Source of the DNA: Sulfitobacter sp. HGT1
GTDB taxonomy: Bacteria > Pseudomonadota > Alphaproteobacteria > Rhodobacterales > Rhodobacteraceae
Direction of reading: 5' to 3'
DNA length: 64,000 bases
NCBI RefSeq assembly: GCF_013282155.1
Contig: NZ_BLWI01000001.1
Location: 248,001-312,000, forward strand
The position numbers were made by a program, and so were the translations under genes. The notes beneath the pieces are model-generated. The model was not told where the DNA came from. It ran no database searches and saw only the letters and a list, made by a program, of their open reading frames with translations. Positions 1-64,000 of the stretch are shown here, piece by piece; position 1 is the first letter of the stretch; every line of letters starts with the position of its first letter.

Positions 1-339
1 AAAACTGTTTGTTTTTTGGTCAGCCGTGGCAACGCTTTGTCATCCAACTTTGTGAATAAAGAAGCGGCAGCATGTTTGGCGTTCATGGATGCTGCAACGT
101 GGTGTTTTCGATCGTATCTGTGCCGCCTGCAAACGGGGGCATCGATCGGTGGGAAAGCGGGTTCAGACCGGTGCAACGTTAATGAGTTTTAAGTATAACG
201 GAACTCTTTGCCGCTTGAGTAAGTTTAATCAGTGTAAGCGCATGGCGCATGGTAACGAGTATCTGCTGAACGACCCTGATATTCAGGGCGTTCGGCAGCT
301 CAATTCTTCCAAGAATGATCCAGTCGAAAGGGGCCTCCC
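1..339. other. Left-edge region without a convincing gene
   Basis: No supported gene is seen here. An 84-codon frame at 89-343 on the plus strand overlaps the start of the next gene, lacks a good ribosome site and resembles no family I know, so I do not call it. The stretch probably carries the promoter and leader of the downstream methionine sulfoxide reductase. No tRNA-like or terminator-like structure was found. Confidence 0.5.
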
Positions 340-831
340 ATGAAACGTAGGAATTTTATAAAGTTTGGCAGTGTTGTTGCGGCTGCATCTCCGTTTGCTT
401 TCGTCGGGGCCGCGCAGGCGGCTAACGTGGCAAAAGGTGATTTCGAGGTGAGCTTTACCCCCGAACAATGGCGTGCGCGCCTGGACCCTGCTGCTTACGA
501 CGTGCTTCGCGAAGCGGGGACGGAGCGGGCTTTTTCCAGCCCTCTGAACGACGAAAAACGCGCTGGGACATTTCAATGCAAAGGCTGCGACCAACCTGTC
601 TACAGCTCCGAGACAAAATTCGACAGTGGAACCGGCTGGCCCAGCTTCTATGCACCATTGGAAAATGCCGTTGCCACGATGGAAGACCGCCGCCTGTTTT
701 CAGTGCGCACCGAGGTGCATTGCGACCGCTGCGGCGGGCATCTGGGCCATGTGTTCGATGACGGGCCAAAACCGACAGGCCAGCGGCACTGCATCAACGG
801 CGTCGCACTGACGTTTAAGCCAGCTGTTTAA
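340..831 (+). CDS. msrB: Tat-exported peptide-methionine (R)-S-oxide reductase (MsrB)
   Basis: This 163-residue protein reduces methionine-R-sulfoxide in proteins. The N-terminus (KRRNFIK followed by a hydrophobic stretch and an AQA site near residue 27) is a twin-arginine signal, so the enzyme should act in the periplasm. The MsrB fold follows, with zinc pairs Cys80/Cys83 and Cys128/Cys131, the GTGWPSF motif near 97-103 and the catalytic Cys151 in RHCING. Most MsrB proteins have CINS here, so the residue after Asn is changed. The start follows a GGGGCC-rich leader. It stands alone, convergent with the helicase gene to the right. Family identity is certain; Tat export is inferred from the signal. 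Confidence 0.93.
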   Translation: MKRRNFIKFGSVVAAASPFAFVGAAQAANVAKGDFEVSFTPEQWRARLDPAAYDVLREAGTERAFSSPLNDEKRAGTFQCKGCDQPVYSSETKFDSGTGWPSFYAPLENAVATMEDRRLFSVRTEVHCDRCGGHLGHVFDDGPKPTGQRHCINGVALTFKPAV

Positions 832-878
832 ACACATAAGCCGCATGATCGACCGCTAGGTCAATGTCACCATATCTT

Positions 879-903
879 CGGGCCGCCTGTAAAGGGCGGC
901 CCG
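879..903. terminator. Bidirectional stem-loop between msrB and hrpB
   Basis: An 8-9 bp perfect stem (CGGGCCGCC paired with GGCGGCCCG) closes a 7-base loop between two convergent genes. The 3' side on the plus strand is only moderately T-rich (GTCTTGGTT). It most likely ends transcription from both sides. Confidence 0.6.
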
Positions 904-962
904 TCTTGGTTAACAATCTGGGCAAAAACCCAAACCGTTCCTTGGTTTAAACAAACAGCATT

Positions 963-3377
963 TCAGGTTCCACGCGGTTTCGCCCGCAAGGTCGGGTCGG
1001 CTTGTGTCGGGTCTTCGGGCCACGGGTGGCGCGGATAGCGGGCGCGCATGTCTTTGCGGACATCGGCGTATGATCCTGTCCAGAACCCCGGCAGATCCGT
1101 GGTCACCTGAACCGGGCGCTGGGCGGGGGACAGCAAGGTGATTTGCAGCGGTTGGCCGGCGATCATCGGGTGGCGGGTGACACCGAACACCTCTTGCAGG
1201 CGCAACGATATCTGCGGCTGCGCGCCGTCATAATCAATTGCCAGCTTGCGCCCCAGAGGGGTGGTGAAATGCGCCGGTGCTGCCTTGTCCAGCATTTGTT
1301 GTTCATCCCACGACAGCCGCGCCACAAGCGCCGGATGCAGATCAAACCCCTTCCAGTCGCCGGTGCTGCGGACATTGGTCAGATGCGGCAGCAGCCAGTC
1401 CTCCAGCGTCGCCATCAGATGCGCCTCTGAGAAATCGGGGAAATCGCTGCCCATCAACCGGGCACGGGCAAGGAACAGTTTCGCGGCCTTACCGGGCATT
1501 AACCCAAGCTGCCGCACACCGTCCAGCATCGCCAGCGCGATTTCATCGGGGCTGGCGTCTGACCACGCACGATCATCCAGCACCAAGGCACCGAACCGTT
1601 CTTGTTGCCGCGTCAGAACCCGCCCTTCGCGGCGGGACCAGATGCAAACATCATGCCAGCCGATCTGTTCGGGAAATGTTGCCCGTAAATCCGCGTCAGA
1701 CAGGCGCACGGCCTGACGGATGCGCGCCTCGCGGGGGTCACCGTCCAGATCGGTCGCAACCAGCAACCGCTCGCTGGCCATCGGGTCGCCATCAGGCATC
1801 ACCGCCCCCTTTCCGCCTGACATCACAAAACGCGGGCTGTCGCCCTTGCGGCGCAAGGCTACACGGTCGGGATAGGCCAGCGCGGCAAGCACGCCCAATG
1901 TGTCAGGCCCGTCGGTTTTCTGACCCCGCGCAAGGCGCTTGGCCTCTTGGCGGATGCGGGCGAGGGTGGCGTGGTTGACCTCTCCCAAGGTGCGTTTGCC
2001 TGCAACGGCGTCCATGCGCAGCGACAGATCAACGGGGGCACCGCGCAGCGGGTCACGCTCCGCCAGAATGGCAGCAAGCGTCGGCGCGCTGCGCCCGCCT
2101 TTGGCCACCATATGCGCCAGTCTGGGATGCAAGGGCAGCTTTGCCAGGGCGCGCCCGTGTTCGGTGATCCGCGCGTTACCATCCAAGGCCCCCAGCATCT
2201 GCAACACAGCTTGGGCCTCTGCCAGACGGCCTTCGTGGGGCGGGGTGACGAAGCCCAGATCAGTGGCCTGAGCCCCCCAGATCGCAAGCTCCAGCGCAAA
2301 GGATGACAAATCGCCAACCTCGATCTCGGCGGGAGGAAAGGCGGCCAACGCGCCTTCCTCTCCCTTCGTCCACAGCTTGTAGGCCACCCCTTCGCTGGTT
2401 CGGCCCGCGCGACCCGCCCTTTGGGTGGCCTCGGCCCGCGTGACGCGATCCGTCACCAACCGTGACATGCCCGATGCTGGGTCAAACCGGGCACGCCGCG
2501 CCTTGCCACCATCCACGACGATCTGGATGCCTTCGATGGTTAAAGACGTCTCGGCGATCGAGGTCGCAAGAACGATCTTCCGCCCTGTTTCCGCCGGCGC
2601 AATGGCGGCCCGCTGCGCCTTGAATTCCATCGCACCAAACAAAGGGGCCAAGGTGCAGTCTGACGGTATGCGGTCCCTTAATGCGGCCTCGACCCGGCGG
2701 ATTTCGCCTTCGCCGGGCAGGAACACCAACGCCGACCCCGGAGAGGTATGCAGCGCATGGATCACCAGATCGGCAACAGCCTGTTCGAACCATTGTTTGC
2801 CGGTCGGCCGGTCCAGCCAATGCGATGTCACAGGAAAACTGCGCCCCTCAGAGGTGACAATCGGGGCCTCCATCAAGGCCGCAACGGGGGCTGCATCCAG
2901 GGTGGCAGACATGGCCACCAACAGCAGATCGTCGCGCAACGCGCCCGCCACCTCAAGACACAGCGCCAGCCCGAGATCGGCGTTCAGCGACCGTTCGTGG
3001 AATTCGTCAAAGATCACGGCACCGACACCGGGCAAATCGGGGTCCTGCTGCAACATGCGGGTCAGAATGCCTTCGGTCACCACCTCGATACGGGTCTGGG
3101 CGCTGATGGCGGATGCCCCGCGCACGCGAAAGCCGACCGTCTGGCCGACATCCTGCCCCAGGGTGGCCGACATCCGTTCGGCAGCCGCCCGCGCGGCAAG
3201 GCGGCGGGGTTCCAGCATGATGATTTTGCCCTTGGTCAGGCCCGCATCCAGCATTGCCAAAGGAACGCGCGTGGTTTTACCGGCACCGGGCGGGGCTTGC
3301 AAAACGACACGGCCGGACGCGCGCAGGGCGTCAATCACCTGCGGCATCACATCATCAATAGGAAGGTCATAGGCCAT
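963..3377 (-). CDS. hrpB: ATP-dependent helicase HrpB
   Basis: An 804-residue DEAH-type helicase of the HrpB family, the expected length. Visible motifs are Walker A GAGKTT at 31-36, the DEFH box at 124-127, SAT at about 157-159, and motif VI QRAGRAGR near residue 315. The C-terminal half carries the HrpB-specific region. HrpB proteins are presumed RNA helicases; their substrate in bacteria is poorly defined. The ATG at 3377 is 105 bp from the divergent meaB start, so the two share a promoter region. Several long antisense frames inside it are composition shadows. Confidence 0.95.
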   Translation of the reverse strand: MAYDLPIDDVMPQVIDALRASGRVVLQAPPGAGKTTRVPLAMLDAGLTKGKIIMLEPRRLAARAAAERMSATLGQDVGQTVGFRVRGASAISAQTRIEVVTEGILTRMLQQDPDLPGVGAVIFDEFHERSLNADLGLALCLEVAGALRDDLLLVAMSATLDAAPVAALMEAPIVTSEGRSFPVTSHWLDRPTGKQWFEQAVADLVIHALHTSPGSALVFLPGEGEIRRVEAALRDRIPSDCTLAPLFGAMEFKAQRAAIAPAETGRKIVLATSIAETSLTIEGIQIVVDGGKARRARFDPASGMSRLVTDRVTRAEATQRAGRAGRTSEGVAYKLWTKGEEGALAAFPPAEIEVGDLSSFALELAIWGAQATDLGFVTPPHEGRLAEAQAVLQMLGALDGNARITEHGRALAKLPLHPRLAHMVAKGGRSAPTLAAILAERDPLRGAPVDLSLRMDAVAGKRTLGEVNHATLARIRQEAKRLARGQKTDGPDTLGVLAALAYPDRVALRRKGDSPRFVMSGGKGAVMPDGDPMASERLLVATDLDGDPREARIRQAVRLSDADLRATFPEQIGWHDVCIWSRREGRVLTRQQERFGALVLDDRAWSDASPDEIALAMLDGVRQLGLMPGKAAKLFLARARLMGSDFPDFSEAHLMATLEDWLLPHLTNVRSTGDWKGFDLHPALVARLSWDEQQMLDKAAPAHFTTPLGRKLAIDYDGAQPQISLRLQEVFGVTRHPMIAGQPLQITLLSPAQRPVQVTTDLPGFWTGSYADVRKDMRARYPRHPWPEDPTQADPTLRAKPRGT

Positions 3378-3482
3378 GCGTCAGCTTATGGGACAAATGG
3401 CTTGCGCCGCCAACCCTTGCGTTGGTCTGGACATTTGCGCCGCATCGCTTGAAAGATGCAGGCCAAGGCATGGGGACGGCGC

Positions 3483-4454
3483 ATGAATATTGATGAATTG
3501 GCCAAGGGTATCATTGCAGGCGAACGGCGGGCATTGGCACGGGGGATCACGCTGGTCGAATCCTCCCGCGAGGACCACCGCGCGCAGGCCACAGCCCTTT
3601 TGGCCGCGTTGCCCAAAGACCGCGAAGCCCTGCGGATCGGTTTGTCGGGCACACCGGGGGTTGGCAAATCAACCTTTATCGAAAGCTTTGGCATGATGCT
3701 GATCGGGCGCGGATTGCGCGTGGCGGTTCTGGCGATCGATCCGTCCTCGTCGCGGTCGGGCGGCTCTATTCTGGGGGACAAGACCCGCATGGATCTGCTG
3801 TCGCGCGAAAAGGCCGCGTTTATTCGCCCGTCGCCCAGCCAGACCCATCTGGGTGGCGTGGCCCGCCGCACCCGTGAGGCGGTCAGCCTGTGCGAGGCCG
3901 CAGGTTTTGATGTGGTGTTGATTGAAACGGTGGGGGTCGGACAATCTGAAACCGTTGTGGCGGAAATGTCCGATCTGTTCTTGCTGCTTTTGGCCCCAGC
4001 CGGGGGGGACGAATTGCAAGGCGTGAAACGCGGGATCATGGAAATGGCGGACATCATCGTGGTCAACAAGGCCGACGGGGATCTGAAACCCGCAGCTTCG
4101 CGGACATGTGCGGATTACGCAGGGGCGTTGCGGTTGATGCGAAAGCGGCCCCAGGACCCTGATGGTTTCCCCAAAGCGATGATGGTGTCTGCGCTGCAAG
4201 AAGACGGATTGGCCGAGACATGGGACGAGGTCCAGAAGTTGATCGAATGGCGCCGCGCCAACGGATTTTGGCAAGGCACGCGTGCGTCGCAGGCGCGATA
4301 CTGGTTCGAACAATCGGTGAAGCAGGAATTACTGGCCCAGCTTGAAACCCCAAAGGCGAAAGCCGCGCTCAAGGTTCTGGGCGACCGCGTGGCAGAGGGG
4401 CTTGAAGACCCGACAAAGGCCGCTCAGGATTTCGTTATGCAGCTCGACCGTTAG
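3483..4454 (+). CDS. meaB: Methylmalonyl-CoA mutase-associated GTPase MeaB (ArgK family)
   Basis: This 323-residue G3E-type GTPase belongs to the MeaB/ArgK family, which gates cofactor loading and protects adenosylcobalamin-dependent methylmalonyl-CoA mutase. Walker A is GTPGVGKST at 56-64, the switch region [19 protein letters not shown] lies near 85-103, ETVGVGQSE near 147 and the guanine-specifying NKAD near 196. I start at the ATG at 3483 because the upstream in-frame ATG at 3456 adds residues foreign to the family. The mutase itself is not in the window, so its partner must be encoded elsewhere. Confidence 0.93.
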
Positions 4455-4463
4455 GATCGCGGC

Positions 4464-4507
4464 GGAATTTTTGAAAAATTCCGGCACGATTTTTTTACAA
4501 AAAATCG
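4464..4507. terminator. Tandem A/T-rich hairpins between meaB and xerC
   Basis: Two consecutive palindromes lie between convergent genes: a 9-bp stem at 4464-4482 (GGAATTTTT with its complement) and a 9-bp stem at 4487-4507 (CGATTTTTT with its complement). Each supplies a U-run to the other, on either strand, so the pair probably works as a bidirectional terminator. Confidence 0.55.
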
Positions 4508-4529
4508 GCACCGGACGAAAGGGCAGGGG

Positions 4530-5474
4530 CTATCTGGCGGCTTTGGGATGGGCGCTGTTGTAGACTTCCATCAAACGCGCCGTATCGACCGCAGTATAGG
4601 CTTGGGTGGTCGACAGAGATGCGTGACCCAACAGCTCCTGAATGGCACGCAGATCGCCGCCCGCGTCCAGCAGATGGGTGGCAAAGCTATGGCGCATGGC
4701 GTGTGGCGTCGCTGTTGCGGGCAGCCCCAGTTGCATCCGCGCATCCATCATTACCTGTGAAATCGCCCGCGCTGCCAACGGGCCGCCCCGCATCGCCTTG
4801 AACAGGGGGGCGTCGCGTTCCTGTGGAAAGGGGCAGGCGCGCAGATAGGCGTCTACGGCGTCTTTGGCGGCTGGCAACACCGGAACAACCCGTTCCTTGC
4901 CGCCCTTACCGACAATGCGTAACACATCCGGCAACGGTGCGTCAGCGCCCTTTAGGCCAAGCGCCTCTGATATGCGCAGCCCGCAGCCCCACAGCAGGGT
5001 CAGCACGGCCACATCGCGCGCAGCCACCCATGCATGGCGCGATTGCAATTCAACGCAGTCGATCATCGCTTTGGCGGCATCCACAGCCAAGGGGCGGGGG
5101 AGCTTTTTGGAAAATTTTGGGGACCGTGTCGATAGAACGGCGGTGGGCTCGAATCCCTCGCGTTCGGCCAGCCACCGATAGAAGGCTTTGACCGATGACA
5201 GCTTGCGCGCCAAAGACCGCGGCCCGACATCCGGCCCGCGTGTTTTGGCCATCCAGCTGCGCATGTCCGAGATGGTCAGCCTGGCCAATGCGCCCAAGCC
5301 CTGACTGTCGCCCTTGTGCAAGGTCATGAACGCCAGAAAATCGATCACGTCGCCTTGATAGGCGGTGATTGTATTTTCGGCGGCACCTTTCAGGGCACGT
5401 TGGTGGTCAAGCCAGGTTTGCAGCGCATCCCGCGCGGCGGGGCTGATCAGAAGAGCATTTACACCCGTGCTCAA
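4530..5474 (-). CDS. xerC: Site-specific tyrosine recombinase XerC
   Basis: A 314-residue tyrosine recombinase, the XerC half of the XerCD/dif system that resolves chromosome dimers. The N-terminal SAM-like core-binding domain spans about residues 10-100. The catalytic domain shows the first Arg in GLRISEALGL, the HAMRH box (HxxR), LGHASLSTTQ with the second His, and the nucleophile Tyr in QAYT. The start appears to be TTG at 5474, whose last two bases overlap the TGA of the upstream DUF484 gene (TTGA), so the two are translationally coupled. DUF484-xerC is a common proteobacterial pair. Confidence 0.93.
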   Translation of the reverse strand: MSTGVNALLISPAARDALQTWLDHQRALKGAAENTITAYQGDVIDFLAFMTLHKGDSQGLGALARLTISDMRSWMAKTRGPDVGPRSLARKLSSVKAFYRWLAEREGFEPTAVLSTRSPKFSKKLPRPLAVDAAKAMIDCVELQSRHAWVAARDVAVLTLLWGCGLRISEALGLKGADAPLPDVLRIVGKGGKERVVPVLPAAKDAVDAYLRACPFPQERDAPLFKAMRGGPLAARAISQVMMDARMQLGLPATATPHAMRHSFATHLLDAGGDLRAIQELLGHASLSTTQAYTAVDTARLMEVYNSAHPKAAR

Positions 5475-6178
5475 GACAACCAGCGGCGCATCGCCCGCTC
5501 GAACACGCCGGTGAAAAAGCCCAACAGGTCTGTGCCTTGTTGCGGCCCGAACATATGCGGGTCTTCCGACCCCAGAATAAGCAGACCGGGCAGGCGGCCA
5601 TCGCCAAAGTTCAGTTTCAGGCAGGCTTCGGATCTGATCCAGTCGGCGTTATCGCCATAAACGCTTGCGGGGCTGTCCTGAACGCCGCGCAGGGTCACCT
5701 GACGCACGTTGCCGCCGCGCCCGGAGGTGAGATAATCATCGATAAAGCCGGGTTCAGCCACGTTCAGTACATCGCCCAGTCGCTTTACCGCCGGATCATT
5801 GTCGTTCTGGACAGATTCCAGAACCAGCCTGACGGCATCGACCCGCAGGATGTCAGCAACATCGCCGCCCAGATCGCGCAAGAATGTTTCGAACTCGACA
5901 GGGTCAAGCATCCGCAGAATGGCGCGGTGAATTTGATTGGTGCCCGCCAGATTTTCATAGGCAGCGGCGATGACATTACGATGGGTGTCTTCCAGCCGGT
6001 CCAGGCGTGTTTCCAGCCGGTCCATCGCGATTCCGCGTAGATCGACGATATTGCCGCCCATCGCACGTTCGTTGGCGGCGATCAGGGCCTGCATCACGTC
6101 ATTGTCGTCAAGGATGACATCTGGCTGCGAAATGATCGCTTCCCGAAGGGAATCTTCGATTTTGTGGCTACTGCTCAT
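5471..6178 (-). CDS. DUF484 family protein
   Basis: A 235-residue protein of the DUF484 family, which has a GAF-like fold and is typically encoded next to xerC. I start at the ATG at 6178 (MSSSHKIEDSLRE), preceded by GAGACGAG; the frame runs upstream for 70 more codons, but that part reads as non-coding. A helical segment near residues 55-80 (RLETRLDRLEDTHRNV) may form a short coiled coil. The function is not established; cyclic-nucleotide or other small-ligand sensing is only a guess from the fold. The 281 bp before the gene (6179-6459) show no other gene and should hold its promoter. Confidence 0.85.
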   Translation of the reverse strand: MSSSHKIEDSLREAIISQPDVILDDNDVMQALIAANERAMGGNIVDLRGIAMDRLETRLDRLEDTHRNVIAAAYENLAGTNQIHRAILRMLDPVEFETFLRDLGGDVADILRVDAVRLVLESVQNDNDPAVKRLGDVLNVAEPGFIDDYLTSGRGGNVRQVTLRGVQDSPASVYGDNADWIRSEACLKLNFGDGRLPGLLILGSEDPHMFGPQQGTDLLGFFTGVFERAMRRWLS

Positions 6179-6459
6179 GCTCGTCTCGTTTTTATTTTTT
6201 AATGCAATAACACGCGGGAATCCCAAAATCTGCTTTTTTCTTTCGGCAACGCGCCGGTTTTTTCGCAGATTGATGTTTTTCGGCCCCGTGCGCCAATGCA
6301 ACTTTGGCGTTGATAGGGTCATTGCGGTGTCGAATGAGGGCAGAATCAGGGGACCAAAGAAAGCCGGAGCTCCAGACCGCACCGTCATTCAGCCGGATTT
6401 TCCTGCCAGACCCGGGCATGTAGCGTGCGATGCCCAAGAACAGCGCACGCCAGAATGTT

Positions 6460-7113
6460 TTACAAAATCTTCTGACCGGTCTTGGCCCAGTCGGCCATGA
6501 ACTGCTCAAGACCTTTGTCGGTCAGCGGGTGCGTGGCCAGCTTTTTGATCACTTCTGGTGGGGCGGTCATCACGTCGGAACCGATACGCGCGGCTTCCAG
6601 AACGTGGTTCACCGTGCGGATCGATGCGGCCAGAATTTCAGTATCGAAACCGTAGTTGTCATAGATGATGCGGATATCCTGGATCAGTTCCATGCCATCA
6701 AGGTTGATGTCATCCAAACGACCGATGAACGGAGAGATGAATGTCGCGCCGGCTTTGGCCGCGATCAACGCCTGATTTGCCGAGAAGCAAAGCGTCACGT
6801 TCACCATCTTGCCTTCGCCCGACAGAACCTTACAGGCCTTCAGGCCGTCCCATGTCAGGGGCAGTTTGACAACGATGTTTTCCGCGATCTCGGCCAGCTT
6901 GCGGCCTTCGGCGATCATGTCGTCTGCCTTGAGGGCGACAACTTCGGCCGACACGGGGCCGTCTACCAGATCACAAATCTCTTTTGTGACTTCCAGAATG
7001 TTACGGCCCGATTTCAGGATCAGCGACGGGTTGGTTGTAACCCCGTCGACCATGCCCAGATCGTTCAGTTCTGCAATCGCGTCGATTTCAGCTGTATCTA
7101 CAAAGAATTTCAT
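6460..7113 (-). CDS. fsa: Transaldolase / fructose-6-phosphate aldolase family enzyme
   Basis: A 217-residue member of the small transaldolase family (TalC/MipB/FSA type). It transfers or splits dihydroxyacetone units in sugar phosphate metabolism. The Schiff-base lysine is Lys83 in NIVVKLPLT, and the N-terminal VDTAEI and GVTTNPSL motifs are intact. Length matches the short subfamily, not the 310-residue classical transaldolase. The ATG at 7113 follows a strong GGAAGGAAG. It is divergent from priA with about 118 bp between them. Whether it acts mainly as transaldolase or as aldolase cannot be read from these motifs. Confidence 0.93.
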
Positions 7114-7231
7114 ATTGCTTCCTTCCGGTTGGAATAGGGTGGCCTAATGGCTATGTCTGTTGCCACACGCTTTAGCGCATGATCCGCGCTGCTGAAACCC
7201 TAATTCCCGTAACCCAAGGCCGGAGCCGCTG

Positions 7232-9427
7232 GTGACATCCCCTGAATTCTTTCACCAAGGTGATTTGGTCGCCGTTCTGACAACCCAACCCTTGGGTCGC
7301 GCCCTTGATTACAAGGCCCCCGAAGGCGGCTGCCATCTGGGGGCGTTTGTCGAGGTGCCGCTGGGCCCGCGCAAAGTTCTGGGTGTTGTCTGGGGCGCGG
7401 GGCAGGGCGATTACGAATTGTCGAAAATCCGGTCCGTCATACGCGTGATGGACGCCGCCCCCATGCGCGAGGAGTTGCGCGCGTTCCTGAGCAGGGCCGC
7501 CGCCTATACGCTGACGCCGATGCCCGCGATGTTGCGGCTGGCCACCCGCGCGCCGGGGCTGGGCGACCCGCCCTCGATGCGCAAGATTTACCGGCGCGGC
7601 ACGGCGGAGCCCGACCGCATGACAGATGCCCGGCGTCGGGTGCTGGAAACCCTGGCGGAATACGGTGATCTGTCCTTTACCCTCAAGGAGCTGGCCGAGA
7701 TGGCCGGGGTGACGTCATCGGTGATCAAGGGATTGGTTGCGCAAGATGCCGTGGTTGAACAGGACAGCCCCCGCGATGTGCCGTTTTTGCGGATGGACCC
7801 AAGCCTGCCCAGCAAAGAGCTGACACAGGATCAGTCGGATGCGTCGGCGCTGCTGGCCAAAGGGGTCCACTCAGGCAAATACGGCACGACATTGCTGCGC
7901 GGTGTGACGGGGTCGGGCAAGACCGAAGTCTATCTTGAGGCCGTGGCCGCCGCGCTGAAAGCCGGACGTCAGGCGCTGGTGCTGCTGCCCGAGATCGCGC
8001 TGACCGAACAGTTCCTCCACCGGGTCGAAGCACGGTTTGGCGCAAAGCCTGCCGAATGGCATTCAGGGGCCACCATGACCGAACGCCGCCGCATCTGGCG
8101 CATGGTCGGGCAGGGGCAGGCACAAGTGGTGATCGGTGCGCGGTCGGCGCTGTTCTTGCCGTTCCAGAATCTGGGGCTGATCGTCGTGGATGAAGAACAC
8201 GACACCTCCTATAAGCAAGAAGAAGGCGTGCTGTACAATGCCCGCGACATGGCGGTGCTGCGCGCATCAATCTGCGGGGCGCAGGTGGTTCTGGCCTCGG
8301 CCACGCCCAGTCTGGAAAGCTGGGCCAATGCCGAGGCGGGTAAATACACGCGGGTCGAGCTGACCTCGCGATTCGGGCCTGCCGTCATGCCGGAAATGGG
8401 CGCAATCGACATGCGCGCTGAAGGATTGCCAAGCGACAAATGGGTGTCACCGACTTTGCGTGCAGAGGTCGACAAACGACTGGAGCGCGGCGAGCAGGCG
8501 ATGTTGTTCATCAACCGCCGCGGCTATGCGCCCGTGACGTTGTGTCGGGCCTGCGGGCACCAGATCGCTTGCGATCATTGTGATGCGCGCATGGTCGAAC
8601 ACCGGTTCCTCAAGCGACTGGTCTGCCATCAATGCGGCGAAAGCAAACCGATGCCCGATGCCTGCCCGTCCTGCGAGGTCGAAGGCAAGTTGGCCGCCGT
8701 GGGGCCGGGGGTCGAACGGTTGGGCGAAGAGGCCGCCGAGCTGTGGCCGGACGCACGGGTCGCCACGCTGAGTTCGGACATGTACGGATCGGCCCGCGCC
8801 CTGAAGGCCGAGATCGCGGGCATTGCCGAGGGGGCCGCAGACATCATCATCGGGACGCAACTGGTCGCCAAGGGCCATAACTTTCCGAACCTGACATTGG
8901 TGGGGGTGATTGACGCGGATCTTGGGCTGATGGGGTCGGACCTGCGCGCCGCCGAGCGTACCTTTCAACTGATGCGGCAGGTCGCAGGGCGTGCCGGACG
9001 CGCCGAGGCACCGGGGGCCGCGATGTTGCAGACCTACCAGCCCGACCATCCGGTGATCCGCGCCATTCTGGCGGGCGAGGAAGAAGCCTTTTGGAAGGCC
9101 GAGGCGGCAGAGCGGCGGCAGGCCGGTGTGCCACCCTACGGGCGCATGGCGGGGATCATTCTGAGCGGGCCGGATGTGGCTGCGCTGTTTGATGCGGGCA
9201 ACCAACTGGCGCGGCAGGACGGGCCGCTGCGTGCGGTTGGTGCGCAGGTTTACGGCCCCGCCCCCGCGCCGATTGCACGGGTGCGCGGGCGTCACCGCGT
9301 GCGGTTGCTGGTCAAGGCAGACAAGTCGGTGCCCCTGCAAGAGGCGCTGGCCAGATGGGTCGGGCAGGTGCGTTTGAAGGGGGATGTACGGATTGCCGTC
9401 GATATTGACCCGCAAAGTTTTTACTGA
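7232..9427 (+). CDS. priA: Primosomal protein N' (PriA helicase)
   Basis: A 731-residue PriA, the superfamily 2 helicase that reloads replication at stalled forks. The N-terminal 3' DNA-binding domain covers about residues 1-110. Walker A is GVTGSGKT at 224-231, the DEEH box is at 320-323, and a zinc-binding insert between about 438 and 480 carries paired cysteines (CRAC, CDHC, CHQC, CPSC). The start is GTG at 7232, behind GGAG. It is monocistronic, with a stem-loop just after the stop. Confidence 0.95.
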   Translation: MTSPEFFHQGDLVAVLTTQPLGRALDYKAPEGGCHLGAFVEVPLGPRKVLGVVWGAGQGDYELSKIRSVIRVMDAAPMREELRAFLSRAAAYTLTPMPAMLRLATRAPGLGDPPSMRKIYRRGTAEPDRMTDARRRVLETLAEYGDLSFTLKELAEMAGVTSSVIKGLVAQDAVVEQDSPRDVPFLRMDPSLPSKELTQDQSDASALLAKGVHSGKYGTTLLRGVTGSGKTEVYLEAVAAALKAGRQALVLLPEIALTEQFLHRVEARFGAKPAEWHSGATMTERRRIWRMVGQGQAQVVIGARSALFLPFQNLGLIVVDEEHDTSYKQEEGVLYNARDMAVLRASICGAQVVLASATPSLESWANAEAGKYTRVELTSRFGPAVMPEMGAIDMRAEGLPSDKWVSPTLRAEVDKRLERGEQAMLFINRRGYAPVTLCRACGHQIACDHCDARMVEHRFLKRLVCHQCGESKPMPDACPSCEVEGKLAAVGPGVERLGEEAAELWPDARVATLSSDMYGSARALKAEIAGIAEGAADIIIGTQLVAKGHNFPNLTLVGVIDADLGLMGSDLRAAERTFQLMRQVAGRAGRAEAPGAAMLQTYQPDHPVIRAILAGEEEAFWKAEAAERRQAGVPPYGRMAGIILSGPDVAALFDAGNQLARQDGPLRAVGAQVYGPAPAPIARVRGRHRVRLLVKADKSVPLQEALARWVGQVRLKGDVRIAVDIDPQSFY

Positions 9428-9437
9428 GTCTTTATTG

Positions 9438-9458
9438 GTTTTGCCTGACCGGCAAAAC
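9438..9458 (+). terminator. Stem-loop after priA
   Basis: An 8-bp perfect stem (GTTTTGCC paired with GGCAAAAC, loop TGACC) lies 10 bp after the priA stop. No T-run follows, so it may be a Rho-aided or processing hairpin. It is immediately followed by a copy of the dispersed repeat. Confidence 0.45.
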
Positions 9459-9460
9459 AT

Positions 9461-9494
9461 GCCTTCGGCGAGGATTTATTTCCATTTGGAAGAG
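9461..9494 (+). repeat. Dispersed intergenic repeat, copy A
   Basis: GCCTTCGGCGAGGATTT followed by CCATTTGGAA. The same block, with minor changes, recurs at 15111-15146, and related forms occur at 27385, 30799, 30957 and 33526. The copy sits after a gene stop and its stem-loop. Confidence 0.6.
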
Positions 9495-9570
9495 GCGGCG
9501 GGATTTCATTGCACCGCCTTCGTTTGATTTGACCTCGTCAAGGTTGGGAATGGGGCGTAAAGGATTTGCC

Positions 9571-10803
9571 ATGACCCAATTTGTGACCCTTGAGGATGCC
9601 AAGCATCAACCGTTTTGGCGCCGCCCGGTGGCGTTGTTGTTCCTGATGGCTTTGGCCATGCCGGTGGCGTTCAATACGTGGTCGGCGTTGCTGAATAACT
9701 TTGTGATCGAGGTCGCGAATTTTGACGGCTCGGATATCGGGCTGTTGCATACGGTGCGCGAGATTCCGGGGTTTCTGGCTGTTGGTGTGATTGCGATCAT
9801 CATCTTTGTGCGCGAGCAGGTCCTGGGATTGGTGTCGCTGGTTTTGCTGGGGGCGGCCACGGCTGTCACGGCCTGGTTCCCGTCAATGGGCGGCATTTTG
9901 ACGATCACCATGCTCAGCTCGATCGGGTTTCATTATTACGAGACGGTGAACCAGTCGTTGCAGTTGCAATGGCTCAAGATTGAAGATGCGCCGCGGATGA
10001 TCGGCTGGTTGATGGCGGCGGGGTCTGCTGCGACTTTGGTGGCTTATCTGGCGATTATGGCGCTGTGGGACACGCTGTCGCTGTCCTATAACATCGTTTA
10101 CATGATTGGCGGCAGTGTCACCGTGGTCGTCGCCTTGTTCGCGCTGTTTGCCTATCCGCAGTTCGAGGCACCGCATCCGCAGGTCAAAAAGATGGTGCTG
10201 CGCAAGCGGTATTGGCTGTATTATGCGTTGCAGTTCATGTCGGGCGCGCGGCGTCAGATATTCGTGGTGTTCGCGGGCTTCATGATGGTCGAACGGTTTG
10301 GCTTTGATGTGCATGAAATCACCCTGCTGTATTTGGTCAACCTGATCGCCAACATGATATTCGCGCCGCTTATGGGGCGGGCTGTCGGGTTTTTCGGGGA
10401 ACGGCGGACGCTGTCGTTTGAATATGTCGGGCTGATCATGGTGTTTCTGGCCTATGGCGGCGTTTATTATCTGGGCTGGGGTGTGGTCGTGGCGGCGAGC
10501 CTGTATGTGATTGACCACATGTTTTTTGCGCTGGCGCTGGCCTTGAAAACCTATTTTCAGAAGATCGCCGATCCTGGTGATATCGCGCCCACTGCGGCGG
10601 TTGCCTTTACCATCAACCATATTGCGGCGGTGTTCCTGCCTGTCGGCCTTGGCCTGCTGTGGCTGGTGTCGCCCGCTGCGGTATTCGTGCTGGCCGCGGC
10701 GATGGCGGGGGTGTCGCTGATCCTGTCCTTGATGATCCCGCGCCACCCCATGCCGGGCAACGAGACGATATTTTCGCGACCACAGACCGTGGCCGCCCAA
10801 TAG
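9571..10803 (+). CDS. MFS-type transporter
   Basis: A 410-residue integral membrane protein with about 12 hydrophobic segments, typical of the major facilitator superfamily. The cytoplasmic loop between the two six-helix halves lies near residue 205 (APHPQVKKMVLRKRY). I choose the ATG at 9571 because AAAGGA lies 7 bases upstream and the extension to 9529 adds basic, non-membrane residues. The substrate is unknown. Neighbours (priA and prmA) give no metabolic clue, and it is probably transcribed alone. Confidence 0.8.
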   Translation: MTQFVTLEDAKHQPFWRRPVALLFLMALAMPVAFNTWSALLNNFVIEVANFDGSDIGLLHTVREIPGFLAVGVIAIIIFVREQVLGLVSLVLLGAATAVTAWFPSMGGILTITMLSSIGFHYYETVNQSLQLQWLKIEDAPRMIGWLMAAGSAATLVAYLAIMALWDTLSLSYNIVYMIGGSVTVVVALFALFAYPQFEAPHPQVKKMVLRKRYWLYYALQFMSGARRQIFVVFAGFMMVERFGFDVHEITLLYLVNLIANMIFAPLMGRAVGFFGERRTLSFEYVGLIMVFLAYGGVYYLGWGVVVAASLYVIDHMFFALALALKTYFQKIADPGDIAPTAAVAFTINHIAAVFLPVGLGLLWLVSPAAVFVLAAAMAGVSLILSLMIPRHPMPGNETIFSRPQTVAAQ

Positions 10804-10865
10804 CCAAGCCTTGACCCGACCCGCGCCCCTGCTTTAGGCGACGCGAGCAACCTGCGGAGAGACCA

Positions 10866-11741
10866 ATGCCCACATTCACAGCCCTGACGACCCTTGAAGG
10901 ACGCACGCCAGCCTATGCTTTGGGCGAGGCGATGGAGAGTTTGACCCCGGAGCCAACAGGGGTTGGCGTGTTCGAGATGGAAGACGGATCGGGCCTGTGG
11001 GAAGTGGGCGGCTATTTCGAGGAAGCCCCGGACCAGACTGCCTTGGCAATTCTGGCGGCTGCGATGGGCGCAAAAGATTTCGTGGTTTCCGAACTGCCCG
11101 AGACCGATTGGGTGGCCCATGTGCGCCGCGAACTGTCCCCCGTCGAGGCGGGTCGGTTTTTCGTTTATGGCAGCCACGACGCCGACAAGGTGCCCGAGGG
11201 CTGTGAGCCGCTGTTGATCGAGGCCGCGATGGCATTCGGGACAGGGCATCACGGCACGACATTGGGCTGCCTGCGGGCGCTGGACCGCTTGGCCAATGGC
11301 GGTATGGTTGCGCAGAACGTGGCTGATATCGGCTGTGGCACTGCCGTTTTGGCGATGGCTGCCGCGCGGATATGGCCGAACCCCGTGTTGGCCAGCGATA
11401 TCGACGAGGTTGCGGTTGACGTGGCGCGGGCGAATGCTGCGGCGAACGGGCTAAGCGATCGTTTGATCTGCGTAGAGGCAGCCGGGTTTGATCACCCCGA
11501 TCTTGCCGCAAAGGCCCCCTTTGATCTGATCTTTGCAAATATCCTGAAAGGGCCGCTGGTTGCGCTGGCCCCGGATATGGCAGAGGCGCTGGCCCCGAAC
11601 GGCATGGCGATTCTGTCTGGAATCCTGAACGAGCAAGCAGATGACGTGGTTGAGGTTTATGCACGATCTGGCATCAATCTGGTTAACAGAGAGATGATTG
11701 GCGACTGGACAACGTTAACGGTCCAGAAATCGACACAATAA
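10866..11741 (+). CDS. prmA: Ribosomal protein L11 methyltransferase PrmA
   Basis: A 291-residue SAM-dependent methyltransferase that trimethylates ribosomal protein L11. The N-terminal substrate-binding region covers about residues 1-110. The Rossmann methyltransferase domain contains AFGTGHHGTT near 121-130, motif I VADIGCGTAVLAMAA near 153-167, and the NILKGPL motif near 226. The ATG at 10866 follows GGAGAG. Length and motif order are normal for the family. Confidence 0.93.
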   Translation: MPTFTALTTLEGRTPAYALGEAMESLTPEPTGVGVFEMEDGSGLWEVGGYFEEAPDQTALAILAAAMGAKDFVVSELPETDWVAHVRRELSPVEAGRFFVYGSHDADKVPEGCEPLLIEAAMAFGTGHHGTTLGCLRALDRLANGGMVAQNVADIGCGTAVLAMAAARIWPNPVLASDIDEVAVDVARANAAANGLSDRLICVEAAGFDHPDLAAKAPFDLIFANILKGPLVALAPDMAEALAPNGMAILSGILNEQADDVVEVYARSGINLVNREMIGDWTTLTVQKSTQ

Positions 11742-11847
11742 AAGCCGCTTTTGCGCCGCATTTGGTGCGATTTTGTGGAAAATGGCGTTTTTTTCCTGTA
11801 TTGTATGTTTTGTGAAAGGTGGGGGCCTTAAGCAATACGAGGCGACC

Positions 11848-12210
11848 ATGGTTGAGACACATCAACAATTTGGGAAGCGCGTTAATAATTTGAACCGCAA
11901 GCACAAAGCTTTGGCGAATGGTTATTATACAACAATTCGTAACGACGGACTGGTCATTGCAAGGCCACGTCGTCGGGACACAGGCCTGCCCGTCAAATAT
12001 ATTCTGGCACTGGTGGTTCTGTTTGTCTTGCTCAAGGCATTTATGCTGTCGGCAAACGGGCCGGGCACATATCAGATCCGGCTCAATGCCCTGAGCGAGG
12101 GGACGGCAATTGAGCGGGCCGGTGCTTGGATTTTGCAAGTGGATCCGGTGACGCAAGCGCTGGCCAACAAGATCGGTCCGGTCTTGCGGGGCGATGTTGC
12201 AAAGCTTTAA
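11848..12210 (+). CDS. Conserved small single-pass membrane protein
   Basis: A 120-residue protein that I do not recognise as a named family. The N-terminal 48 residues are hydrophilic and basic (ends in RPRRRDTG), then one transmembrane helix spans about residues 53-70 (YILALVVLFVLLKAFML), followed by about 50 residues that should be periplasmic by the positive-inside rule. I start at the ATG at 11848 behind GAGG; the frame is open further upstream to 11773, but that part is poorly coding. A strong terminator follows. The function is unknown. Confidence 0.65.
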   Translation: MVETHQQFGKRVNNLNRKHKALANGYYTTIRNDGLVIARPRRRDTGLPVKYILALVVLFVLLKAFMLSANGPGTYQIRLNALSEGTAIERAGAWILQVDPVTQALANKIGPVLRGDVAKL

Positions 12211-12241
12211 CCGCACCTGATCTGCTATTTAGAAAAAAATT

Positions 12242-12278
12242 TAGCCACGCTACCGTCTGGTAGGCGTGGCTATTTTTT
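12242..12278. terminator. Strong bidirectional terminator
   Basis: A 9-bp stem TAGCCACGC/GCGTGGCTA, extended by TACC/GGTA with a bulged G, is followed by TTTTTT on the plus strand. On the minus strand the stem is followed by AAATTTTTTTC. It therefore can end both the upstream membrane-protein gene and the convergent DUF1127 gene. Confidence 0.85.
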
Positions 12279-12320
12279 GTCCGATGGACTGCCCTTGGGG
12301 CATGGGTCTGTCATTGCGCG

Positions 12321-12539
12321 TTAGCGAATGAAGTGGTTCAGCGCGACATTTTCGATATCGCCACGTGTCAGGCCGATATCATCAAGTTCGCGGTCTGTCA
12401 GTGAAGACAAAGCGTTGCGTGTTACGCGTGCATCGTTCCAGGCAATAACGCTGGCAACAATGTCACCCAGATGGGAGAAAGCGCGGTTGACTGTGGAAGC
12501 CGTCGCGTAGTTGGTTGTTGGTGTGTAGAACATAGCCAT
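12321..12539 (-). CDS. DUF1127 domain small protein
   Basis: A 72-residue protein with a C-terminal DUF1127 motif (LSSLTDRELDDIGLTRGDIE), the short helical module common in Rhodobacteraceae and Rhizobiales. Some family members in Rhodobacter have been linked to small-RNA processing and RNA binding; that link is family knowledge, not visible here. I start at the ATG at 12539 because AAGGATGG lies 8 bases upstream; ATGs at 12548 and 12533 are alternatives. It is divergent from ruvC and ends at the bidirectional terminator. Confidence 0.85.
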   Translation of the reverse strand: MAMFYTPTTNYATASTVNRAFSHLGDIVASVIAWNDARVTRNALSSLTDRELDDIGLTRGDIENVALNHFIR

Positions 12540-12868
12540 GAGAGCCATCCTTGAATTTCAAATAAACTGGTAGTCGCGTCGTTGTGCCCAGCAACTAGGC
12601 AGTTTGAAAACACGCCACAACACCCAGACTTGCATGTGTGATCTGCGTTTGCTGCATGGCAGCATAATCCGCCGGAGCCGTAGTAAAATATGGCGAATCC
12701 AAGGCACAGCGATTGCCGTGAACAGATGTCCGAGCGTCGCTTTCGCGCAGTTAAGCGCGGCAAATGCGCCAATTGTGTCCATTTCAAGGCATATGGGAAA
12801 AGGCCTTGGTGGATGTTCGTGTTTTGTGCTAATTGTCGAAAAAGATAAAAACTGAGGTAAAAAAGCAC
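12540..12868. other. Divergent DUF1127-ruvC intergenic region
   Basis: This 329-bp region separates two divergent genes. No further gene is evident in it; short frames around 12558-12855 have no family signal. Besides the SOS-like box it should contain promoters for both flanks. Confidence 0.5.
12815..12829 (+). promoter_or_regulatory. Candidate LexA (SOS) box upstream of ruvC
   Basis: GTTC-N7-GTGC, one base away from the alphaproteobacterial LexA consensus GTTC-N7-GTTC. It lies 39 bp before the ruvC ATG, a suitable place for SOS control of Holliday-junction genes. The mismatch in the second half-site leaves doubt. Confidence 0.5.
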
Positions 12869-13375
12869 ATGATACGGGTAATCGGGATTGATCCGGGGCT
12901 GCGCAACATGGGGTGGGGGGTCATTGATGTGGCCGGAAGCCGGATAAGTCATGTTGCAAACGGGGTTTGTGTGTCCGAAGGGCCGGATCTGGCTTCGCGG
13001 CTTTTGTCGCTTCATGCACAGCTGACCAGAATAATGGTGACCTACCGCCCGCAATCCGCTGCGGTCGAGCAAACATTCGTGAACAAGGACGGTGCTGGCA
13101 CGCTAAAGCTGGGCCAGGCGCGCGGAATCGCGATGCTCGTGCCTGCGCAGGCGGGGTTGGCGGTGGGTGAATATGCGCCCAACACCGTCAAGAAAACCGT
13201 CGTGGGCGTCGGCCACGCGGATAAGGGGCAGGTGTTGCACATGGTGCGTATGCAACTGCCGGGGATCGAGATCGCAGGCCCGGATGCCGCCGATGCATTG
13301 GCGATTGCGATTTGTCATGCGCATCACGGCGGGGCCAGCACCTTGGCCCAGGCGGTCGCAAGGGCAAGCGCATGA
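12869..13375 (+). CDS. ruvC: Crossover junction endodeoxyribonuclease RuvC
   Basis: A 168-residue Holliday-junction resolvase. The N-terminal [13 protein letters not shown] carries the first catalytic Asp (Asp7), VEQTFVNKD near 67-75 carries the conserved Glu, and [14 protein letters not shown] near 135-148 supplies the final acidic pair. I start at ATG 12869 behind GAGGT; the upstream in-frame ATG at 12833 would add a lysine-rich extension not typical of the family. The stop overlaps the ruvA start (ATGA), so the two are coupled. Confidence 0.95.
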
Positions 13376-14037
13376 TTGGCAAGATTACAGGCCGTATTGA
13401 TTACCGCGCCCCCGATCATGTGCTGATTGATGTGCGCGGTGTCGGGTATCTGGTCTATTGTTCAGACCGCACATTGGCAGCGCTTCCGGGTGTCGGGGAG
13501 GCAGTCGCCCTGTTCACCGACTTGGTCGTGCGCGAAGATTTGATGCAGTTGTTCGGCTTCCAGACCCTTGTTGAAAAGGAATGGCACCGCCTGCTGACCT
13601 CGGTTCAAGGCGTCGGTGCCAAGGCATCGCTGGCGATTCTGGGCGCGCTTGGCCCTGATGGCGTCAGCCGTGCCATTGCGCTTGGTGACTGGAATGCCGT
13701 CAAAGCGGCCAAAGGCGTTGGCCCGAAAATTGCGCAGCGGGTTGTTCTTGACCTCAAGGACAAGGCACCGGGTGTGATGGCGATGACTGGCACGCTGGCT
13801 GAAGCCCACGGCGAGGTTGAAGCGATGCAAGTGATCGAATCCCCCGCGCCCAAGCGCAGGCCGGCACCTGCCCCCAATCAATCGGCGCAATCGGAGGCGC
13901 TGTCTGCACTTGGCAACCTTGGCTATGGTCCGGGGGATGCCGCAGGGGCGGTGGCGCAAGCCGCCGGCGAAAACCCCGATGCGGAAACACCGGCCCTGAT
14001 CCGCGCGGCGTTGAAACTTCTGGCCCCCAAGGGGTAG
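13372..14037 (+). CDS. ruvA: Holliday junction branch migration protein RuvA
   Basis: A 221-residue DNA-binding subunit of the RuvAB branch-migration motor. The OB-fold N-terminus starts [11 protein letters not shown], two helix-hairpin-helix segments follow ([16 protein letters not shown] and [14 protein letters not shown] near 75-125), and a C-terminal UBA-like domain III contacts RuvB after a Pro/Ala-rich linker near 160. The start overlaps the ruvC stop by ATGA. ruvB begins 44 bp after the stop, making a ruvCAB operon. Confidence 0.95.
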
Positions 14038-14081
14038 AGTAGCCGCATCGGCATAAAGCGCCCCAAAGTTTTGGAAATTGA

Positions 14082-15101
14082 ATGATCGACAGCGACCCCA
14101 CCTTGCGGCCCGATCCGCTGCCAGAGGATTTTGACCGCGCCTTGCGGCCTCAGATGCTGGATGAATTCGTGGGCCAGGCCGAGGCGCGTTCGAACCTCAA
14201 GGTATTTATCCAATCCGCCAAGCAACGCAAAGAGGCGATGGACCACACGCTGTTCCACGGCCCCCCCGGTTTGGGCAAGACGACGCTGGCACAGATTATG
14301 GCGCGCGAATTGGGTGTCGGGTTTCGCATGACATCTGGGCCGGTGCTGGCCAAAGCCGGTGATCTGGCGGCGATCCTGACCAACCTTGAAGCCCGCGATG
14401 TCTTGTTTATCGACGAAATCCACCGTCTGAACCCCGCCGTCGAAGAAGTGCTGTACCCCGCACTTGAAGATTTTGAGCTCGATCTGGTGATTGGCGAAGG
14501 ACCCGCGGCGCGCACCGTACGGATTGAATTGCAGCCCTTTACGCTGGTGGGGGCCACCACGCGGATGGGCCTGCTGACCACGCCGCTGCGCGACCGTTTT
14601 GGCATCCCAACGCGGCTGGAGTTCTATACAGAGGATGAGTTGTTCATCATCGTGGACCGCAATGCCCGCAAGCTGGGCGCACCGGCGGATGAGGGCGGCG
14701 CGCGCGAAATCGCCAAACGCGCCCGTGGTACGCCGCGGATCGCAGGGCGTCTGTTGCGCCGCGTCGTGGATTTCGCGGTGGTCGAAGGCAACGGCCGTGT
14801 AACACAGGAACTGGCCGATATGGCACTGACGCGGTTGGGTGTGGACCGTTTGGGTCTGGACAGTGCCGACCGCCGCTATCTGCGGCTGATTGCCGAGAAT
14901 TACCAAGGCGGGCCGGTCGGAATCGAAACGCTGTCGGCAGCGCTGTCGGAATCACGCGATGCGCTGGAAGAGGTGATCGAGCCGTTCTTGTTGCAGCAGG
15001 GCTTGATCCAGCGCACACCGCGCGGCCGGATGCTGGCGCAAAAGGCATGGACCCATTTGGGGATGGCACCGCCAAAACCACGGGCGGACCTGTTTGGCTG
15101 A
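14082..15101 (+). CDS. ruvB: Holliday junction branch migration ATPase RuvB
   Basis: A 339-residue AAA+ motor of the RuvAB complex. Walker A is [10 protein letters not shown] near 60-69, Walker B is LFIDEIHRL near 107-115, followed by sensor 1 GATTR and the arginine finger region GTPRIA, with a winged-helix C-terminus ending in the usual RTPRGR motif and a short tail. Length is normal. The stop at 15099-15101 is followed within 10 bp by a dispersed repeat and then by a conserved unknown gene. Confidence 0.96.
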
Positions 15102-15110
15102 CGTCGCGCA

Positions 15111-15146
15111 GCCTTCGGCGAGGATTTTAGACCATTTGGAAAATGT
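15111..15146 (+). repeat. Dispersed intergenic repeat, copy B
   Basis: Shares GCCTTCGGCGAGGATTT and CCATTTGGAA with the copy at 9461-9494. It fills the gap between the ruvB stop and the next start, and may supply the GGA used as a weak ribosome site there. Confidence 0.6.
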
Positions 15147-15147
15147 G

Positions 15148-15771
15148 ATGACACCACAAGATATCGAAAAACTGTTTACGCGGGACAGTGGGGATTTTGT
15201 CTTTGCGCGGTGGGGGCGGCCCCTTTCGCCTGTTGTGTTCGGCGTGGACGATGCGACCCTGTCTGTCATCAAAGGCGCGCTGGAGGCGGTTTGTGTTTTG
15301 TCGGGTCACAAGATGGCCGAGACGGACCCGGAACTGGGCAGCAATCTGATGATGTTCTTCTTCAAGGAATGGGCCGAACTGCCAGAGGTGCCGGGGCTGG
15401 ATCGTCTGGTGCCGGATTTGGGGCCTTTGGTCGAGAAGCTGGAGGCGGTGGATGCCAATCAGTACCGGTTGTTCCGGTTTGACGAGGCCGGTGCGATCAA
15501 GGCCTGCTTTGTGTTTTTGCGCATGGACGAACATCTAAGTTCGGTGCCTGCGCAGACCTTGGCGCTAAGCCAGATTGTGCAGTCCTTTCTGCTTTGGTCT
15601 GATGTGGCCTTCAAGGACCGGTCGCCTTTGGCTGTTGCGGATCAAACCACCATCCTGCGCCCCGACATAGCAGAGCTTTTGCGGGCGGCGTATGATCCGG
15701 TGCTGCCATCTGCTGCGCAGGATGCGTCCCATGCGCTGCGTCTTCTTGCGAGGTTAAACAAACCCCAATGA
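15148..15771 (+). CDS. Conserved protein of unknown function between ruvB and ybgC
   Basis: A 207-residue, soluble-looking protein with no signal peptide, membrane helix or catalytic motif that I recognise. It begins MTPQDIEKLFTRDSGDFVFARWGRPLSPVVF if the ATG at 15148 is right; a TTG at 15094 overlapping the ruvB stop is the alternative. The sequence is globular, rich in Leu, Asp and Glu, with three Cys. Its last bases overlap the ybgC start (ATGA), so it is co-translated with the Tol-Pal operon. I do not know its function; the position suggests an envelope or cell-division role, which is inference only. Confidence 0.8.
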   Translation: MTPQDIEKLFTRDSGDFVFARWGRPLSPVVFGVDDATLSVIKGALEAVCVLSGHKMAETDPELGSNLMMFFFKEWAELPEVPGLDRLVPDLGPLVEKLEAVDANQYRLFRFDEAGAIKACFVFLRMDEHLSSVPAQTLALSQIVQSFLLWSDVAFKDRSPLAVADQTTILRPDIAELLRAAYDPVLPSAAQDASHALRLLARLNKPQ

Positions 15772-16154
15772 CCCATACCCTGCCGATCCGCGTCTATTAC
15801 GAAGATACCGATATGGCGGGTATCGTCTATTACGCCAATTATCTGCGCTATATTGAACGGGCGCGCAGCGATTGGGTCCGCGAGATCGGGATCGACCAGC
15901 TTGAGATGAAAGCGGATGGCGTTGTTTTCGCGGTGCGCAGGGTCGAAGCAGACTATATCGCGCCCGCAGTTTTCGACGATCTGCTTGAGGTGCGGACATG
16001 GGCGACGTCCATCGGGCCTGCGCGCATGGAGATGGCCCAGGAGGTCTGGCGCGGCGATACGGTGCTGTTTCGCGCCGCAGTCACGATTGTGTGTATCAGC
16101 GCCAGCGGGAAACCGTGCCGATTGCCAGCGAAACTTCGCTCAATCCCTCTGTGA
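15768..16154 (+). CDS. ybgC: Tol-Pal-associated acyl-CoA thioesterase YbgC
   Basis: A 128-residue hotdog-fold thioesterase. The family signature YYEDTDMAGIVYYANYLRYIER lies at 10-31, with the catalytic Asp in the EDTD segment. YbgC proteins hydrolyse short or longer acyl-CoA/acyl-ACP and co-occur with tol genes, although their part in envelope function is unclear. The start overlaps the upstream stop by ATGA, and 132 bp separate it from tolQ. Length fits the family. Confidence 0.92.
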   Translation: MTHTLPIRVYYEDTDMAGIVYYANYLRYIERARSDWVREIGIDQLEMKADGVVFAVRRVEADYIAPAVFDDLLEVRTWATSIGPARMEMAQEVWRGDTVLFRAAVTIVCISASGKPCRLPAKLRSIPL

Positions 16155-16286
16155 CGCGCGGATTGACGCCATAATCCTAGCAATCGACATTGCACTCGGC
16201 TAAGCTTGTGCCAAATAGCGCCTTGGAAAACAGGGCCGTTGAGGCAGAACAGCCCCGAGAGGGGCCCTTAGTAAAGAGCAGAACCG

Positions 16287-16982
16287 ATGGAAGCAGAAAC
16301 GCTGGCGGCGGCGAGCGAGATTGATTTCTCGCTCTTGGGTCTATTCCTGCGCGCGACATTCACCGTTAAATTAGTGATGATCAGTTTGATCGTTGCATCG
16401 TTCTGGTCATGGTCGATCATTGTGCAGAAGATGCTGCAATATCGTCGGGCCAAGGCCGAGGCCGATGCTTTTGATCAGGCGTTCTGGTCGGGCGAACCTT
16501 TGGACGGGTTGTATGACACCATCGGGTCGGACCCTGACGGGGCCGCGCAAAAGATATTTGCCGCTGGCATGACCGAATGGCGCAGATCGCACCGCGAGGA
16601 TGGTGATCTGATACCCGGTGCCACTGCGCGCATTGACCGGTCGATGGACGTGGCCATCGCCAAGGAAGCGGAAAAGCTGCAAAAGGGCTTGCCCGTCCTG
16701 GCGACCACCGGATCGACAGCGCCTTTTGTCGGGCTGTTCGGGACGGTCTTTGGGATCATGCATTCGTTTATCGAAATCGCTTCGCAGCAAAATACCAGTC
16801 TTGTGGTTGTGGCCCCCGGCATCGCCGAGGCGCTGCTGGCGACCGGCATTGGTCTGCTGGCTGCGATTCCGGCGGTGATCTTCTATAACAAGCTGAGCGC
16901 GGATTCAGATCGTATCCTTGGCGGTTACGAAGCATTCGCCGATGAATTCGCCACCATCCTTAGCCGCCAGTTGGATAGCTGA
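16287..16982 (+). CDS. tolQ: Tol-Pal system protein TolQ
   Basis: A 231-residue inner-membrane protein of the MotA/TolQ/ExbB family. With TolR it uses the proton gradient to drive TolA during outer-membrane constriction. One transmembrane helix lies near residues 25-45 and two more near 137-160 and 170-195, around the conserved APFVGLFGTVFGIMHSF segment and GIAEALLATGIGLLAAIPAV. The 132-bp gap before it holds GC-rich inverted sequence (GGGCC...GGGGCCC) and presumably a promoter or processing site. It is followed after 3 bp by tolR. Confidence 0.95.
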   Translation: MEAETLAAASEIDFSLLGLFLRATFTVKLVMISLIVASFWSWSIIVQKMLQYRRAKAEADAFDQAFWSGEPLDGLYDTIGSDPDGAAQKIFAAGMTEWRRSHREDGDLIPGATARIDRSMDVAIAKEAEKLQKGLPVLATTGSTAPFVGLFGTVFGIMHSFIEIASQQNTSLVVVAPGIAEALLATGIGLLAAIPAVIFYNKLSADSDRILGGYEAFADEFATILSRQLDS

Positions 16983-16985
16983 CCG

Positions 16986-17465
16986 ATGGGGGCTGGTATC
17001 GCAAAAAAATCGGGCGGTGGCGGACGCGGACGGCGTCGCGGCCGCGCGCAGCCGATGGCCGAGATCAACATTACGCCTTTCGTGGACGTGATGCTGGTGT
17101 TGTTGATCATCTTTATGGTCGCGGCACCGCTGCTGACGGTCGGTGTGCCGGTCGAATTGCCGAAGACCGCGGCGACCGCATTGCCATCCGAGCAGGAAGA
17201 GCCTTTGACCATTACGCTGTTGGCGGACGGGTCGGTGCAGATTCAAAAGACCGAAACCGCGCGCGGCGACCTGATTGCCAAGCTGCGAGCCATTGCGACA
17301 GAGCGGGCAAGTGATCGGGTGTTCCTGCGTGCTGACGGGTCTGTGCCTTATGCGATGGTCATGGAAGTCATGGGCGCGCTGAACGCCGGCGGCTTTTCTA
17401 ACATCGGTTTGGTGACTGAAACGGGTGGCCCAAAGCTGGACGGCACTGGGACGTCGGGCGGTTAA
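16986..17465 (+). CDS. tolR: Tol-Pal system protein TolR
   Basis: A 159-residue ExbD/TolR protein with one N-terminal membrane helix. The proton-conducting Asp sits in NITPFVDVMLVLLIIF near residues 28-43. The N-terminal tail is unusually basic and glycine-rich (GGGGRGRRRGRAQ). The periplasmic part (about 70-155) has the usual alpha/beta fold. It lies between tolQ (3 bp) and tolA (2 bp) and is certainly cotranscribed with them. Confidence 0.95.
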   Translation: MGAGIAKKSGGGGRGRRRGRAQPMAEINITPFVDVMLVLLIIFMVAAPLLTVGVPVELPKTAATALPSEQEEPLTITLLADGSVQIQKTETARGDLIAKLRAIATERASDRVFLRADGSVPYAMVMEVMGALNAGGFSNIGLVTETGGPKLDGTGTSGG

Positions 17466-17467
17466 CC

Positions 17468-18625
17468 ATGCACACGGGGCATTACATTTCTGGGGCAGGG
17501 CATCTGGGGCTGATCGCCTTTTTGCTGTTTGGCGGCGTTTTCAGGCCGGACCCTGAACCCTTTGAGATGCAAGAAGTATCGGTGCTGTCGGCAGCCGAGT
17601 TTGACGCGCTTGTTGCCGCGTCGCAATCGGCAGAACCGCCGAGCGAAGCGGTGCAGTCCGAGACACCACCAGCCCCCGCAGAAACACCCGAGCCCGAAAT
17701 CCAGCAGCCCGAACCGATCGAGCCTGAGGCACCAGAGCCCGATCCTGTACCAGAGCAACCCGCACCAACGCCGCCACCCGTGCCAGAGGTCAGCGAAGCA
17801 GCACCCGAATTGCCCGAACCACCGGCAGAGGTCGCCGTGATTGCGCCCGAAGTGGCACCTGTCGCTGTGCCGCGTCCGGTGGACCGTGTCGCCCCCGAAG
17901 CCGTGGCCCAGCCCGACCCCGAGGCACGCCCCGATGTGGTCGAGCAGGAAGCCGCAACGCCCGATGCGCCCGCCGAGAAAGTCGTGGACGAAGCGCAAGA
18001 GGCGACCGCGCCGGAAGAAGCGACAACCGAGATCGTGACCGAAGCTGCCGAGGCCCCCAAGGCCGCGCCGAACCAGTCGGCCCGCCCGCCTGCGCGCAGG
18101 CCAACGCCCCCTGCGCCGCAGGTGGCCGAAGCGGTTGAAACGCCTGATCCGACCCCGAAACCCGATCCGAAACCAACGCCAAAACCCGATCCAAAGCCAG
18201 CCGAACCCAAGGTTGACACGGATGCGGTTGCCGCGGCCCTGGCCGAAGCATTGGGCGGCGAAGATAAACCCGCCAAACCTGCGCCCGCAGCCCCCACCGG
18301 ACCGCCTTTGTCGAGCGGCGAAAAAGAATCGCTGCGGCTTGCGGTTTCTGCCTGTTGGAACGTCGGCTCGTTGTCGTCAGAAGCGTTGCGCACCACCGTT
18401 GTTGTCAGCGTTCAGATGAACCAGGATGGCACGCCGCAAACCAATACGATCACCCTGACGGGCAGTTCAGGTGGCTCACAGGCGGCCGCAGGACAGGCGT
18501 TTGAGGCGGCCAGACGGGCGATTATCCGCTGCGGGTCGCGCGGATACCAGCTTCCTGTAGATAAATTTGGCCAATGGCAGAATATTGAGATGACCTTCAA
18601 TCCTGAAAGGATGCGCATCAAATGA
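17468..18625 (+). CDS. tolA: TolA-like energy-transducing periplasm-spanning protein
   Basis: A 385-residue TolA analogue joining the TolQR motor to TolB/Pal. One membrane helix lies near residues 8-25. A very long Pro/Glu/Ala-rich region (about 30-280), with PE, PKPDP and EAP repeats, spans the periplasm, replacing the helical rod of enteric TolA. The C-terminal domain (about 285-385) resembles TolA/TonB domain III, with two cysteines (SACWN and IRCGS) that could form a disulfide. The stop overlaps the tolB start (ATGA). Long antisense frames across it come from the skewed composition. Confidence 0.88.
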
Positions 18626-19944
18626 TTTTAAGAGTAGTGAGCATATGTCTGGCGCTGATCTGTGCCGTCGCGGGAACCGCTCAGGCCCAGCAGGGCCCGT
18701 TGCGGATCGAAATCACCGAAGGCGTGATCGAACCTTTGCCCTTTGCGGTGCCCAGCTTTCAGCCCGAAAGCGGCGATGCGGGGCAGATGGCCGTTGATCT
18801 GGCGCGCGTGGTTTCCGAAGATCTGGTCGGCTCCGGCCTGTTCCGCGAAATCCCGGCGAGCGCCTTCATTTCCACCGTCAGCGATTTCAACGCGCCTGTG
18901 CAATATGCCGACTGGAAAGCGATCAACGCCCAAGCGCTGATTACCGGCGCGGTCAGCGTTTCGGGCAACACATTGAACGTGAAATTCCGCCTGTATGATG
19001 TGTTCTCGGGGGCCGAGCTTGGTTCGGGGTTGCAATTTTCGGGTACCGTTGATGGCTGGCGTCGCATGGCGCACAAGGTCTCCGATGCGGTTTACTCCCG
19101 GATCACAGGCGAGGGCGGATATTTCGACAGCCGCGTCGTCTATGTGTCCGAGACCGGGCCGAAAGATAACCGTCAAAAGCGGTTGGCCGTGATGGATTAT
19201 GACGGCGCGAACGTCCGTTATCTGACGGATAGTGCGTCCATCGTGTTGGCACCGCGTTTCTCGCCCACCGGTGATCGCATCCTTTATACCAGCTATGAAA
19301 GCGGTTTCCCCCGTATCTATGTTCTGGATATCGGATCGGTGCAGCGCCGCGTGTTGGAAAGCGCGGATGGCACGATGAGCTTTGCGCCGCGTTTCTCTCC
19401 CTCAGGTAACACGGTTGTTTATTCGCTGACCCAAGGCGGCAATACCGACATCTACACAATGGATATCGGCAGCGGGCAATCCGTGCGTCTGACAAATACA
19501 CCGGCGATCGAAACGGCGCCCAGCTATTCACCCGACGGCAGCCGGATCGTGTTTGAAAGCGACCGTTCGGGCAGCCAACAGCTGTATGTGATGTCGGCCA
19601 GCGGCGGCGAAGCGCAGCGTATTTCCTTTGGCGAAGGCCGTTATGGCACGCCTGTCTGGTCCCCGCGTGGCGATCTGGTGGCGTTCACCAAGCAGAACAA
19701 GGGCCGTTTTCATATCGGTGTCATGCGTCTGGACGGGTCCGAAGAGCGTCTGCTCACCGCATCGTTTCTGGACGAAGGTCCGACATGGGCCCCCAATGGC
19801 CGCGTCATCATGTTTGCGCGCGAAACCCAAGGGACCGGCGGGTCATCCTCGCTGTATTCCGTGGATATTTCGGGCCGGAACCTGAAACCCGTACGCACCC
19901 AAGAAGGCGGGTCCGACCCGTCGTGGTCGCCGCTTCAGAACTGA
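18622..19944 (+). CDS. tolB: Tol-Pal system beta-propeller protein TolB
   Basis: A 440-residue periplasmic protein. A signal peptide with AQA cleavage ends near residue 23. The N-terminal TolB domain covers about 24-165, followed by a six-bladed propeller with repeated [28 protein letters not shown] and PSWSPLQ blade motifs. TolB binds Pal and TolA and shuttles between them. The start is coupled to tolA by ATGA. A stem-loop separates it from pal. Confidence 0.96.
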
Positions 19945-19950
19945 TCACCG

Positions 19951-19984
19951 CAGCGCCTTGGTGATTCCCAAGGCCACGGCGCTG
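19951..19984 (+). promoter_or_regulatory. Nested stem-loop between tolB and pal
   Basis: CAGCGCC pairs with GGCGCTG, and inside it CCTTGG pairs with CCAAGG. No T-run follows, so I read it as an mRNA-stability or partial attenuation element that lets pal be expressed at a different level from tolB. Confidence 0.45.
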
Positions 19985-20035
19985 TGTTAACACCAAAGAA
20001 ACCAGAATTAACGCCAGCTTTATAAAGGCAGCCCT

Positions 20036-20557
20036 ATGAACCGCATCCTGACCAGCACTCTTTTGATCGCCGCCCTCGCCGTATCGGCCTGTACCAACCC
20101 CAACCGCTTTGGCGCGGACGGTATGGACGGATCGGGCAACATGGCAAACCTGAACGGCGGGATCATCCCCGGCAGCGCCAATGACCCTGCATCGACGGCC
20201 TATTTCCAGCAGTCCATCGGCGACCGTGTGTTGTTCGAGGTCGACCAGTCGACATTGACCCCGGCAGGTCAGGCGACGTTGGACGGTCAAGCCAACTGGC
20301 TGAACCAGAACACCGACTATCAGGCCATCATCGAAGGCCATGCGGACGAGCAAGGCACACGTGAATACAACGTCGCCCTTGGTGCCCGTCGCGCAAACGC
20401 GGCGCGCGAATATCTGGTGTCGCGCGGCATTTCCGGCAACCGTCTGCGCACCGTCAGCTATGGCAAGGAACGCCCGATCGAAGTGTGTTCGCAAGAAGCA
20501 TGCTATGCCAAAAACCGCCGTGCGGTCACCGTACTGGCTGGCGGTCTGTCGAGCTAA
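20036..20557 (+). CDS. pal: Peptidoglycan-associated lipoprotein Pal
   Basis: A 173-residue outer-membrane lipoprotein. The lipobox is LAVSAC, with Cys about residue 19. The OmpA-like peptidoglycan-binding domain covers about 65-170, with EGHADEQGTREYN and the LGARRANAAREYL helix, typical of Pal. It anchors the outer membrane to peptidoglycan and is the endpoint of the TolQRAB chain. The start sits 91 bp after tolB, beyond a stem-loop, so it may have its own mRNA end. Confidence 0.96.
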   Translation: MNRILTSTLLIAALAVSACTNPNRFGADGMDGSGNMANLNGGIIPGSANDPASTAYFQQSIGDRVLFEVDQSTLTPAGQATLDGQANWLNQNTDYQAIIEGHADEQGTREYNVALGARRANAAREYLVSRGISGNRLRTVSYGKERPIEVCSQEACYAKNRRAVTVLAGGLSS

Positions 20558-20583
20558 GAAAGAACGAAACGGTTAGGAATGTT

Positions 20584-21411
20584 ATGATGCGGTTTGCAAT
20601 GATGATGGTACTGGGGCTGGCCTTTGGGCCGGTCGCCGTACAGGCGCAGGATGCGCAAACTCTGGCGGATGTGCGTCAGGAGCTGACCGTGTTGAACGTC
20701 GAAGTGCAAAAGCTGCGGCGTGAACTGTCGACAACGGGTGGTGCGTCCTTGAACCTGAGCGGCAATTCCGTTTTGGACCGTATGAACGCAATGGAAAGCG
20801 AATTGCAGCGCCTGACATCGAAAACCGAAGAGCTTGAGAACCGGATCAACCGTGTTGTCACCGATGGCACCAACCGCATCGGCGATCTTGAGTTCCGCCT
20901 TGTGGAGCTTGAGGGTGGCGATGTGGGCGCTATTGGCGAAACCTCGACGCTTGGCGGCGGTGATATGCCCGCCACCAACACCGCCCCGATTGCCCCGACG
21001 GCCCCTTCCACCAACACGGCCGAACTTGCCATCGGTGAAGCGGATGATTTTGAGCGGGCGAAGGCGGCGCTCGCCACCGGTGACTTTCGCACCGCCGCTG
21101 ACCAGTTTGCGACCTTTAATCAGACCTACCCTGGTGGCCCGCTAGGCCCCGAGGCAGAACTGCGGCGCGGTGATGCCCTCAGCGGTCTGGGCGACACCCG
21201 CGAAGCGGCGCGTGCCTATCTTGCCAGCTTCAGCTCTGATCCGGTTGGCCCGGTGGCCCCCGAAGCCTTGTACCAGCTGGGCAAATCCCTTGGTGCGCTT
21301 GAACAACGCCAAGAGGCATGTGTGACCTTGGGCGAGGTCGCAACCCGTTTCCCGACCAGCCCCTTTGTGCCGCAAGCCGCAAACGAGCGTGCTGCGCTGA
21401 ACTGCCAGTAA
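20584..21411 (+). CDS. cpoB: Cell division coordinator CpoB (YbgF)
   Basis: A 275-residue periplasmic protein. A signal peptide (cleavage after VQAQ, about residue 22) leads to a coiled-coil segment (about 25-100, with ALNVEVQKLRREL and MESELQRLTSKTEEL) that trimerises in the family, a Thr/Pro/Ala linker near 120-150, and three C-terminal TPR units. CpoB links Tol-Pal constriction with septal peptidoglycan synthesis. I start at ATG 20584 behind AGGAA; ATG 20587 is equally possible. tilS begins 4 bp after the stop. Confidence 0.92.
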   Translation: MMRFAMMMVLGLAFGPVAVQAQDAQTLADVRQELTVLNVEVQKLRRELSTTGGASLNLSGNSVLDRMNAMESELQRLTSKTEELENRINRVVTDGTNRIGDLEFRLVELEGGDVGAIGETSTLGGGDMPATNTAPIAPTAPSTNTAELAIGEADDFERAKAALATGDFRTAADQFATFNQTYPGGPLGPEAELRRGDALSGLGDTREAARAYLASFSSDPVGPVAPEALYQLGKSLGALEQRQEACVTLGEVATRFPTSPFVPQAANERAALNCQ

Positions 21412-21415
21412 GTCG

Positions 21416-22675
21416 ATGACGGCTGATCTGGCGCGGCTGATTGCTGACCAGTTTCCGGCTGATCCCCCGAAAACCATGGGCGTTGCCGTTTCCGGCGGCA
21501 GCGATTCCATGGCTTTGCTGCATTTACTGCACGCGTTTGCACAAACCCGTGACGTCACGCTTGCGGTCGCGACAGTCAATCATGGCCTGCGCCCCGAGGC
21601 CGCAGACGAGGCAGCAATGGTGGCTTCCGTTTGTGCAGGCCTTGGGGTGGGTCACAGCATTCTCGACTGGAAAAACTGGGATCATAGCGGCAATCTGCAG
21701 GATGAAGCCCGCAAGGCGCGCTATGGGTTGCTCGCGCAGTGGGGCCGCGATGTTGGCGTGGACTGCATCGCCCTTGGACACACCATGGACGATCAGGCCG
21801 AAAGTTTTCTGATGCGCGTAGGGCGGCGTGCGGGCGTTGACGGTTTGGCCGCCATGCCCCGCCGGTTTGACCGCGAAGGAATGCAGTGGGTCAGGCCGCT
21901 TTTGCAGGCCCGCAGGGCCGGGCTGCGCGATTATCTGACCGCGCGGAATGTCACTTGGGTCGATGACCCCAGCAATGAGGACGACCGTTTTGCCCGTGTC
22001 CGGACCCGCAAGGCGCTTGCGATTCTGTCGGATCTGGGGATCGACGCAGAGGCCATAAGCGATGTTTCGCACAACCTTTCCGCTGCAAAAGACGCATTGA
22101 ACCATCAGATGCTGGAGATTGCGCGAAACATTGTCACGCTGCGTGCCGGTGCCATCGCAATCGACGCCGAAGGCTTGGCCGCTGAGCATCCCGAATTGCG
22201 CCGCCGTCTGGTCGTACATGCGCTGAAATGGCTGAACGGTGCCTATTACGCCCCCCGCAGCAGCGCCATTGCATCCGTATTCGAGGCGCTTGAACATGGC
22301 CCTTCTGCGACCTTGCAGGGCTGCGAATTGCGCCGAAAGGGGAAAACCCTCTGGATTTTCAGAGAGTTGAACGCCATCGCAGACCTAAAGGCCGCTGTGG
22401 GCGATATCTGGGATGGCCGTTGGGTTCTGACGCCGCCATCCGATCCAACCGGTGAAACGGGGCATCTGACCGTTCAGGCCCTGGGTGCCAAAGGATTAAG
22501 CCAATGCAAAGACTGGCGGGCCTTGGATATCCCGCGCGGCGCGCTTTTATCGACACCTGCTGTCTGGAATGGCACGCGCCTGGTCGCTGCCCCCCTTGCT
22601 GGTTGGCCGCAAAACTGGCAAGCACGGCTTAATCGCGGTGAAGATACCTTTTTTGCCGCACACATAACGCATTGA
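21416..22675 (+). CDS. tilS: tRNA(Ile)-lysidine synthetase TilS
   Basis: A 419-residue N-type ATP pyrophosphatase that converts the wobble cytidine of tRNA-Ile(CAU) to lysidine, essential for reading AUA. The PP-loop SGGSDS is near residues 26-31, and the GHTMDDQAESFLMRV motif near 122-136. The C-terminal half is weakly conserved, as in other alphaproteobacteria. It starts 4 bp after cpoB, so it rides on the Tol-Pal transcript, and ftsH follows 78 bp later. Confidence 0.93.
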   Translation: MTADLARLIADQFPADPPKTMGVAVSGGSDSMALLHLLHAFAQTRDVTLAVATVNHGLRPEAADEAAMVASVCAGLGVGHSILDWKNWDHSGNLQDEARKARYGLLAQWGRDVGVDCIALGHTMDDQAESFLMRVGRRAGVDGLAAMPRRFDREGMQWVRPLLQARRAGLRDYLTARNVTWVDDPSNEDDRFARVRTRKALAILSDLGIDAEAISDVSHNLSAAKDALNHQMLEIARNIVTLRAGAIAIDAEGLAAEHPELRRRLVVHALKWLNGAYYAPRSSAIASVFEALEHGPSATLQGCELRRKGKTLWIFRELNAIADLKAAVGDIWDGRWVLTPPSDPTGETGHLTVQALGAKGLSQCKDWRALDIPRGALLSTPAVWNGTRLVAAPLAGWPQNWQARLNRGEDTFFAAHITH

Positions 22676-22700
22676 ACATACGCCCATCGTCTCTATCTTA
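22672..22700 (+). promoter_or_regulatory. Candidate heat-shock-type promoter of ftsH
   Basis: TTGAAC (22672-22677) and CTATCTTAT around 22692-22700 are spaced like an alphaproteobacterial RpoH promoter, overlapping the last codon of tilS and ending 54 bp before the ftsH start. ftsH is a heat-shock gene in many bacteria. The match is by eye and only approximate. Confidence 0.35.
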
Positions 22701-22753
22701 TAGGCAACGGGCACATTGTCTTGATGTCGTCCCCCGGATTTAGGAGAGTTTCC

Positions 22754-24670
22754 TTGGGTAATATGCGTAATCTCGCCTTTTGGGTCGTTTTGATGCTGCT
22801 GGTATTGGCGCTGTTCAATCTGTTCAGCGGGTCAACCAACGGTCTGCAAAGCCGCGAAATCAGCTATTCCGAATTTGTAACAGCGGTTGAGGCGGGCGAT
22901 GTTCGCAACGTCACGCTGGATGGTGAACAGGTTCGTTTCCGTCGCGCTGATGGCTCCGACTATGTCACGATCATGCCGCAAGACGCCGAAGTGACTGCGA
23001 TGCTGATGGCCAATGACGTGCCCGTGCGCGCCGAGCCGCAGCAGCAGTCCGGTTTCCAGACCTTTCTGATGTCGCTGTTGCCAATCCTGCTGCTGATCGG
23101 TGTGTGGATTTATTTCATGAACCGGATGCAAGGTGGCGGCAAAGGCGGTGCCATGGGCTTTGGCAAATCCAAGGCCAAGATGCTGACCGAAAAGCACGGT
23201 CGTGTGACGTTTGATGACGTTGCAGGCATCGACGAGGCCAAGGAAGAACTGGAAGAGATCGTTGAATTCCTGCGCAACCCGCAAAAGTTCAGCCGTCTTG
23301 GTGGCAAGATCCCCAAAGGCGCGTTGCTTGAGGGCCCTCCCGGTACCGGTAAAACCCTGCTGGCGCGTGCTATCGCGGGCGAAGCGGGTGTTCCGTTCTT
23401 TACCATCTCGGGCTCCGACTTTGTTGAAATGTTCGTAGGTGTTGGTGCATCGCGTGTGCGCGACATGTTCGAGCAAGCCAAAAAGAACGCACCGTGTATT
23501 GTGTTTATCGACGAAATCGACGCCGTGGGCCGCTCGCGTGGGGCCGGCTATGGTGGCGGCAACGATGAACGCGAACAGACGCTAAACCAGTTGCTGGTCG
23601 AAATGGACGGCTTTGAAGCCAACGAAGGTGTCATCATCATCGCGGCCACAAACCGCAAAGATGTGTTGGACCCTGCCTTGCTTCGTCCGGGCCGTTTTGA
23701 CCGTCAGGTGACTGTCGGCAACCCCGACATCAAAGGCCGCGAGAAAATCCTGGGCGTGCATGCGCGCAAGACACCGCTGGGCCCCGACGTTGATCTGCGC
23801 ATCATCGCCCGTGGTACACCCGGTTTCTCGGGTGCCGATCTGGCGAACCTGGTAAACGAGGCTGCGTTGACGGCTGCGCGTGTCGGTCGTCGTTTCGTGG
23901 CGATGATGGATTTCGAATCTGCCAAGGACAAGATCATGATGGGGGCCGAACGGCGTTCGATGGTTCTGACCCAGGACCAGAAAGAAAAGACCGCCTATCA
24001 CGAAGCGGGCCATGCCATCGTTGGTATGAAGCTCGACAAATGTGACCCCGTCTACAAGGCCACAATCATCCCGCGCGGTGGTGCCTTGGGCATGGTGATG
24101 AGCCTGCCTGAAATGGACAAGCTGCAAATGTTCAAGGACGAAGCCGAACAAAAGATCGCCATGACCATGGCGGGCAAAGCGGCTGAAATCTTTAAATACG
24201 GCCCTGACAGTGTGTCTTCCGGCCCAATGGGTGACATCATGCAAGCCAGCCAACTGGCGCGCGGTATGGTTATGCGCATGGGCATGTCGGACAAGGTCGG
24301 CAACATCGACTATTCCGAAGCGGCTGCCGGGTATCAGGCCAATGGCGGGGCAGGAGGCTTTAGCGTCTCTGCCGCGACCAAGGAACTGATCGAAAGCGAA
24401 GTCAAAGCCATCATCGATACCGGCTATGATGTGGCCTTCAAGATGATTTCCGAACATGAGGTCGAATTCGAGCGTCTGGCCCAAGGTCTGCTGGAATATG
24501 AAACCCTCACCGGTGAAGAAATCCAGCGCATCATGGATGGCAAGCCACCCCAGGACCCCGATGGTGAAGACACCAGCGGGATGGACAAGCCAAGTGTAAC
24601 GGCGATCCCCAAGGCAAAGGGCAAGAAATCGCCCCCCTCTGGTGATATGGAACCGGAGCCAATGGCCTGA
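22754..24670 (+). CDS. ftsH: ATP-dependent zinc metalloprotease FtsH
   Basis: A 638-residue membrane AAA+ protease degrading misfolded membrane proteins and regulators. Two membrane helices lie near 7-25 and 105-123 and flank a periplasmic domain. Walker A GPPGTGKT is at 194-201, Walker B FIDEID near 251, and the zinc motif HEAGH at 416-420. I choose a TTG start at 22754: AGGAG (22742-22746) sits 7 bases upstream, and [12 protein letters not shown] matches the family N-terminus in Rhodobacteraceae. The in-frame ATG at 22721 has no such signal. The C-terminus is Pro/Lys rich. Confidence 0.96.
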
Positions 24671-24705
24671 TCAGCATCGCTGATGGACCCATCAAAATAA
24701 ATCAC

Positions 24706-24737
24706 AAGGCCCTGCATCTGCGGGGCCTTTTCTTTTT
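24706..24737 (+). terminator. Rho-independent terminator of ftsH
   Basis: AAGGCCC pairs with GGGCCTT around a 10-11 base loop, followed by TTCTTTTT. It ends the long ruvC/tol/ftsH rightward block. Confidence 0.85.
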
Positions 24738-24777
24738 GGGCGGTTTTGCGCAAGTTGCCGCAACAAGGAGAAAACCT

Positions 24778-25365
24778 ATGCCAGCCCTCGTCCCGACCGA
24801 CCATTACGCCACGATCACCTGGCTTGGTACCGTACCCGACCGCGCAGCCGGGCTCAAAGCCCACGCGAGACAGTCCCTTGCCCTAAGCTTTGCCGGTGCC
24901 GAAGGCGAAACCCATGGCGGGTTGACGCGCCCGTCTTGCAGCCGCGTGCTGTCACAATACCCGCGCGACACGGTGATCCGGAACACCCGTCAGCTGTGCG
25001 TCATGAGCGCCGAGGAAATCGCCGCCATCGCCGCCACTATGGGCATTGACGCGCTGGACCCCAGCTATTTGGGGGCAAGTCTGGTGATTGAAGGGATTTC
25101 TGATTTCACCCATGTGCCGCCGTCCTCGCGGCTTCAGGCTGAATCGGGTGCGACCCTTGTGATCGACATGGAAAACCGCCCCTGCACCTTGCCCGCGCGC
25201 GAGATCGAAGCCGATATGCCGGGGCGCGGCAAAGCGTTCAAACCGGCAGCCAAAGACCGCCGCGGCGTGACCGCATGGGTAGAGCGTGAAGGCATCCTGA
25301 CGCTGGGAGAGCGGATGCGCCTGCATGTGCCCGATCAGCGCCCTTGGGCACCGGGGATGATCTGA
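24778..25365 (+). CDS. MOSC domain-containing protein
   Basis: A 195-residue protein dominated by a MOSC domain, the molybdenum-cofactor sulfurase C-terminal fold. Typical features are RQLCVMSAEEIAAIA near 75, LGASLVIEGI near 101 and ENRPC near 135, whose Cys corresponds to the sulfur-carrying Cys of the family. MOSC proteins are predicted to relay sulfur or bind metal-sulfur clusters; the partner here is unknown. The start at 24778 follows AAGGAG. It is flanked by the ftsH terminator and a 300-bp gene-free stretch, so it appears monocistronic. Confidence 0.85.
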   Translation: MPALVPTDHYATITWLGTVPDRAAGLKAHARQSLALSFAGAEGETHGGLTRPSCSRVLSQYPRDTVIRNTRQLCVMSAEEIAAIAATMGIDALDPSYLGASLVIEGISDFTHVPPSSRLQAESGATLVIDMENRPCTLPAREIEADMPGRGKAFKPAAKDRRGVTAWVEREGILTLGERMRLHVPDQRPWAPGMI

Positions 25366-25665
25366 GCCGAGAGACTGCCGACAGATTTGGCCTGTTTCGC
25401 TTTCTTCGAATGAAAAAGAACGGGCAGTTACGCGGTTCAAGCTGACGCTGCCGGTTCGTTTGTCCCGCGCGCATTCGTGGATGTGAGGTCTGCGTCGCGC
25501 AGGGCCGTCCTCTATCAGGAACCCCGCCGTATCTTAAAAGAAAGCTGCGTGTCGGGGCTACGCCGCAAGGCGCGTTGGAAATGTCGTAAATCTGACCCGG
25601 ATTAGCAGTGCATCGCTGTATGAATCCGCTACAACATGCCGCAGCGGCACTGAATGGGGGATACC
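25366..25665. other. Gene-free region upstream of fhs
   Basis: About 300 bp with no convincing reading frame. I looked for a folate, SAM or glycine riboswitch-like arrangement and found none that I could recognise. It presumably holds the fhs promoter and a leader ending in GGGGGA before the ATG. Confidence 0.5.
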
Positions 25666-27342
25666 ATGGCTTTTAAAACTGACATCCAAATCGCACGCGA
25701 AGCGTCCAAGAAACCCATTCAAGAGATTGGTGCAAAGCTGGGCATCAGCAGCGACGATCTGCTGCCCTATGGCCACGACAAAGCGAAAGTGTCGCAGTCC
25801 TTCATCAACTCGGTACAGGACCGCCCTGATGGCAAGCTGATCCTTGTGACCGCGATCAACCCGACACCTGCGGGCGAAGGCAAGACAACCACCACCGTCG
25901 GTCTGGGTGACGGTCTGAACCGCATCGGCAAGAACGCCGCCGTGTGTATCCGCGAGGCATCGCTGGGGCCTAACTTTGGCATGAAGGGCGGTGCCGCTGG
26001 CGGTGGCTATGCGCAGATCGTGCCGATGGAAGAAATGAACCTGCATTTCACCGGCGACTTTCACGCGATCACCTCGGCGCATAACCTGCTAAGCGCGATG
26101 ATCGACAACCACATCTACTGGGGCAACGAGCTTGAGATCGACCTGCGCCGTGTCGTGTGGCGCCGTGTCGTTGACATGAACGACCGCGCGCTGCGCCAGA
26201 TCACGGCGTCGCTGGGCGGCGTATCCAACGGTTTCCCGCGCGAAGCAGGGTTCGACATTACCGTAGCATCCGAGGTCATGGCGATCTTGTGTCTGGCAAA
26301 AGACCTGAGCGATCTGCAAAAGCGTCTTGGCGATATGATCGTCGCCTATACCCGCGAGCGCAAACCGATCTATGCCCGCGACATCAAGGCAGACGGCGCG
26401 ATGACCGTGCTGCTGAAAGACGCGATGCAGCCGAACCTTGTGCAGACGCTTGAAAACAACCCCGCCTTTGTGCACGGCGGCCCGTTCGCCAATATCGCGC
26501 ATGGCTGCAACTCGGTTATTGCGACGACCACGGCGCTGAAACTGGCCGATTATGTTGTGACCGAAGCGGGCTTTGGCGCCGATCTAGGGGCCGAGAAGTT
26601 CCTGAACATCAAATGCCGCAAGGCGGGTCTGGCACCGTCTTGCGTGGTCGTTGTGGCCACCGTGCGCGCCATGAAGATGAACGGTGGTGTGGCCAAGGCC
26701 GATCTGGGGGCCGAGAATGTCGCGGCGGTTCAGGCGGGCTGTCCCAACCTTGGCCGCCACATCGAGAACCTCAAATCCTTTGGCGTGCCAGTGGTCGTGG
26801 CGATCAACCATTTTGTCACCGATACGGATGCCGAAGTGCAGGCGGTAAAGGATTATGTCGCCTCTCAGGGGTCCGAAGCGGTCCTGTCCCGGCATTGGGA
26901 ACTGGGCAGCGAAGGCTCTGCCGATCTGGCAACCAAGGTTGTGGAAGTGATCGAAAAGGGTGAGGCGAATTTTGCACCGATCTATCCGGATGAAATGAGC
27001 CTTGCCGATAAGATCAACACCATTGCGACCAAGATCTACCGCGCGGATGCTGCGGTGATGGATCAGAAAATCCTGAACCAGTTGAAGGATTGGGAAGATC
27101 AGGGCTACGGCAATTTGCCGGTCTGTATGGCCAAGACGCAATACAGCTTTACCACCGATCCGGAACGCCGTGGCGCGCCCACGGGCTTTAACATCCCTGT
27201 GCGCGAGGTGCGTTTGTCAGCGGGCGCAGGGTTCGTCGTGGCGATCTGCGGTGAAATCATGACCATGCCGGGCCTGCCACGGGTGCCATCGGCTGAAAAT
27301 ATTCGCCTGAATGCCAATGGGGATGTTGAAGGTCTGTTCTAA
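25666..27342 (+). CDS. fhs: Formate-tetrahydrofolate ligase
   Basis: A 558-residue enzyme that forms 10-formyl-tetrahydrofolate from formate, THF and ATP. The N10-formyl-THF synthetase signature is visible: the P-loop-like [14 protein letters not shown] near 65-78 and [16 protein letters not shown] near 270-285. Length is standard. I start at ATG 25666, with GGGGGA upstream; the ATG at 25654 is an alternative. folD follows after a strong terminator, so fhs and folD are neighbours in C1 metabolism but may be separately transcribed. Confidence 0.96.
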
Positions 27343-27352
27343 GGGCGTATGA

Positions 27353-27384
27353 AAAGGGCGCGGGGGAAGACCCCCGCGCCCTTT
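27353..27384 (+). terminator. Very strong stem-loop after fhs
   Basis: A perfect 14-bp GC-rich stem (left arm 27353-27366, right arm 27371-27384) with a 4-base AAGA loop. It starts 10 bp after the fhs stop. It is not followed by a clean T-run, but its stability should block or stabilise transcript ends. Confidence 0.75.
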
Positions 27385-27426
27385 CCTGCCTCTGGCAGGG
27401 ATATTTAAGAGCCAGAGAAGATGAAG
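27385..27426 (+). repeat. Dispersed intergenic repeat, copy C
   Basis: Variant of the repeat family, with GCCTCTGGCAGGGATATTT followed by AGAAGATGAAG. As elsewhere it follows a stem-loop, and its end provides the GAAGGA ahead of folD. Confidence 0.5.
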
Positions 27427-27436
27427 GACGGAACCC

Positions 27437-28339
27437 ATGACAGCGACAATCATTGACGGCAAAGCGTTTGCAGCCCGCGTGCGGGGGCAGGTAGCTGAGC
27501 ATGTGGCCCGATTGAAGGCGGAGCACGGCATTACGCCAGGGCTGGCCGTTGTGCTGGTCGGGGCTGATCCTGCATCCGAGGTCTATGTCCGTTCCAAGGG
27601 GAAGATGACGGTCGAGGTTGGCATGAAATCGGTGGAGCACCGGTTGCAGGCGGATACATCCGAGGCCGATTTGCTGACGTTGATTGCTGATCTGAACGCT
27701 GATCCGGAAATTCACGGTATATTGGTGCAACTGCCTTTGCCCCAGCATCTGAACGAGGATCTGGTGATCAATGCGATTGATCCCGGCAAGGATGTCGACG
27801 GGTTTCATATCTCGAACGTCGGGTTGTTGGGGACCGGGCAAAAATCGATGGTGCCCTGCACGCCGCTGGGATGTCTGATGATGTTGCGGGATCATCACGG
27901 CAGTCTGTCCGGCATGGACGCGGTCATCATCGGCCGCAGCAATATTGTCGGCAAGCCTATGGCGCAGCTGCTGTTGAATGACAGCTGTACCGTGACGATT
28001 GCCCATTCGCGGACCAAGGATCTGGCAGATGTCGTGCGCCGCGCCGACATTGTTGTCGCCGCAGTCGGACGCCCAGAGATGGTGCCGGGCGATTGGATCA
28101 AGCCCGGTGCAACCGTGATTGACGTCGGTATCAACCGCTTGGATGCGCCTGAAAACGGCGAGGGCAAGACCCGCCTTGTGGGCGATGTGGATTTCGCCAG
28201 CTGTTCGGAAGTTGCCGGGGCGATTACACCGGTGCCTGGCGGCGTGGGGCCGATGACCATTGCCTGTCTGTTGGCCAACACGGTCACCGCCTGCTGTCGC
28301 GCCAATGGGCTGGACGAGCCTGAGGGGCTAACGGCCTAA
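27437..28339 (+). CDS. folD: Bifunctional methylenetetrahydrofolate dehydrogenase / cyclohydrolase FolD
   Basis: A 300-residue bifunctional enzyme interconverting 5,10-methylene-, methenyl- and 10-formyl-THF with NADP. The catalytic Tyr-X3-Lys (YVRSKGK) lies near residues 49-55, VQLPLPQHL near 96, DGFHISNVG near 121 and the [11 protein letters not shown] nucleotide motif near 166. The stop overlaps the convergent DUF2306 stop by 3 bp. Together with fhs it supplies one-carbon units for purines and methionine, and in marine roseobacters for oxidising methyl groups. Confidence 0.96.
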
Positions 28340-28734
28340 CCCCCCGTCACCACCTGATACATGATGCGACCGGGCAGGAAGGTGAACGCACCTGCCCCGA
28401 CAAGTGCGCCCAACGTCAGCAGCTTCATGTTGCGGGCGTGGGTGTGGATGCGTTTCGACCGGGCCGCGCGGATATTCACCACAAGTTGGAACAGAACAAA
28501 GGCCGATAAAAGGTGGATGGGGCTGAAGGCACCAAACATCGCGATCCCGTGAATGCCAAAACTGCTAAGCGCTACGACCGCCATAAGGATGACCCATGAC
28601 CACCCCATCCAGCGATGGGCGATGGTCCCGCGTCGCAGGGTGAAGATGGCGATGGTCAAAATGGAGGCGGCAATCGCCATGAAAGCGTGAATCTGGATGA
28701 TCGGGGCGGCATTCAAAAGCGGGGAAAGGGACAT
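28336..28734 (-). CDS. DUF2306 family membrane protein
   Basis: A 132-residue membrane protein with four hydrophobic helices (about 12-30, 40-60, 68-85, 105-125) and His residues near 16, 39, 56 and 73. It resembles the DUF2306 family, whose function is unknown. The start at 28734 has GGAG 7 bases upstream. It is divergent from the LytTR regulator gene, with a 125-bp shared promoter region, which makes it a plausible target of that regulator. Confidence 0.75.
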
Positions 28735-28859
28735 GGGGAAACTCCGTTGTGTTTACCGCCCAATGCGTGCCAAACTTTGGTGGTTGCCCCCAAGTGGGTT
28801 TACGCGAATGCCGCCGGGGCTTCGTGAATAACAGGTTGGATCAGGGGTCGGATCAGGGA

Positions 28860-29591
28860 ATGTCATCGACGCTTCGTGAACGAAAACGCGGGTTGGTCTT
28901 GCTGGCGGTCTGGCTGCTGGCGACTGTGTTCTGCACCTTTGCGGGCCCGTTTGGCACCCATGATGCGTTGACGATAGTGCCGAGGTTTTTCTATTGGGCG
29001 GGCATCATAGCGCTGTCAGTGTTTGGCACGACGTTAAGCCTGCGTCTGGCAAAAAAGGCGGATGTCTGGAAGGCCCTGCTGTTTTGGGTCGGTTTCACAC
29101 TCGTTCTGTCTGGCATCATCCATGGCGTAAACAGCTGGCTGTTTCCGGGCTGGCAGGGCGTTGGGCAATTGCTCTATCTGATCGGGATCATCGCCATGAC
29201 GGTGGTCGTTGTGCATGGAACGCTGGCGCTTGCCCGCACTGTGTTCGTGCCGCCTGCTGAAATATCGACAGAGGATACAGAGGCAAGTTTCCTGCGACGG
29301 CTTCCCCTGGACCGGCGTGGAAAACTGATCAGGCTCGAGGCGCAGGATCACTATTTGAATGTGGTTACGCAGAACGGGAGCACGCTTGTTCTGCTGCGCC
29401 TTCAGGATGCTGTCGAGGCGCTGAAGGACTTGGATGGCTTGCAGGTTCACCGCTCGCATTGGGTTGCAACGGGGGCTGTGGTCCGGCACCGGCGGGTGCA
29501 GGGGCGCGATTTCCTGATACTTGCCTCGGGGGAGGAGGTTCCTGTCAGCCGGAGTTACCGGCCCTTGGTCCAAGAGGCCGGATTGATCTAG
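28860..29591 (+). CDS. Membrane-anchored LytTR DNA-binding regulator
   Basis: A 243-residue protein combining four N-terminal membrane helices (about residues 12-32, 42-60, 68-90 and 100-122) with a C-terminal LytTR DNA-binding domain (about 145-240; RLEAQDHYLNVVT, QVHRSHWV, VPVSRSYRPLV). It has no receiver domain, so signals must come through the membrane part. LytTR regulators often control their divergent neighbour, here the DUF2306 membrane-protein gene. The ATG at 28860 is preferred over 28749, which would add a soluble extension. Inferred role: membrane-sensing transcription factor. Confidence 0.85.
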   Translation: MSSTLRERKRGLVLLAVWLLATVFCTFAGPFGTHDALTIVPRFFYWAGIIALSVFGTTLSLRLAKKADVWKALLFWVGFTLVLSGIIHGVNSWLFPGWQGVGQLLYLIGIIAMTVVVVHGTLALARTVFVPPAEISTEDTEASFLRRLPLDRRGKLIRLEAQDHYLNVVTQNGSTLVLLRLQDAVEALKDLDGLQVHRSHWVATGAVVRHRRVQGRDFLILASGEEVPVSRSYRPLVQEAGLI

Positions 29592-30007
29592 GCAGGGACC
29601 GGCACCATCGTGCCTTGCAGGATCGCGATCAGTTTTTCCTCGCCATTTTCGACCGCAAACACTTCGGATGTGACGACACACAGCCTTTTGCCGGGTTTGA
29701 CCAGCTTGCCAACCGCGATCAGTTTTTCACCGCGGGCGGGGGCCATCAGGTTGATCTTGATCTCGGCTGTGACAACTTCCATGTCCAGCGACAGACAGGT
29801 CAAAGCCGCATAGCCTGCCGCACTGTCGCCAATGGAAAACGTCAGGCCGGCGTGGCCGAACCCCTGTTGTTGCAGCGCCCCCGGCAGAATAGGGGCTTCG
29901 ATCCTGACGCTGCCATCTGAAACATCGCACAACTTGGCCCCCAAGGTCGCCATCATCGATTGCGCCGCAAAGCTGTCGTATATCCGGATCCGTTTCGCTT
30001 CGTCCAT
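29588..30007 (-). CDS. PaaI-type hotdog thioesterase
   Basis: A 139-residue hotdog-fold protein of the PaaI/YdiI family, presumably hydrolysing an acyl-CoA. The motif GALQQQGFGHAGLTFSIGD near 50-68 corresponds to the family HGG segment, with HAG here. I start at ATG 30007 behind AAGGAG; the frame extends to 30112 but without support. The stop overlaps the convergent LytTR stop by 4 bp. The substrate is unknown. Confidence 0.8.
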   Translation of the reverse strand: MDEAKRIRIYDSFAAQSMMATLGAKLCDVSDGSVRIEAPILPGALQQQGFGHAGLTFSIGDSAAGYAALTCLSLDMEVVTAEIKINLMAPARGEKLIAVGKLVKPGKRLCVVTSEVFAVENGEEKLIAILQGTMVPVPA

Positions 30008-30060
30008 GGGGCGCTCCTTGTTTTGGTCAGGCTGGCACATTTCAAAACACATGAAAATGC

Positions 30061-30726
30061 CTAGCGCGGCATCGGGACGACAACAGGGGCTGGTCCAGTC
30101 AAGATTGCACACGCCTGGGGGGACATGAGCGACCGGATGGGTTCCGAACTTGTCCGCAAGCCCCCCGTATAGGTGCCATAGGCCGGCAGGATCAGCCGTG
30201 CGTGGTCATAGATAAAAGCCGGACGCGATATCGTACGCCCCTTCAGGGAAACGGATGCTTTGGGGTGATAATGCCCAGAAACCTCCCCCTGTGCGCCGGG
30301 CTGCGCGATGTGTCGAAAGGTTAAGGCATCGCATGCGATTTCGCCCAGATGCACGCCCCCAAGGCCAACAGGGCCGGGATCGTGATTGCCTTCTATCCAA
30401 ACCCATTTTCGACCCGCCTGCAGCTTTGCAATCCACAGACGCGCCGCCTCCGGCAATGCTTGGGCCGCCCCAAGGTCATCAAAACTATCGCCCAAAGCGA
30501 CCACTGTCTGCGCATTACACCGTTCAAGATCATGCGCCAACCGTGTCAGAGTATCCTGGCTCTCGTAAGGCGGTAACGGGGTGCCGCCGCAGCGGGCGAT
30601 GCGCTCTGATTTTCCCAAATGCAGGTCAGAAACACAAAGCAAACGGTGTTCGGCCCACCATAGCGCGCCAGAGCCAAGCGCGGTAAGCCGCGCCCCGAAC
30701 AATGTGAAGTTATGGCCTAAGTTCAT
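30061..30726 (-). CDS. pdeM: Ligase-associated DNA damage response endonuclease PdeM
   Basis: A 221-residue metallophosphoesterase of the PdeM family. Metal-binding motifs are in order: SDLHLGK near 33-39, LGDSFDDLG near 78-86, EGNHD near 113-117, and GHYHPKA near 156-162. PdeM is usually encoded with an Lhr-type helicase, an ATP-dependent ligase and an exonuclease in a DNA-damage cluster. Here only lhr is nearby, on the same strand. The ATG overlaps the TGA of the upstream 54-codon ORF (ATGA), so translation is likely coupled. Confidence 0.9.
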   Translation of the reverse strand: MNLGHNFTLFGARLTALGSGALWWAEHRLLCVSDLHLGKSERIARCGGTPLPPYESQDTLTRLAHDLERCNAQTVVALGDSFDDLGAAQALPEAARLWIAKLQAGRKWVWIEGNHDPGPVGLGGVHLGEIACDALTFRHIAQPGAQGEVSGHYHPKASVSLKGRTISRPAFIYDHARLILPAYGTYTGGLRTSSEPIRSLMSPQACAILTGPAPVVVPMPR

Positions 30727-30887
30727 GCTTCGTTCATGGGGTATGGAGGCATGGACTGCAAGAGGTTTGCAGGCGCTTCATTCGCAGAGATGTTCGAATT
30801 TTGAGTATTTTTAAAAGGGTGAAGAACGGAAGACGTCCCAGCAGAAGTCTTTGAACCAGCCGGAACGCCTTCACCCTTTACGGCCAT
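30723..30887 (-). CDS. Overlooked 54-residue ORF coupled to pdeM
   Basis: A 54-codon frame, ATG at 30887 to TGA at 30723, read on the minus strand. The start has GGAG 5 bases upstream (CTGGAGAGCCG), and the stop overlaps the pdeM ATG as ATGA. The predicted protein starts MAVKGEGVPAGSKTSAGT, is rich in Ser, Ala, Asn and Pro, and shows no membrane helix or domain I recognise. A regulatory module sits exactly 35 bp before the ATG, as it does for dprA. Codons 22-30 include one arm of a perfect 26-bp inverted repeat. It could encode a small protein or act only as a leader peptide. Confidence 0.6.
   Translation of the reverse strand: MAVKGEGVPAGSKTSAGTSSVLHPFKNTQNSNISANEAPANLLQSMPPYPMNEA
30799..30824. 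repeat. 26-bp inverted repeat, right-to-left arm inside the small ORF
   Basis: Perfect 26-bp complement of 30957-30982. It reads GAGTATTTTTAAAAGGG-like on the plus strand and is related to the dispersed repeats. On the minus-strand transcript it is the downstream arm; its first 11 bases can also pair with 30869-30879. Confidence 0.85.
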
Positions 30888-30921
30888 CGGCTCTCCAGCC
30901 TGTACCGCCTTAACGTTGTAC

Positions 30922-30953
30922 GGCTCACCTGGTTAACAAGGGATGAACGGCTT
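30922..30953 (-). promoter_or_regulatory. CtrA-like promoter module upstream of the small ORF and pdeM
   Basis: This 32-bp block matches the one at 54327-54357 upstream of dprA at 28 positions, with 3 substitutions and one gap. On the minus strand it contains TTGTTAACCAGG, including the GTTAACC type of half-site bound by CtrA in alphaproteobacteria. It lies 35 bp upstream of the small ORF start. CtrA binding is inferred from the half-site only. Confidence 0.65.
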
Positions 30954-30956
30954 TGG

Positions 30957-30982
30957 CTTCACCCTTTTAAAAATACTCAAAA
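30957..30982. repeat. 26-bp inverted repeat, arm between lhr and the promoter module
   Basis: Perfect complement of 30799-30824; the two arms are 132 bp apart and flank the promoter module and the first third of the small ORF. It begins 35 bp after the lhr stop, the usual place for the dispersed repeat family. Confidence 0.85.
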
Positions 30983-31016
30983 AGACCGCGATCGAAACCA
31001 AAGGCGACGGATGTGG

Positions 31017-33467
31017 TTACCAGCCTACCCTCCACCGTGGGGTATTGGAGGGGGCGGGCGTTATGTTGGCCAATCCGGAGGCTTCCATCAGACGCGCCGC
31101 TTCTTGCGCCAGCAATCGTTCCTCGGCGTCGCCTTTGACGGGGACACGCCCTGCTTCCAGAAAAAGCGGTGCCGAAAGGGGGGTGACTTTATCTAAGACG
31201 CGGTGGTCGATCCGGCTGCCAATACGTGACAACATTTCTTCGATCCGCCCAAAATCAACCAACCCGCGCAGGGCCTCTTGGCGGGTGATGTCGAGCATCA
31301 GGTGGTCGGGGTCGTATTTCATGAGCGTGTCGTAAAGAATGTCAGAGCTGAAGGTCGCTTGTCTGCCGGATTTCCGGGCCTGTGGCGTGTTGCGTTCAAT
31401 CAGTCCGGCGATTGTGGCTGACGCGCGGAAGGTACGTTTCATCACGGCGTTTCCGGCCAACCAAAGATCCAGCCCGTCGTGTAATGCGATTGGGTCAAAA
31501 AGCGGTGCCGGATCTTGCACGGGGTCCAGGCCCCAGATCAATGTGGCATAATCGGTTGCCACAAATCCAAGCGGGTTGAGCCCAAGTTCTTCCATGCGTT
31601 TGGTCAAAAGAAGCCCGAGGGTTTGCTGGCCGTTGCGCCCTGCGAAGCCGTAAATCACGGTTTGCGCGCGCCCGTCGTGGGGAAAGCTTTCGACCAGTAG
31701 GCGGCCGGGTTGGGGCAGTTGGCTGACCTCGCGTTGCAGGGCCAGCCACTGCGCTGTGTGCTCGGGCAAGTCGGGCCAGCTTTCTTGGGTGAACATCCGT
31801 TGCACCCGTTCTGATAGCTGCGTCGAGGTCGCGAATTTCGTGCCCATGAAAGATGCGATGCGCGGCTTTTTCGCGGAATCGCGGCTGACTTCAACAGTCA
31901 TTTCGCGCAGGCCTTCGTATTTGACGATCTGCCCGCCGATCAGAAACGTATCGCCTGCCGTTAGGGTCGCGGCGAAGGCTTCTTCGATTTCGCCCAGAGG
32001 TTTGCCGCCCCGGTTGCGTTTCATGCGGACCTTGAGTGTATCGGTGTCCTGGATCGTGCCGATGTTCATGCGGATGCGTTGGCTGCTGCGCGGGTCGCGC
32101 AGGGTCCAGAGCCCGTCCCGCAGCATCAGGCGTTGCCATTTGTCATAGGCCCGCAGAGCGTAGCCACCGGTCGCGCAGAAATCGAGGCAGGCGTCGAACT
32201 CGGGGCGGGTCAGTGCCGCATATGCGCCGGCGGAGGTGACTTCGGCAAAGAGCGTGTCTGCATCAAACGGGCCGGCGCAGGCCGTGATCAGGATGTGCTG
32301 GCACAGCACGTCGCGGGGGCCGGGGCCGCGCGGGTCGCCGTCCAGCTCTCCGGCCAAGACCGCTTCGAGAGCCGCCACGCATTCGACGACTTCGAAGCGG
32401 TTGGCGGGGACCAGCAGGGCCTTGGACGGGGCGTTGTAGCGATGATTGGCGCGGCCAATGCGTTGAACAAGGCGTTTCACATTCTTGGGCGCGCCGATCT
32501 GGATGACCAGATCCACATCGCCCCAGTCGATGCCCAGATCAAGGCTGCCGGTACAGACGATCGCCCGCAGGTCGCCACGCACCATTGCGGCTTCGACGCG
32601 TTCGCGTTGGGTGCGGTCCAGCGACCCGTGATGGATGCCGATGGGCAAGCTGTCGTCATTCGCCAGCCACAGGTTGTGAAAGAAAATCTCGGCCTGGGCG
32701 CGGGTGTTGTGGAAAATCAGCGTCGTTTTATGCTGCTGGATTTGATCAAGAACTGCCGGAATTGCATAGGCCGCGCCGCCGCCCGACCACGGCGGGGCCT
32801 CAGCAGTGCGCAGCATCTGGATGTCGGGGGGGGGGCCGGGATCGGCCAGAAGGATCGGGCAGGGGTCAGGGTGACGCGCCATGAAATGCGCGATGGCGGC
32901 CGGGTCTTCGACCGTGGCAGACAGGCCAACCCGTTTGAGATCGGGGCAAAGGGTTTGCAGCCGCGCCAGCGCCAGCATCAACTGGTCGCCACGTTTGCTT
33001 TCTGCCAAGGCGTGGATTTCATCAATCACAACCCGTTTGAGGCCTTTGAACATGCGCGGCGCGTCCTCGTAAGAGGTCAGCAGGGCCAGGCTTTCGGGGG
33101 TGGTCAGCAGGATATGGGGCGGGTCGGCCCGTTGGCGGCGTTTGCGGGTTTGTGAGGTGTCGCCCGTGCGGTCTTCGATCCGGATTGGCAGGTCCATTTC
33201 GGTGACCGGCGTCGTGAGATTGCGTTTGATGTCGGCGGCAAGGGCTTTGAGCGGGGAAATATAAAGCGTGTGCATCCCCTTGTGGTCACCATCGGCCAGA
33301 TCGACCAGCGTGGGCAGGAAGCCGGACAGGGTTTTACCACCGCCTGTGGGGGCGATCAGCAGAAGGGCGGGGGCGTCTGCGCGGTCCAGCATGGCTTGCT
33401 GGTGCGGATGGACTGTCCAGCCTTTGCTGTCGAACCATGTGGTGAATTGGGGCGGAAGGATGTGCAT
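31017..33467 (-). CDS. lhr: Ligase-associated DNA damage response DEXH-box helicase (Lhr family)
   Basis: An 816-residue Lhr-core helicase of the ligase-associated subgroup. Walker A GGGKTLSG is near residue 42, DEIHALAESKRGDQ near 155, SATVEDPAAI near 186 and the motif VI region QRIGRANHR near 335. Winged-helix and Lhr C-terminal domains follow. I start at ATG 33467 (MHILPPQFTTW); the further in-frame extension lies in a repeat-rich intergenic zone. No clear ribosome site is visible. The group is thought to act with PdeM, ligase and exonuclease in DNA repair. Confidence 0.9.
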   Translation of the reverse strand: MHILPPQFTTWFDSKGWTVHPHQQAMLDRADAPALLLIAPTGGGKTLSGFLPTLVDLADGDHKGMHTLYISPLKALAADIKRNLTTPVTEMDLPIRIEDRTGDTSQTRKRRQRADPPHILLTTPESLALLTSYEDAPRMFKGLKRVVIDEIHALAESKRGDQLMLALARLQTLCPDLKRVGLSATVEDPAAIAHFMARHPDPCPILLADPGPPPDIQMLRTAEAPPWSGGGAAYAIPAVLDQIQQHKTTLIFHNTRAQAEIFFHNLWLANDDSLPIGIHHGSLDRTQRERVEAAMVRGDLRAIVCTGSLDLGIDWGDVDLVIQIGAPKNVKRLVQRIGRANHRYNAPSKALLVPANRFEVVECVAALEAVLAGELDGDPRGPGPRDVLCQHILITACAGPFDADTLFAEVTSAGAYAALTRPEFDACLDFCATGGYALRAYDKWQRLMLRDGLWTLRDPRSSQRIRMNIGTIQDTDTLKVRMKRNRGGKPLGEIEEAFAATLTAGDTFLIGGQIVKYEGLREMTVEVSRDSAKKPRIASFMGTKFATSTQLSERVQRMFTQESWPDLPEHTAQWLALQREVSQLPQPGRLLVESFPHDGRAQTVIYGFAGRNGQQTLGLLLTKRMEELGLNPLGFVATDYATLIWGLDPVQDPAPLFDPIALHDGLDLWLAGNAVMKRTFRASATIAGLIERNTPQARKSGRQATFSSDILYDTLMKYDPDHLMLDITRQEALRGLVDFGRIEEMLSRIGSRIDHRVLDKVTPLSAPLFLEAGRVPVKGDAEERLLAQEAARLMEASGLANITPAPSNTPRWRVGW

Positions 33468-33525
33468 GGGAGGTAAGATAGGGTGCGATTGCGCAGGAAA
33501 CAGCCCCGGGCCCGGCAATAAGATT

Positions 33526-33572
33526 GGGGGCCAGCCCCCAAACCCCCGGAGTTTACATGGCAAAATGAAATC
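33526..33572 (+). repeat. Dispersed intergenic repeat, copy F, with hairpin
   Basis: GGGGGC-CA-GCCCCC hairpin followed by CCCCCGGAGTTTACATGG and AAAATGAA, a degenerate copy of the GC-hairpin plus GAGTATTT-type element. It fills the gap between lhr and the next gene. Confidence 0.5.
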
Positions 33573-34365
33573 AGGGGCGGGGTGTCAGGCTTCTAATCGC
33601 GGATTGAACGAGTTCGGGCAGCGCTGTGTCGGCATTCGTCGGGGCGGCATCGAGGGCGCTGGCAACGTCTTTGACAAGAATACCGATGGTGTTATCGGCG
33701 GCAAAACCGTCGCGGGCGAATTCGATGTCATTGAAGCCCGAGGCCAGCCAGTTCTGGCCGGAGGATGTGTGAATGAGCTTGAGGAGTTTTCTTTCATCCA
33801 GTCCGGCCTGATCGGCCCAATCCAGCACGAGGCGGGTCATGGCGGTGTTTGAGGCGGCTAGCAGGTTGTTGAGAACCTTGGCCTGCATGCCTGCACCGAA
33901 GTCGCCCATATGGTGGAAATGTTTGCCCATGGCGTTGAGCAGGGGTTGCGCGTTTTCCAGATCATCGCTGTCCCCGCCCAGCATGAAGCTGAGGCGCGCC
34001 TGTTCGGCCGCGATCTGGGCACCGGACATGGGGGCGTCGATCAGGGTGATATGAGGTGGCACGCGGTCGCGCAGGCCAAGCACGTAGCGCGGGCTGAGGG
34101 TCGAGCAGACGATGATCCGGCGCAGGCTGGGAATGGCGGTGAAATTCTGATCGCCGAATAGCACCGCATCGGTCTGGTCGATGTCACGCACGACGGTGAT
34201 CAGCGTATGGAGGTCTTCGGAGAAGACGGCGATGTCGTCGGTGATGTGTGCCAGATCGGAGGGCACCACGTCATAGCCCCGCGCGGGCAGGTCAGCCGCC
34301 CGCAGCGCGGCCAGCATAGGCGCGCCCATGCGGCCACAGCCTGCGACACCGATCAAAGACCGCAT
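33571..34365 (-). CDS. NAD(P)-dependent 3-hydroxyacid dehydrogenase family protein
   Basis: A 264-residue beta-hydroxyacid dehydrogenase related to 3-hydroxyisobutyrate and tartronate semialdehyde reductases. The Rossmann GVAGCGRMG is at 6-14, the substrate motif DAPMSGAQIAA near 110, and the catalytic Lys lies in QAKVLNNLL near 168. It is about 30 residues shorter than usual members, the gap lying in the N-terminal half. The exact substrate is unknown. It ends at 33571, in a repeat, and its start is 4 bp after the AAA+ gene stop, so it may ride on the pilus operon. Confidence 0.85.
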   Translation of the reverse strand: MRSLIGVAGCGRMGAPMLAALRAADLPARGYDVVPSDLAHITDDIAVFSEDLHTLITVVRDIDQTDAVLFGDQNFTAIPSLRRIIVCSTLSPRYVLGLRDRVPPHITLIDAPMSGAQIAAEQARLSFMLGGDSDDLENAQPLLNAMGKHFHHMGDFGAGMQAKVLNNLLAASNTAMTRLVLDWADQAGLDERKLLKLIHTSSGQNWLASGFNDIEFARDGFAADNTIGILVKDVASALDAAPTNADTALPELVQSAIRSLTPRP

Positions 34366-34369
34366 TGCA

Positions 34370-35677
34370 TCATTTCACGATGTGTTCGTCTTTGACGAAC
34401 ATGTTGGCCCAGGCGCGGTCCATCAATTCGGGGGTCATTTGGTAGGGTATTCCTTCGAATTCGCAGATTGCGATGATCTGGTCGATCAGGAAGATCGGCT
34501 GATAGTTCGCGAATGTATTGTCGATCGTGGGGTATTTATTCTTGAGCAGGTGGATCAGGGTTGGTTCATCCAAGGGCATCTTGCGCTTTTTTGCAACCAT
34601 CGCAAAGATCTTGAGGAAGTTTTTCTGGTTCGGCCCGTCGATCTTGATCTTGAAGAAGATGCGGCGCAAGGCGGCTTGGTCAAAGATTTCGTTCGGGTGG
34701 AAGTTGGTCGAGAAGATCACCAGCGTGTCAAAAGGCACCTCGAATTTCTCGCCCGATTGCAGGGCCAGGATATCCTTGCTTTCCTCAAGCGGAACGATCC
34801 AGCGGTTGACGATGCTTTGGGGTGGTTCCTTCTGGCGGCCAAGGTCATCGACGATGAAGATGCCACCTGTCGATTTCAGCTGAAGCGGGGCCTGATAGGT
34901 GCGCGCCGTGGGGTTGTAGACCAGATCGAGCATATCAAGGGACAATTCGCCACCCGTGATGACCGTGGGGCGTTCGCATTTGACATAGCGGCTGTCATAG
35001 CGGGTCACGCGGCGCAGGGAATTGGGGTCTTGTTCCTCGTCCGAGGCGGCGGAATGCACGATGGGATCATAGACGGTGATGACCTGCGACGCATATTCGA
35101 TCGCGCGGGGGACGAATATCTTGTCGCCAAGCGCGTCGCGGATGCCATTCGAGATGCTGGATTTACCGTTGCCGGGTGGGCCGTACATCAGGATCGAGCG
35201 GCCGGCAGACACGGCAGGCCCGAGGTTGCCGATCAATGCGTCGGGCAATACCAGATGGCCCATTGCCCCTTCGAGCTGGGCGCGGGTGATTTGCATGTTG
35301 CGCACCGACTGGCGCTCAACCTGCTCGCGGTAGACCTCGAGCGGGACCGGCATGGGGCCGAAATATTCGGACTGGGCAAGGGCATCAAGCGCGCGCGCCT
35401 TGCCCAAATCGGTCAGTTGATAGCCCATTTCATTGCCGTTATTGGCGTTCAGCGTGCCTGTTGCCTCCAGAAGGCGTTGGTCGCGGGCCATGTCGACCAG
35501 TTCCTGGGTGACCTGAATGGGCAGACAAATCGCTTTTGCGACTTCGCTGACCATCGTGACATTCTTGCGGTACATGGTTTTGATCATGATATCGCGCATC
35601 ATGACGACGGGCAGTTTCATGTCTTCGATGGTGCGCGGTGGCGGCGGTGCCAGCACGGTAGAGTTTTGCATGTTCAT
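34370..35677 (-). CDS. AAA+ ATPase at the end of the Tad pilus locus
   Basis: A 435-residue AAA+ ATPase. A winged-helix-like N-terminal segment (about 20-110) precedes Walker A MYGPPGNGKSS near 167-177, Walker B IFIVDDLG near 276-283 and sensor-1-like FSTNF near 322. I start at ATG 35677 with AGAGGG upstream; the longer frame to 35719 is not supported. Its place next to cpaA suggests a pilus-linked or secretion-linked job, but the substrate is unknown. It resembles no standard Tad component. Confidence 0.75.
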   Translation of the reverse strand: MNMQNSTVLAPPPPRTIEDMKLPVVMMRDIMIKTMYRKNVTMVSEVAKAICLPIQVTQELVDMARDQRLLEATGTLNANNGNEMGYQLTDLGKARALDALAQSEYFGPMPVPLEVYREQVERQSVRNMQITRAQLEGAMGHLVLPDALIGNLGPAVSAGRSILMYGPPGNGKSSISNGIRDALGDKIFVPRAIEYASQVITVYDPIVHSAASDEEQDPNSLRRVTRYDSRYVKCERPTVITGGELSLDMLDLVYNPTARTYQAPLQLKSTGGIFIVDDLGRQKEPPQSIVNRWIVPLEESKDILALQSGEKFEVPFDTLVIFSTNFHPNEIFDQAALRRIFFKIKIDGPNQKNFLKIFAMVAKKRKMPLDEPTLIHLLKNKYPTIDNTFANYQPIFLIDQIIAICEFEGIPYQMTPELMDRAWANMFVKDEHIVK

Positions 35678-35743
35678 GAAAAGGCCCTCTGGGTCGAATG
35701 ATCGTTGACTGGAGATCAAACTAGCAGGCGAATATGGCGTAAT

Positions 35744-36238
35744 TCAGGCTCCGAACAGCGCGCCGAGGATCAAATATATGGCAAGAGCAGGACCGAGCGC
35801 CAGCCCCATGGGGAATTTCCTGGTTTGATCCCAGCTGGTCCAATCGGGTGCCAGTTTGCGCAGGGGGGTATATTTTACACCGCGGTGCGTGACGGCTGCC
35901 GCCAATAGCGTCGCCATGAACAATGCCATCATCAGCCGCAAATCACCCAAGGCAATGAAAGGCACGCCGGCGGCAATGAATTTCGCGTCACCCGCCCCCA
36001 TCGCCCCGACGGCATTCAAGAAGATGCCGATGATCAAGGTGACGACCATGGCGAGCAGATGCCAGAGGTACGTTTCGAGCGGCAGGGCAATCGGGCCGAT
36101 GATCAAGAAGACGGCACCCAATGCCAGCACTGTCGGGTTGGTGATCCGCATGGATGCCAAATCGGTGTAGGCTGCATAAAGGCACAGTGGCAGGACAAAG
36201 GGTAAGAACCAAACCGCGGCATAGACGGTGATCGACAT
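35744..36238 (-). CDS. cpaA: Prepilin peptidase CpaA/TadV
   Basis: A 164-residue aspartic membrane protease of the TadV/CpaA type, shorter than the PilD type because it lacks the methylase domain. The two catalytic Asp motifs are visible: TDLASMRITN near 25-34 and GAMGAGDAKFIAAG near 78-91. It should cut the Flp pilins after Gly. It lies between the TPR lipoprotein and the AAA+ gene on the minus strand. Confidence 0.9.
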   Translation of the reverse strand: MSITVYAAVWFLPFVLPLCLYAAYTDLASMRITNPTVLALGAVFLIIGPIALPLETYLWHLLAMVVTLIIGIFLNAVGAMGAGDAKFIAAGVPFIALGDLRLMMALFMATLLAAAVTHRGVKYTPLRKLAPDWTSWDQTRKFPMGLALGPALAIYLILGALFGA

Positions 36239-36244
36239 CCCCCG

Positions 36245-37099
36245 TCAGCCCGCGTTTTCCAGCGCACGAAGCGACCGGACGGCTGTTTCAAAATGCTGCG
36301 GATGGGTGTTGATTGCGTCTTGAAGCAACCCCTTGCCGGTTTCCACATCGCCTTTTTTGATCGCGGACAGGGCAAGCGTGTGCAACAGCTGGGCGCGTTC
36401 GGTCTGGTCCATCTCGATCGGGGGCAGGGTGTATTCACGCTGTGCGCCACGGGCAAGGATCAGGTTGTTCTTGGCGGTGAACAAGGTCGGGTCTTGGCGG
36501 ATCGCATCGCCAAACAACCGTTCGGCAGCTTTGTATTCGCCGCGTGTCAGCTTGGAATAGCCCCAGTTGTTCATAACCGATGCGGGTTTCGTGGTCAGAC
36601 CGATTGCGATTTCATAAAAGCTGTCGGCCTTTTCCCATTCCTGCTTGCTGTCGGCGACGATCGCCTCGAGACGGTAGCGGTTATAGGTTTCATGGGTAGG
36701 GGGCACCGCATCAAGGGTCTTTTCGGCCCTTGCCCAGTCGCCAGAGCGGATCAGCGCATCGGCATAATCAACGCTGTCGTCGGAGGTGGTGTCTTCCATC
36801 TTTACAATCTTTGCCCAGACGGCGGCGGCTTCGGTATACCGTTTTGCACGGACCAGAGATTTCGCCAAACCACGTTTGATATCAATCCGCTCGGGGCTTT
36901 CCTTTTCGGTGCGGGCGAAATAATTCACCGCCTCGTTCGGGTCCGCGACCGTCAGCATGACATCATTCAGATTTGTTTCATCAATCACGTTCACGTCTTG
37001 AAACGCGCGTGAAACGGTGTTGTCACCGGATTTGTCTCCACAGCCTGCAACAGCGGTGACGCCTGCAATGCAGGCGGCCAAAATCATGGGGTGGCGCAT
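36245..37099 (-). CDS. TPR lipoprotein in the pilus operon
   Basis: A 284-residue lipoprotein: the signal peptide ends in a lipobox-like AVAGC (Cys about residue 20). Several tetratricopeptide repeats fill about residues 70-250. A TPR protein is common next to tadD in Tad clusters, likely acting in pilus assembly at the outer membrane. The start at 37099 is ATG behind AGGA. It begins 29 bp downstream of the tadD stop. Confidence 0.8.
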   Translation of the reverse strand: MRHPMILAACIAGVTAVAGCGDKSGDNTVSRAFQDVNVIDETNLNDVMLTVADPNEAVNYFARTEKESPERIDIKRGLAKSLVRAKRYTEAAAVWAKIVKMEDTTSDDSVDYADALIRSGDWARAEKTLDAVPPTHETYNRYRLEAIVADSKQEWEKADSFYEIAIGLTTKPASVMNNWGYSKLTRGEYKAAERLFGDAIRQDPTLFTAKNNLILARGAQREYTLPPIEMDQTERAQLLHTLALSAIKKGDVETGKGLLQDAINTHPQHFETAVRSLRALENAG

Positions 37100-37128
37100 T
37101 TTTGCGTCCTTTTACTGCTCTGCCTCGG

Positions 37129-37728
37129 TCATGGTACCGGCCGGAGTAGGTAGTCACCCGAACCGCGCCGTACCAATTTATAATCTTCTTCTTGAGATGG
37201 GATCGTAGCAGAGTTTTCTGATTTTGCGAGTGCTAAGCGTAAATTGTCGCGGATTGCGTCACTTTCGCCATTATCCAGCGCATACGCCTTGCGAAATGTC
37301 AGATTTGCCTCGGCTAATTTGCCACGTTCCATCAAAACAACGCCCAGATTGTTCCAGACTTCGGGCTGTGTATCGTCTTTGGCCACGGCCTCGCGAAGCA
37401 GCTTTTCCGCCTGACCCAGACGCCCCAGACCCAGATTGGCACTGCCCAGACCTGACAGGATTTCGGCGTTCAATTCGGTGGCCAGGGCCGCACGGTTAAA
37501 GGCGCGGATGGCCAGCTCGTATTCACCGGCCTTCATCAGGCGATGGGCGACCTCGACACCGTCTTCGGCGTCCTTGCGTTGGTTCACGCCGGGGGCAAAG
37601 GGGTTGGCGTCGGTACGCGATACCCCGAACGCGGGAAAACCGCCTGTTGAACAGGCGGTTAATCCGGTGGTGATTGTCAAACAAAGTACAAGCGTTGGAA
37701 GACGCTTGAGACTTTGGTGCTTGATCAT
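37129..37728 (-). CDS. tadD: TadD TPR lipoprotein
   Basis: A 199-residue lipoprotein with an LTAC lipobox (Cys about 26) and three or more TPR units (about 60-170), including LGSANLGLGRLGQAEKLL and LGVVLMERGKLAEANLTF. TadD is needed for Flp pilus biogenesis, probably as an outer-membrane pilotin-like factor. The ATG overlaps the tadC stop by ATGA, so the two are coupled. Confidence 0.85.
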   Translation of the reverse strand: MIKHQSLKRLPTLVLCLTITTGLTACSTGGFPAFGVSRTDANPFAPGVNQRKDAEDGVEVAHRLMKAGEYELAIRAFNRAALATELNAEILSGLGSANLGLGRLGQAEKLLREAVAKDDTQPEVWNNLGVVLMERGKLAEANLTFRKAYALDNGESDAIRDNLRLALAKSENSATIPSQEEDYKLVRRGSGDYLLRPVP

Positions 37729-38693
37729 CTTGTACCTTCACCTAGCTGGGTAATGCCAATGACCGACGGTGCTACCAGAATGATGAGCAAAGGCGGTACT
37801 GTGAGCATCATTGTGGCAAGGGTCATCTTGGTTGGCAACTTGTTTGCGGCTTCTTCGGCACGCATCACGCGTTTATCCCGCATTTCATCCGCATAAACCC
37901 GAAGCGCATCCGAAATCGACGTACCAAAGGCAGCGGATTGAACCAGAACGGTCACGAAGGATGAAATATCCTGAATGCCGCAGCGCTCACCCATATCGTT
38001 CAAGACGTTGATCTTGTCTTTGCCCGCTTTCATTTCATAAGCGACGACTTCGAATTCCTCTGCCAGGGCCGGGTATGACGCGTGAAGTTCGTGGGCAACA
38101 CGTACGATACATTGATCCAGTGATTGCCCCGCTTCGACGCAGACCAGCATCATATCCAGCGCATCGGGAAAGCCGCGGGTGATTTCCTCTTTGCGCTTTG
38201 CGACGCGTTTGTTCACCCAATAGCGCGGCAGGTAATAGCCCAAGCCACCCGGCCCAACGGTATAGATCATCATCTTTTGTGTGGTCAGACCTTCGCCGCC
38301 GCCCAGAAAGTTGACATAAACAATACCGACCACAAGGCCGAGTATGCCAAGGATCATCTGGGCAAAGTGGAAGAACCGCACCGCATCGCGCGAGGAATAG
38401 CCCGCCTGACGCAGCATCAGTTCTTTCGCGCTCAGTTCCTCGATGTTTTCGGGTTCAAGGAACTTTGCGAATTTCTGAAGCTGCTCGTTGCGGTCGGTTT
38501 GGCGCAAGCGCTGTTGTGACGGACGGCCATCGGACGCCCCCGACTGGGTGCGCTTGAGCTTGGTCAGCGGGTCTTCGGGCTGGCGCGCGATGAACAGAAT
38601 GGTCAGGCCGATCATCGTCAGCCCCATAACGCCCAGCAAGACAATCCAGCCAAGCGGCCCCATCATGTCGTTGATCGAAGAAAAAATACTCAC
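37725..38693 (-). CDS. tadC: Tad pilus inner-membrane protein TadC
   Basis: A 322-residue type II secretion F-domain protein, one of two platform subunits of the Flp pilus. A hydrophobic helix at the N-terminus (about 8-32) is followed by the F domain, with helices near 130-150, 160-180 and 290-310 and the conserved FPDALDMMLVCVEAGQSL near 180-197. The start is GTG at 38693 behind GGGGGAT. tadB lies 9 bp upstream. Confidence 0.92.
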   Translation of the reverse strand: MSIFSSINDMMGPLGWIVLLGVMGLTMIGLTILFIARQPEDPLTKLKRTQSGASDGRPSQQRLRQTDRNEQLQKFAKFLEPENIEELSAKELMLRQAGYSSRDAVRFFHFAQMILGILGLVVGIVYVNFLGGGEGLTTQKMMIYTVGPGGLGYYLPRYWVNKRVAKRKEEITRGFPDALDMMLVCVEAGQSLDQCIVRVAHELHASYPALAEEFEVVAYEMKAGKDKINVLNDMGERCGIQDISSFVTVLVQSAAFGTSISDALRVYADEMRDKRVMRAEEAANKLPTKMTLATMMLTVPPLLIILVAPSVIGITQLGEGTR

Positions 38694-38702
38694 GATATCC
38701 CC

Positions 38703-39665
38703 CTAAACCTTGATGTCTGTAAGGTTGCGCATCACCAGCAGGTTCGCCCCCAGAAACAGGACGACTGCGATACAACCCGGAATGAACATTTCATGCAACA
38801 TGACCTCGTCGTAGTAATGCGGGTCACCCAGCTTGATCACGATCAATGCGACAATCGGGAAGGCTGACAGAAACTTGCCGGACCATTTCGCCTCGGCGGT
38901 GATGGCGTTCACGCGGCGGAACAGCCGGAAACGCGCGCGGATCACCTTGGCCAGACCGGCCAGGATTTCCGCAAGGTTACCCCCTGATTGCTGCTGAATG
39001 GTCACGGCCACGGCAAGAAAGCGCAAATCCTGCATGTCCAGACGTTCGGCCATGTCCTTGAGCGCCTCACCCACATCGCGACCATACGCGGCCTCGTCTG
39101 CGATAACGCCAAATTCCGACGCCAGCGGATCCTGGATTTCTTTGGCCACAATGGAAATGGCACTGGTGAACGGGTGACCCACACGCAGCGACCGCACCAT
39201 CAGTTCAACGGCATCGGGCAGTTGTTCTTCGATCATGCTCATGCGTTTTTTCGCCTTGGCCGAGATCCAGAAATAGACGGCACCAATGCCGATCCCGATC
39301 GAAATCACCGCGCGCACCGGCGGTTCGGTGCTGGTGCCGATGGTCAGGCCCAAAAACGCGACAACAGACAGGCCGGCCATGATCATCATCAACTGCTGGG
39401 GCGTAAAGGCGATGGCCGCTTTTTGCGCTTTTTCAGCCAGCAAGGAATAGATGGGGACGGATTTCCTATCCATATGCTGCTGCATTTCCTTGCGCAGCTT
39501 ATCCAGCACTTCCTCGCGGCGGGTGCCTTTTTCCAGCATCTCGAGCCGGCGGTTCACGCGGCTGTTGAGGCTGATGGATTTACCAAAAGCGACAAGATAC
39601 AGACCCTCGACCAGCACAAGAACGCCGATAAAGATAAGACCATAGATAATCGGTTCAATACTCAT
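38703..39665 (-). CDS. tadB: Tad pilus inner-membrane protein TadB
   Basis: A 320-residue type II secretion F-domain protein, the second platform subunit. It carries an N-terminal helix (about 5-28), then ELMVRSLRVGHPF near 150-162 and the GGNLAEILAGLAKVIR motif near 230-245, with a hydrophobic C-terminus. It sits directly upstream of tadC and after tadA, in the usual order tadA-tadB-tadC. Confidence 0.92.
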   Translation of the reverse strand: MSIEPIIYGLIFIGVLVLVEGLYLVAFGKSISLNSRVNRRLEMLEKGTRREEVLDKLRKEMQQHMDRKSVPIYSLLAEKAQKAAIAFTPQQLMMIMAGLSVVAFLGLTIGTSTEPPVRAVISIGIGIGAVYFWISAKAKKRMSMIEEQLPDAVELMVRSLRVGHPFTSAISIVAKEIQDPLASEFGVIADEAAYGRDVGEALKDMAERLDMQDLRFLAVAVTIQQQSGGNLAEILAGLAKVIRARFRLFRRVNAITAEAKWSGKFLSAFPIVALIVIKLGDPHYYDEVMLHEMFIPGCIAVVLFLGANLLVMRNLTDIKV

Positions 39666-39676
39666 GACGGGTATCC

Positions 39677-41116
39677 TTACTGGGCTGCGATGGGATCATA
39701 GATGGAGGCTGGCAGATCATAGCCCCACATCTTGAACCGTTCGGAATAATGGCTGCGCACACCGGTGGCGGTGAAATGGCCGATGATCTTGTTTTCGGGC
39801 GTCAGGCCGACGCGCTGGTAGCGGAACAATTCCTGCATCGAAATCACATCGCCCTCCATGCCGGTGATTTCGGTGATCGACGTCATGCGCCGCGAGCCGT
39901 CTTGCAAACGCGAGGCCTGCACGATCAGGTTCACAGCGCTTGAAATCTGGGACCGCACCGCCTTGAGCGGCATTTCGATCCCGGCCATGGCGATCATGTT
40001 TTCCAAACGGCTGACACCATCGCGCGCAGAGTTGGCGTGGATCGTGGTCATGGAACCGTCGTGGCCGGTGTTCATGGCCTGCAACATGTCGATAACTTCC
40101 TCGCCACGGGTTTCGCCGACGATAATCCGGTCAGGGCGCATCCGCAGGGCGTTTTTCAGACAGTCGCGCGGGGAAACCTCGCCTTTGCCTTCCACGTTGG
40201 GCGGGCGGCTTTCCATCCGGCCCACATGGGTCTGTTGCAGTTGAAGTTCGGCAGTGTCTTCGATGGTCAGGATGCGTTCATCGTTGTCGATAAACGATGA
40301 CAATGCGTTCAGCGTGGTCGTTTTACCCGAACCGGTACCGCCCGACACGATGATGTTCAGCCGTGTCGCAACGGCGGCCTGCAAATAGGCGGCCATTTCT
40401 TCGGAAAACGCGCCAAAGGACACCAGATCATCAATGCCCAGCTTGTCCTTTTTGAATTTACGAATGGAAACGAGGCTGCCATCCACCGCAATCGGCGGCA
40501 CCATTGCGTTGAAACGCGACCCGTCCTTCAGCCGCGCATCGACGTAGGGGTTGCTTTCGTCAACGCGGCGACCCACGGCCGAAACGATCTTGTCGATGAT
40601 CCGCAACAGGTGCTTTTCATCTTTGAACGTGATGTCCGTCAGTTGCAGTTTACCCGCACGTTCCACAAAGATCTGTTGCGGGCCGTTGACCAGAATATCG
40701 TTGACCGTGTCGTCTTTTAGCAATGTCTCAAGCGGGCCCAGACCGGTGACTTCGTCATAAAGCTCGGAGTTGAGCTGGATGCGGTCTTCGCGGTTCAAGA
40801 CGATGGATTTCTCGGACAGGATTTCTGCCGAGATGTCGTTGATTTCCTGCCGCAGGTCCTGTTCGGTCGCGTGTTCAAGCGCCGCCAGGTTCAGGTTGTC
40901 CAGAAGCGACCGGTGGAGTTCAAGTTTGATCTCGCTCATCCGCTGCTTGCGCTTGAGTTCCTTGTCCAGTGGTGCAACCGCCGCCGGCTGCGAGGCGCGG
41001 CGCATTGATACGGGTCTGCTTGCAGATGGCTCAGCCGGTTTGATCGGTGTCACCGTTGCGGGGGCCGCCTGTTTTGAAGGGACCGCCGCGTTAGACTTTT
41101 TATACTTGGAAAACAT
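39677..41116 (-). CDS. tadA: Tad pilus assembly ATPase TadA/CpaF
   Basis: A 479-residue hexameric secretion ATPase of the GspE/VirB11 superfamily that powers Flp pilus assembly. Walker [11 protein letters not shown] is near residue 262, the Asp box [12 protein letters not shown] near 287, and the Walker B/His-box region [16 protein letters not shown] near 325. The N-terminus (1-55) is low-complexity and Pro/Ala rich. No strong ribosome site is visible; AGAAAG lies near the start. It is followed by tadB after 11 bp. Confidence 0.95.
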
Positions 41117-41153
41117 GTGGCAACTTTCTGGTTAAGCTTGCGCTTGGGAGGTC

Positions 41154-42392
41154 TTATGCGGCTTTGGCTTCGTCATTTTTCAGGTCGTGAATAGAGGCGG
41201 CCAGCTTTGCGAATTCGCGGCGCAACGGGCTTTTGGGTGCAGAAACGGACAAGGGTGTGCCGTGGTCATTTGCCTGGGTCACCTGTTTACCCCCGTCGGG
41301 CAGGTGCACATCAATCGAGAGACCCAGGCTTTCAGCCATACGTTTTACGCGGCTTTTTGCGTTCAGATCGGTGAACTTTGGCGCACGGTTCAAAACATAG
41401 CGCAGTTTTTCAACAGGCAGCTCTTCGGATTGCAAAGCACGTTTGAAGCGCAACGCATTCTGGGCGCAGCGCATGTCCAGTTCGAGCATGGCAAAGTAGA
41501 CATGCGCGTTGCTGAGCACTGTTTCGGTCCATTGAACCAGCGTCGACGGCATATCGACAATCACATAGTCGAACTGATTGCGCGCCACATCCAGGACCCG
41601 TTTCACATCCTCTGAGGTGATAATATCAAGCGGCAGGATTTCCGGCGGGGCGGTCAAGACATGAAGCCGGTCTTCATAGGTCAGCAGCGCCTGCCCGAAA
41701 CTTTCTTCGTCCATGGTTTCTGTCTCTGACAGCATGTCATAAACGACTTCGCGCCGCGGCAGATCAAGGAAGGTCGCAATCGACCCGAACTGCAAATCCA
41801 GATCCAGAATACAGACCTTGGGCGGGTGTTTCTTGTCGGCATTGGCCAGTTCCCAAGCAAGGTTCACCGCCATTGTTGTCGCACCTGTGCCACCTGCCAA
41901 CCCGTGCACAACGATCAGCGCGCCATCTTTGTTGGTGCCGGATTTGAGCTGCGGGGCATGTGGCGCGGGTGTTAGCGTTTCCTCGGGGTCGGCACGCAAC
42001 CGGTCGATGGCCGCTGACAGCTCACCCTCGGGAAGGGGGTAGGGCACAAATTCATCAGCGCCCTGGCGCAGCAAGGAGTGAAGCGCAGCCGGGCTCATGT
42101 CCTCTGCGATCAGGATCACCTTGAGTCCCTGCGCCTTGGCCTGGGTGATGATTTCACCCATCAGAACAAGGTTTTCCTCGTCCGTGGCATCGACCGCCAA
42201 AGCGATCAGTTCAAGCGATTGGGATTCGGGTTGGCCAAAGAACGAAAGCGCCTCGGCAAAGCTGAGATCACCCCAGCTTTCGCCCAAGGCATCCTCCATA
42301 TCTTCAATCAAAAGGTCGAAATTCTGGACATCACGGCTTACCGTGCAAGCGACAATTTGTGGCGCTTCGATTTGTGGCATTGTGCTGCTCAT
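41154..42392 (-). CDS. cpaE: Pilus localisation protein CpaE/TadZ
   Basis: A 412-residue ParA/MinD-like protein that places the pilus machine at a cell pole. The N-terminal part (about 1-130) resembles a receiver domain without a full set of phosphorylation residues. The C-terminal part is an atypical ATPase with HGLAGGTGATTMAVNLA, CILDLDLQFGSIATFL and IVDMPSTLVQWTE. I start at ATG 42392, with GGAAG 8 bases upstream; the ATG at 42410 is the alternative. It follows the OmpA lipoprotein gene across a structured gap. Confidence 0.9.
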   Translation of the reverse strand: MSSTMPQIEAPQIVACTVSRDVQNFDLLIEDMEDALGESWGDLSFAEALSFFGQPESQSLELIALAVDATDEENLVLMGEIITQAKAQGLKVILIAEDMSPAALHSLLRQGADEFVPYPLPEGELSAAIDRLRADPEETLTPAPHAPQLKSGTNKDGALIVVHGLAGGTGATTMAVNLAWELANADKKHPPKVCILDLDLQFGSIATFLDLPRREVVYDMLSETETMDEESFGQALLTYEDRLHVLTAPPEILPLDIITSEDVKRVLDVARNQFDYVIVDMPSTLVQWTETVLSNAHVYFAMLELDMRCAQNALRFKRALQSEELPVEKLRYVLNRAPKFTDLNAKSRVKRMAESLGLSIDVHLPDGGKQVTQANDHGTPLSVSAPKSPLRREFAKLAASIHDLKNDEAKAA

Positions 42393-42600
42393 AGCCTTAA
42401 CTTCCTTCAATACTCGATGCTTGGCAGAACGCTGTCGGGGCCGATGGCCGAGACAGGCATCTCTGCGGTCGCGTGCGGCGGGTCAAACGACCAGTCGCAG
42501 TTGTCCTCTTGCAAAGAATATCCCAGTCAACTGGGGCAGGATTGGGGCTAAAAAGTTTCGATTGTAGGATTTTTTGAAACGATCACTGCGGATCGTTGGG

Positions 42601-42656
42601 TATTAACGACGGATTTTCCGCCCCGTTTACTTTTAAAACGGGGCAAGTCGTTAATA
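42601..42656 (-). promoter_or_regulatory. Two-tier hairpin between ompA-like and cpaE genes
   Basis: An outer perfect 10-bp stem (TATTAACGAC/GTCGTTAATA) encloses an inner perfect 9-bp stem (GCCCCGTTT/AAACGGGGC), starting 8 bp after the lipoprotein stop. On the minus strand no long T-run follows. I read it as a processing or attenuation element inside the pilus operon. Confidence 0.6.
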
Positions 42657-42663
42657 AATAGGG

Positions 42664-43341
42664 TTATTCGCTCGCAATTGCGGTCGCGTTACCTGTCAGC
42701 TGAGTCGGTGGAACGGCGCTGGCGACATAATCACGATAGATGATTTGTGCGTATTTTCCGTCAAGAACGGTCGGATGGCGCTCCACAAAACCGTTCACTT
42801 CGGTGACGGTCCGCCGGTTTGCCCGTTCGCGGCCTTGGGAAACGACCAAAGGCTGCGTTTCACCAAAGGAAACAACGGCTTCCAAACGGCTACGCCCGAT
42901 TCCCTGTGTCGCCAGATAGCTGACCACAGCCTGCGCACGGCGCAAACCCAGGGATTTGTTATAGCGGTTCGACCCTACGGCATCGGTGTGGCCATAGACG
43001 CGGAAACGCACTTCGGGGAATTGACGAATCCAGCTGGCTTGCTGGCGCAGAACGGCTTGTGCGTTTCCGTCCAACTGGGCCGAGTTGAATGCGAATGTTA
43101 CCGTCGACTGCACTTCGCTCGCAAAGCGGTTGGCCAAATCAAAGGTATATTGTTTCTCGCCCGTCATAACCAGACGGTTGTTCAGGGTCGCATCCCCGAA
43201 AGTGCCGACATCGGTGATTGAACCGGCTTCGCGGTAAAACTGGGTATAGACGGGATCTGAACTTTGCCCGCAGGCTGCCAGCATCGCAAGGGTTGCGATC
43301 AGGCCGGCAGAACTGATTTTTGCTGTGATCCGCGTGTTCAT
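42664..43341 (-). CDS. OmpA-family lipoprotein of the pilus cluster
   Basis: A 225-residue lipoprotein with lipobox MLAAC (Cys about 24) and a C-terminal OmpA-like domain (about 75-170; FRVYGHTDAVGSNRYN, LGLRRAQAVVSYL). It occupies the place where other alphaproteobacterial clusters carry cpaD, between the secretin and cpaE, so it probably fills the CpaD role or anchors the secretin to peptidoglycan. The start at 43341 lies 4 bp after the secretin stop. Confidence 0.85.
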   Translation of the reverse strand: MNTRITAKISSAGLIATLAMLAACGQSSDPVYTQFYREAGSITDVGTFGDATLNNRLVMTGEKQYTFDLANRFASEVQSTVTFAFNSAQLDGNAQAVLRQQASWIRQFPEVRFRVYGHTDAVGSNRYNKSLGLRRAQAVVSYLATQGIGRSRLEAVVSFGETQPLVVSQGRERANRRTVTEVNGFVERHPTVLDGKYAQIIYRDYVASAVPPTQLTGNATAIASE

Positions 43342-43345
43342 CTGA

Positions 43346-44785
43346 TCAATCCAGTACATAGCCATAAGAGCCACTGAAATCCTGCTTGGCAACTTCGCCT
43401 GCAGCACCTTTTGTGGGCGCGCGCGTGCCGGCAGTTACACGACCACTCAGAAACAGGTCTTTCTCGGAAGGGGGGGTGATCCGGTCGGTCGGCAATGCCA
43501 ATGCTTCGCCACGGGTCGGGGTCACCAGATGGGCTGTGATGATGATCACAAGCTCTGTCTGTTTGCGTTGGTAATTAGCACTGCGAAACAAGGCACCCAG
43601 AACAGGCACGTCGCCGATCCAGGGCAACTGGCTGGACGTGTCGGTAAAGTCGTCTTGCAACAGACCCGCAATCGCAAAGCTTTCGCCATCGCGCATCTCG
43701 ACCGTGGTTGAAGTTTCGCGGCGGGTGAAGGCGGAGATGTTAAAGCCGTTGCCCAAAGATACCGCGTTAGACGGGTCAATGGCAGACACGGCAGCGTTCA
43801 GTTCAAGATTGATCAAATCCTTGTCCACGACACGCGGGATAAAGCTCATCTCGACGCCGAAGGGTTTGTATTCCACCGAAATACGATCGCCGGTTTGGGA
43901 CACAGGGACAGGATATTCGCCACCCGCCAGGAATTTTGCTTCCTGACCGGACAAGGCAACAAGGTTGGGTTCAGCAAGGAAACGAACCGCGCCTTTTTGT
44001 TCAAGCGCCTCAAGCAACAGACCGACTTGAGTGGAACCGGCGTTAAAGCCGAACAGCATTGCACCCGCGTTGGTGTTGGTCCCCGGGGTCGATCCGGAAA
44101 GCGAATTTGTAATCGCTCCGGATGTGTTGGTGGTGTTCGTACCGCCGTTCAAAGCAAGGTCGCTGCCCAGCAAGCCGTTCAACGCCAAAGAGGCGCTAAG
44201 CGACTTGGACACTGACCGTTGCATTTCGGCAAAGCGGACTTTCAACATGACCTGTTGAATGCCCCCCACGCTCATCAGGTTTGACACACGTTCCGGCGCA
44301 TAGCGTTCGGCCAAATCCAGCGCGCGTTGCAGGCGCTGTGTCGATGAAACGATGCCGGACAAAACAATACCGTCATTCGCCGTGCGAACTTCGATTTTTT
44401 CACCGGGCAGAATCTGGCGCAACCGTTCTTTGAACTCGGTAATGTCCGATGCGACCCTGACATCCACGTTGGTGATCAACTGGCCCGCTGCATCCAGCAA
44501 GGTCAACGTCGTCAGCCCAGGGGATTTGCCCAAAACATAGATCGTACGTTCGGACAAAGAAGAAATATCTGCGATGCCGGGGTTCGCAATGCTGAGTTCA
44601 GCAAAGGGAATATCGCTTTCGACAACAACCGCGCGGTTCATCGGAACCTCAAGCGTGCGGTTCGTACCCTTTTTGACCACGCGCAAGGTATCAGCCTGCA
44701 CTGCAGTCGGGGCGGCCATCATCAATGGCATTGCACTTAACGTCAGCCCCAATAGGGCCGCTGTAAGAAATCTATCGATTTTCAT
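43346..44785 (-). CDS. cpaC: Outer-membrane pilus secretin CpaC/RcpA
   Basis: A 479-residue secretin forming the outer-membrane channel for the Flp pilus. A signal peptide ends near residue 31 (VQA). An N-terminal pilus-formation domain (about 35-105) and a BON domain (about 108-175) precede the secretin domain (about 225-435, with EPNLVALSGQEAKFLAGGEYP and VPVLGALFRS). The start follows GCAGG. A 195-bp structured region separates it from cpaB. Confidence 0.95.
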   Translation of the reverse strand: MKIDRFLTAALLGLTLSAMPLMMAAPTAVQADTLRVVKKGTNRTLEVPMNRAVVVESDIPFAELSIANPGIADISSLSERTIYVLGKSPGLTTLTLLDAAGQLITNVDVRVASDITEFKERLRQILPGEKIEVRTANDGIVLSGIVSSTQRLQRALDLAERYAPERVSNLMSVGGIQQVMLKVRFAEMQRSVSKSLSASLALNGLLGSDLALNGGTNTTNTSGAITNSLSGSTPGTNTNAGAMLFGFNAGSTQVGLLLEALEQKGAVRFLAEPNLVALSGQEAKFLAGGEYPVPVSQTGDRISVEYKPFGVEMSFIPRVVDKDLINLELNAAVSAIDPSNAVSLGNGFNISAFTRRETSTTVEMRDGESFAIAGLLQDDFTDTSSQLPWIGDVPVLGALFRSANYQRKQTELVIIITAHLVTPTRGEALALPTDRITPPSEKDLFLSGRVTAGTRAPTKGAAGEVAKQDFSGSYGYVLD

Positions 44786-44980
44786 GTGACCTGCCTTTGT
44801 GATCACGCCTCAAGGTAGGGTCTTAGCGCCCGCCGTTTGGAACACCTTGAGTGCAATTGACTTTTTTTGCAAGAATCAATGAAGCGAGCAGGTGATAACC
44901 TGTGGATTAAGAGCAACATATTACATCTACGCCAAAGGCCGCACATTGCTGTGCGGCCTTTTTTTGTGATGTTTTAGGGG
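44786..44980. other. Structured cpaB-cpaC intercistronic region
   Basis: Between two minus-strand genes this 195 bp contains an 8-bp inverted repeat (CTCAAGGT at 44809-44816 and ACCTTGAG at 44844-44851) and an 11-bp perfect stem. No gene is seen. It probably shapes transcript ends or the stoichiometry of CpaB and secretin. Confidence 0.55.
44934..44965 (+). terminator. Plus-strand intrinsic terminator with no plus-strand gene
   Basis: AAAGGCCGCAC pairs with GTGCGGCCTTT around ATTGCT, followed by seven T in total on the plus strand. On the minus strand the stem is followed only by TTT. The orientation fits a plus-strand transcript, but the flanking genes are all minus strand. Confidence 0.65.
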
Positions 44981-45844
44981 TCAATTCGTGCAGGGGATAG
45001 GAATTTCCATGACCTCGGCACCGCGGCGGGTACGGATCGTACAGACCTTTTCTTTTTCGATTTCGACCTTCACGGTTTCATTTTGAATGCCCAGAAGGCT
45101 GCGTTGGTCGACTTCAATGCTGGACGCGATGGTGTCGTCTTCGGCACCCACCAGCGACAGGGACAGTTTGCCGGTGGATTGCGCCTGAGCCAATGCGGCA
45201 ACCTGGTTTGGCTTGACCGCAACGGTGACAGTCTGCGCAATCGCCGCCTCGCTGCGTTCGCCGCCCGCACTTTGGTCGATCGCGATCAGCTGGATACCTG
45301 CCTGGATCAGCTTGGTAACATCACCAGATCCGCGCTGGCTGGCACCTTCGATGTTGATCCGGCCTGTCCAATAGACGTCAACCCGGTCGCCGGGGCGCAA
45401 AAAGCCCGAAACACCGCTGGAAACGTCGACCTTGATGGTAAAGGCGCGTGTTCCGCGTTCCAGCCGTGATGTCAGGCCGGTGTCTTGGCCCGGTTCGGTA
45501 ACCTTGACGGCCATGATTGCTTCGTCTTTTTCGATGGCGCGCAGGACCACGCGCAATTCGTCGTTATTTTCGGGGAACAGGATTTCGGGATCAATAAACG
45601 CCCCTTCTGGAATGGCATTCTGCGGCCAGGCCACCTGACGGACATCATCACGTTTAAGTTGCTGGCCGTATTTCAAAGGTTTGTCGGCAACAAAGACATT
45701 CACAGTAGGGACGATCTGCGCCAAAGCGGCTTGCGCCTGGGCGTTCGCCATCTGATATTCACCAATGCGATCTTTGGCGAGATAGACAGCGCCACCAGCG
45801 AGGGCGATGCCAGCCAACAGGACCAGTCCAAATAACATCCGCAT
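44981..45844 (-). CDS. cpaB: Flp pilus assembly protein CpaB/RcpC
   Basis: A 287-residue periplasmic protein with one N-terminal membrane helix (about 2-22). An SAF domain (about 50-115) and the RcpC/CpaB fold follow (RVDVYWTGRINIEG near 160, and repeated SAF-like strands). CpaB is thought to stabilise or align the secretin. The C-terminus ends with a Cys pair (CTIRTRR and IPCTN). The flp2 stop is 199 bp upstream. Confidence 0.9.
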   Translation of the reverse strand: MRMLFGLVLLAGIALAGGAVYLAKDRIGEYQMANAQAQAALAQIVPTVNVFVADKPLKYGQQLKRDDVRQVAWPQNAIPEGAFIDPEILFPENNDELRVVLRAIEKDEAIMAVKVTEPGQDTGLTSRLERGTRAFTIKVDVSSGVSGFLRPGDRVDVYWTGRINIEGASQRGSGDVTKLIQAGIQLIAIDQSAGGERSEAAIAQTVTVAVKPNQVAALAQAQSTGKLSLSLVGAEDDTIASSIEVDQRSLLGIQNETVKVEIEKEKVCTIRTRRGAEVMEIPIPCTN

Positions 45845-46043
45845 TTTGTTTACCTCATGTATTCATCCGCCAGAGTGTGTCTGGCGCTTGTTCAGTTCCC
45901 AGCCTACAGGTCGAATATGGCCTGAATATGGAACGTCGGCGTCAATACTGGGCCGATGGAAAGTCAAGGTAATGCCCAAATCCACGGCGCAGCTTTTCGG
46001 GGGCCTCAAAGGCCTGTCGCGTGACGGGAAGCGATATTCTCAA

Positions 46044-46217
46044 TTAGAATTCACCAGGGGTGAAGACAATTGTCCGGTCGGCCAGTTCAACAGCGCCGTC
46101 ACGGGTGGAAGTCACCAGAGCGATCGCGAGGCCAACCACGGCAGCGCAAAGTACAACCCAGTCAACGGTAATTGCACCATCGTCTTTGGACATAAATTCT
46201 TTGAATTTTAGATACAT
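46044..46217 (-). CDS. Second short Flp-like pilin
   Basis: A 57-residue frame, ATG 46217 to TAA 46044, which is too short for many gene callers. It reads MYLKFKEFMSKDDGAITVDW then VVLCAAVVGLAIALV, parallel to the main pilin: a charged leader, Gly at the presumed cleavage site, then the AxTVDW stretch and a hydrophobic helix. The C-terminal half (TRDGAVELADRTIVFTPGEF) differs from Flp1. It may be a minor or pseudopilin, or a decayed duplicate. The frame is intact. Confidence 0.75.
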   Translation of the reverse strand: MYLKFKEFMSKDDGAITVDWVVLCAAVVGLAIALVTSTRDGAVELADRTIVFTPGEF

Positions 46218-46256
46218 GCTTTGCGCCTTTCGGCGTTAAGGTGGTTGCATTGAAAA

Positions 46257-46287
46257 TGGCCGCACCCTGTCGTGCAGAATGCGGCCA
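46257..46287 (-). terminator. Attenuator-like hairpin after flp1
   Basis: TGGCCGCA pairs with TGCGGCCA (8 bp, 15-base loop) and on the minus strand is followed by TTTTC. It lies between flp1 and flp2 with a CTAAG-rich stretch at 46295-46336. Partial termination would give much more pilin mRNA than machinery mRNA. Confidence 0.55.
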
Positions 46288-46338
46288 ATCGTATCTTAGC
46301 GAACTAAGACTAAGCTAAGTTAGCTAAAGATCTTAGGA

Positions 46339-46524
46339 TCAAACGGAACCAGGAGTAACGGTGCCCATGTAGCTGTTGGTGTTGCTTGTCAGGTTCGACG
46401 CGCCAGTTTCGATCGACGAGTAAGCTGCAACGGCCAGGCCAACAACTGCGGCTGTCAAAACAACCCAGTCAACTGTTACGGCGCCGGATTCGTCTTTGTT
46501 GAAGTTTTTGATAAAGTTCATCAT
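46339..46524 (-). CDS. flp: Flp family type IVb pilin
   Basis: A 61-residue pilin, MMNFIKNFNKDESGAVTVDW then a hydrophobic helix of about 20 residues and a Ser/Thr/Asn-rich tail. CpaA should cut after Gly15, leaving AVTVDW. The start at 46524 (or ATG 46521) has GGAGGG 7 bases upstream. It is the first gene of the minus-strand pilus operon. The usual Glu-Tyr of Flp pilins at positions 5-6 is Asp-Trp here. Confidence 0.92.
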   Translation of the reverse strand: MMNFIKNFNKDESGAVTVDWVVLTAAVVGLAVAAYSSIETGASNLTSNTNSYMGTVTPGSV

Positions 46525-46892
46525 GGTATGTCCCTCCAAGGATCATTAGGTTTTTCAATCTCAACCCTGTCGACCGTGTGTAGCGCTGTATCTCTCAATT
46601 AAGCGCCTGTTCGACTTGGTATGACGCTATATAGCCGTCTGAATGGGGCATGAATTTGGCGACAATTGTGACATTTGTACTTTTCTCGCGGATTGGCCGC
46701 CAAATGGCACTAGCTCCTTGATTTTAATGCTTAAAAAATCTTAACTTTTTAAAAATCATTATAAAGCGCGCCGGTTTGAACTTGAATTAAGGCGTTTTGG
46801 ACACAATCCATGCCACGATTGGCTGGTTTTGGGACCGTTTTCATGTGATATTCCGCGTATCGAGCAGAATAAGCATAAAAAAGCAGGCAAAG
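46525..46892. other. Divergent flp / transglycosylase promoter region
   Basis: A 368-bp gene-free stretch. Minus-strand TATATA near 46630-46635 could be a -10 box for flp. An A/T-rich block at 46721-46760 carries four TTAA tetramers, including TTAA-N6-TTAAC at 46731-46745, one base short of the CtrA full-site spacing (N7). Nothing else is seen. Confidence 0.4.
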
Positions 46893-47693
46893 ATGTTTCG
46901 ATTATTGACGGTCTCGCTGGTAGCGGGGGCATTGGCGGGGTCAATGCTCTATGCTGATGCGCCTAAACCCTTTCCCAAGTTCGAAGCAAAACGGGTGAAA
47001 CCGCCCAAGCCGGGCAGCGTCAACAGAATTGACGTGTTCATTGAACCACAGGCGTCCTTGCCTCAGGTTGTGGCGACCCCATCGGGTGCCATTGCCCCGG
47101 CTGCACCCGGTCAGTTTGACTGGTTCTGGGAACGCGTATCGCCCGAGGTCGCCAAATCAGGGCCCGGCAGGCTCGAGGTGGCGATGATCACGCTTGCCAC
47201 CGCAACAAACAAAGTACCCGCTCCCCGGATGCAGCAGATGCAAGAGATCGCGAAAGCCAACGGTGTTGATATCTTGCGCTCAACCATCGGGACCAAGGTT
47301 TCGCCGGCACTGGTTCTGGCCGTGATCACCGTTGAATCCGCAGGGCGGGCAGATGCCGTGAGCGGGGCAGGGGCTCAAGGGCTGATGCAGCTGATGCCGG
47401 ACACGGCCGCGCGCTTTGGTGTCGATGACAGTATGATGCCGACCCAGAACATCCAGGGCGGCGTAAAGTATCTTGATTGGTTGATGGGGCAGTTCGACAG
47501 CGACCCCATTCTGGTGCTGGCCGGATATAATGCCGGCGAAGGGAATGTGCGCCAACATGCGGGCGTGCCGCCCTTTGCCGAGACGCGCGATTATGTGCCC
47601 AAGGTTCTTGCGGCCTTTCAAGTGGCCAAAGGGCTGTGCCAGACGCCGCCCGAACTGATTTCCGACGGCTGCGTTTTTGCGGCAATGAATTAG
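46893..47693 (+). CDS. Lytic transglycosylase (SLT domain)
   Basis: A 266-residue periplasmic peptidoglycan-cleaving enzyme. A hydrophobic N-terminus (about 3-20) acts as signal or anchor, and the SLT fold spans about 110-235. The catalytic Glu is in VITVESAGRADAVSGAGAQG, followed by LMQLMPDTAARFGV and the AGYNAGEGNV motif. I start at ATG 46893; a longer frame begins at 46797 without a ribosome site. Divergent from the pilus operon, it may open the wall for the pilus machine, but that is inference. Confidence 0.85.
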   Translation: MFRLLTVSLVAGALAGSMLYADAPKPFPKFEAKRVKPPKPGSVNRIDVFIEPQASLPQVVATPSGAIAPAAPGQFDWFWERVSPEVAKSGPGRLEVAMITLATATNKVPAPRMQQMQEIAKANGVDILRSTIGTKVSPALVLAVITVESAGRADAVSGAGAQGLMQLMPDTAARFGVDDSMMPTQNIQGGVKYLDWLMGQFDSDPILVLAGYNAGEGNVRQHAGVPPFAETRDYVPKVLAAFQVAKGLCQTPPELISDGCVFAAMN

Positions 47694-47826
47694 GGAACGG
47701 CCCCGCAGGCGATTCGCCATAAGGCCATCGGGTACAAACGGCGGCTGTGCTGCTGCTTTTTCCGGTCTGGTATGCCGGCGCATCCATTCTTGGGCTCTGG
47801 TGGCCCCGCAAATGGTTCAAGGCACG

Positions 47827-47860
47827 AAAAAGGGCACCAACCCTGACGGAGGTGCCCTTT
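47827..47860 (-). terminator. Terminator of scoB
   Basis: AAAGGGCACC pairs with GGTGCCCTTT, loop of 12 bases, and on the minus strand the stem is followed by TTTTT. It lies 21 bp after the scoB stop and may also end the convergent transglycosylase gene. Confidence 0.8.
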
Positions 47861-47881
47861 CACTTTCGTATCGCGAAACGG

Positions 47882-48505
47882 TCAGACGATGGTGGCGAAG
47901 GTCGCTGCGCGCAGCTCTTCCTCAGACACGCCATCGGCGCATTCCACGATCTTCAGCCCGCCTTCGACCACATCCAGCACACCAAGGTTGGTGATGATGC
48001 GGTCAACCACTGCTTTGCCGGTCAGGGGCAGGGTGCATTCTTTCAGCACTTTGCTTTCGCCGTGCTTGTTGGTGTGATCCATCACGACAACCACGCGGCC
48101 AACACCGGCCACCAGATCCATCGCGCCGCCCATACCTTTGACCAGCTTGCCCGGAATCATCCAGTTCGCCAGATCGCCGTTTTCGGCAACTTCCATCGCG
48201 CCAAGGATCGCCATTGCGATCTTGCCACCGCGGATCATCCCGAAGGATGTCGCACTGTCGAAATACGCGGTCTGGGGCAGTTCGGTAATGGTCTGCTTGC
48301 CTGCGTTGATCAGGTCGGCATCCTCGGTCCCCTCAATCGGGAAAGGGCCCATGCCCAGCATCCCGTTTTCGGATTGCAGGGTCACTTCGACGCCTTCAGG
48401 GATGTAGTTCGACACCAGCGTCGGAATCCCGATGCCCAAGTTCACATACCAGCCGTCTTGCAGTTCCAACGCGGCGCGCGCCGCCATTTGATTGCGATCC
48501 CACAT
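47882..48505 (-). CDS. scoB: 3-oxoacid CoA-transferase subunit B
   Basis: A 207-residue beta subunit of succinyl-CoA:3-ketoacid CoA transferase. The catalytic Glu lies in the [10 protein letters not shown] motif near 49-58, as in the ScoB/AtoA family. [16 protein letters not shown] is near 23-38. It activates acetoacetate for use of ketone bodies or polyhydroxybutyrate. It starts 1 bp after the scoA stop, and both are followed by a terminator. Confidence 0.94.
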
Positions 48506-48506
48506 A

Positions 48507-49202
48507 TTATGCGCTCCTTACCGTGCGTTGTTCGATCCGCTTTTCATGTTCGCCCTGAACAATGCGATGCACATAGATGCCGGGCAGGTGGATTGTATCG
48601 GGGTCAAGGCTGCCTGTCGGGACGATCTCTTCGACTTCGGCGATGCAGATTTTGCCACACATCGCGGCGGGCGGGTTAAAATTGCGGGCTGTCTTGCGGA
48701 ACACAAGGTTGCCGGTCGCATCAGCCTTCCACGCCTTCACGATGGACAGATCGGCAAAGATGCCTTCTTCCATGATATAGGTTTCACCGTTGAAATCCTT
48801 GTGCTCTTTGCCATCGGCAATCACGGTACCCACGCCGGTTTTGGTATAGAAACCGGGGATGCCCGCACCACCGGCACGCATGCGCTCTGCCAAAGTGCCT
48901 TGGGGGTTGAATTCAAGCTCAAGCTCGCCACCAAGATACTGGCGCATGAATTCTTTGTTTTCACCGACATAAGAGCTGATCATTTTCTTGACCTGCTTTG
49001 TCTGCAACAAGATGCCGATCCCGAAATCATCAACACCAGCGTTGTTTGATGCAAAGGTCAGGTCCTTGGTGCCCGCATCGCGGATCGCTGAAAGCAGCAG
49101 TTCAGGGATGCCGCACAAGCCGAAACCACCGGCCGCAATCAACATGCCATCGTGCAGCACACCATCCAGCGCTTCAGCAGCACTTCCATATATTTTCTTC
49201 AT
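48507..49202 (-). CDS. scoA: 3-oxoacid CoA-transferase subunit A
   Basis: A 231-residue alpha subunit of the CoA transferase. The glycine-rich [10 protein letters not shown] motif is near 25-34, followed by [12 protein letters not shown] near 52-63, the usual CoA-binding signature. The start at 49202 is ATG. It forms a heteromer with ScoB encoded just after it. Confidence 0.94.
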
Positions 49203-49558
49203 TCCGGGTCCTTTCGATCGCGGGGTTACCCCGCTCGTCTACATGCATGCCAACTTCTATGACGCCACGTTAGGCGGGTGTCAAATAGGCCTCAGGCGCA
49301 CCCGTAAAGATGCGCCTGAAAATAGCTGTAAATCGAATGCTGGCATTTCAGATGCGTATTTCCGCGCCGTCGATCCGGATGGCAGGGGGTGCCTTGTTGC
49401 CAAAGGTCAGCCCCTGAATCCCGCTTGTGATCAAGCCGGTAAATACCCCCGCTGTGGCGTGGCCAATTTACCTGCCAGGCCGCGCCCCTTGATCAATCCA
49501 ATCTCGCGCAGTGTTCCCATTGGAGGGCGCGAGACCGCAATGCAGCCACAGATTCTCG
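49203..49558. other. Gene-free region upstream of scoA
   Basis: A 356-bp stretch without a supported gene. The only clear structure is a 9-bp perfect inverted repeat, TCAGGCGCA at 49292-49300 and TGCGCCTGA at 49311-49319, centred about 103 bp upstream of scoA. It could be an operator or an mRNA hairpin. Confidence 0.4.
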
Positions 49559-50134
49559 TCAGATGATCCGCACTTGCGTCCCAACCGGCGCGATCTGGAA
49601 CAGTGCCTCGATCATGTGGTTATACAGACCGATACACCCGTCCGAGCTTTGCCGTCCGATCTTGCGGGTGTCGTGGGTGCCGTGGATCAGATAGGCGGGC
49701 CAGCCCAGATACATGGCGTGCGTGCCCAACGGGTTATCGGGGCCGGGGGGCATGTATTTCAGGTCGGGATCGCGTTCGATCATGCTGGAGGTCGGGGTCC
49801 AGTCGGGGCCGACACGTTTGCGCATGATCTTGGTGTACCCCCGTTTGGTCAGCTCGTCGCTGCGCGGTACCGAGGTGGGGTAGATGTTGTAGGTCTCGCC
49901 ATCACCGCTCCAGAAATGCAGGGCGCGTGATGTTGTGTCGGCAACAATTGCCGCTTTGCCCAGATCGTCAAAGTGATCCTGCCAGCGCTGTTGGGTAAAG
50001 CTGGATGTGTTGTGACGTACCGCTTCGCCCTGCCGTTCAGGCTCTGCCGTTTGGGCGCGCAGGATAGAGGGCATGAATAACGTGGCACCCGCCACCGTCA
50101 TCAACATGCGACGTGAAATCTTCTGCTCGGCCAT
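49559..50134 (-). CDS. Tat-exported L,D-transpeptidase (YkuD family)
   Basis: A 191-residue enzyme that cross-links peptidoglycan or attaches proteins to it. A twin-arginine signal (KISRRMLM then a hydrophobic stretch) is followed by the YkuD catalytic domain (about 70-190). The catalytic region reads HGTHDTRKIGRQSSDGCIG, with the nucleophile Cys about residue 170. The common motif is SHGCIR; here it is SDGCIG. The start has AAGGAG upstream. It is downstream of topA on the same strand. Confidence 0.85.
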   Translation of the reverse strand: MAEQKISRRMLMTVAGATLFMPSILRAQTAEPERQGEAVRHNTSSFTQQRWQDHFDDLGKAAIVADTTSRALHFWSGDGETYNIYPTSVPRSDELTKRGYTKIMRKRVGPDWTPTSSMIERDPDLKYMPPGPDNPLGTHAMYLGWPAYLIHGTHDTRKIGRQSSDGCIGLYNHMIEALFQIAPVGTQVRII

Positions 50135-50234
50135 CCTTGTGCTCCTTATGCTGTGGCATTCGCTGCACAGGTGACACTTGGATGGCCTCGCGGCAATTCA
50201 CATATTCATGAATTACCATACGTTCACGAAATGG

Positions 50235-52892
50235 TTATTCTGTTTCCTTGGCCGCGGCCTTTTTAGCCGGCGCTTTCTTCTTTGCAGCGGGTTTTTTAGC
50301 AGCAGGCTTCTTTGCAGCGGGCTTTGTGGCTGCCGCTTTCTTGACCGGTGCCTTTTTGGTCGCCGCTTTGCGCTTGGCCGGTGACTTGGCCAGCTTTTCC
50401 TCGATCAACTCGACAGCGCGTTCCATGGTCAGATCGGCAGGCTCGATTTCCTTGGGCAGGGTCGCGTTGACCTTTTCCCATTTCACATAGGGCCCGTATT
50501 TGCCTTCCATGATATGCACGTCGCCGCCCAGATCAGGGTGTTCGCCCATCTCGCGGATCGGTTTCGCCGCCTTGCCACGGCCACCACGGCTGGCGACTTT
50601 TTCGGCCAGCAATTGCACAGCACGGTTCATGCCAACGGTAAACACTTCGTCCAACCCTTCGAGGTTGGCATTTGTGCCGCCGCGATCCGATGTGCTGGCC
50701 GCGTGTTTGATATAGGGGCCGTAGCGTCCGATGTTGGCCCAAACCATAATCCCGTCTTCGGGGTGGGGGCCAATCTCGCGCGGCAATGAAAGCAGCATCA
50801 AGGCGCGGTCCAGCTCCAGCTCCTCTGCGGGCCAGTCTTTTGGCACAGACTGACGCGGCGGCTTTTTGTTTTCTTCGGTGACGGGCCCGCGCTGGACGTA
50901 GGGGCCAAAGCGGCCTTTGAACACGCGAATTTCGTCACCGTTGTCTTCGCCCAACAGCTTGCCATCCGGCGGGATCGCAGATTTTTCCGCTTCGGGGTCT
51001 GGCGGGCCAAAGGGGCGCGTATAGCGACATTCAGGGTAGTTGGAGCAGCCAATGAATGCGCCGCCCGAGCGTGCGGTGCGCATCGACAAACGACCGACCT
51101 CGCAATTGGGGCACAGACGCGGGTCTTTGCCATCTTCGGTCGCCGGGAAAAGATGCGGTTCCAGAACCTCGTTGATCTTTTCCAACACCTCGGTGATGCG
51201 CAGATCGGCTGTCTCGGCAATCGCTGCCGAAAAATCTTTCCAGAAACGGCTTAGAACGTCTTTGTAATTCGCATCAGCAGCACTGACCTTGTCCAGCTGG
51301 TCTTCCAGATCGGCGGTGAAATCATAGCCGATATATTTGCGGAAATAGTTTTCAAGAAACGCGGTAACCAGCCGGCCTTTGTCCTCGGGGAACAGACGGT
51401 TGCCTTCCTTGCGGACATATTCGCGGTCCTGGATGGTGGTGACGACGCTTGCATAGGTCGATGGCCGACCGATCCCCAACTCTTCCATACGCTTGACCAA
51501 TGTCGCTTCGGTATAGCGCGGCGGCGGTTGTGTGAAATGCTGTTCGGGCGTGACCGACCGCTTGTCCATCTTGTCGCCCTGATTGATCTGGGGCAGGCGC
51601 TTGTCGTCCTCGTCCACCACATCGTCACGGCCTTCCTCGTAGACCCGCAAGAAGCCGTCGAATTGCACGACCTGACCGGTGGCGCGCAGGCCGACCTGTT
51701 CATCCTTGCTGCCGATTTCGACAGTTGTCCGTTCAAGACGGGCGCTTTCCATCTGACAGGCCAGCGTGCGCTTCCAGATTAGATCATACAGCTTGCGCTG
51801 GTCCGGTTCGGTCAGTTTCAGCGCGGCGGCATCCTTGGACATGTCCGTGGGCCGGATACATTCGTGCGCTTCCTGGGCGTTCTTGGCCTTGTTTTTATAG
51901 ATACGCGGGGCCGATGGCACGTATTCCGCGCCAAACCGGTCTTTGATCGCATCTCGGGCCATTGTCATCGCCTCGGGGGCCATGTCGATACCATCGGTCC
52001 GCATATAAGTAATGTGACCGGCCTCATACAAACGCTGGGCGGTGCTCATGGTCTGGCGCGCACCCATGCCGAATTTGCGGCTGGCCTCTTGTTGCAGGGT
52101 CGAGGTCATGAAGGGGGCCGAAGGGTTCCGGCTGGCGGGCTTTGCCTCGACGCTCGTGACCGTAAGATCGCGGCTGGTGATCGCCTGCACTGCCATTTCG
52201 GCCTGCGTGCCATTCGCCAGATCAAAGCGATCCAGCTTTTTGCCGGCAAGGGTGACAAGGCGTGCTTCGAATTCCTGGCCGCGCGGGGTGGCGACCAATG
52301 CTTTCACGCTCCAATACTCGCGGTTGCGGAACGCTTCGATTTCCATTTCGCGCTCTACGATCAACCGCAGTGTCACCGATTGCACGCGACCTGCCGATTT
52401 CGCACCGGGCAGCTTGCGCCACAAAACCGGCGACAGGTTAAAGCCGACAAGATAGTCCAGCGCACGCCGGGCCAAATAGGCTTCGACCAGTGGCATGTCG
52501 ACCTGGCGCGGGTTTTTCATCGCTTCGGTCACGGCGGATTTTGTAATCGCGTTGAAAACAACCCGGCTGACCGGCGTATCCTTCTTGATCGATTTGCGGG
52601 CAGTCAGCGCCTCTTGCAGGTGCCAGCTGATCGCTTCCCCTTCGCGGTCGGGGTCGGTCGCGAGGATCAGTTCGTTATCGTCTTTCAACGCGTCGGCAAT
52701 TGCTTTGACGTGCTTTTTGCTGGTCGAAGCGACCTCCCAAAGCATTTCAAAATCATTGTCCGGATCAACCGACCCATCTTTCGGAGGAAGGTCACGCACG
52801 TGACCGTAAGACGCTAGAACAGTGTAGTTGCTGCCCAGGTAAGAGTTGATCGTTTTGGCCTTGGCAGGTGATTCGACGACAACAACTGGCAT
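50235..52892 (-). CDS. topA: DNA topoisomerase I
   Basis: An 885-residue type IA topoisomerase relaxing negative supercoils. The TOPRIM domain begins at residue 2 (VVVVESPAKAKT), the active Tyr lies in ITYMRTDG near 295, and a four-Cys zinc finger (CPNC then CSNYPEC) is near 600-630. Two further C-terminal TOPO domains follow, then a Lys/Ala-rich tail of about 50 residues with PAAKK repeats, thought to help DNA contact. It is followed after 100 bp by the transpeptidase gene. Confidence 0.96.
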   Translation of the reverse strand: MPVVVVESPAKAKTINSYLGSNYTVLASYGHVRDLPPKDGSVDPDNDFEMLWEVASTSKKHVKAIADALKDDNELILATDPDREGEAISWHLQEALTARKSIKKDTPVSRVVFNAITKSAVTEAMKNPRQVDMPLVEAYLARRALDYLVGFNLSPVLWRKLPGAKSAGRVQSVTLRLIVEREMEIEAFRNREYWSVKALVATPRGQEFEARLVTLAGKKLDRFDLANGTQAEMAVQAITSRDLTVTSVEAKPASRNPSAPFMTSTLQQEASRKFGMGARQTMSTAQRLYEAGHITYMRTDGIDMAPEAMTMARDAIKDRFGAEYVPSAPRIYKNKAKNAQEAHECIRPTDMSKDAAALKLTEPDQRKLYDLIWKRTLACQMESARLERTTVEIGSKDEQVGLRATGQVVQFDGFLRVYEEGRDDVVDEDDKRLPQINQGDKMDKRSVTPEQHFTQPPPRYTEATLVKRMEELGIGRPSTYASVVTTIQDREYVRKEGNRLFPEDKGRLVTAFLENYFRKYIGYDFTADLEDQLDKVSAADANYKDVLSRFWKDFSAAIAETADLRITEVLEKINEVLEPHLFPATEDGKDPRLCPNCEVGRLSMRTARSGGAFIGCSNYPECRYTRPFGPPDPEAEKSAIPPDGKLLGEDNGDEIRVFKGRFGPYVQRGPVTEENKKPPRQSVPKDWPAEELELDRALMLLSLPREIGPHPEDGIMVWANIGRYGPYIKHAASTSDRGGTNANLEGLDEVFTVGMNRAVQLLAEKVASRGGRGKAAKPIREMGEHPDLGGDVHIMEGKYGPYVKWEKVNATLPKEIEPADLTMERAVELIEEKLAKSPAKRKAATKKAPVKKAAATKPAAKKPAAKKPAAKKKAPAKKAAAKETE

Positions 52893-53137
52893 AAATTTCC
52901 GTACCTTGGATCAATTGAAATAGGTCTGCTTGTGCTGTGACATGTGGCGTAGCGGTTGTTTTGTCAATGCGCAGGTCGGGCGAAACTAGGCCGCTTGCCG
53001 GCCAGTGGCACAAGGCGGGCTGACTTTGGGGGGCAGGATTATTCCAAACCTACTGCCCGGTACCAATGTTCGTTTTAGGAGAATCGGGGGGAGGTGTTTC
53101 GCGGAATGCGCGTTAGGAGCTTTGGATAAAACCGCCC

Positions 53138-54292
53138 TTAGGCACGAGAGACAAGACCACCGGGCTGGCGTCGCACATGGCCTTCCAGCTCAAGATCGAT
53201 CAGGACGGGCGCAACCTTGGAGGAGGGGGTGTTTAAATCCCTGATCAATTGATCCTCGGCGATGGGGCTGGGCCCCAGCCGCGACAGGATTTGCAGATGA
53301 AGCGCCGCAGTTTCCCGAAGCGTTCTTCGCGGGGCGGGGGCTTTTTCTGCTGCCGCAAGATCAAGCTCGGGCTGGGCGGGTACCGACAAACATGCTTTTC
53401 CCAGAACCTCGATAACATCTGCGGCATTGCGCACCAAAGCCGCGCCATCGCGGATCAGCATGTTACATCCGGCTGCGCGCGCATCAAAGGGGTGACCGGG
53501 CACGGCCAGCACGTCGCGGCCCTGATCCAAGGCATCGCGCGCGGTGATCAGGCTGCCTGATCTGGCAGCGGCCTCTACCACGATGGTTGCGCGGCTTAAT
53601 CCGGCGATGATCCTGTTCCGGCTCGGAAAATGGCGGGCCATCGGTTGCAGGCCCATGGGTTGTTCTGAAACGCGCAGGCCCGTCTTGGCGATATCCTGGG
53701 CCAGTTGGGTGTTTTCGGCGGGGTACATCACGTCAACGCCGCCCGCCTGAACCGCAATCGTGCCAGTGGCAAGCGCCGCCAGATGGGCCGCCGCATCAAT
53801 ACCGCGCGCCAGCCCTGATACGACAACGAAACCGGCCTCGCCCAAGCCTTGGGCCAGTGCCTTGGCCATGCGCGTGCCCAGCGAGGATGCATTCCGCGCC
53901 CCGACCATTGATATTGTGGGGCGGTTTAACAGCTGGGTATTGCCAATCACCCAAAGGAAGGGGGGCGCATCGTCAAGTTCAGCAAGGGTTTGTGGGTATT
54001 CCGCAGTGCCATGCATGATCAGACGCGCGCTTGCGTCTTTGCCAGCACGCAGTTCGGCGCGCACCACCCCTTCGGGGCAAACCTCGTAATTCGCGACGCC
54101 CGCGGCGCGCGCCACCGTCGGCAGCGCGGCCAGCGCATTCTGCGCAGTGCCATGTTCGGTCAGCAGTCGTTTATACGTCGAAACGCCAACCCGGCGCGAG
54201 CGCAACAAACGAAGACGGGCAAAACATTCGTCTTCCGAGGTGGGTGGGATTGGGGGGTGAGTGGAAGAAGGATTGTGGTCCTTGTCAGTCAT
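53138..54292 (-). CDS. dprA: DNA processing protein DprA
   Basis: A 384-residue Rossmann-fold protein that loads RecA on incoming single-stranded DNA. It has an N-terminal SAM-like helical region, the core motifs MVGARNASSLGTR near 132, VSGLARGIDAAAH near 160 and SRNRIIAGLSRATIVVEA near 225, and a C-terminal winged-helix. In Rhodobacter capsulatus, dprA is needed for uptake of gene transfer agent DNA and is controlled by CtrA. The start has GGAG, and the 31-bp promoter module sits 35 bp upstream. Confidence 0.94.
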   Translation of the reverse strand: MTDKDHNPSSTHPPIPPTSEDECFARLRLLRSRRVGVSTYKRLLTEHGTAQNALAALPTVARAAGVANYEVCPEGVVRAELRAGKDASARLIMHGTAEYPQTLAELDDAPPFLWVIGNTQLLNRPTISMVGARNASSLGTRMAKALAQGLGEAGFVVVSGLARGIDAAAHLAALATGTIAVQAGGVDVMYPAENTQLAQDIAKTGLRVSEQPMGLQPMARHFPSRNRIIAGLSRATIVVEAAARSGSLITARDALDQGRDVLAVPGHPFDARAAGCNMLIRDGAALVRNAADVIEVLGKACLSVPAQPELDLAAAEKAPAPRRTLRETAALHLQILSRLGPSPIAEDQLIRDLNTPSSKVAPVLIDLELEGHVRRQPGGLVSRA

Positions 54293-54326
54293 CCCGTATC
54301 TCCGTCTGTTGCTAGAATCAGGTATA

Positions 54327-54357
54327 GGCAGACCTGGTTAACAACGGATGAAGGCTT
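54327..54357 (-). promoter_or_regulatory. CtrA-like promoter module upstream of dprA
   Basis: Matches the 30922-30953 module at 28 positions. The minus strand carries TTGTTAACCAGG. A GANTC site (GAATC at 54315-54319), target of the CcrM methylase, lies between the module and the start codon. Both suggest cell-cycle or CtrA control, by inference. Confidence 0.65.
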
Positions 54358-54395
54358 CCCCGCCCATTTTTGTCAAATAGGGCGGGGACCGTCTT

Positions 54396-55817
<1,422 letters not shown>

Positions 55818-55993
55818 CAAGATGTTCCCTGAATCGTGTTAAAAAGATCGCTTCGCGTCTGTTTGACGCAAGCAGAAGTCTTTATCTTGAAGTTAGAATA
55901 TGATTGTAAGCGTACAGATTACAACGGCGCGTGGTCCGAAACGGCACATGCCGGTAGGATTCGATATCAATGGTCACAAGATCAGGACGACAT

Positions 55994-56890
55994 ATGAAAC
56001 ATCTTCTTAAACTTTCAGGTCTCATGGCCGCCTTCTCTGCAGCTCCCGTGTGGGCGCAGGAAAACCTTCGCATCGATGGTCTCGAAATCATCGGCGAACC
56101 TGTAGACGCTCAGATGGGCTTTCAGCCCGCTGTGACACGTGTTGCACAGGATATTCACGATCTCGATTACTTGATCCTGGTGATCATCACCTTGATCACC
56201 TTGTTCGTGACGGCCCTGATCCTTTGGGTCGCGTTCCGTTACAATAAAAAACGCAACCCGACCGCAGCGTCCTTTACGCATCACACCCCGGTCGAGATCG
56301 CCTGGACGATCGTGCCGATCCTTATCCTTGTTCTGATCGGTGCCTATTCGCTGCCGATTCTTTTCCGCCAGCAGGAAATCCCGCAGGCTGACCTGACGAT
56401 CAAGGCAACAGGCAACCAGTGGTACTGGTCCTACGAATATGTTGACGACGGTTTCGGCTTTGACAGCTACATGATCGGTGCCCCGGCACTGGGTGGCGAA
56501 AACCGCAAAACACCCGAAGTCATCGCGGAGCTGGAAGCAGCCGGTTACACCGAGCAGCAGTTCCTTTTGGCAACCGACACATCCGTTGTGATCCCAGTGG
56601 GTAAAACGATTGTGGTTCAGGTGACCGGCTCCGACGTGATCCACGCTTGGGCAATGCCGGCATTCGGCGTAAAGCAGGACGCGGTTCCGGGTCGTTTGGC
56701 TGAAACATGGTTCAAGGCCGAAAAAGAAGGCGTTTACTTTGGCCAGTGTTCCGAGCTTTGCGGCAACGCACACGCTTACATGCCGATCACGGTAAAAGTC
56801 GTATCCGAAGCGGCCTATGCTGAATGGCTGGGCAAAGCGAAAGCTGAATACGCAGGTATCGCGCAGCCTTTGACCGTCGCTTCGAAGTAA
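55994..56890 (+). CDS. ctaC: Cytochrome c oxidase subunit II
   Basis: A 298-residue aa3 oxidase subunit with the binuclear CuA centre. A signal peptide ends near residue 22 (VWAQ). Two membrane helices lie near 55-80 and 100-120. The CuA ligands are in HAWAMPAFG and GQCSELCGNAHAYM (two Cys, two His, Met, with Glu). It starts the cta block and is divergent from tldD. Subunit I (ctaD) is not in the window, so it lies elsewhere. Confidence 0.96.
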   Translation: MKHLLKLSGLMAAFSAAPVWAQENLRIDGLEIIGEPVDAQMGFQPAVTRVAQDIHDLDYLILVIITLITLFVTALILWVAFRYNKKRNPTAASFTHHTPVEIAWTIVPILILVLIGAYSLPILFRQQEIPQADLTIKATGNQWYWSYEYVDDGFGFDSYMIGAPALGGENRKTPEVIAELEAAGYTEQQFLLATDTSVVIPVGKTIVVQVTGSDVIHAWAMPAFGVKQDAVPGRLAETWFKAEKEGVYFGQCSELCGNAHAYMPITVKVVSEAAYAEWLGKAKAEYAGIAQPLTVASK

Positions 56891-56950
56891 CGAAATGTAA
56901 AACGTCGGGTCGCGCGTTGCGTGGCCCGACCTTTGTATATGAGTTTTGAC

Positions 56951-57889
56951 ATGGCAGACACCAGTACAACAACTTCTGGCGACTACGAGGCACAACTGGG
57001 CGATTACTTCGCGCTGTTGAAGCCGCGCGTCATGCAGTTGGTCGTTTTCACAGCGCTGGTTGGCATGTTGGCCGCACCTGTTTCTGTACATCCGGTCGTC
57101 GCTTTCGCGTCGATCCTGTTTGTTGCGATTGGCGCGGGCGCGTCGGGGGCATTGAACATGTGGTGGGATGCCGACATCGACGCCATCATGCGCCGCACAG
57201 CAGGCCGCCCGATCCCTTCGGGCCGCGTTCAACCGGGCGAAGCTTTGGCCATTGGCGTTGCGCTGTCCGGTTTGTCCGTGATGATGCTGGGGCTGGCCGC
57301 GAATTTGCTGGCAGCCGGTATGCTGCTTTTCACAATCCTGTTTTACGCCGTTTTCTACAGCATGTGGCTAAAACGTGCGACGCCGCAGAACATTGTTATC
57401 GGCGGTGCCGCCGGTGCGTTCCCGCCTGTCATCGGCTGGATTATCGCCACGGGCAGTTTCTCTGTCGAAGCATGGTTGATGTTCGCGCTGATCTTTATGT
57501 GGACGCCACCGCATTTCTGGGCGCTGGCGCTGTTCATGCGCAACGATTATGACGATGCAAAGGTGCCGATGTTGACCGTGACCCACGGTCGCCCCTCCAC
57601 CCGCCGTCATATCCTTGCCTATACCGTTTTGCTGGTGATCCTTGCGATTGGCACCGGTTTCACTTCGATCGGTGGGCCGATCTATCTGGCGACAGCAGTG
57701 GTGTTGAACGCCCTGTTCCTGATCGGCGCTGTGCGAATCTGGAAGCGTAACGAAGACGACAGCGAAGCCGACAATTTCCTGGTGGAGCGCAAGTTCTTCC
57801 GGCTGTCGCTTTGGTATCTGTTCCTGCACTTCGGTGCGATTCTGGCCGAGGCGACCTTGCGTCCCTACGGCTTTGGAGGGTGGTCATGA
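56951..57889 (+). CDS. ctaB: Protoheme IX farnesyltransferase (heme O synthase)
   Basis: A 312-residue integral membrane UbiA-type prenyltransferase making heme O for the aa3 oxidase. It has about nine hydrophobic helices, the Asp-rich [15 protein letters not shown] near 65-79, and [15 protein letters not shown] near 196-210. No clear ribosome site is present, and ATG 56939 is a possible alternative start. The stop overlaps the next start (ATGA). Confidence 0.93.
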
Positions 57890-58062
57890 GCATTCGAGTT
57901 GAACACGAGCTTCACACACGGCGCCGTGGCCGTAATCTGGGTATCGGTCTGATGCTGGGGGCATTCGTGCTTTTGGTCATGGTGCTGACCTTTGTGAAGA
58001 TTACCAACATCGATTTCAACAACCTCCCCGGTGGCGCGATCCAGACGCAGGAGAGCAAGTAA
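57886..58062 (+). CDS. Small CoxF-like membrane protein
   Basis: A 58-residue single-pass protein ([17 protein letters not shown], then a helix at about 19-38, then a short tail). It is coupled at both ends: ATGA overlap with ctaB, and a stop sharing one base with the ctaG start (TAATG). Small proteins here are called CoxF in some annotations and are presumed oxidase assembly factors. The short length hides it from some gene finders. Confidence 0.85.
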
Positions 58063-58637
58063 TGGCAATGTCCGGTCCGGCAAAAACGGTGGCGCAAACC
58101 GTGTCAGTCGTGGTGCTGATGGGCGGGCTTGCTTGGGCCTCCGTGCCTTTTTACAACTGGTTTTGTCAGGTCACCGGATTTGGCGGCACGCCTGGCCAGG
58201 TCAGCGCAAACGCCGGCGATATCCTGGATCAGACGATCAAGGTGCGTTTTGATGGCAGCCTGAATCAGGGCATGGCGTGGGAATTCAAGCCGGTCGTGAC
58301 TGAAATGGAACTGCGCATCGGCGAGACGGGGCTTGCTTTCTATGAAGCATACAACCCCACGGACAAGCCGATTGCCGGTCAGGCGTCTTATAATGTGACG
58401 CCCTATGCCGCTGGCCCGTTCTTTGAGAAAATCGAATGTTTCTGCTTTACTGAGCAGGTGCTTGCCCCCGGCGAGCGTGTTCAGATGCCGGTCAGCTTCT
58501 TTGTTGATCCGGAAATCGTCAAAGACGTTGATGGCAAGTATGTACATACCATCACACTATCTTATACCTTCTATGAAATTGATCTGCCCGAGGGCTATGC
58601 CGCCCTTGATCAGGACAGCCAGACAAACCTGAATTAA
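58062..58637 (+). CDS. ctaG: Cytochrome c oxidase assembly protein CtaG (Cox11)
   Basis: A 191-residue Cox11-type copper chaperone that delivers Cu to the CuB site of subunit I. One N-terminal helix is near 10-30 and leads to [15 protein letters not shown]. The copper-binding IECFCFTEQ motif is near 122-130, with the PVSFFVDPE segment near 142. Coupled to the small upstream gene through TAATG, it precedes ctaE by 22 bp. Confidence 0.95.
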
Positions 58638-58659
58638 GAAAAAGGTGAGGGACGCCACC

Positions 58660-59463
58660 ATGGCCCATGAAAAGAACCACGATTACCACATTCTAGCGCC
58701 CTCCACATGGCCGCTGCTCAGCTCCTTGGCTGGCTGTGCCATGCTGGTTGGCATCATCCTGTGGATGCATGATATCACGCCATTCTTGTTCTTCGCGGGC
58801 TTGGCCGGCGTTTTGTACTGCATGTTTGGCTGGTGGTCCGAAGTTGTCGCGGAAAGCAAGATCGGCGATCACACCAAGGTTGTCCGGATCGGCCTGCGCT
58901 ATGGCTTTATCCTGTTCATCATGTCCGAGGTGATGTTCTTTGTTGCTTGGTTCTGGACCTTCTTCAAAGAAGCGCTGTACCCGATGGATGCCTTCCCCGG
59001 CTCCACCTATGTTCAGCCAGACATCATCCCTGTCGACGCCTTTCACCTGCCGCTGATCAACACGTTGATTCTGCTGCTGTCGGGTTGTGCTGTCACATGG
59101 GCGCACCACGCTTTGGTACATGAAAACAACCGCAAGGACCTGATCTCGGGTCTGGCGATTGCCATTGGTCTGGGTGTGATGTTTACAGCGTTTCAAGCCT
59201 TTGAATATTACGAATTGATTGCCCATACCGGTTGGACATTCGGCGGCGATCTGTTCTTTTCCAGCTTCTTTATGGCAACGGGCTTTCACGGTTTCCACGT
59301 TCTGATCGGTACGATCTTTCTGACGGTATGCCTTATCCGCGCGATCAGAGGCGACTTTACCCCAGAACAGCACGTCGGTTTCGAAGCGGCGGCATGGTAC
59401 TGGCACTTTGTTGACGTGGTATGGCTGTTTTTGTTCTTCGCCGTCTACATGTGGGGCATCTAA
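58660..59463 (+). CDS. ctaE: Cytochrome c oxidase subunit III
   Basis: A 267-residue polytopic subunit with about seven membrane helices, which stabilises proton uptake in subunit I. Diagnostic segments are [15 protein letters not shown] near 93 and [19 protein letters not shown] near 243. I start at ATG 58660 ([10 protein letters not shown]), with AGGTGAGGGA upstream. The helical end of the protein is at the stop near 59463. Confidence 0.95.
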
Positions 59464-59580
59464 GCTTCCCACCTGCTTGCAAACCTGCACGCAATCACTA
59501 AAAGCAACGGGCGCGCTAGGGGAACCTTGCGCGCCTTTGCCTTGAAGTTACCTCGTTGTAACCAACCTCAAGAGAGCCTT

Positions 59581-60261
59581 ATGCGCCGCACGCTATTCCT
59601 GCTGATTATCGGCCTTGGGGGGGCTGCAATCCTGATCTCGCTCGGGGTCTGGCAGGTTCAACGGCTTGCTTGGAAACAAGCGATCATCGCTGACATCAAT
59701 GCACGGATCATCGCAACACCCGTCGCTTTGCCCGACACTGTCGATCCGCAATCTGATGCGTATCTGCCGGTTGTTGCTGACGGTGTCATCGGGGATGGCG
59801 AAATTCACGTGCTGGTTTCGCAAAAGGACGTAGGGGCCGGTTACCGCATTATCGCCCCGTTCGATTTGCAGGACGGCCGCCAGATCATGGTCGACCGCGG
59901 TTTTGCCCTTGCCGATACCAAAGACACCGACCGCGCCATTGGTCCGGCGACCATCATCGGCAATTTGCAATGGCCCCAGGAAACCGACGGCTATACGCCC
60001 GCACCCGATATGAACGCCAATATCTGGTTCGCCCGCGATGTCGATGCAATGGCCCGTGCCTTGCAGACCCTTCCGATTCTGCTGGTGGCGCGGACCAGTT
60101 CACCTGATGACCCTAATGTGAGCGCCTTGCCTGTGGATACTGCTCGTATCCCGAATGACCATCTGCAATACGCCATCACCTGGTTTTCTCTTGCCGCCAT
60201 CTGGCTCGGCATGAGCCTCTTTTTCCTGCGCCGCCGCGGCGCGTCCAAAGCCGAAAGCTGA
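59581..60261 (+). CDS. SURF1 family oxidase assembly protein
   Basis: A 226-residue protein with one helix at each end (about 3-25 and 200-220), as in SURF1, which assists heme a insertion. Between the helices lies a periplasmic domain with VSQKDVGAGYRIIAPF and MVDRGFA motifs. It starts 117 bp after ctaE, beyond a GC hairpin (GGGCGCGC...GCGCGCC), and a thrC follows 7 bp later. Confidence 0.9.
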   Translation: MRRTLFLLIIGLGGAAILISLGVWQVQRLAWKQAIIADINARIIATPVALPDTVDPQSDAYLPVVADGVIGDGEIHVLVSQKDVGAGYRIIAPFDLQDGRQIMVDRGFALADTKDTDRAIGPATIIGNLQWPQETDGYTPAPDMNANIWFARDVDAMARALQTLPILLVARTSSPDDPNVSALPVDTARIPNDHLQYAITWFSLAAIWLGMSLFFLRRRGASKAES

Positions 60262-60268
60262 CCTTCTT

Positions 60269-61657
60269 ATGCGTTATGTCTCTACTCGTGGATCTGCCCC
60301 CGTTCTGAATTTCGAAGAAGCGTTGCTGACAGGGCTTGCCCGTGACGGCGGGCTGTATGTGCCTGAAACCATCCCGACCCTGTCGCGCGAAGACCTGGCC
60401 GAGATGGCAACGATGTCCTACGAGGACGTTGCATTCAAAGTCATGCGCCCCTTTATCGGCGACACGTTCACAGATGCCGAATTCAAGCAGTTGATCGCCA
60501 ATGCCTATGCAGGGTTTAATCACACGGTGCGCGCGCCATTGGTGCAGCTGGATCAGGGGCATTTCCTGCTTGAGCTGTTCCACGGCCCGACCCTTGCGTT
60601 CAAAGATTTCGCGATGCAATTGATCGGCCAGATGTTTCAGGCCGTGTTGTCGCGCAAGGGCGACCGCGTGACCATCGTCGGCGCGACCTCTGGCGATACA
60701 GGGTCCGCCGCGATCGAGGCATTTCGGGGCTTGGACAATGTCGATGTGTTCATCTTGTACCCGCATGGCCGCGTGTCCGACGTGCAGCGCCGCCAGATGA
60801 CCACCCCATCCGAAAGCAACGTGCACGCCTTGGCGCTGGACGGTGATTTCGACGATTGTCAGGCCCGCCTCAAGGATATGTTCAACGACCACGAATTCCG
60901 CGATGGCGTGAAACTGGCCGGAGTGAACAGCATCAACTGGGGCCGCGTTTTGGCGCAGGTCGTCTATTACTTTACCGCCGGTCTGGCGATGGGCGCGCTG
61001 GACCGCAAGGTCAGCTTTACCGTACCAACCGGCAACTTCGGCGATATCTTTGCAGGCTACATCGCCCGCGAGATGGGTCTGCCGATCGCCGACCTCGTGG
61101 TGGCGACAAACCAGAACGACATCCTGCACCGCTGCCTGACCACAGGTGGCTATCACAAGGGCGAGGTTCATCCGTCAATCAGCCCGTCGATGGATATTCA
61201 GGTCAGCTCCAACTTTGAACGTGCGTTGTATTTCGCCTATGGGCAGGACAGTGACGCGATCAACGGCTTGATGGATGATCTGGCCAAAGGTGGCTTTGAC
61301 GTGGGCGACAATGCCCTGCGCGATCTGAAAAACACCTACAAGTCCGGCCGTGTCTCGGAAGAGGAAACATCGGCCACGATCAAGGAATTTTACGCCAATA
61401 CAAACGAACTGCTGTGCCCGCATTCGGCCATCGGTGTCCGTGTGGCCCAAGCGCTGCGTGATCCGGCGACGCCGATGATCACATTGGCCACAGCGCATCC
61501 GGCAAAATTCCCCGATGCGGTCGAAGCCGCAACCGGTGTGCGCCCGCCATTGCCAGCCCATATGGCCGACCTGTTTGATCGCGAAGAACGCATGACCCGT
61601 GTGCCGAACGATCTGGCAGCCCTCAAAGACATGATCAAAGGGGGCATCAGCCAGTGA
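60269..61657 (+). CDS. thrC: Threonine synthase
   Basis: A 462-residue PLP enzyme converting O-phosphohomoserine to threonine. The PLP lysine lies in LAFKDFAMQ near residue 113, and the phosphate-binding GATSGDTGSAAIEA near 138-151. Length matches the longer threonine synthase class, with an N-terminal YVSTRG motif. The stop overlaps the next start (GTGA), coupling it to the M16 peptidase. Confidence 0.95.
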   Translation: MRYVSTRGSAPVLNFEEALLTGLARDGGLYVPETIPTLSREDLAEMATMSYEDVAFKVMRPFIGDTFTDAEFKQLIANAYAGFNHTVRAPLVQLDQGHFLLELFHGPTLAFKDFAMQLIGQMFQAVLSRKGDRVTIVGATSGDTGSAAIEAFRGLDNVDVFILYPHGRVSDVQRRQMTTPSESNVHALALDGDFDDCQARLKDMFNDHEFRDGVKLAGVNSINWGRVLAQVVYYFTAGLAMGALDRKVSFTVPTGNFGDIFAGYIAREMGLPIADLVVATNQNDILHRCLTTGGYHKGEVHPSISPSMDIQVSSNFERALYFAYGQDSDAINGLMDDLAKGGFDVGDNALRDLKNTYKSGRVSEEETSATIKEFYANTNELLCPHSAIGVRVAQALRDPATPMITLATAHPAKFPDAVEAATGVRPPLPAHMADLFDREERMTRVPNDLAALKDMIKGGISQ

Positions 61658-62916
61658 GCCTGCAGCAACATCGCCTGTCCAACGGGTTTCGCATTGTAAC
61701 CGAACACATGCCGGGTCTGGCTTCTGCCTCCATCGGGGTGTGGGTCACCGCAGGTGCGCGCCACGAGACACCCAATCAGAACGGCATCGCGCATTTCCTT
61801 GAGCATATGGCGTTCAAGGGGACAGCCAAACGCACATCGCTGCAAATTGCCGAAGCGATCGAAGACGTTGGCGGCTATATCAATGCCTATACCTCGCGCG
61901 AGGTGACGGCCTATTATGTGCGTGTGCTGGAAAACGACGTGGCCCTTGGGCTGGATGTGATCGCGGATATCCTGCGCAACCCTGTGCTGGATAAAAACGA
62001 GATCGAGGTCGAACGCGGCGTGATCCTGCAAGAGATCGGTCAGGCGCTTGATACACCGGATGATGTGATTTTTGACTGGTTGCAGGAAGAGGCGTATCCA
62101 AACCAGCCGCTGGGCCGCACCATTCTGGGCCCCCATGAACGCGTTTCCAACTTTACCCGCGAAGACCTGTCGGGCTTTATCGCGCAGCATTACGGCCCTG
62201 AACAGATGATCCTGTCAGCGGCAGGGGCGGTGGATCACGACGAAATCGTACGGCTGGCGGAAAAGCTGTTCGGTGACATGCCACAAAAGCCGTTGTTCGA
62301 TGTGGATGCGGCAAAATTTTCGGGGGGTGAAATCCGCCAGATCAAACCGCTTGAGCAAGCCCATTTCGCGCTTGGCTTTGAATCCCCCGGCTACCGCGCC
62401 GATGATATCTATGTCGCACAAATTTACGCCTCCGCGCTTGGGGGCGGTATGTCGAGCCGCCTGTTTCAGGAAATCCGCGAAAACCGCGGGCTGTGCTATA
62501 CGATCTTTGCTCAGGCGGGGGCCTATGCCGACACCGGCATGATGACGATCTATGCGGGCACCAGCGGCGAACAGCTGCCTGAACTGGCCGGCATCACCAT
62601 CGACGAGATGAAGCGCGCGGCATCTGACATGTCACCCGCCGAGGTCGCCCGCGCACGGGCGCAGATGAAAGCCGGATTGTTGATGGGGCTGGAAAGCCCG
62701 TCGAACCGTGCCGAACGGCTGGCGCGTCTTATCCAGATTTGGGACCGTATCCCGCCGCTGGAAGAAACGATCGCGCAGATTGATGCCGTGACCACAGGCG
62801 ATGTGCGCGATTTTGCCCAGACAATGGCGGCCACCGCACCGGCAGCCTTGGCCCTATATGGCCCGGTCGACGCCGCACCAACCCTCGAAGCCCTGCAAGA
62901 GCGTCGCGCCGCCTGA
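61654..62916 (+). CDS. M16 family zinc peptidase
   Basis: A 420-residue insulinase/mitochondrial-processing-peptidase-like protease. The inverted zinc motif HFLEH lies near 49-53 with the distal Glu near 127, followed by the inactive-like C-terminal half. The start is GTG at 61654, overlapping the thrC stop. The substrate is unknown; the M16 gene next to thrC is frequent in Rhodobacteraceae. A GNAT gene follows, its ATG sharing one base with the stop. Confidence 0.9.
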   Translation: MSLQQHRLSNGFRIVTEHMPGLASASIGVWVTAGARHETPNQNGIAHFLEHMAFKGTAKRTSLQIAEAIEDVGGYINAYTSREVTAYYVRVLENDVALGLDVIADILRNPVLDKNEIEVERGVILQEIGQALDTPDDVIFDWLQEEAYPNQPLGRTILGPHERVSNFTREDLSGFIAQHYGPEQMILSAAGAVDHDEIVRLAEKLFGDMPQKPLFDVDAAKFSGGEIRQIKPLEQAHFALGFESPGYRADDIYVAQIYASALGGGMSSRLFQEIRENRGLCYTIFAQAGAYADTGMMTIYAGTSGEQLPELAGITIDEMKRAASDMSPAEVARARAQMKAGLLMGLESPSNRAERLARLIQIWDRIPPLEETIAQIDAVTTGDVRDFAQTMAATAPAALALYGPVDAAPTLEALQERRAA

Positions 62917-63500
62917 TGATCCTGGTCAGACGGAAACTCGCAATCGAGACGGAGCGGCTCACCTTGCGCGCTCCGATCCATTCGGATTTCCGCGCCTGGG
63001 CCGCATTGCGCGCCGACAGCATCGACTACCTCAGGATGTGGGAACCCTCCTGGGCCAGCGATCATCTCTCGCGCAAGGCCTTCACTAATCGTGTCTATTG
63101 GGCGTCCCGCTCGGTTTCGGGGGGCACGGCGTTGCCGCTGTTCCTGATCCGGCGCAAAGACAATACGCTGATCGGGGCCATCACCCTTGATAACATCCGC
63201 AGAGGGCCGGCGCAGGCTGGAACGCTTGGCTATTGGACTGGCGAAAGCTTTGCCCGCCGTGGCTATATGCGCGAGGCGATCGAGGCGACAGTGCACCACG
63301 CGTTCACGCGGCTGGACCTAAGCCGGATCGAAGCGGCCTGCCTGCCGGAAAACGCCGCCTCTCGCGGGTTGTTGGAAAAGACCGGCTTCAAATACGAAGG
63401 CGTCGCGCAAAGCTATTTGCAGATCGACGGCCGCTGGCGCAATCACGTGCTTTATGCACAGCTGCGCAATGACAGACGTGGCAAAACAGCCGTTGGTTGA
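62916..63500 (+). CDS. GNAT acetyltransferase of the RimJ/RimL type
   Basis: A 194-residue acetyltransferase, related to enzymes acetylating ribosomal protein N-termini. The acetyl-CoA-binding region reads YWTGESFARRGYMREAI near 104-120, and ARGLL-like NAASRGLLEKTGF near 146-158. The start (TGATG) is coupled to the M16 peptidase stop. The acceptor is unknown; RimJ-like activity is possible. Confidence 0.88.
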   Translation: MILVRRKLAIETERLTLRAPIHSDFRAWAALRADSIDYLRMWEPSWASDHLSRKAFTNRVYWASRSVSGGTALPLFLIRRKDNTLIGAITLDNIRRGPAQAGTLGYWTGESFARRGYMREAIEATVHHAFTRLDLSRIEAACLPENAASRGLLEKTGFKYEGVAQSYLQIDGRWRNHVLYAQLRNDRRGKTAVG

Positions 63501-63533
63501 TTTCGGGCCCACCCCCGCAGAAACCTGATCGGC

Positions 63534-63558
63534 AAAAAGAAAGGGGGCCGAAGCCCCC
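63534..63558 (-). terminator. UUCG-loop terminator of gcrA
   Basis: On the minus strand GGGGGC-TTCG-GCCCCC is followed by TTTCTTTTT: a six-base-pair stem closed by the stable C(UUCG)G loop. It lies 27 bp after the gcrA stop. Confidence 0.88.
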
Positions 63559-63585
63559 TGATCTCAAACCGATGCGATACGATCT

Positions 63586-64000
63586 TTACCGACGACGATC
63601 GCGACGCGCGCTCATCGGTTGGAACGCGACACCAACATGCGCCTCGCAATAGGGCTTGCCTTGCTGCACGGGCAGACCGCAGAACCAGAAATCATCCGTA
63701 GCAGGGTCACCGACCGGCCATTTGCATGTGCGCTCTGTCAGATCCATCAGGCCGATCTTCTTCGACTTCTTCTCGATCTCGCTGACCTTTGCCAGGGCCT
63801 CGGGGCTGATTTCGTTCGCCGACGGTTGCGGGGGCAGGGGCTGACCCGCCGGAATGATCTTGGCACGTGCAGGCAGGTTCGGCCGGGGCGCGGGGGCGGC
63901 TTCGACTTCTTCCTCTTTCGGTTCGGCCTTCGGCTTGGCAGCAGCCTTTGCGGCGGGCTTTGGCTTTGCCTCTGCCTTAGGGGCAGCGGGGGCCGCGGCA
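63586..64000 (-). CDS. gcrA: GcrA cell-cycle regulator, C-terminal part (5' end cut by the window)
   Basis: An open minus-strand frame runs into the window edge and ends in TAA at 63586. The last 138 codons give an Ala/Pro/Lys-rich linker followed by the GcrA C-terminal domain: CKWPVGDPATDDFWFCGLP, then VQQGKPYCEAHVGVAFQPM and a basic ARRDRRR end. Three conserved Cys and a His are the likely metal ligands. GcrA is a sigma70-associated cell-cycle activator that responds to CcrM methylation at GANTC. The N-terminal DNA-binding domain is beyond the window. Confidence 0.92.
   Translation of the reverse strand, partial: AAAPAAPKAEAKPKPAAKAAAKPKAEPKEEEVEAAPAPRPNLPARAKIIPAGQPLPPQPSANEISPEALAKVSEIEKKSKKIGLMDLTERTCKWPVGDPATDDFWFCGLPVQQGKPYCEAHVGVAFQPMSARRDRRR

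Follow-up and report, generated by a model that had tools for sequence, protein, structure and literature searches.

The window analysed here, a 64-kb stretch of genomic DNA, holds two similar blocks of sequence, one before dprA and the other between an lhr-type helicase gene and pdeM, and the question raised by this locus is what the two blocks have in common and which genes they serve. The original prediction took them to be one promoter module, a conserved block at a fixed distance from two start codons, and read this as a sign of a CtrA regulon joining dprA and pdeM. The answer given below is that the first block is probably the promoter of dprA and the second that of a new small RNA family, widespread in the bacterial family and probably activated by CtrA.

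Two CtrA-type boxes in the 64-kb window

The alignment of 30922-30953 with 54327-54357 was reproduced with 28 matches, 3 substitutions and 1 gap, as was the spacing of 35 bp on the minus strand, from 30922 to the first base of an ATG at 30887 and from 54327 to the ATG of dprA at 54292; the equal distances join unlike things, however, namely the true start codon of dprA and an ATG that lies within a predicted RNA hairpin. The part common to both blocks is TTCA-N7-TTAACC on the minus strand, a CtrA site of the full type which agrees with TTAA-N7-TTAA at 7 of 8 letters. The motif GTTAACC had been described as a CtrA half-site, and while its assignment to the CtrA type was upheld, both sites are of the full type, with a second TTnA element 11 bp away. 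That the block might be a frequent repeat was also checked: the 19-bp core CTGGTTAACAASGGATGAA, allowing up to 3 mismatches, occurs in just these two places of the 3.82-Mb genome (0 matches for the reversed pattern), and the block is therefore not a frequent repeat. The word GGTTAACAA is present 3 times in the window as compared to 0.20 expected, its third occurrence being at 908-916. The degenerate pattern TTMA-N7-TTAACC is by itself weak, with 15 places in the genome versus 8 for its reversal, so that the argument must rest on conservation. On this point the proposed module failed, as in the 13 genomes with both loci that were compared (our own and 12 relatives) the two boxes agree outside the TTnA-N7-TTAA skeleton at 15 of 24 positions here and at 4 to 9 of 24 in the 12 relatives (ungapped); the likeness of 28/32 was rejected as a conserved module because among the genomes compared the extra identity beyond the box was seen in this one only.

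In the case of dprA the box itself is well conserved. A box lies 59 to 62 bp before the dprA start codon in 30/30 regions (29 relatives and our own genome; DprA matched in 53 genomes, of which these are the best 30, all of one genus), of which 29 score 7/8 against TTAA-N7-TTAA and one scores 6/8. Downstream of the box a TATA is found at the same distance in 25 regions and with a one-base shift in 3, and it is absent from 2 (L019 and L035). In G017, the relative with the closest DprA, the box is degenerate (TTCATCAATGCTTTAGC). The spacing from box to -10 in the dprA promoter is nearly equal to that of the small RNA, and it would therefore appear that both blocks have a common architecture. The claim that dprA is under CtrA was supported by the retention of the site in 30/30 regions and by the lower dprA expression of CtrA-phosphorelay mutants of Phaeobacter inhibens and Dinoroseobacter shibae (PMC12363192); as these published data agree, control of dprA by CtrA is already known and is not new.

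A predicted structured RNA between lhr and pdeM

The second block is situated in the lhr-pdeM gap of 290 bp, which contains a perfect inverted repeat of 26 nt and an inner one of 11 bp (Table 1). The minus strand from 30912 to 30803 folds with -46.8 kcal/mol (z -4.05, 1 of 200 shuffles being as good) into two hairpins, the 5′ one bearing a tetraloop as well as an internal loop and the next one long and terminator-like, and both were recovered by RNAalifold from 9 sequences. The core at the predicted 5′ start of the RNA can be written [G/A]CGGUACAGG, and 22 nt separate the second CtrA box from the RNA start.

Table 1. Features of the dprA and lhr-pdeM regions, in positions of the window
Feature	Position	Strand	Evidence
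dprA	53138..54292	-	PF02481 (2.1e-72), PF21102, PF17782
Predicted CtrA-type full site of dprA, TTCATCCGTTGTTAACC	54336..54352	-	Motif match; kept in 30/30 regions
Putative -10 of dprA, TATACC	54321..54326	-	TATA at equal distance from the box in 25/30
pdeM, metallophosphoesterase; judged not to be a target of the box	30061..30726	-	PF00149 (6.3e-07); name from the original prediction
lhr-type helicase, upstream gene, start uncertain	31017..33563	-	PF08494, PF19306, PF00270; scanned from 33458
Predicted CtrA-type full site, small-RNA promoter, TTCATCCCTTGTTAACC	30931..30947	-	Exact TTMA-N7-TTAACC; 5′ nucleotide at -39 from RNA 5′ end
Putative -10 of small RNA, TACAAC	30915..30920	-	Approximates the A(+16)/T(+20) enrichment in 110 members, one base off register
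Predicted structured small RNA, 96 nt, model R1	30813..30908	-	R1 100.3 bits; fold; covariation
5′ hairpin GCGGU-ACA-GGCU-GGAG-AGCC-GAUG-GCCGU, with SD-like tetraloop and GAUG loop	30880..30908	-	
Terminator-like hairpin, then U-rich end	30814..30879	-	Outer stem 30869-30879 / 30814-30824; inverted repeat, fold
Outer inverted-repeat arm 1, overlapping terminator stem	30799..30824	.	26-nt perfect inverted repeat
Outer inverted-repeat arm 2, upstream of CtrA box	30957..30982	.	26-nt perfect inverted repeat
54-codon ORF of the original prediction; judged not to be a gene	30723..30887	-	Frame length unconserved

A covariance model, R1, was made of the RNA letters alone, the promoter being excluded, using nine sequences among which was that of the window. 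In an alignment of 73 distinct members, which was fitted to R1 and in that respect favours structure, 97.9% of cells were paired and 21 of 27 pairs changed on both sides, with 284 two-sided cells as compared to 66.7 in shuffles (0 of 500 as high) and 23 to 45 in controls with a slid structure; two-sided changes were seen at 10 of the 11 pairs of the outer terminator stem, and the 5′ hairpin is free of gaps. The 74 loci that entered this alignment had been chosen for the core, and the invariance of core letters is thus partly due to selection, whereas the covariation is not. A larger set of 138 loci (L138-L275) yielded 120 members after removal of 17 without the core regular expression and of one duplicate; L196-L275 were hand-picked from the hit lists as second copies or next in rank, and are non-random. 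Three of the 17 loci lacking the expression (L212, L220 and L229) display, by eye, extra double changes at stem pairs that are invariant or nearly so in the 73. The tetraloop of the 120 members is GGAG in 49, GGGA in 33, GAGG in 15, GCGG in 7 and GGGG in 6, exceptions being for example GCCG and GACA, and this SD-like loop lies, strikingly, 5 nt upstream of the AUG of the internal loop GAUG. The expression requires GAUG in the 120, but of the 17 loci free of that selection 15 have it too. A search of Rfam 15 at E<=10 gave nothing relevant in this region of the window, two miRNA models falling far short of their cut-offs, and at gathering score 9 loci gave 0 matches. The locus has a covarying structure and, as judged by sequence, its own promoter, an intrinsic terminator and an intergenic place, as would a small-RNA gene.

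The promoter was assessed relative to the RNA 5′ end, the position of which was set by conservation. A box, taken as at least 6 of the 8 letters of TTAA-N7-TTAA at -40 to -37, was found in 113 of the 120 core members, and the 17 loci lacking the expression contributed another 15 (128 of 137, the other 9 falling below 6/8), as compared to 1 of 592 control upstream windows, and its frequency was alike in loci returned by the search (53/56) and in those picked by hand (60/64). Counted over the 120 members, TTAA stands 82 times at -28/-27 and 32 times at -39/-38, and no other position between -70 and -4 has it more than 6 times. When 110 of these promoters were aligned they read TTAAC-N6-TTAACC, the second element having T 0.91, T 0.88, A 0.89 and A 0.97, together with a weak -10-like signal consisting of A at +16 and T at +20 from the second TTAA. 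The full CtrA motif of Caulobacter, TTAA-N7-TTAA, is located near -35, and at -39 in ctrA P2 (PMC4287350), while the activity of flgB2 of R. sphaeroides is lost when elements at -35 and -27/-28 are changed (PMC6180460). The predicted small-RNA promoters are similar to ctrA P2 (PMC4287350) and flgB2 (PMC6180460) in having TTAA-N7-TTAA, its 5′ base at about -39 of the presumed RNA start as in ctrA P2, and perhaps in the -10, of which there is a weak putative signal; they differ in that TTCA or GTAA frequently stands as the first element, and the CtrA site here is one predicted from sequence.

The bacterial family searched, which we take to be the Rhodobacteraceae, commonly harbours this RNA sequence. 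R1 matched at E<=1 in 47 of the 58 genus genomes, and at E<=0.1 in 229 of the 295 genomes searched for the family, often 2 to 4 times per genome. With at most one mismatch the core pattern was detected in 303 of 394 family genomes and was lacking in 91, the reversed control being found in 9 of 394. The window's own genome has a second copy on contig C9 (24082-24170, 50.5 bits). At class level, again with at most one mismatch, 14 of 372 genomes matched (reversed 3 of 372); 11 of the 14 are outside the bacterial family, 8 of these 11 match exactly, and the 5′ hairpin is part of the minimum-energy fold in 6 of the 8 (not in G598 or G599). Plasmid records gave 31 matches at E<=1, some of them weak, from Phaeobacter, Paracoccus, Rhizobiaceae, Azospirillum, Rhodovastum and Thiothrix among others, and in 4 of 7 plasmid loci inspected the minimum-energy fold has the 5′ hairpin. 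By eye, no CtrA box was seen at the copies outside the bacterial family (plasmids and a few genomes), and CtrA control would therefore be a trait of this bacterial family only. Phage records gave no match at E<=1.

Several further features of these copies were observed. On plasmids (L288-L294) the core is mostly intergenic and near genes for replication, partition, toxin-antitoxin, conjugation or integrase functions (L292 and L293 are unannotated), and it occurs on a plasmid even of the gammaproteobacterium Thiothrix; a single IMG/VR contig of 67 kb (L316) bears the exact core. The second copy in three genomes of the genus (L196, L204 and L205) is flanked, by eye, by acyl-CoA dehydrogenase-like and CoA ligase-like genes; acyl-CoA dehydrogenase-like genes also adjoin L168, L169, L171 and L173, and a glutathione-S-transferase-like gene adjoins L168, L171, L173 and L281, likewise by eye. 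Upstream of the box a third copy of the terminator-stem strand lies in some members, reading AAAGGGTGAAG here and AAAGGATGAAG or AAAGGGTGCAAG elsewhere and tracking the species' own version; it was counted in 29 to 30 of 119 members (119 of the 120 were used) versus 2.7 to 3.8 in shuffles, with words of 10 and 9. Outside the window our own genome also contains seven lone copies, GAGTATTTnn[A/G]AAAGGGTGAAG (L005-L011), several of which are near gene ends by eye; in type they match the arms that flank the small RNA.

Alternative readings of the two blocks

The most direct alternative is that the box drives an operon of the small ORF and pdeM within a CtrA regulon that also includes dprA, and here box, RNA, ORF and pdeM do share one strand, with the ORF stop overlapping the pdeM start (30723-30726), so that read-through is possible. 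The neighbourhoods of the best 80 of 580 PdeM relatives, the best being Sulfitobacter, argue against such an operon. The RNA core, the highly conserved centre of the related stretch before pdeM (GCGGTACAGGCTGGAGAGCCGATGGCCGT), was found within 600 bp of pdeM in 8 of the 80 and was missing in 72, and in 2 of the 8 (L043 and L104) the entire stretch, RNA and box included, is inverted and points away from pdeM; the distance of the box is constant to the RNA core and not to pdeM. TTNA-N7-TTAAC was present within 500 bp before pdeM in just 4 of 81 loci, and all 4 also carry the RNA. With the ORF unconserved and a terminator-like hairpin preceding pdeM, we consider this operon very unlikely and the pdeM regulon was rejected; of the original reading, the CtrA-type site and the control of dprA stand, while the extension to pdeM does not. 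It is very unlikely that the sites belong to LexA (SOS), which would call for GTTC-N7-GTTC. One of the two (site 1) does read GTTC-N7-GTTA, and a LexA site has been predicted before dprA of D. shibae in a paper that, in the part available, does not list dprA among the genes named as having CtrA sites (PMC6473078); dprA is also without mention in the available part of a paper on D. shibae CtrA (PMC4046655). The LexA pattern was nevertheless discarded, as the second element is of the GTTA or ATTA type, not GTTC, in 30/30 dprA regions, and the letter frequencies of that element in the 110 small-RNA promoters tell against it as well.

As the AUG of the GAUG internal loop is the start of the small ORF, the transcript could instead be a tiny CtrA-controlled mRNA, in which the tetraloop would act as SD for an AUG 5 nt on, a micropeptide MT[AV]xGE... 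would be made and the hairpin would be a structured ribosome-binding site. This is consistent with a tetraloop that is nearly always SD-like, with GAUG in 15 of 17 unselected loci and with codons 2 to 6 being stop-free in frame 0 (stops within 5 codons in 0 of 120 members, where the two other frames have 38 and 70), but just 14 of 74 members have a frame-0 stop before the RNA ends, most would thus be non-stop messages, and the frame runs from 11 to 59 or more codons. In addition, the variation at positions 3 and 7 after the AUG follows base pairing, their partners being RNA positions 5 and 1. The variable frame length and the few internal stops make a conserved peptide unlikely; a conserved small ORF was accordingly rejected, no conserved frame with a stop being found, and the ORF that had been proposed as a gene is not upheld as one. 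We regard the tiny mRNA as improbable. Little weight is likewise given to the idea of a mobile palindromic, MITE-like element that happens to bear a CtrA-type promoter, for which the 26-nt perfect terminal inverted repeats of this genome, the occurrence of both orientations at one locus among relatives, the lone arms elsewhere in our own genome and the plasmid copies can be cited. Against it are the constant neighbours of the second copy in three genomes of the genus, one neighbour kind recurring in other genera (by eye), the lower conservation of the arms relative to the RNA core, again by eye, and the restriction of the upstream third stem copy to 29-30 of 119 members.

Possible function of the RNA family and its relation to known systems

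The small-RNA reading, which we prefer, may be put as follows. Both blocks would be CtrA promoters of the activating type, 54336-54352 for dprA and 30931-30947 for a free-standing RNA of about 96 nt, and phosphorylated CtrA would recruit RNA polymerase jointly to dprA and to the small-RNA genes. About three quarters of the genomes of the bacterial family carry such a predicted gene, often more than one, and nearly all copies have a box 38-39 bp upstream. The RNA would then be expected to work in trans by way of two elements, the exposed and nearly always G-rich tetraloop (mostly GGAG, GGGA or GAGG) and the conserved ACA/GAUG internal loop. We infer transcription of the small RNA, its start site, the binding and activation by CtrA, and a pairing partner of the loop. 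The combination of G-rich tetraloop and AUG suggests a mimic of a translation start, and our guess for the last step is that the RNA imitates a ribosome-binding site and either titrates C-rich small RNAs of the anti-SD type or competes at mRNA starts. As a tentative proposal, with a rather low chance of being correct, the family may thus be a decoy switched by CtrA, whose multicopy SD tetraloop and AUG internal loop would sequester either initiating ribosomes or small RNAs of the anti-SD type. That such a decoy would work while the CtrA programme of DNA uptake, gene transfer agents and motility is switched on is an equally speculative suggestion. It is possible that the hairpin acts at the level of DNA.

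The closest known case is CcnA of Caulobacter crescentus, a noncoding RNA presumed to be CtrA-activated, which is located at the replication origin, has a CCCC loop and is proposed to act on ribosome-binding sites (PMC8959179). Both are alphaproteobacterial RNAs that are presumed to be activated by CtrA and for which an action on ribosome-binding sites is proposed; they differ, as compared by description, in that CcnA is at the origin with a CCCC loop while the RNA described here is dispersed and often multicopy with a G-rich tetraloop (PMC8959179). The C-rich loop A of CcnA was not found, the tetraloop being G-rich in nearly all of the 120 members. Alphaproteobacterial regulatory RNAs such as AbcR, alpha-r14 and CcsR have C-rich anti-SD loops; they resemble the present family in being short RNAs of hairpin form whose exposed loop is close to SD or anti-SD sequence, and differ in that the loop here is G-rich and no Rfam match was obtained in the loci searched. 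Gruell and colleagues (RNA Biol, 2017) are said to have found R. capsulatus small RNAs that change in a ctrA mutant, which involves the same wider group and the same regulator, and some of those RNAs may belong to the family described here. Small RNAs have been published as a list for R. pomeroyi (PMC4809877) and also for Paracoccus (PMC5107571). In openly licensed main texts, nothing recognisable as the present family was found, a search with the core letters returned only unrelated papers, and little was found on a small-RNA arm of CtrA in Rhodobacterales. The family would therefore appear to be a new one within a known kind of regulator, the unusual mix being a presence in about three quarters of the genomes of its bacterial family, often in multiple copies, and the constant spacing of a CtrA-type box.

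In Rhodobacterales, CtrA is the coordinator of motility, gene transfer agents, competence and quorum sensing (PMC6473078), and for a possible small-RNA arm of CtrA the RNA family provides both a model with which genomes can be searched and a means of testing it directly. What is probably a misreading is corrected as well, as scans for CtrA sites would credit boxes of this kind to the adjacent protein gene, as occurred with pdeM here. If the decoy proposal is true, such RNAs would represent a new class that extends throughout the bacterial family and, on plasmids, beyond it.
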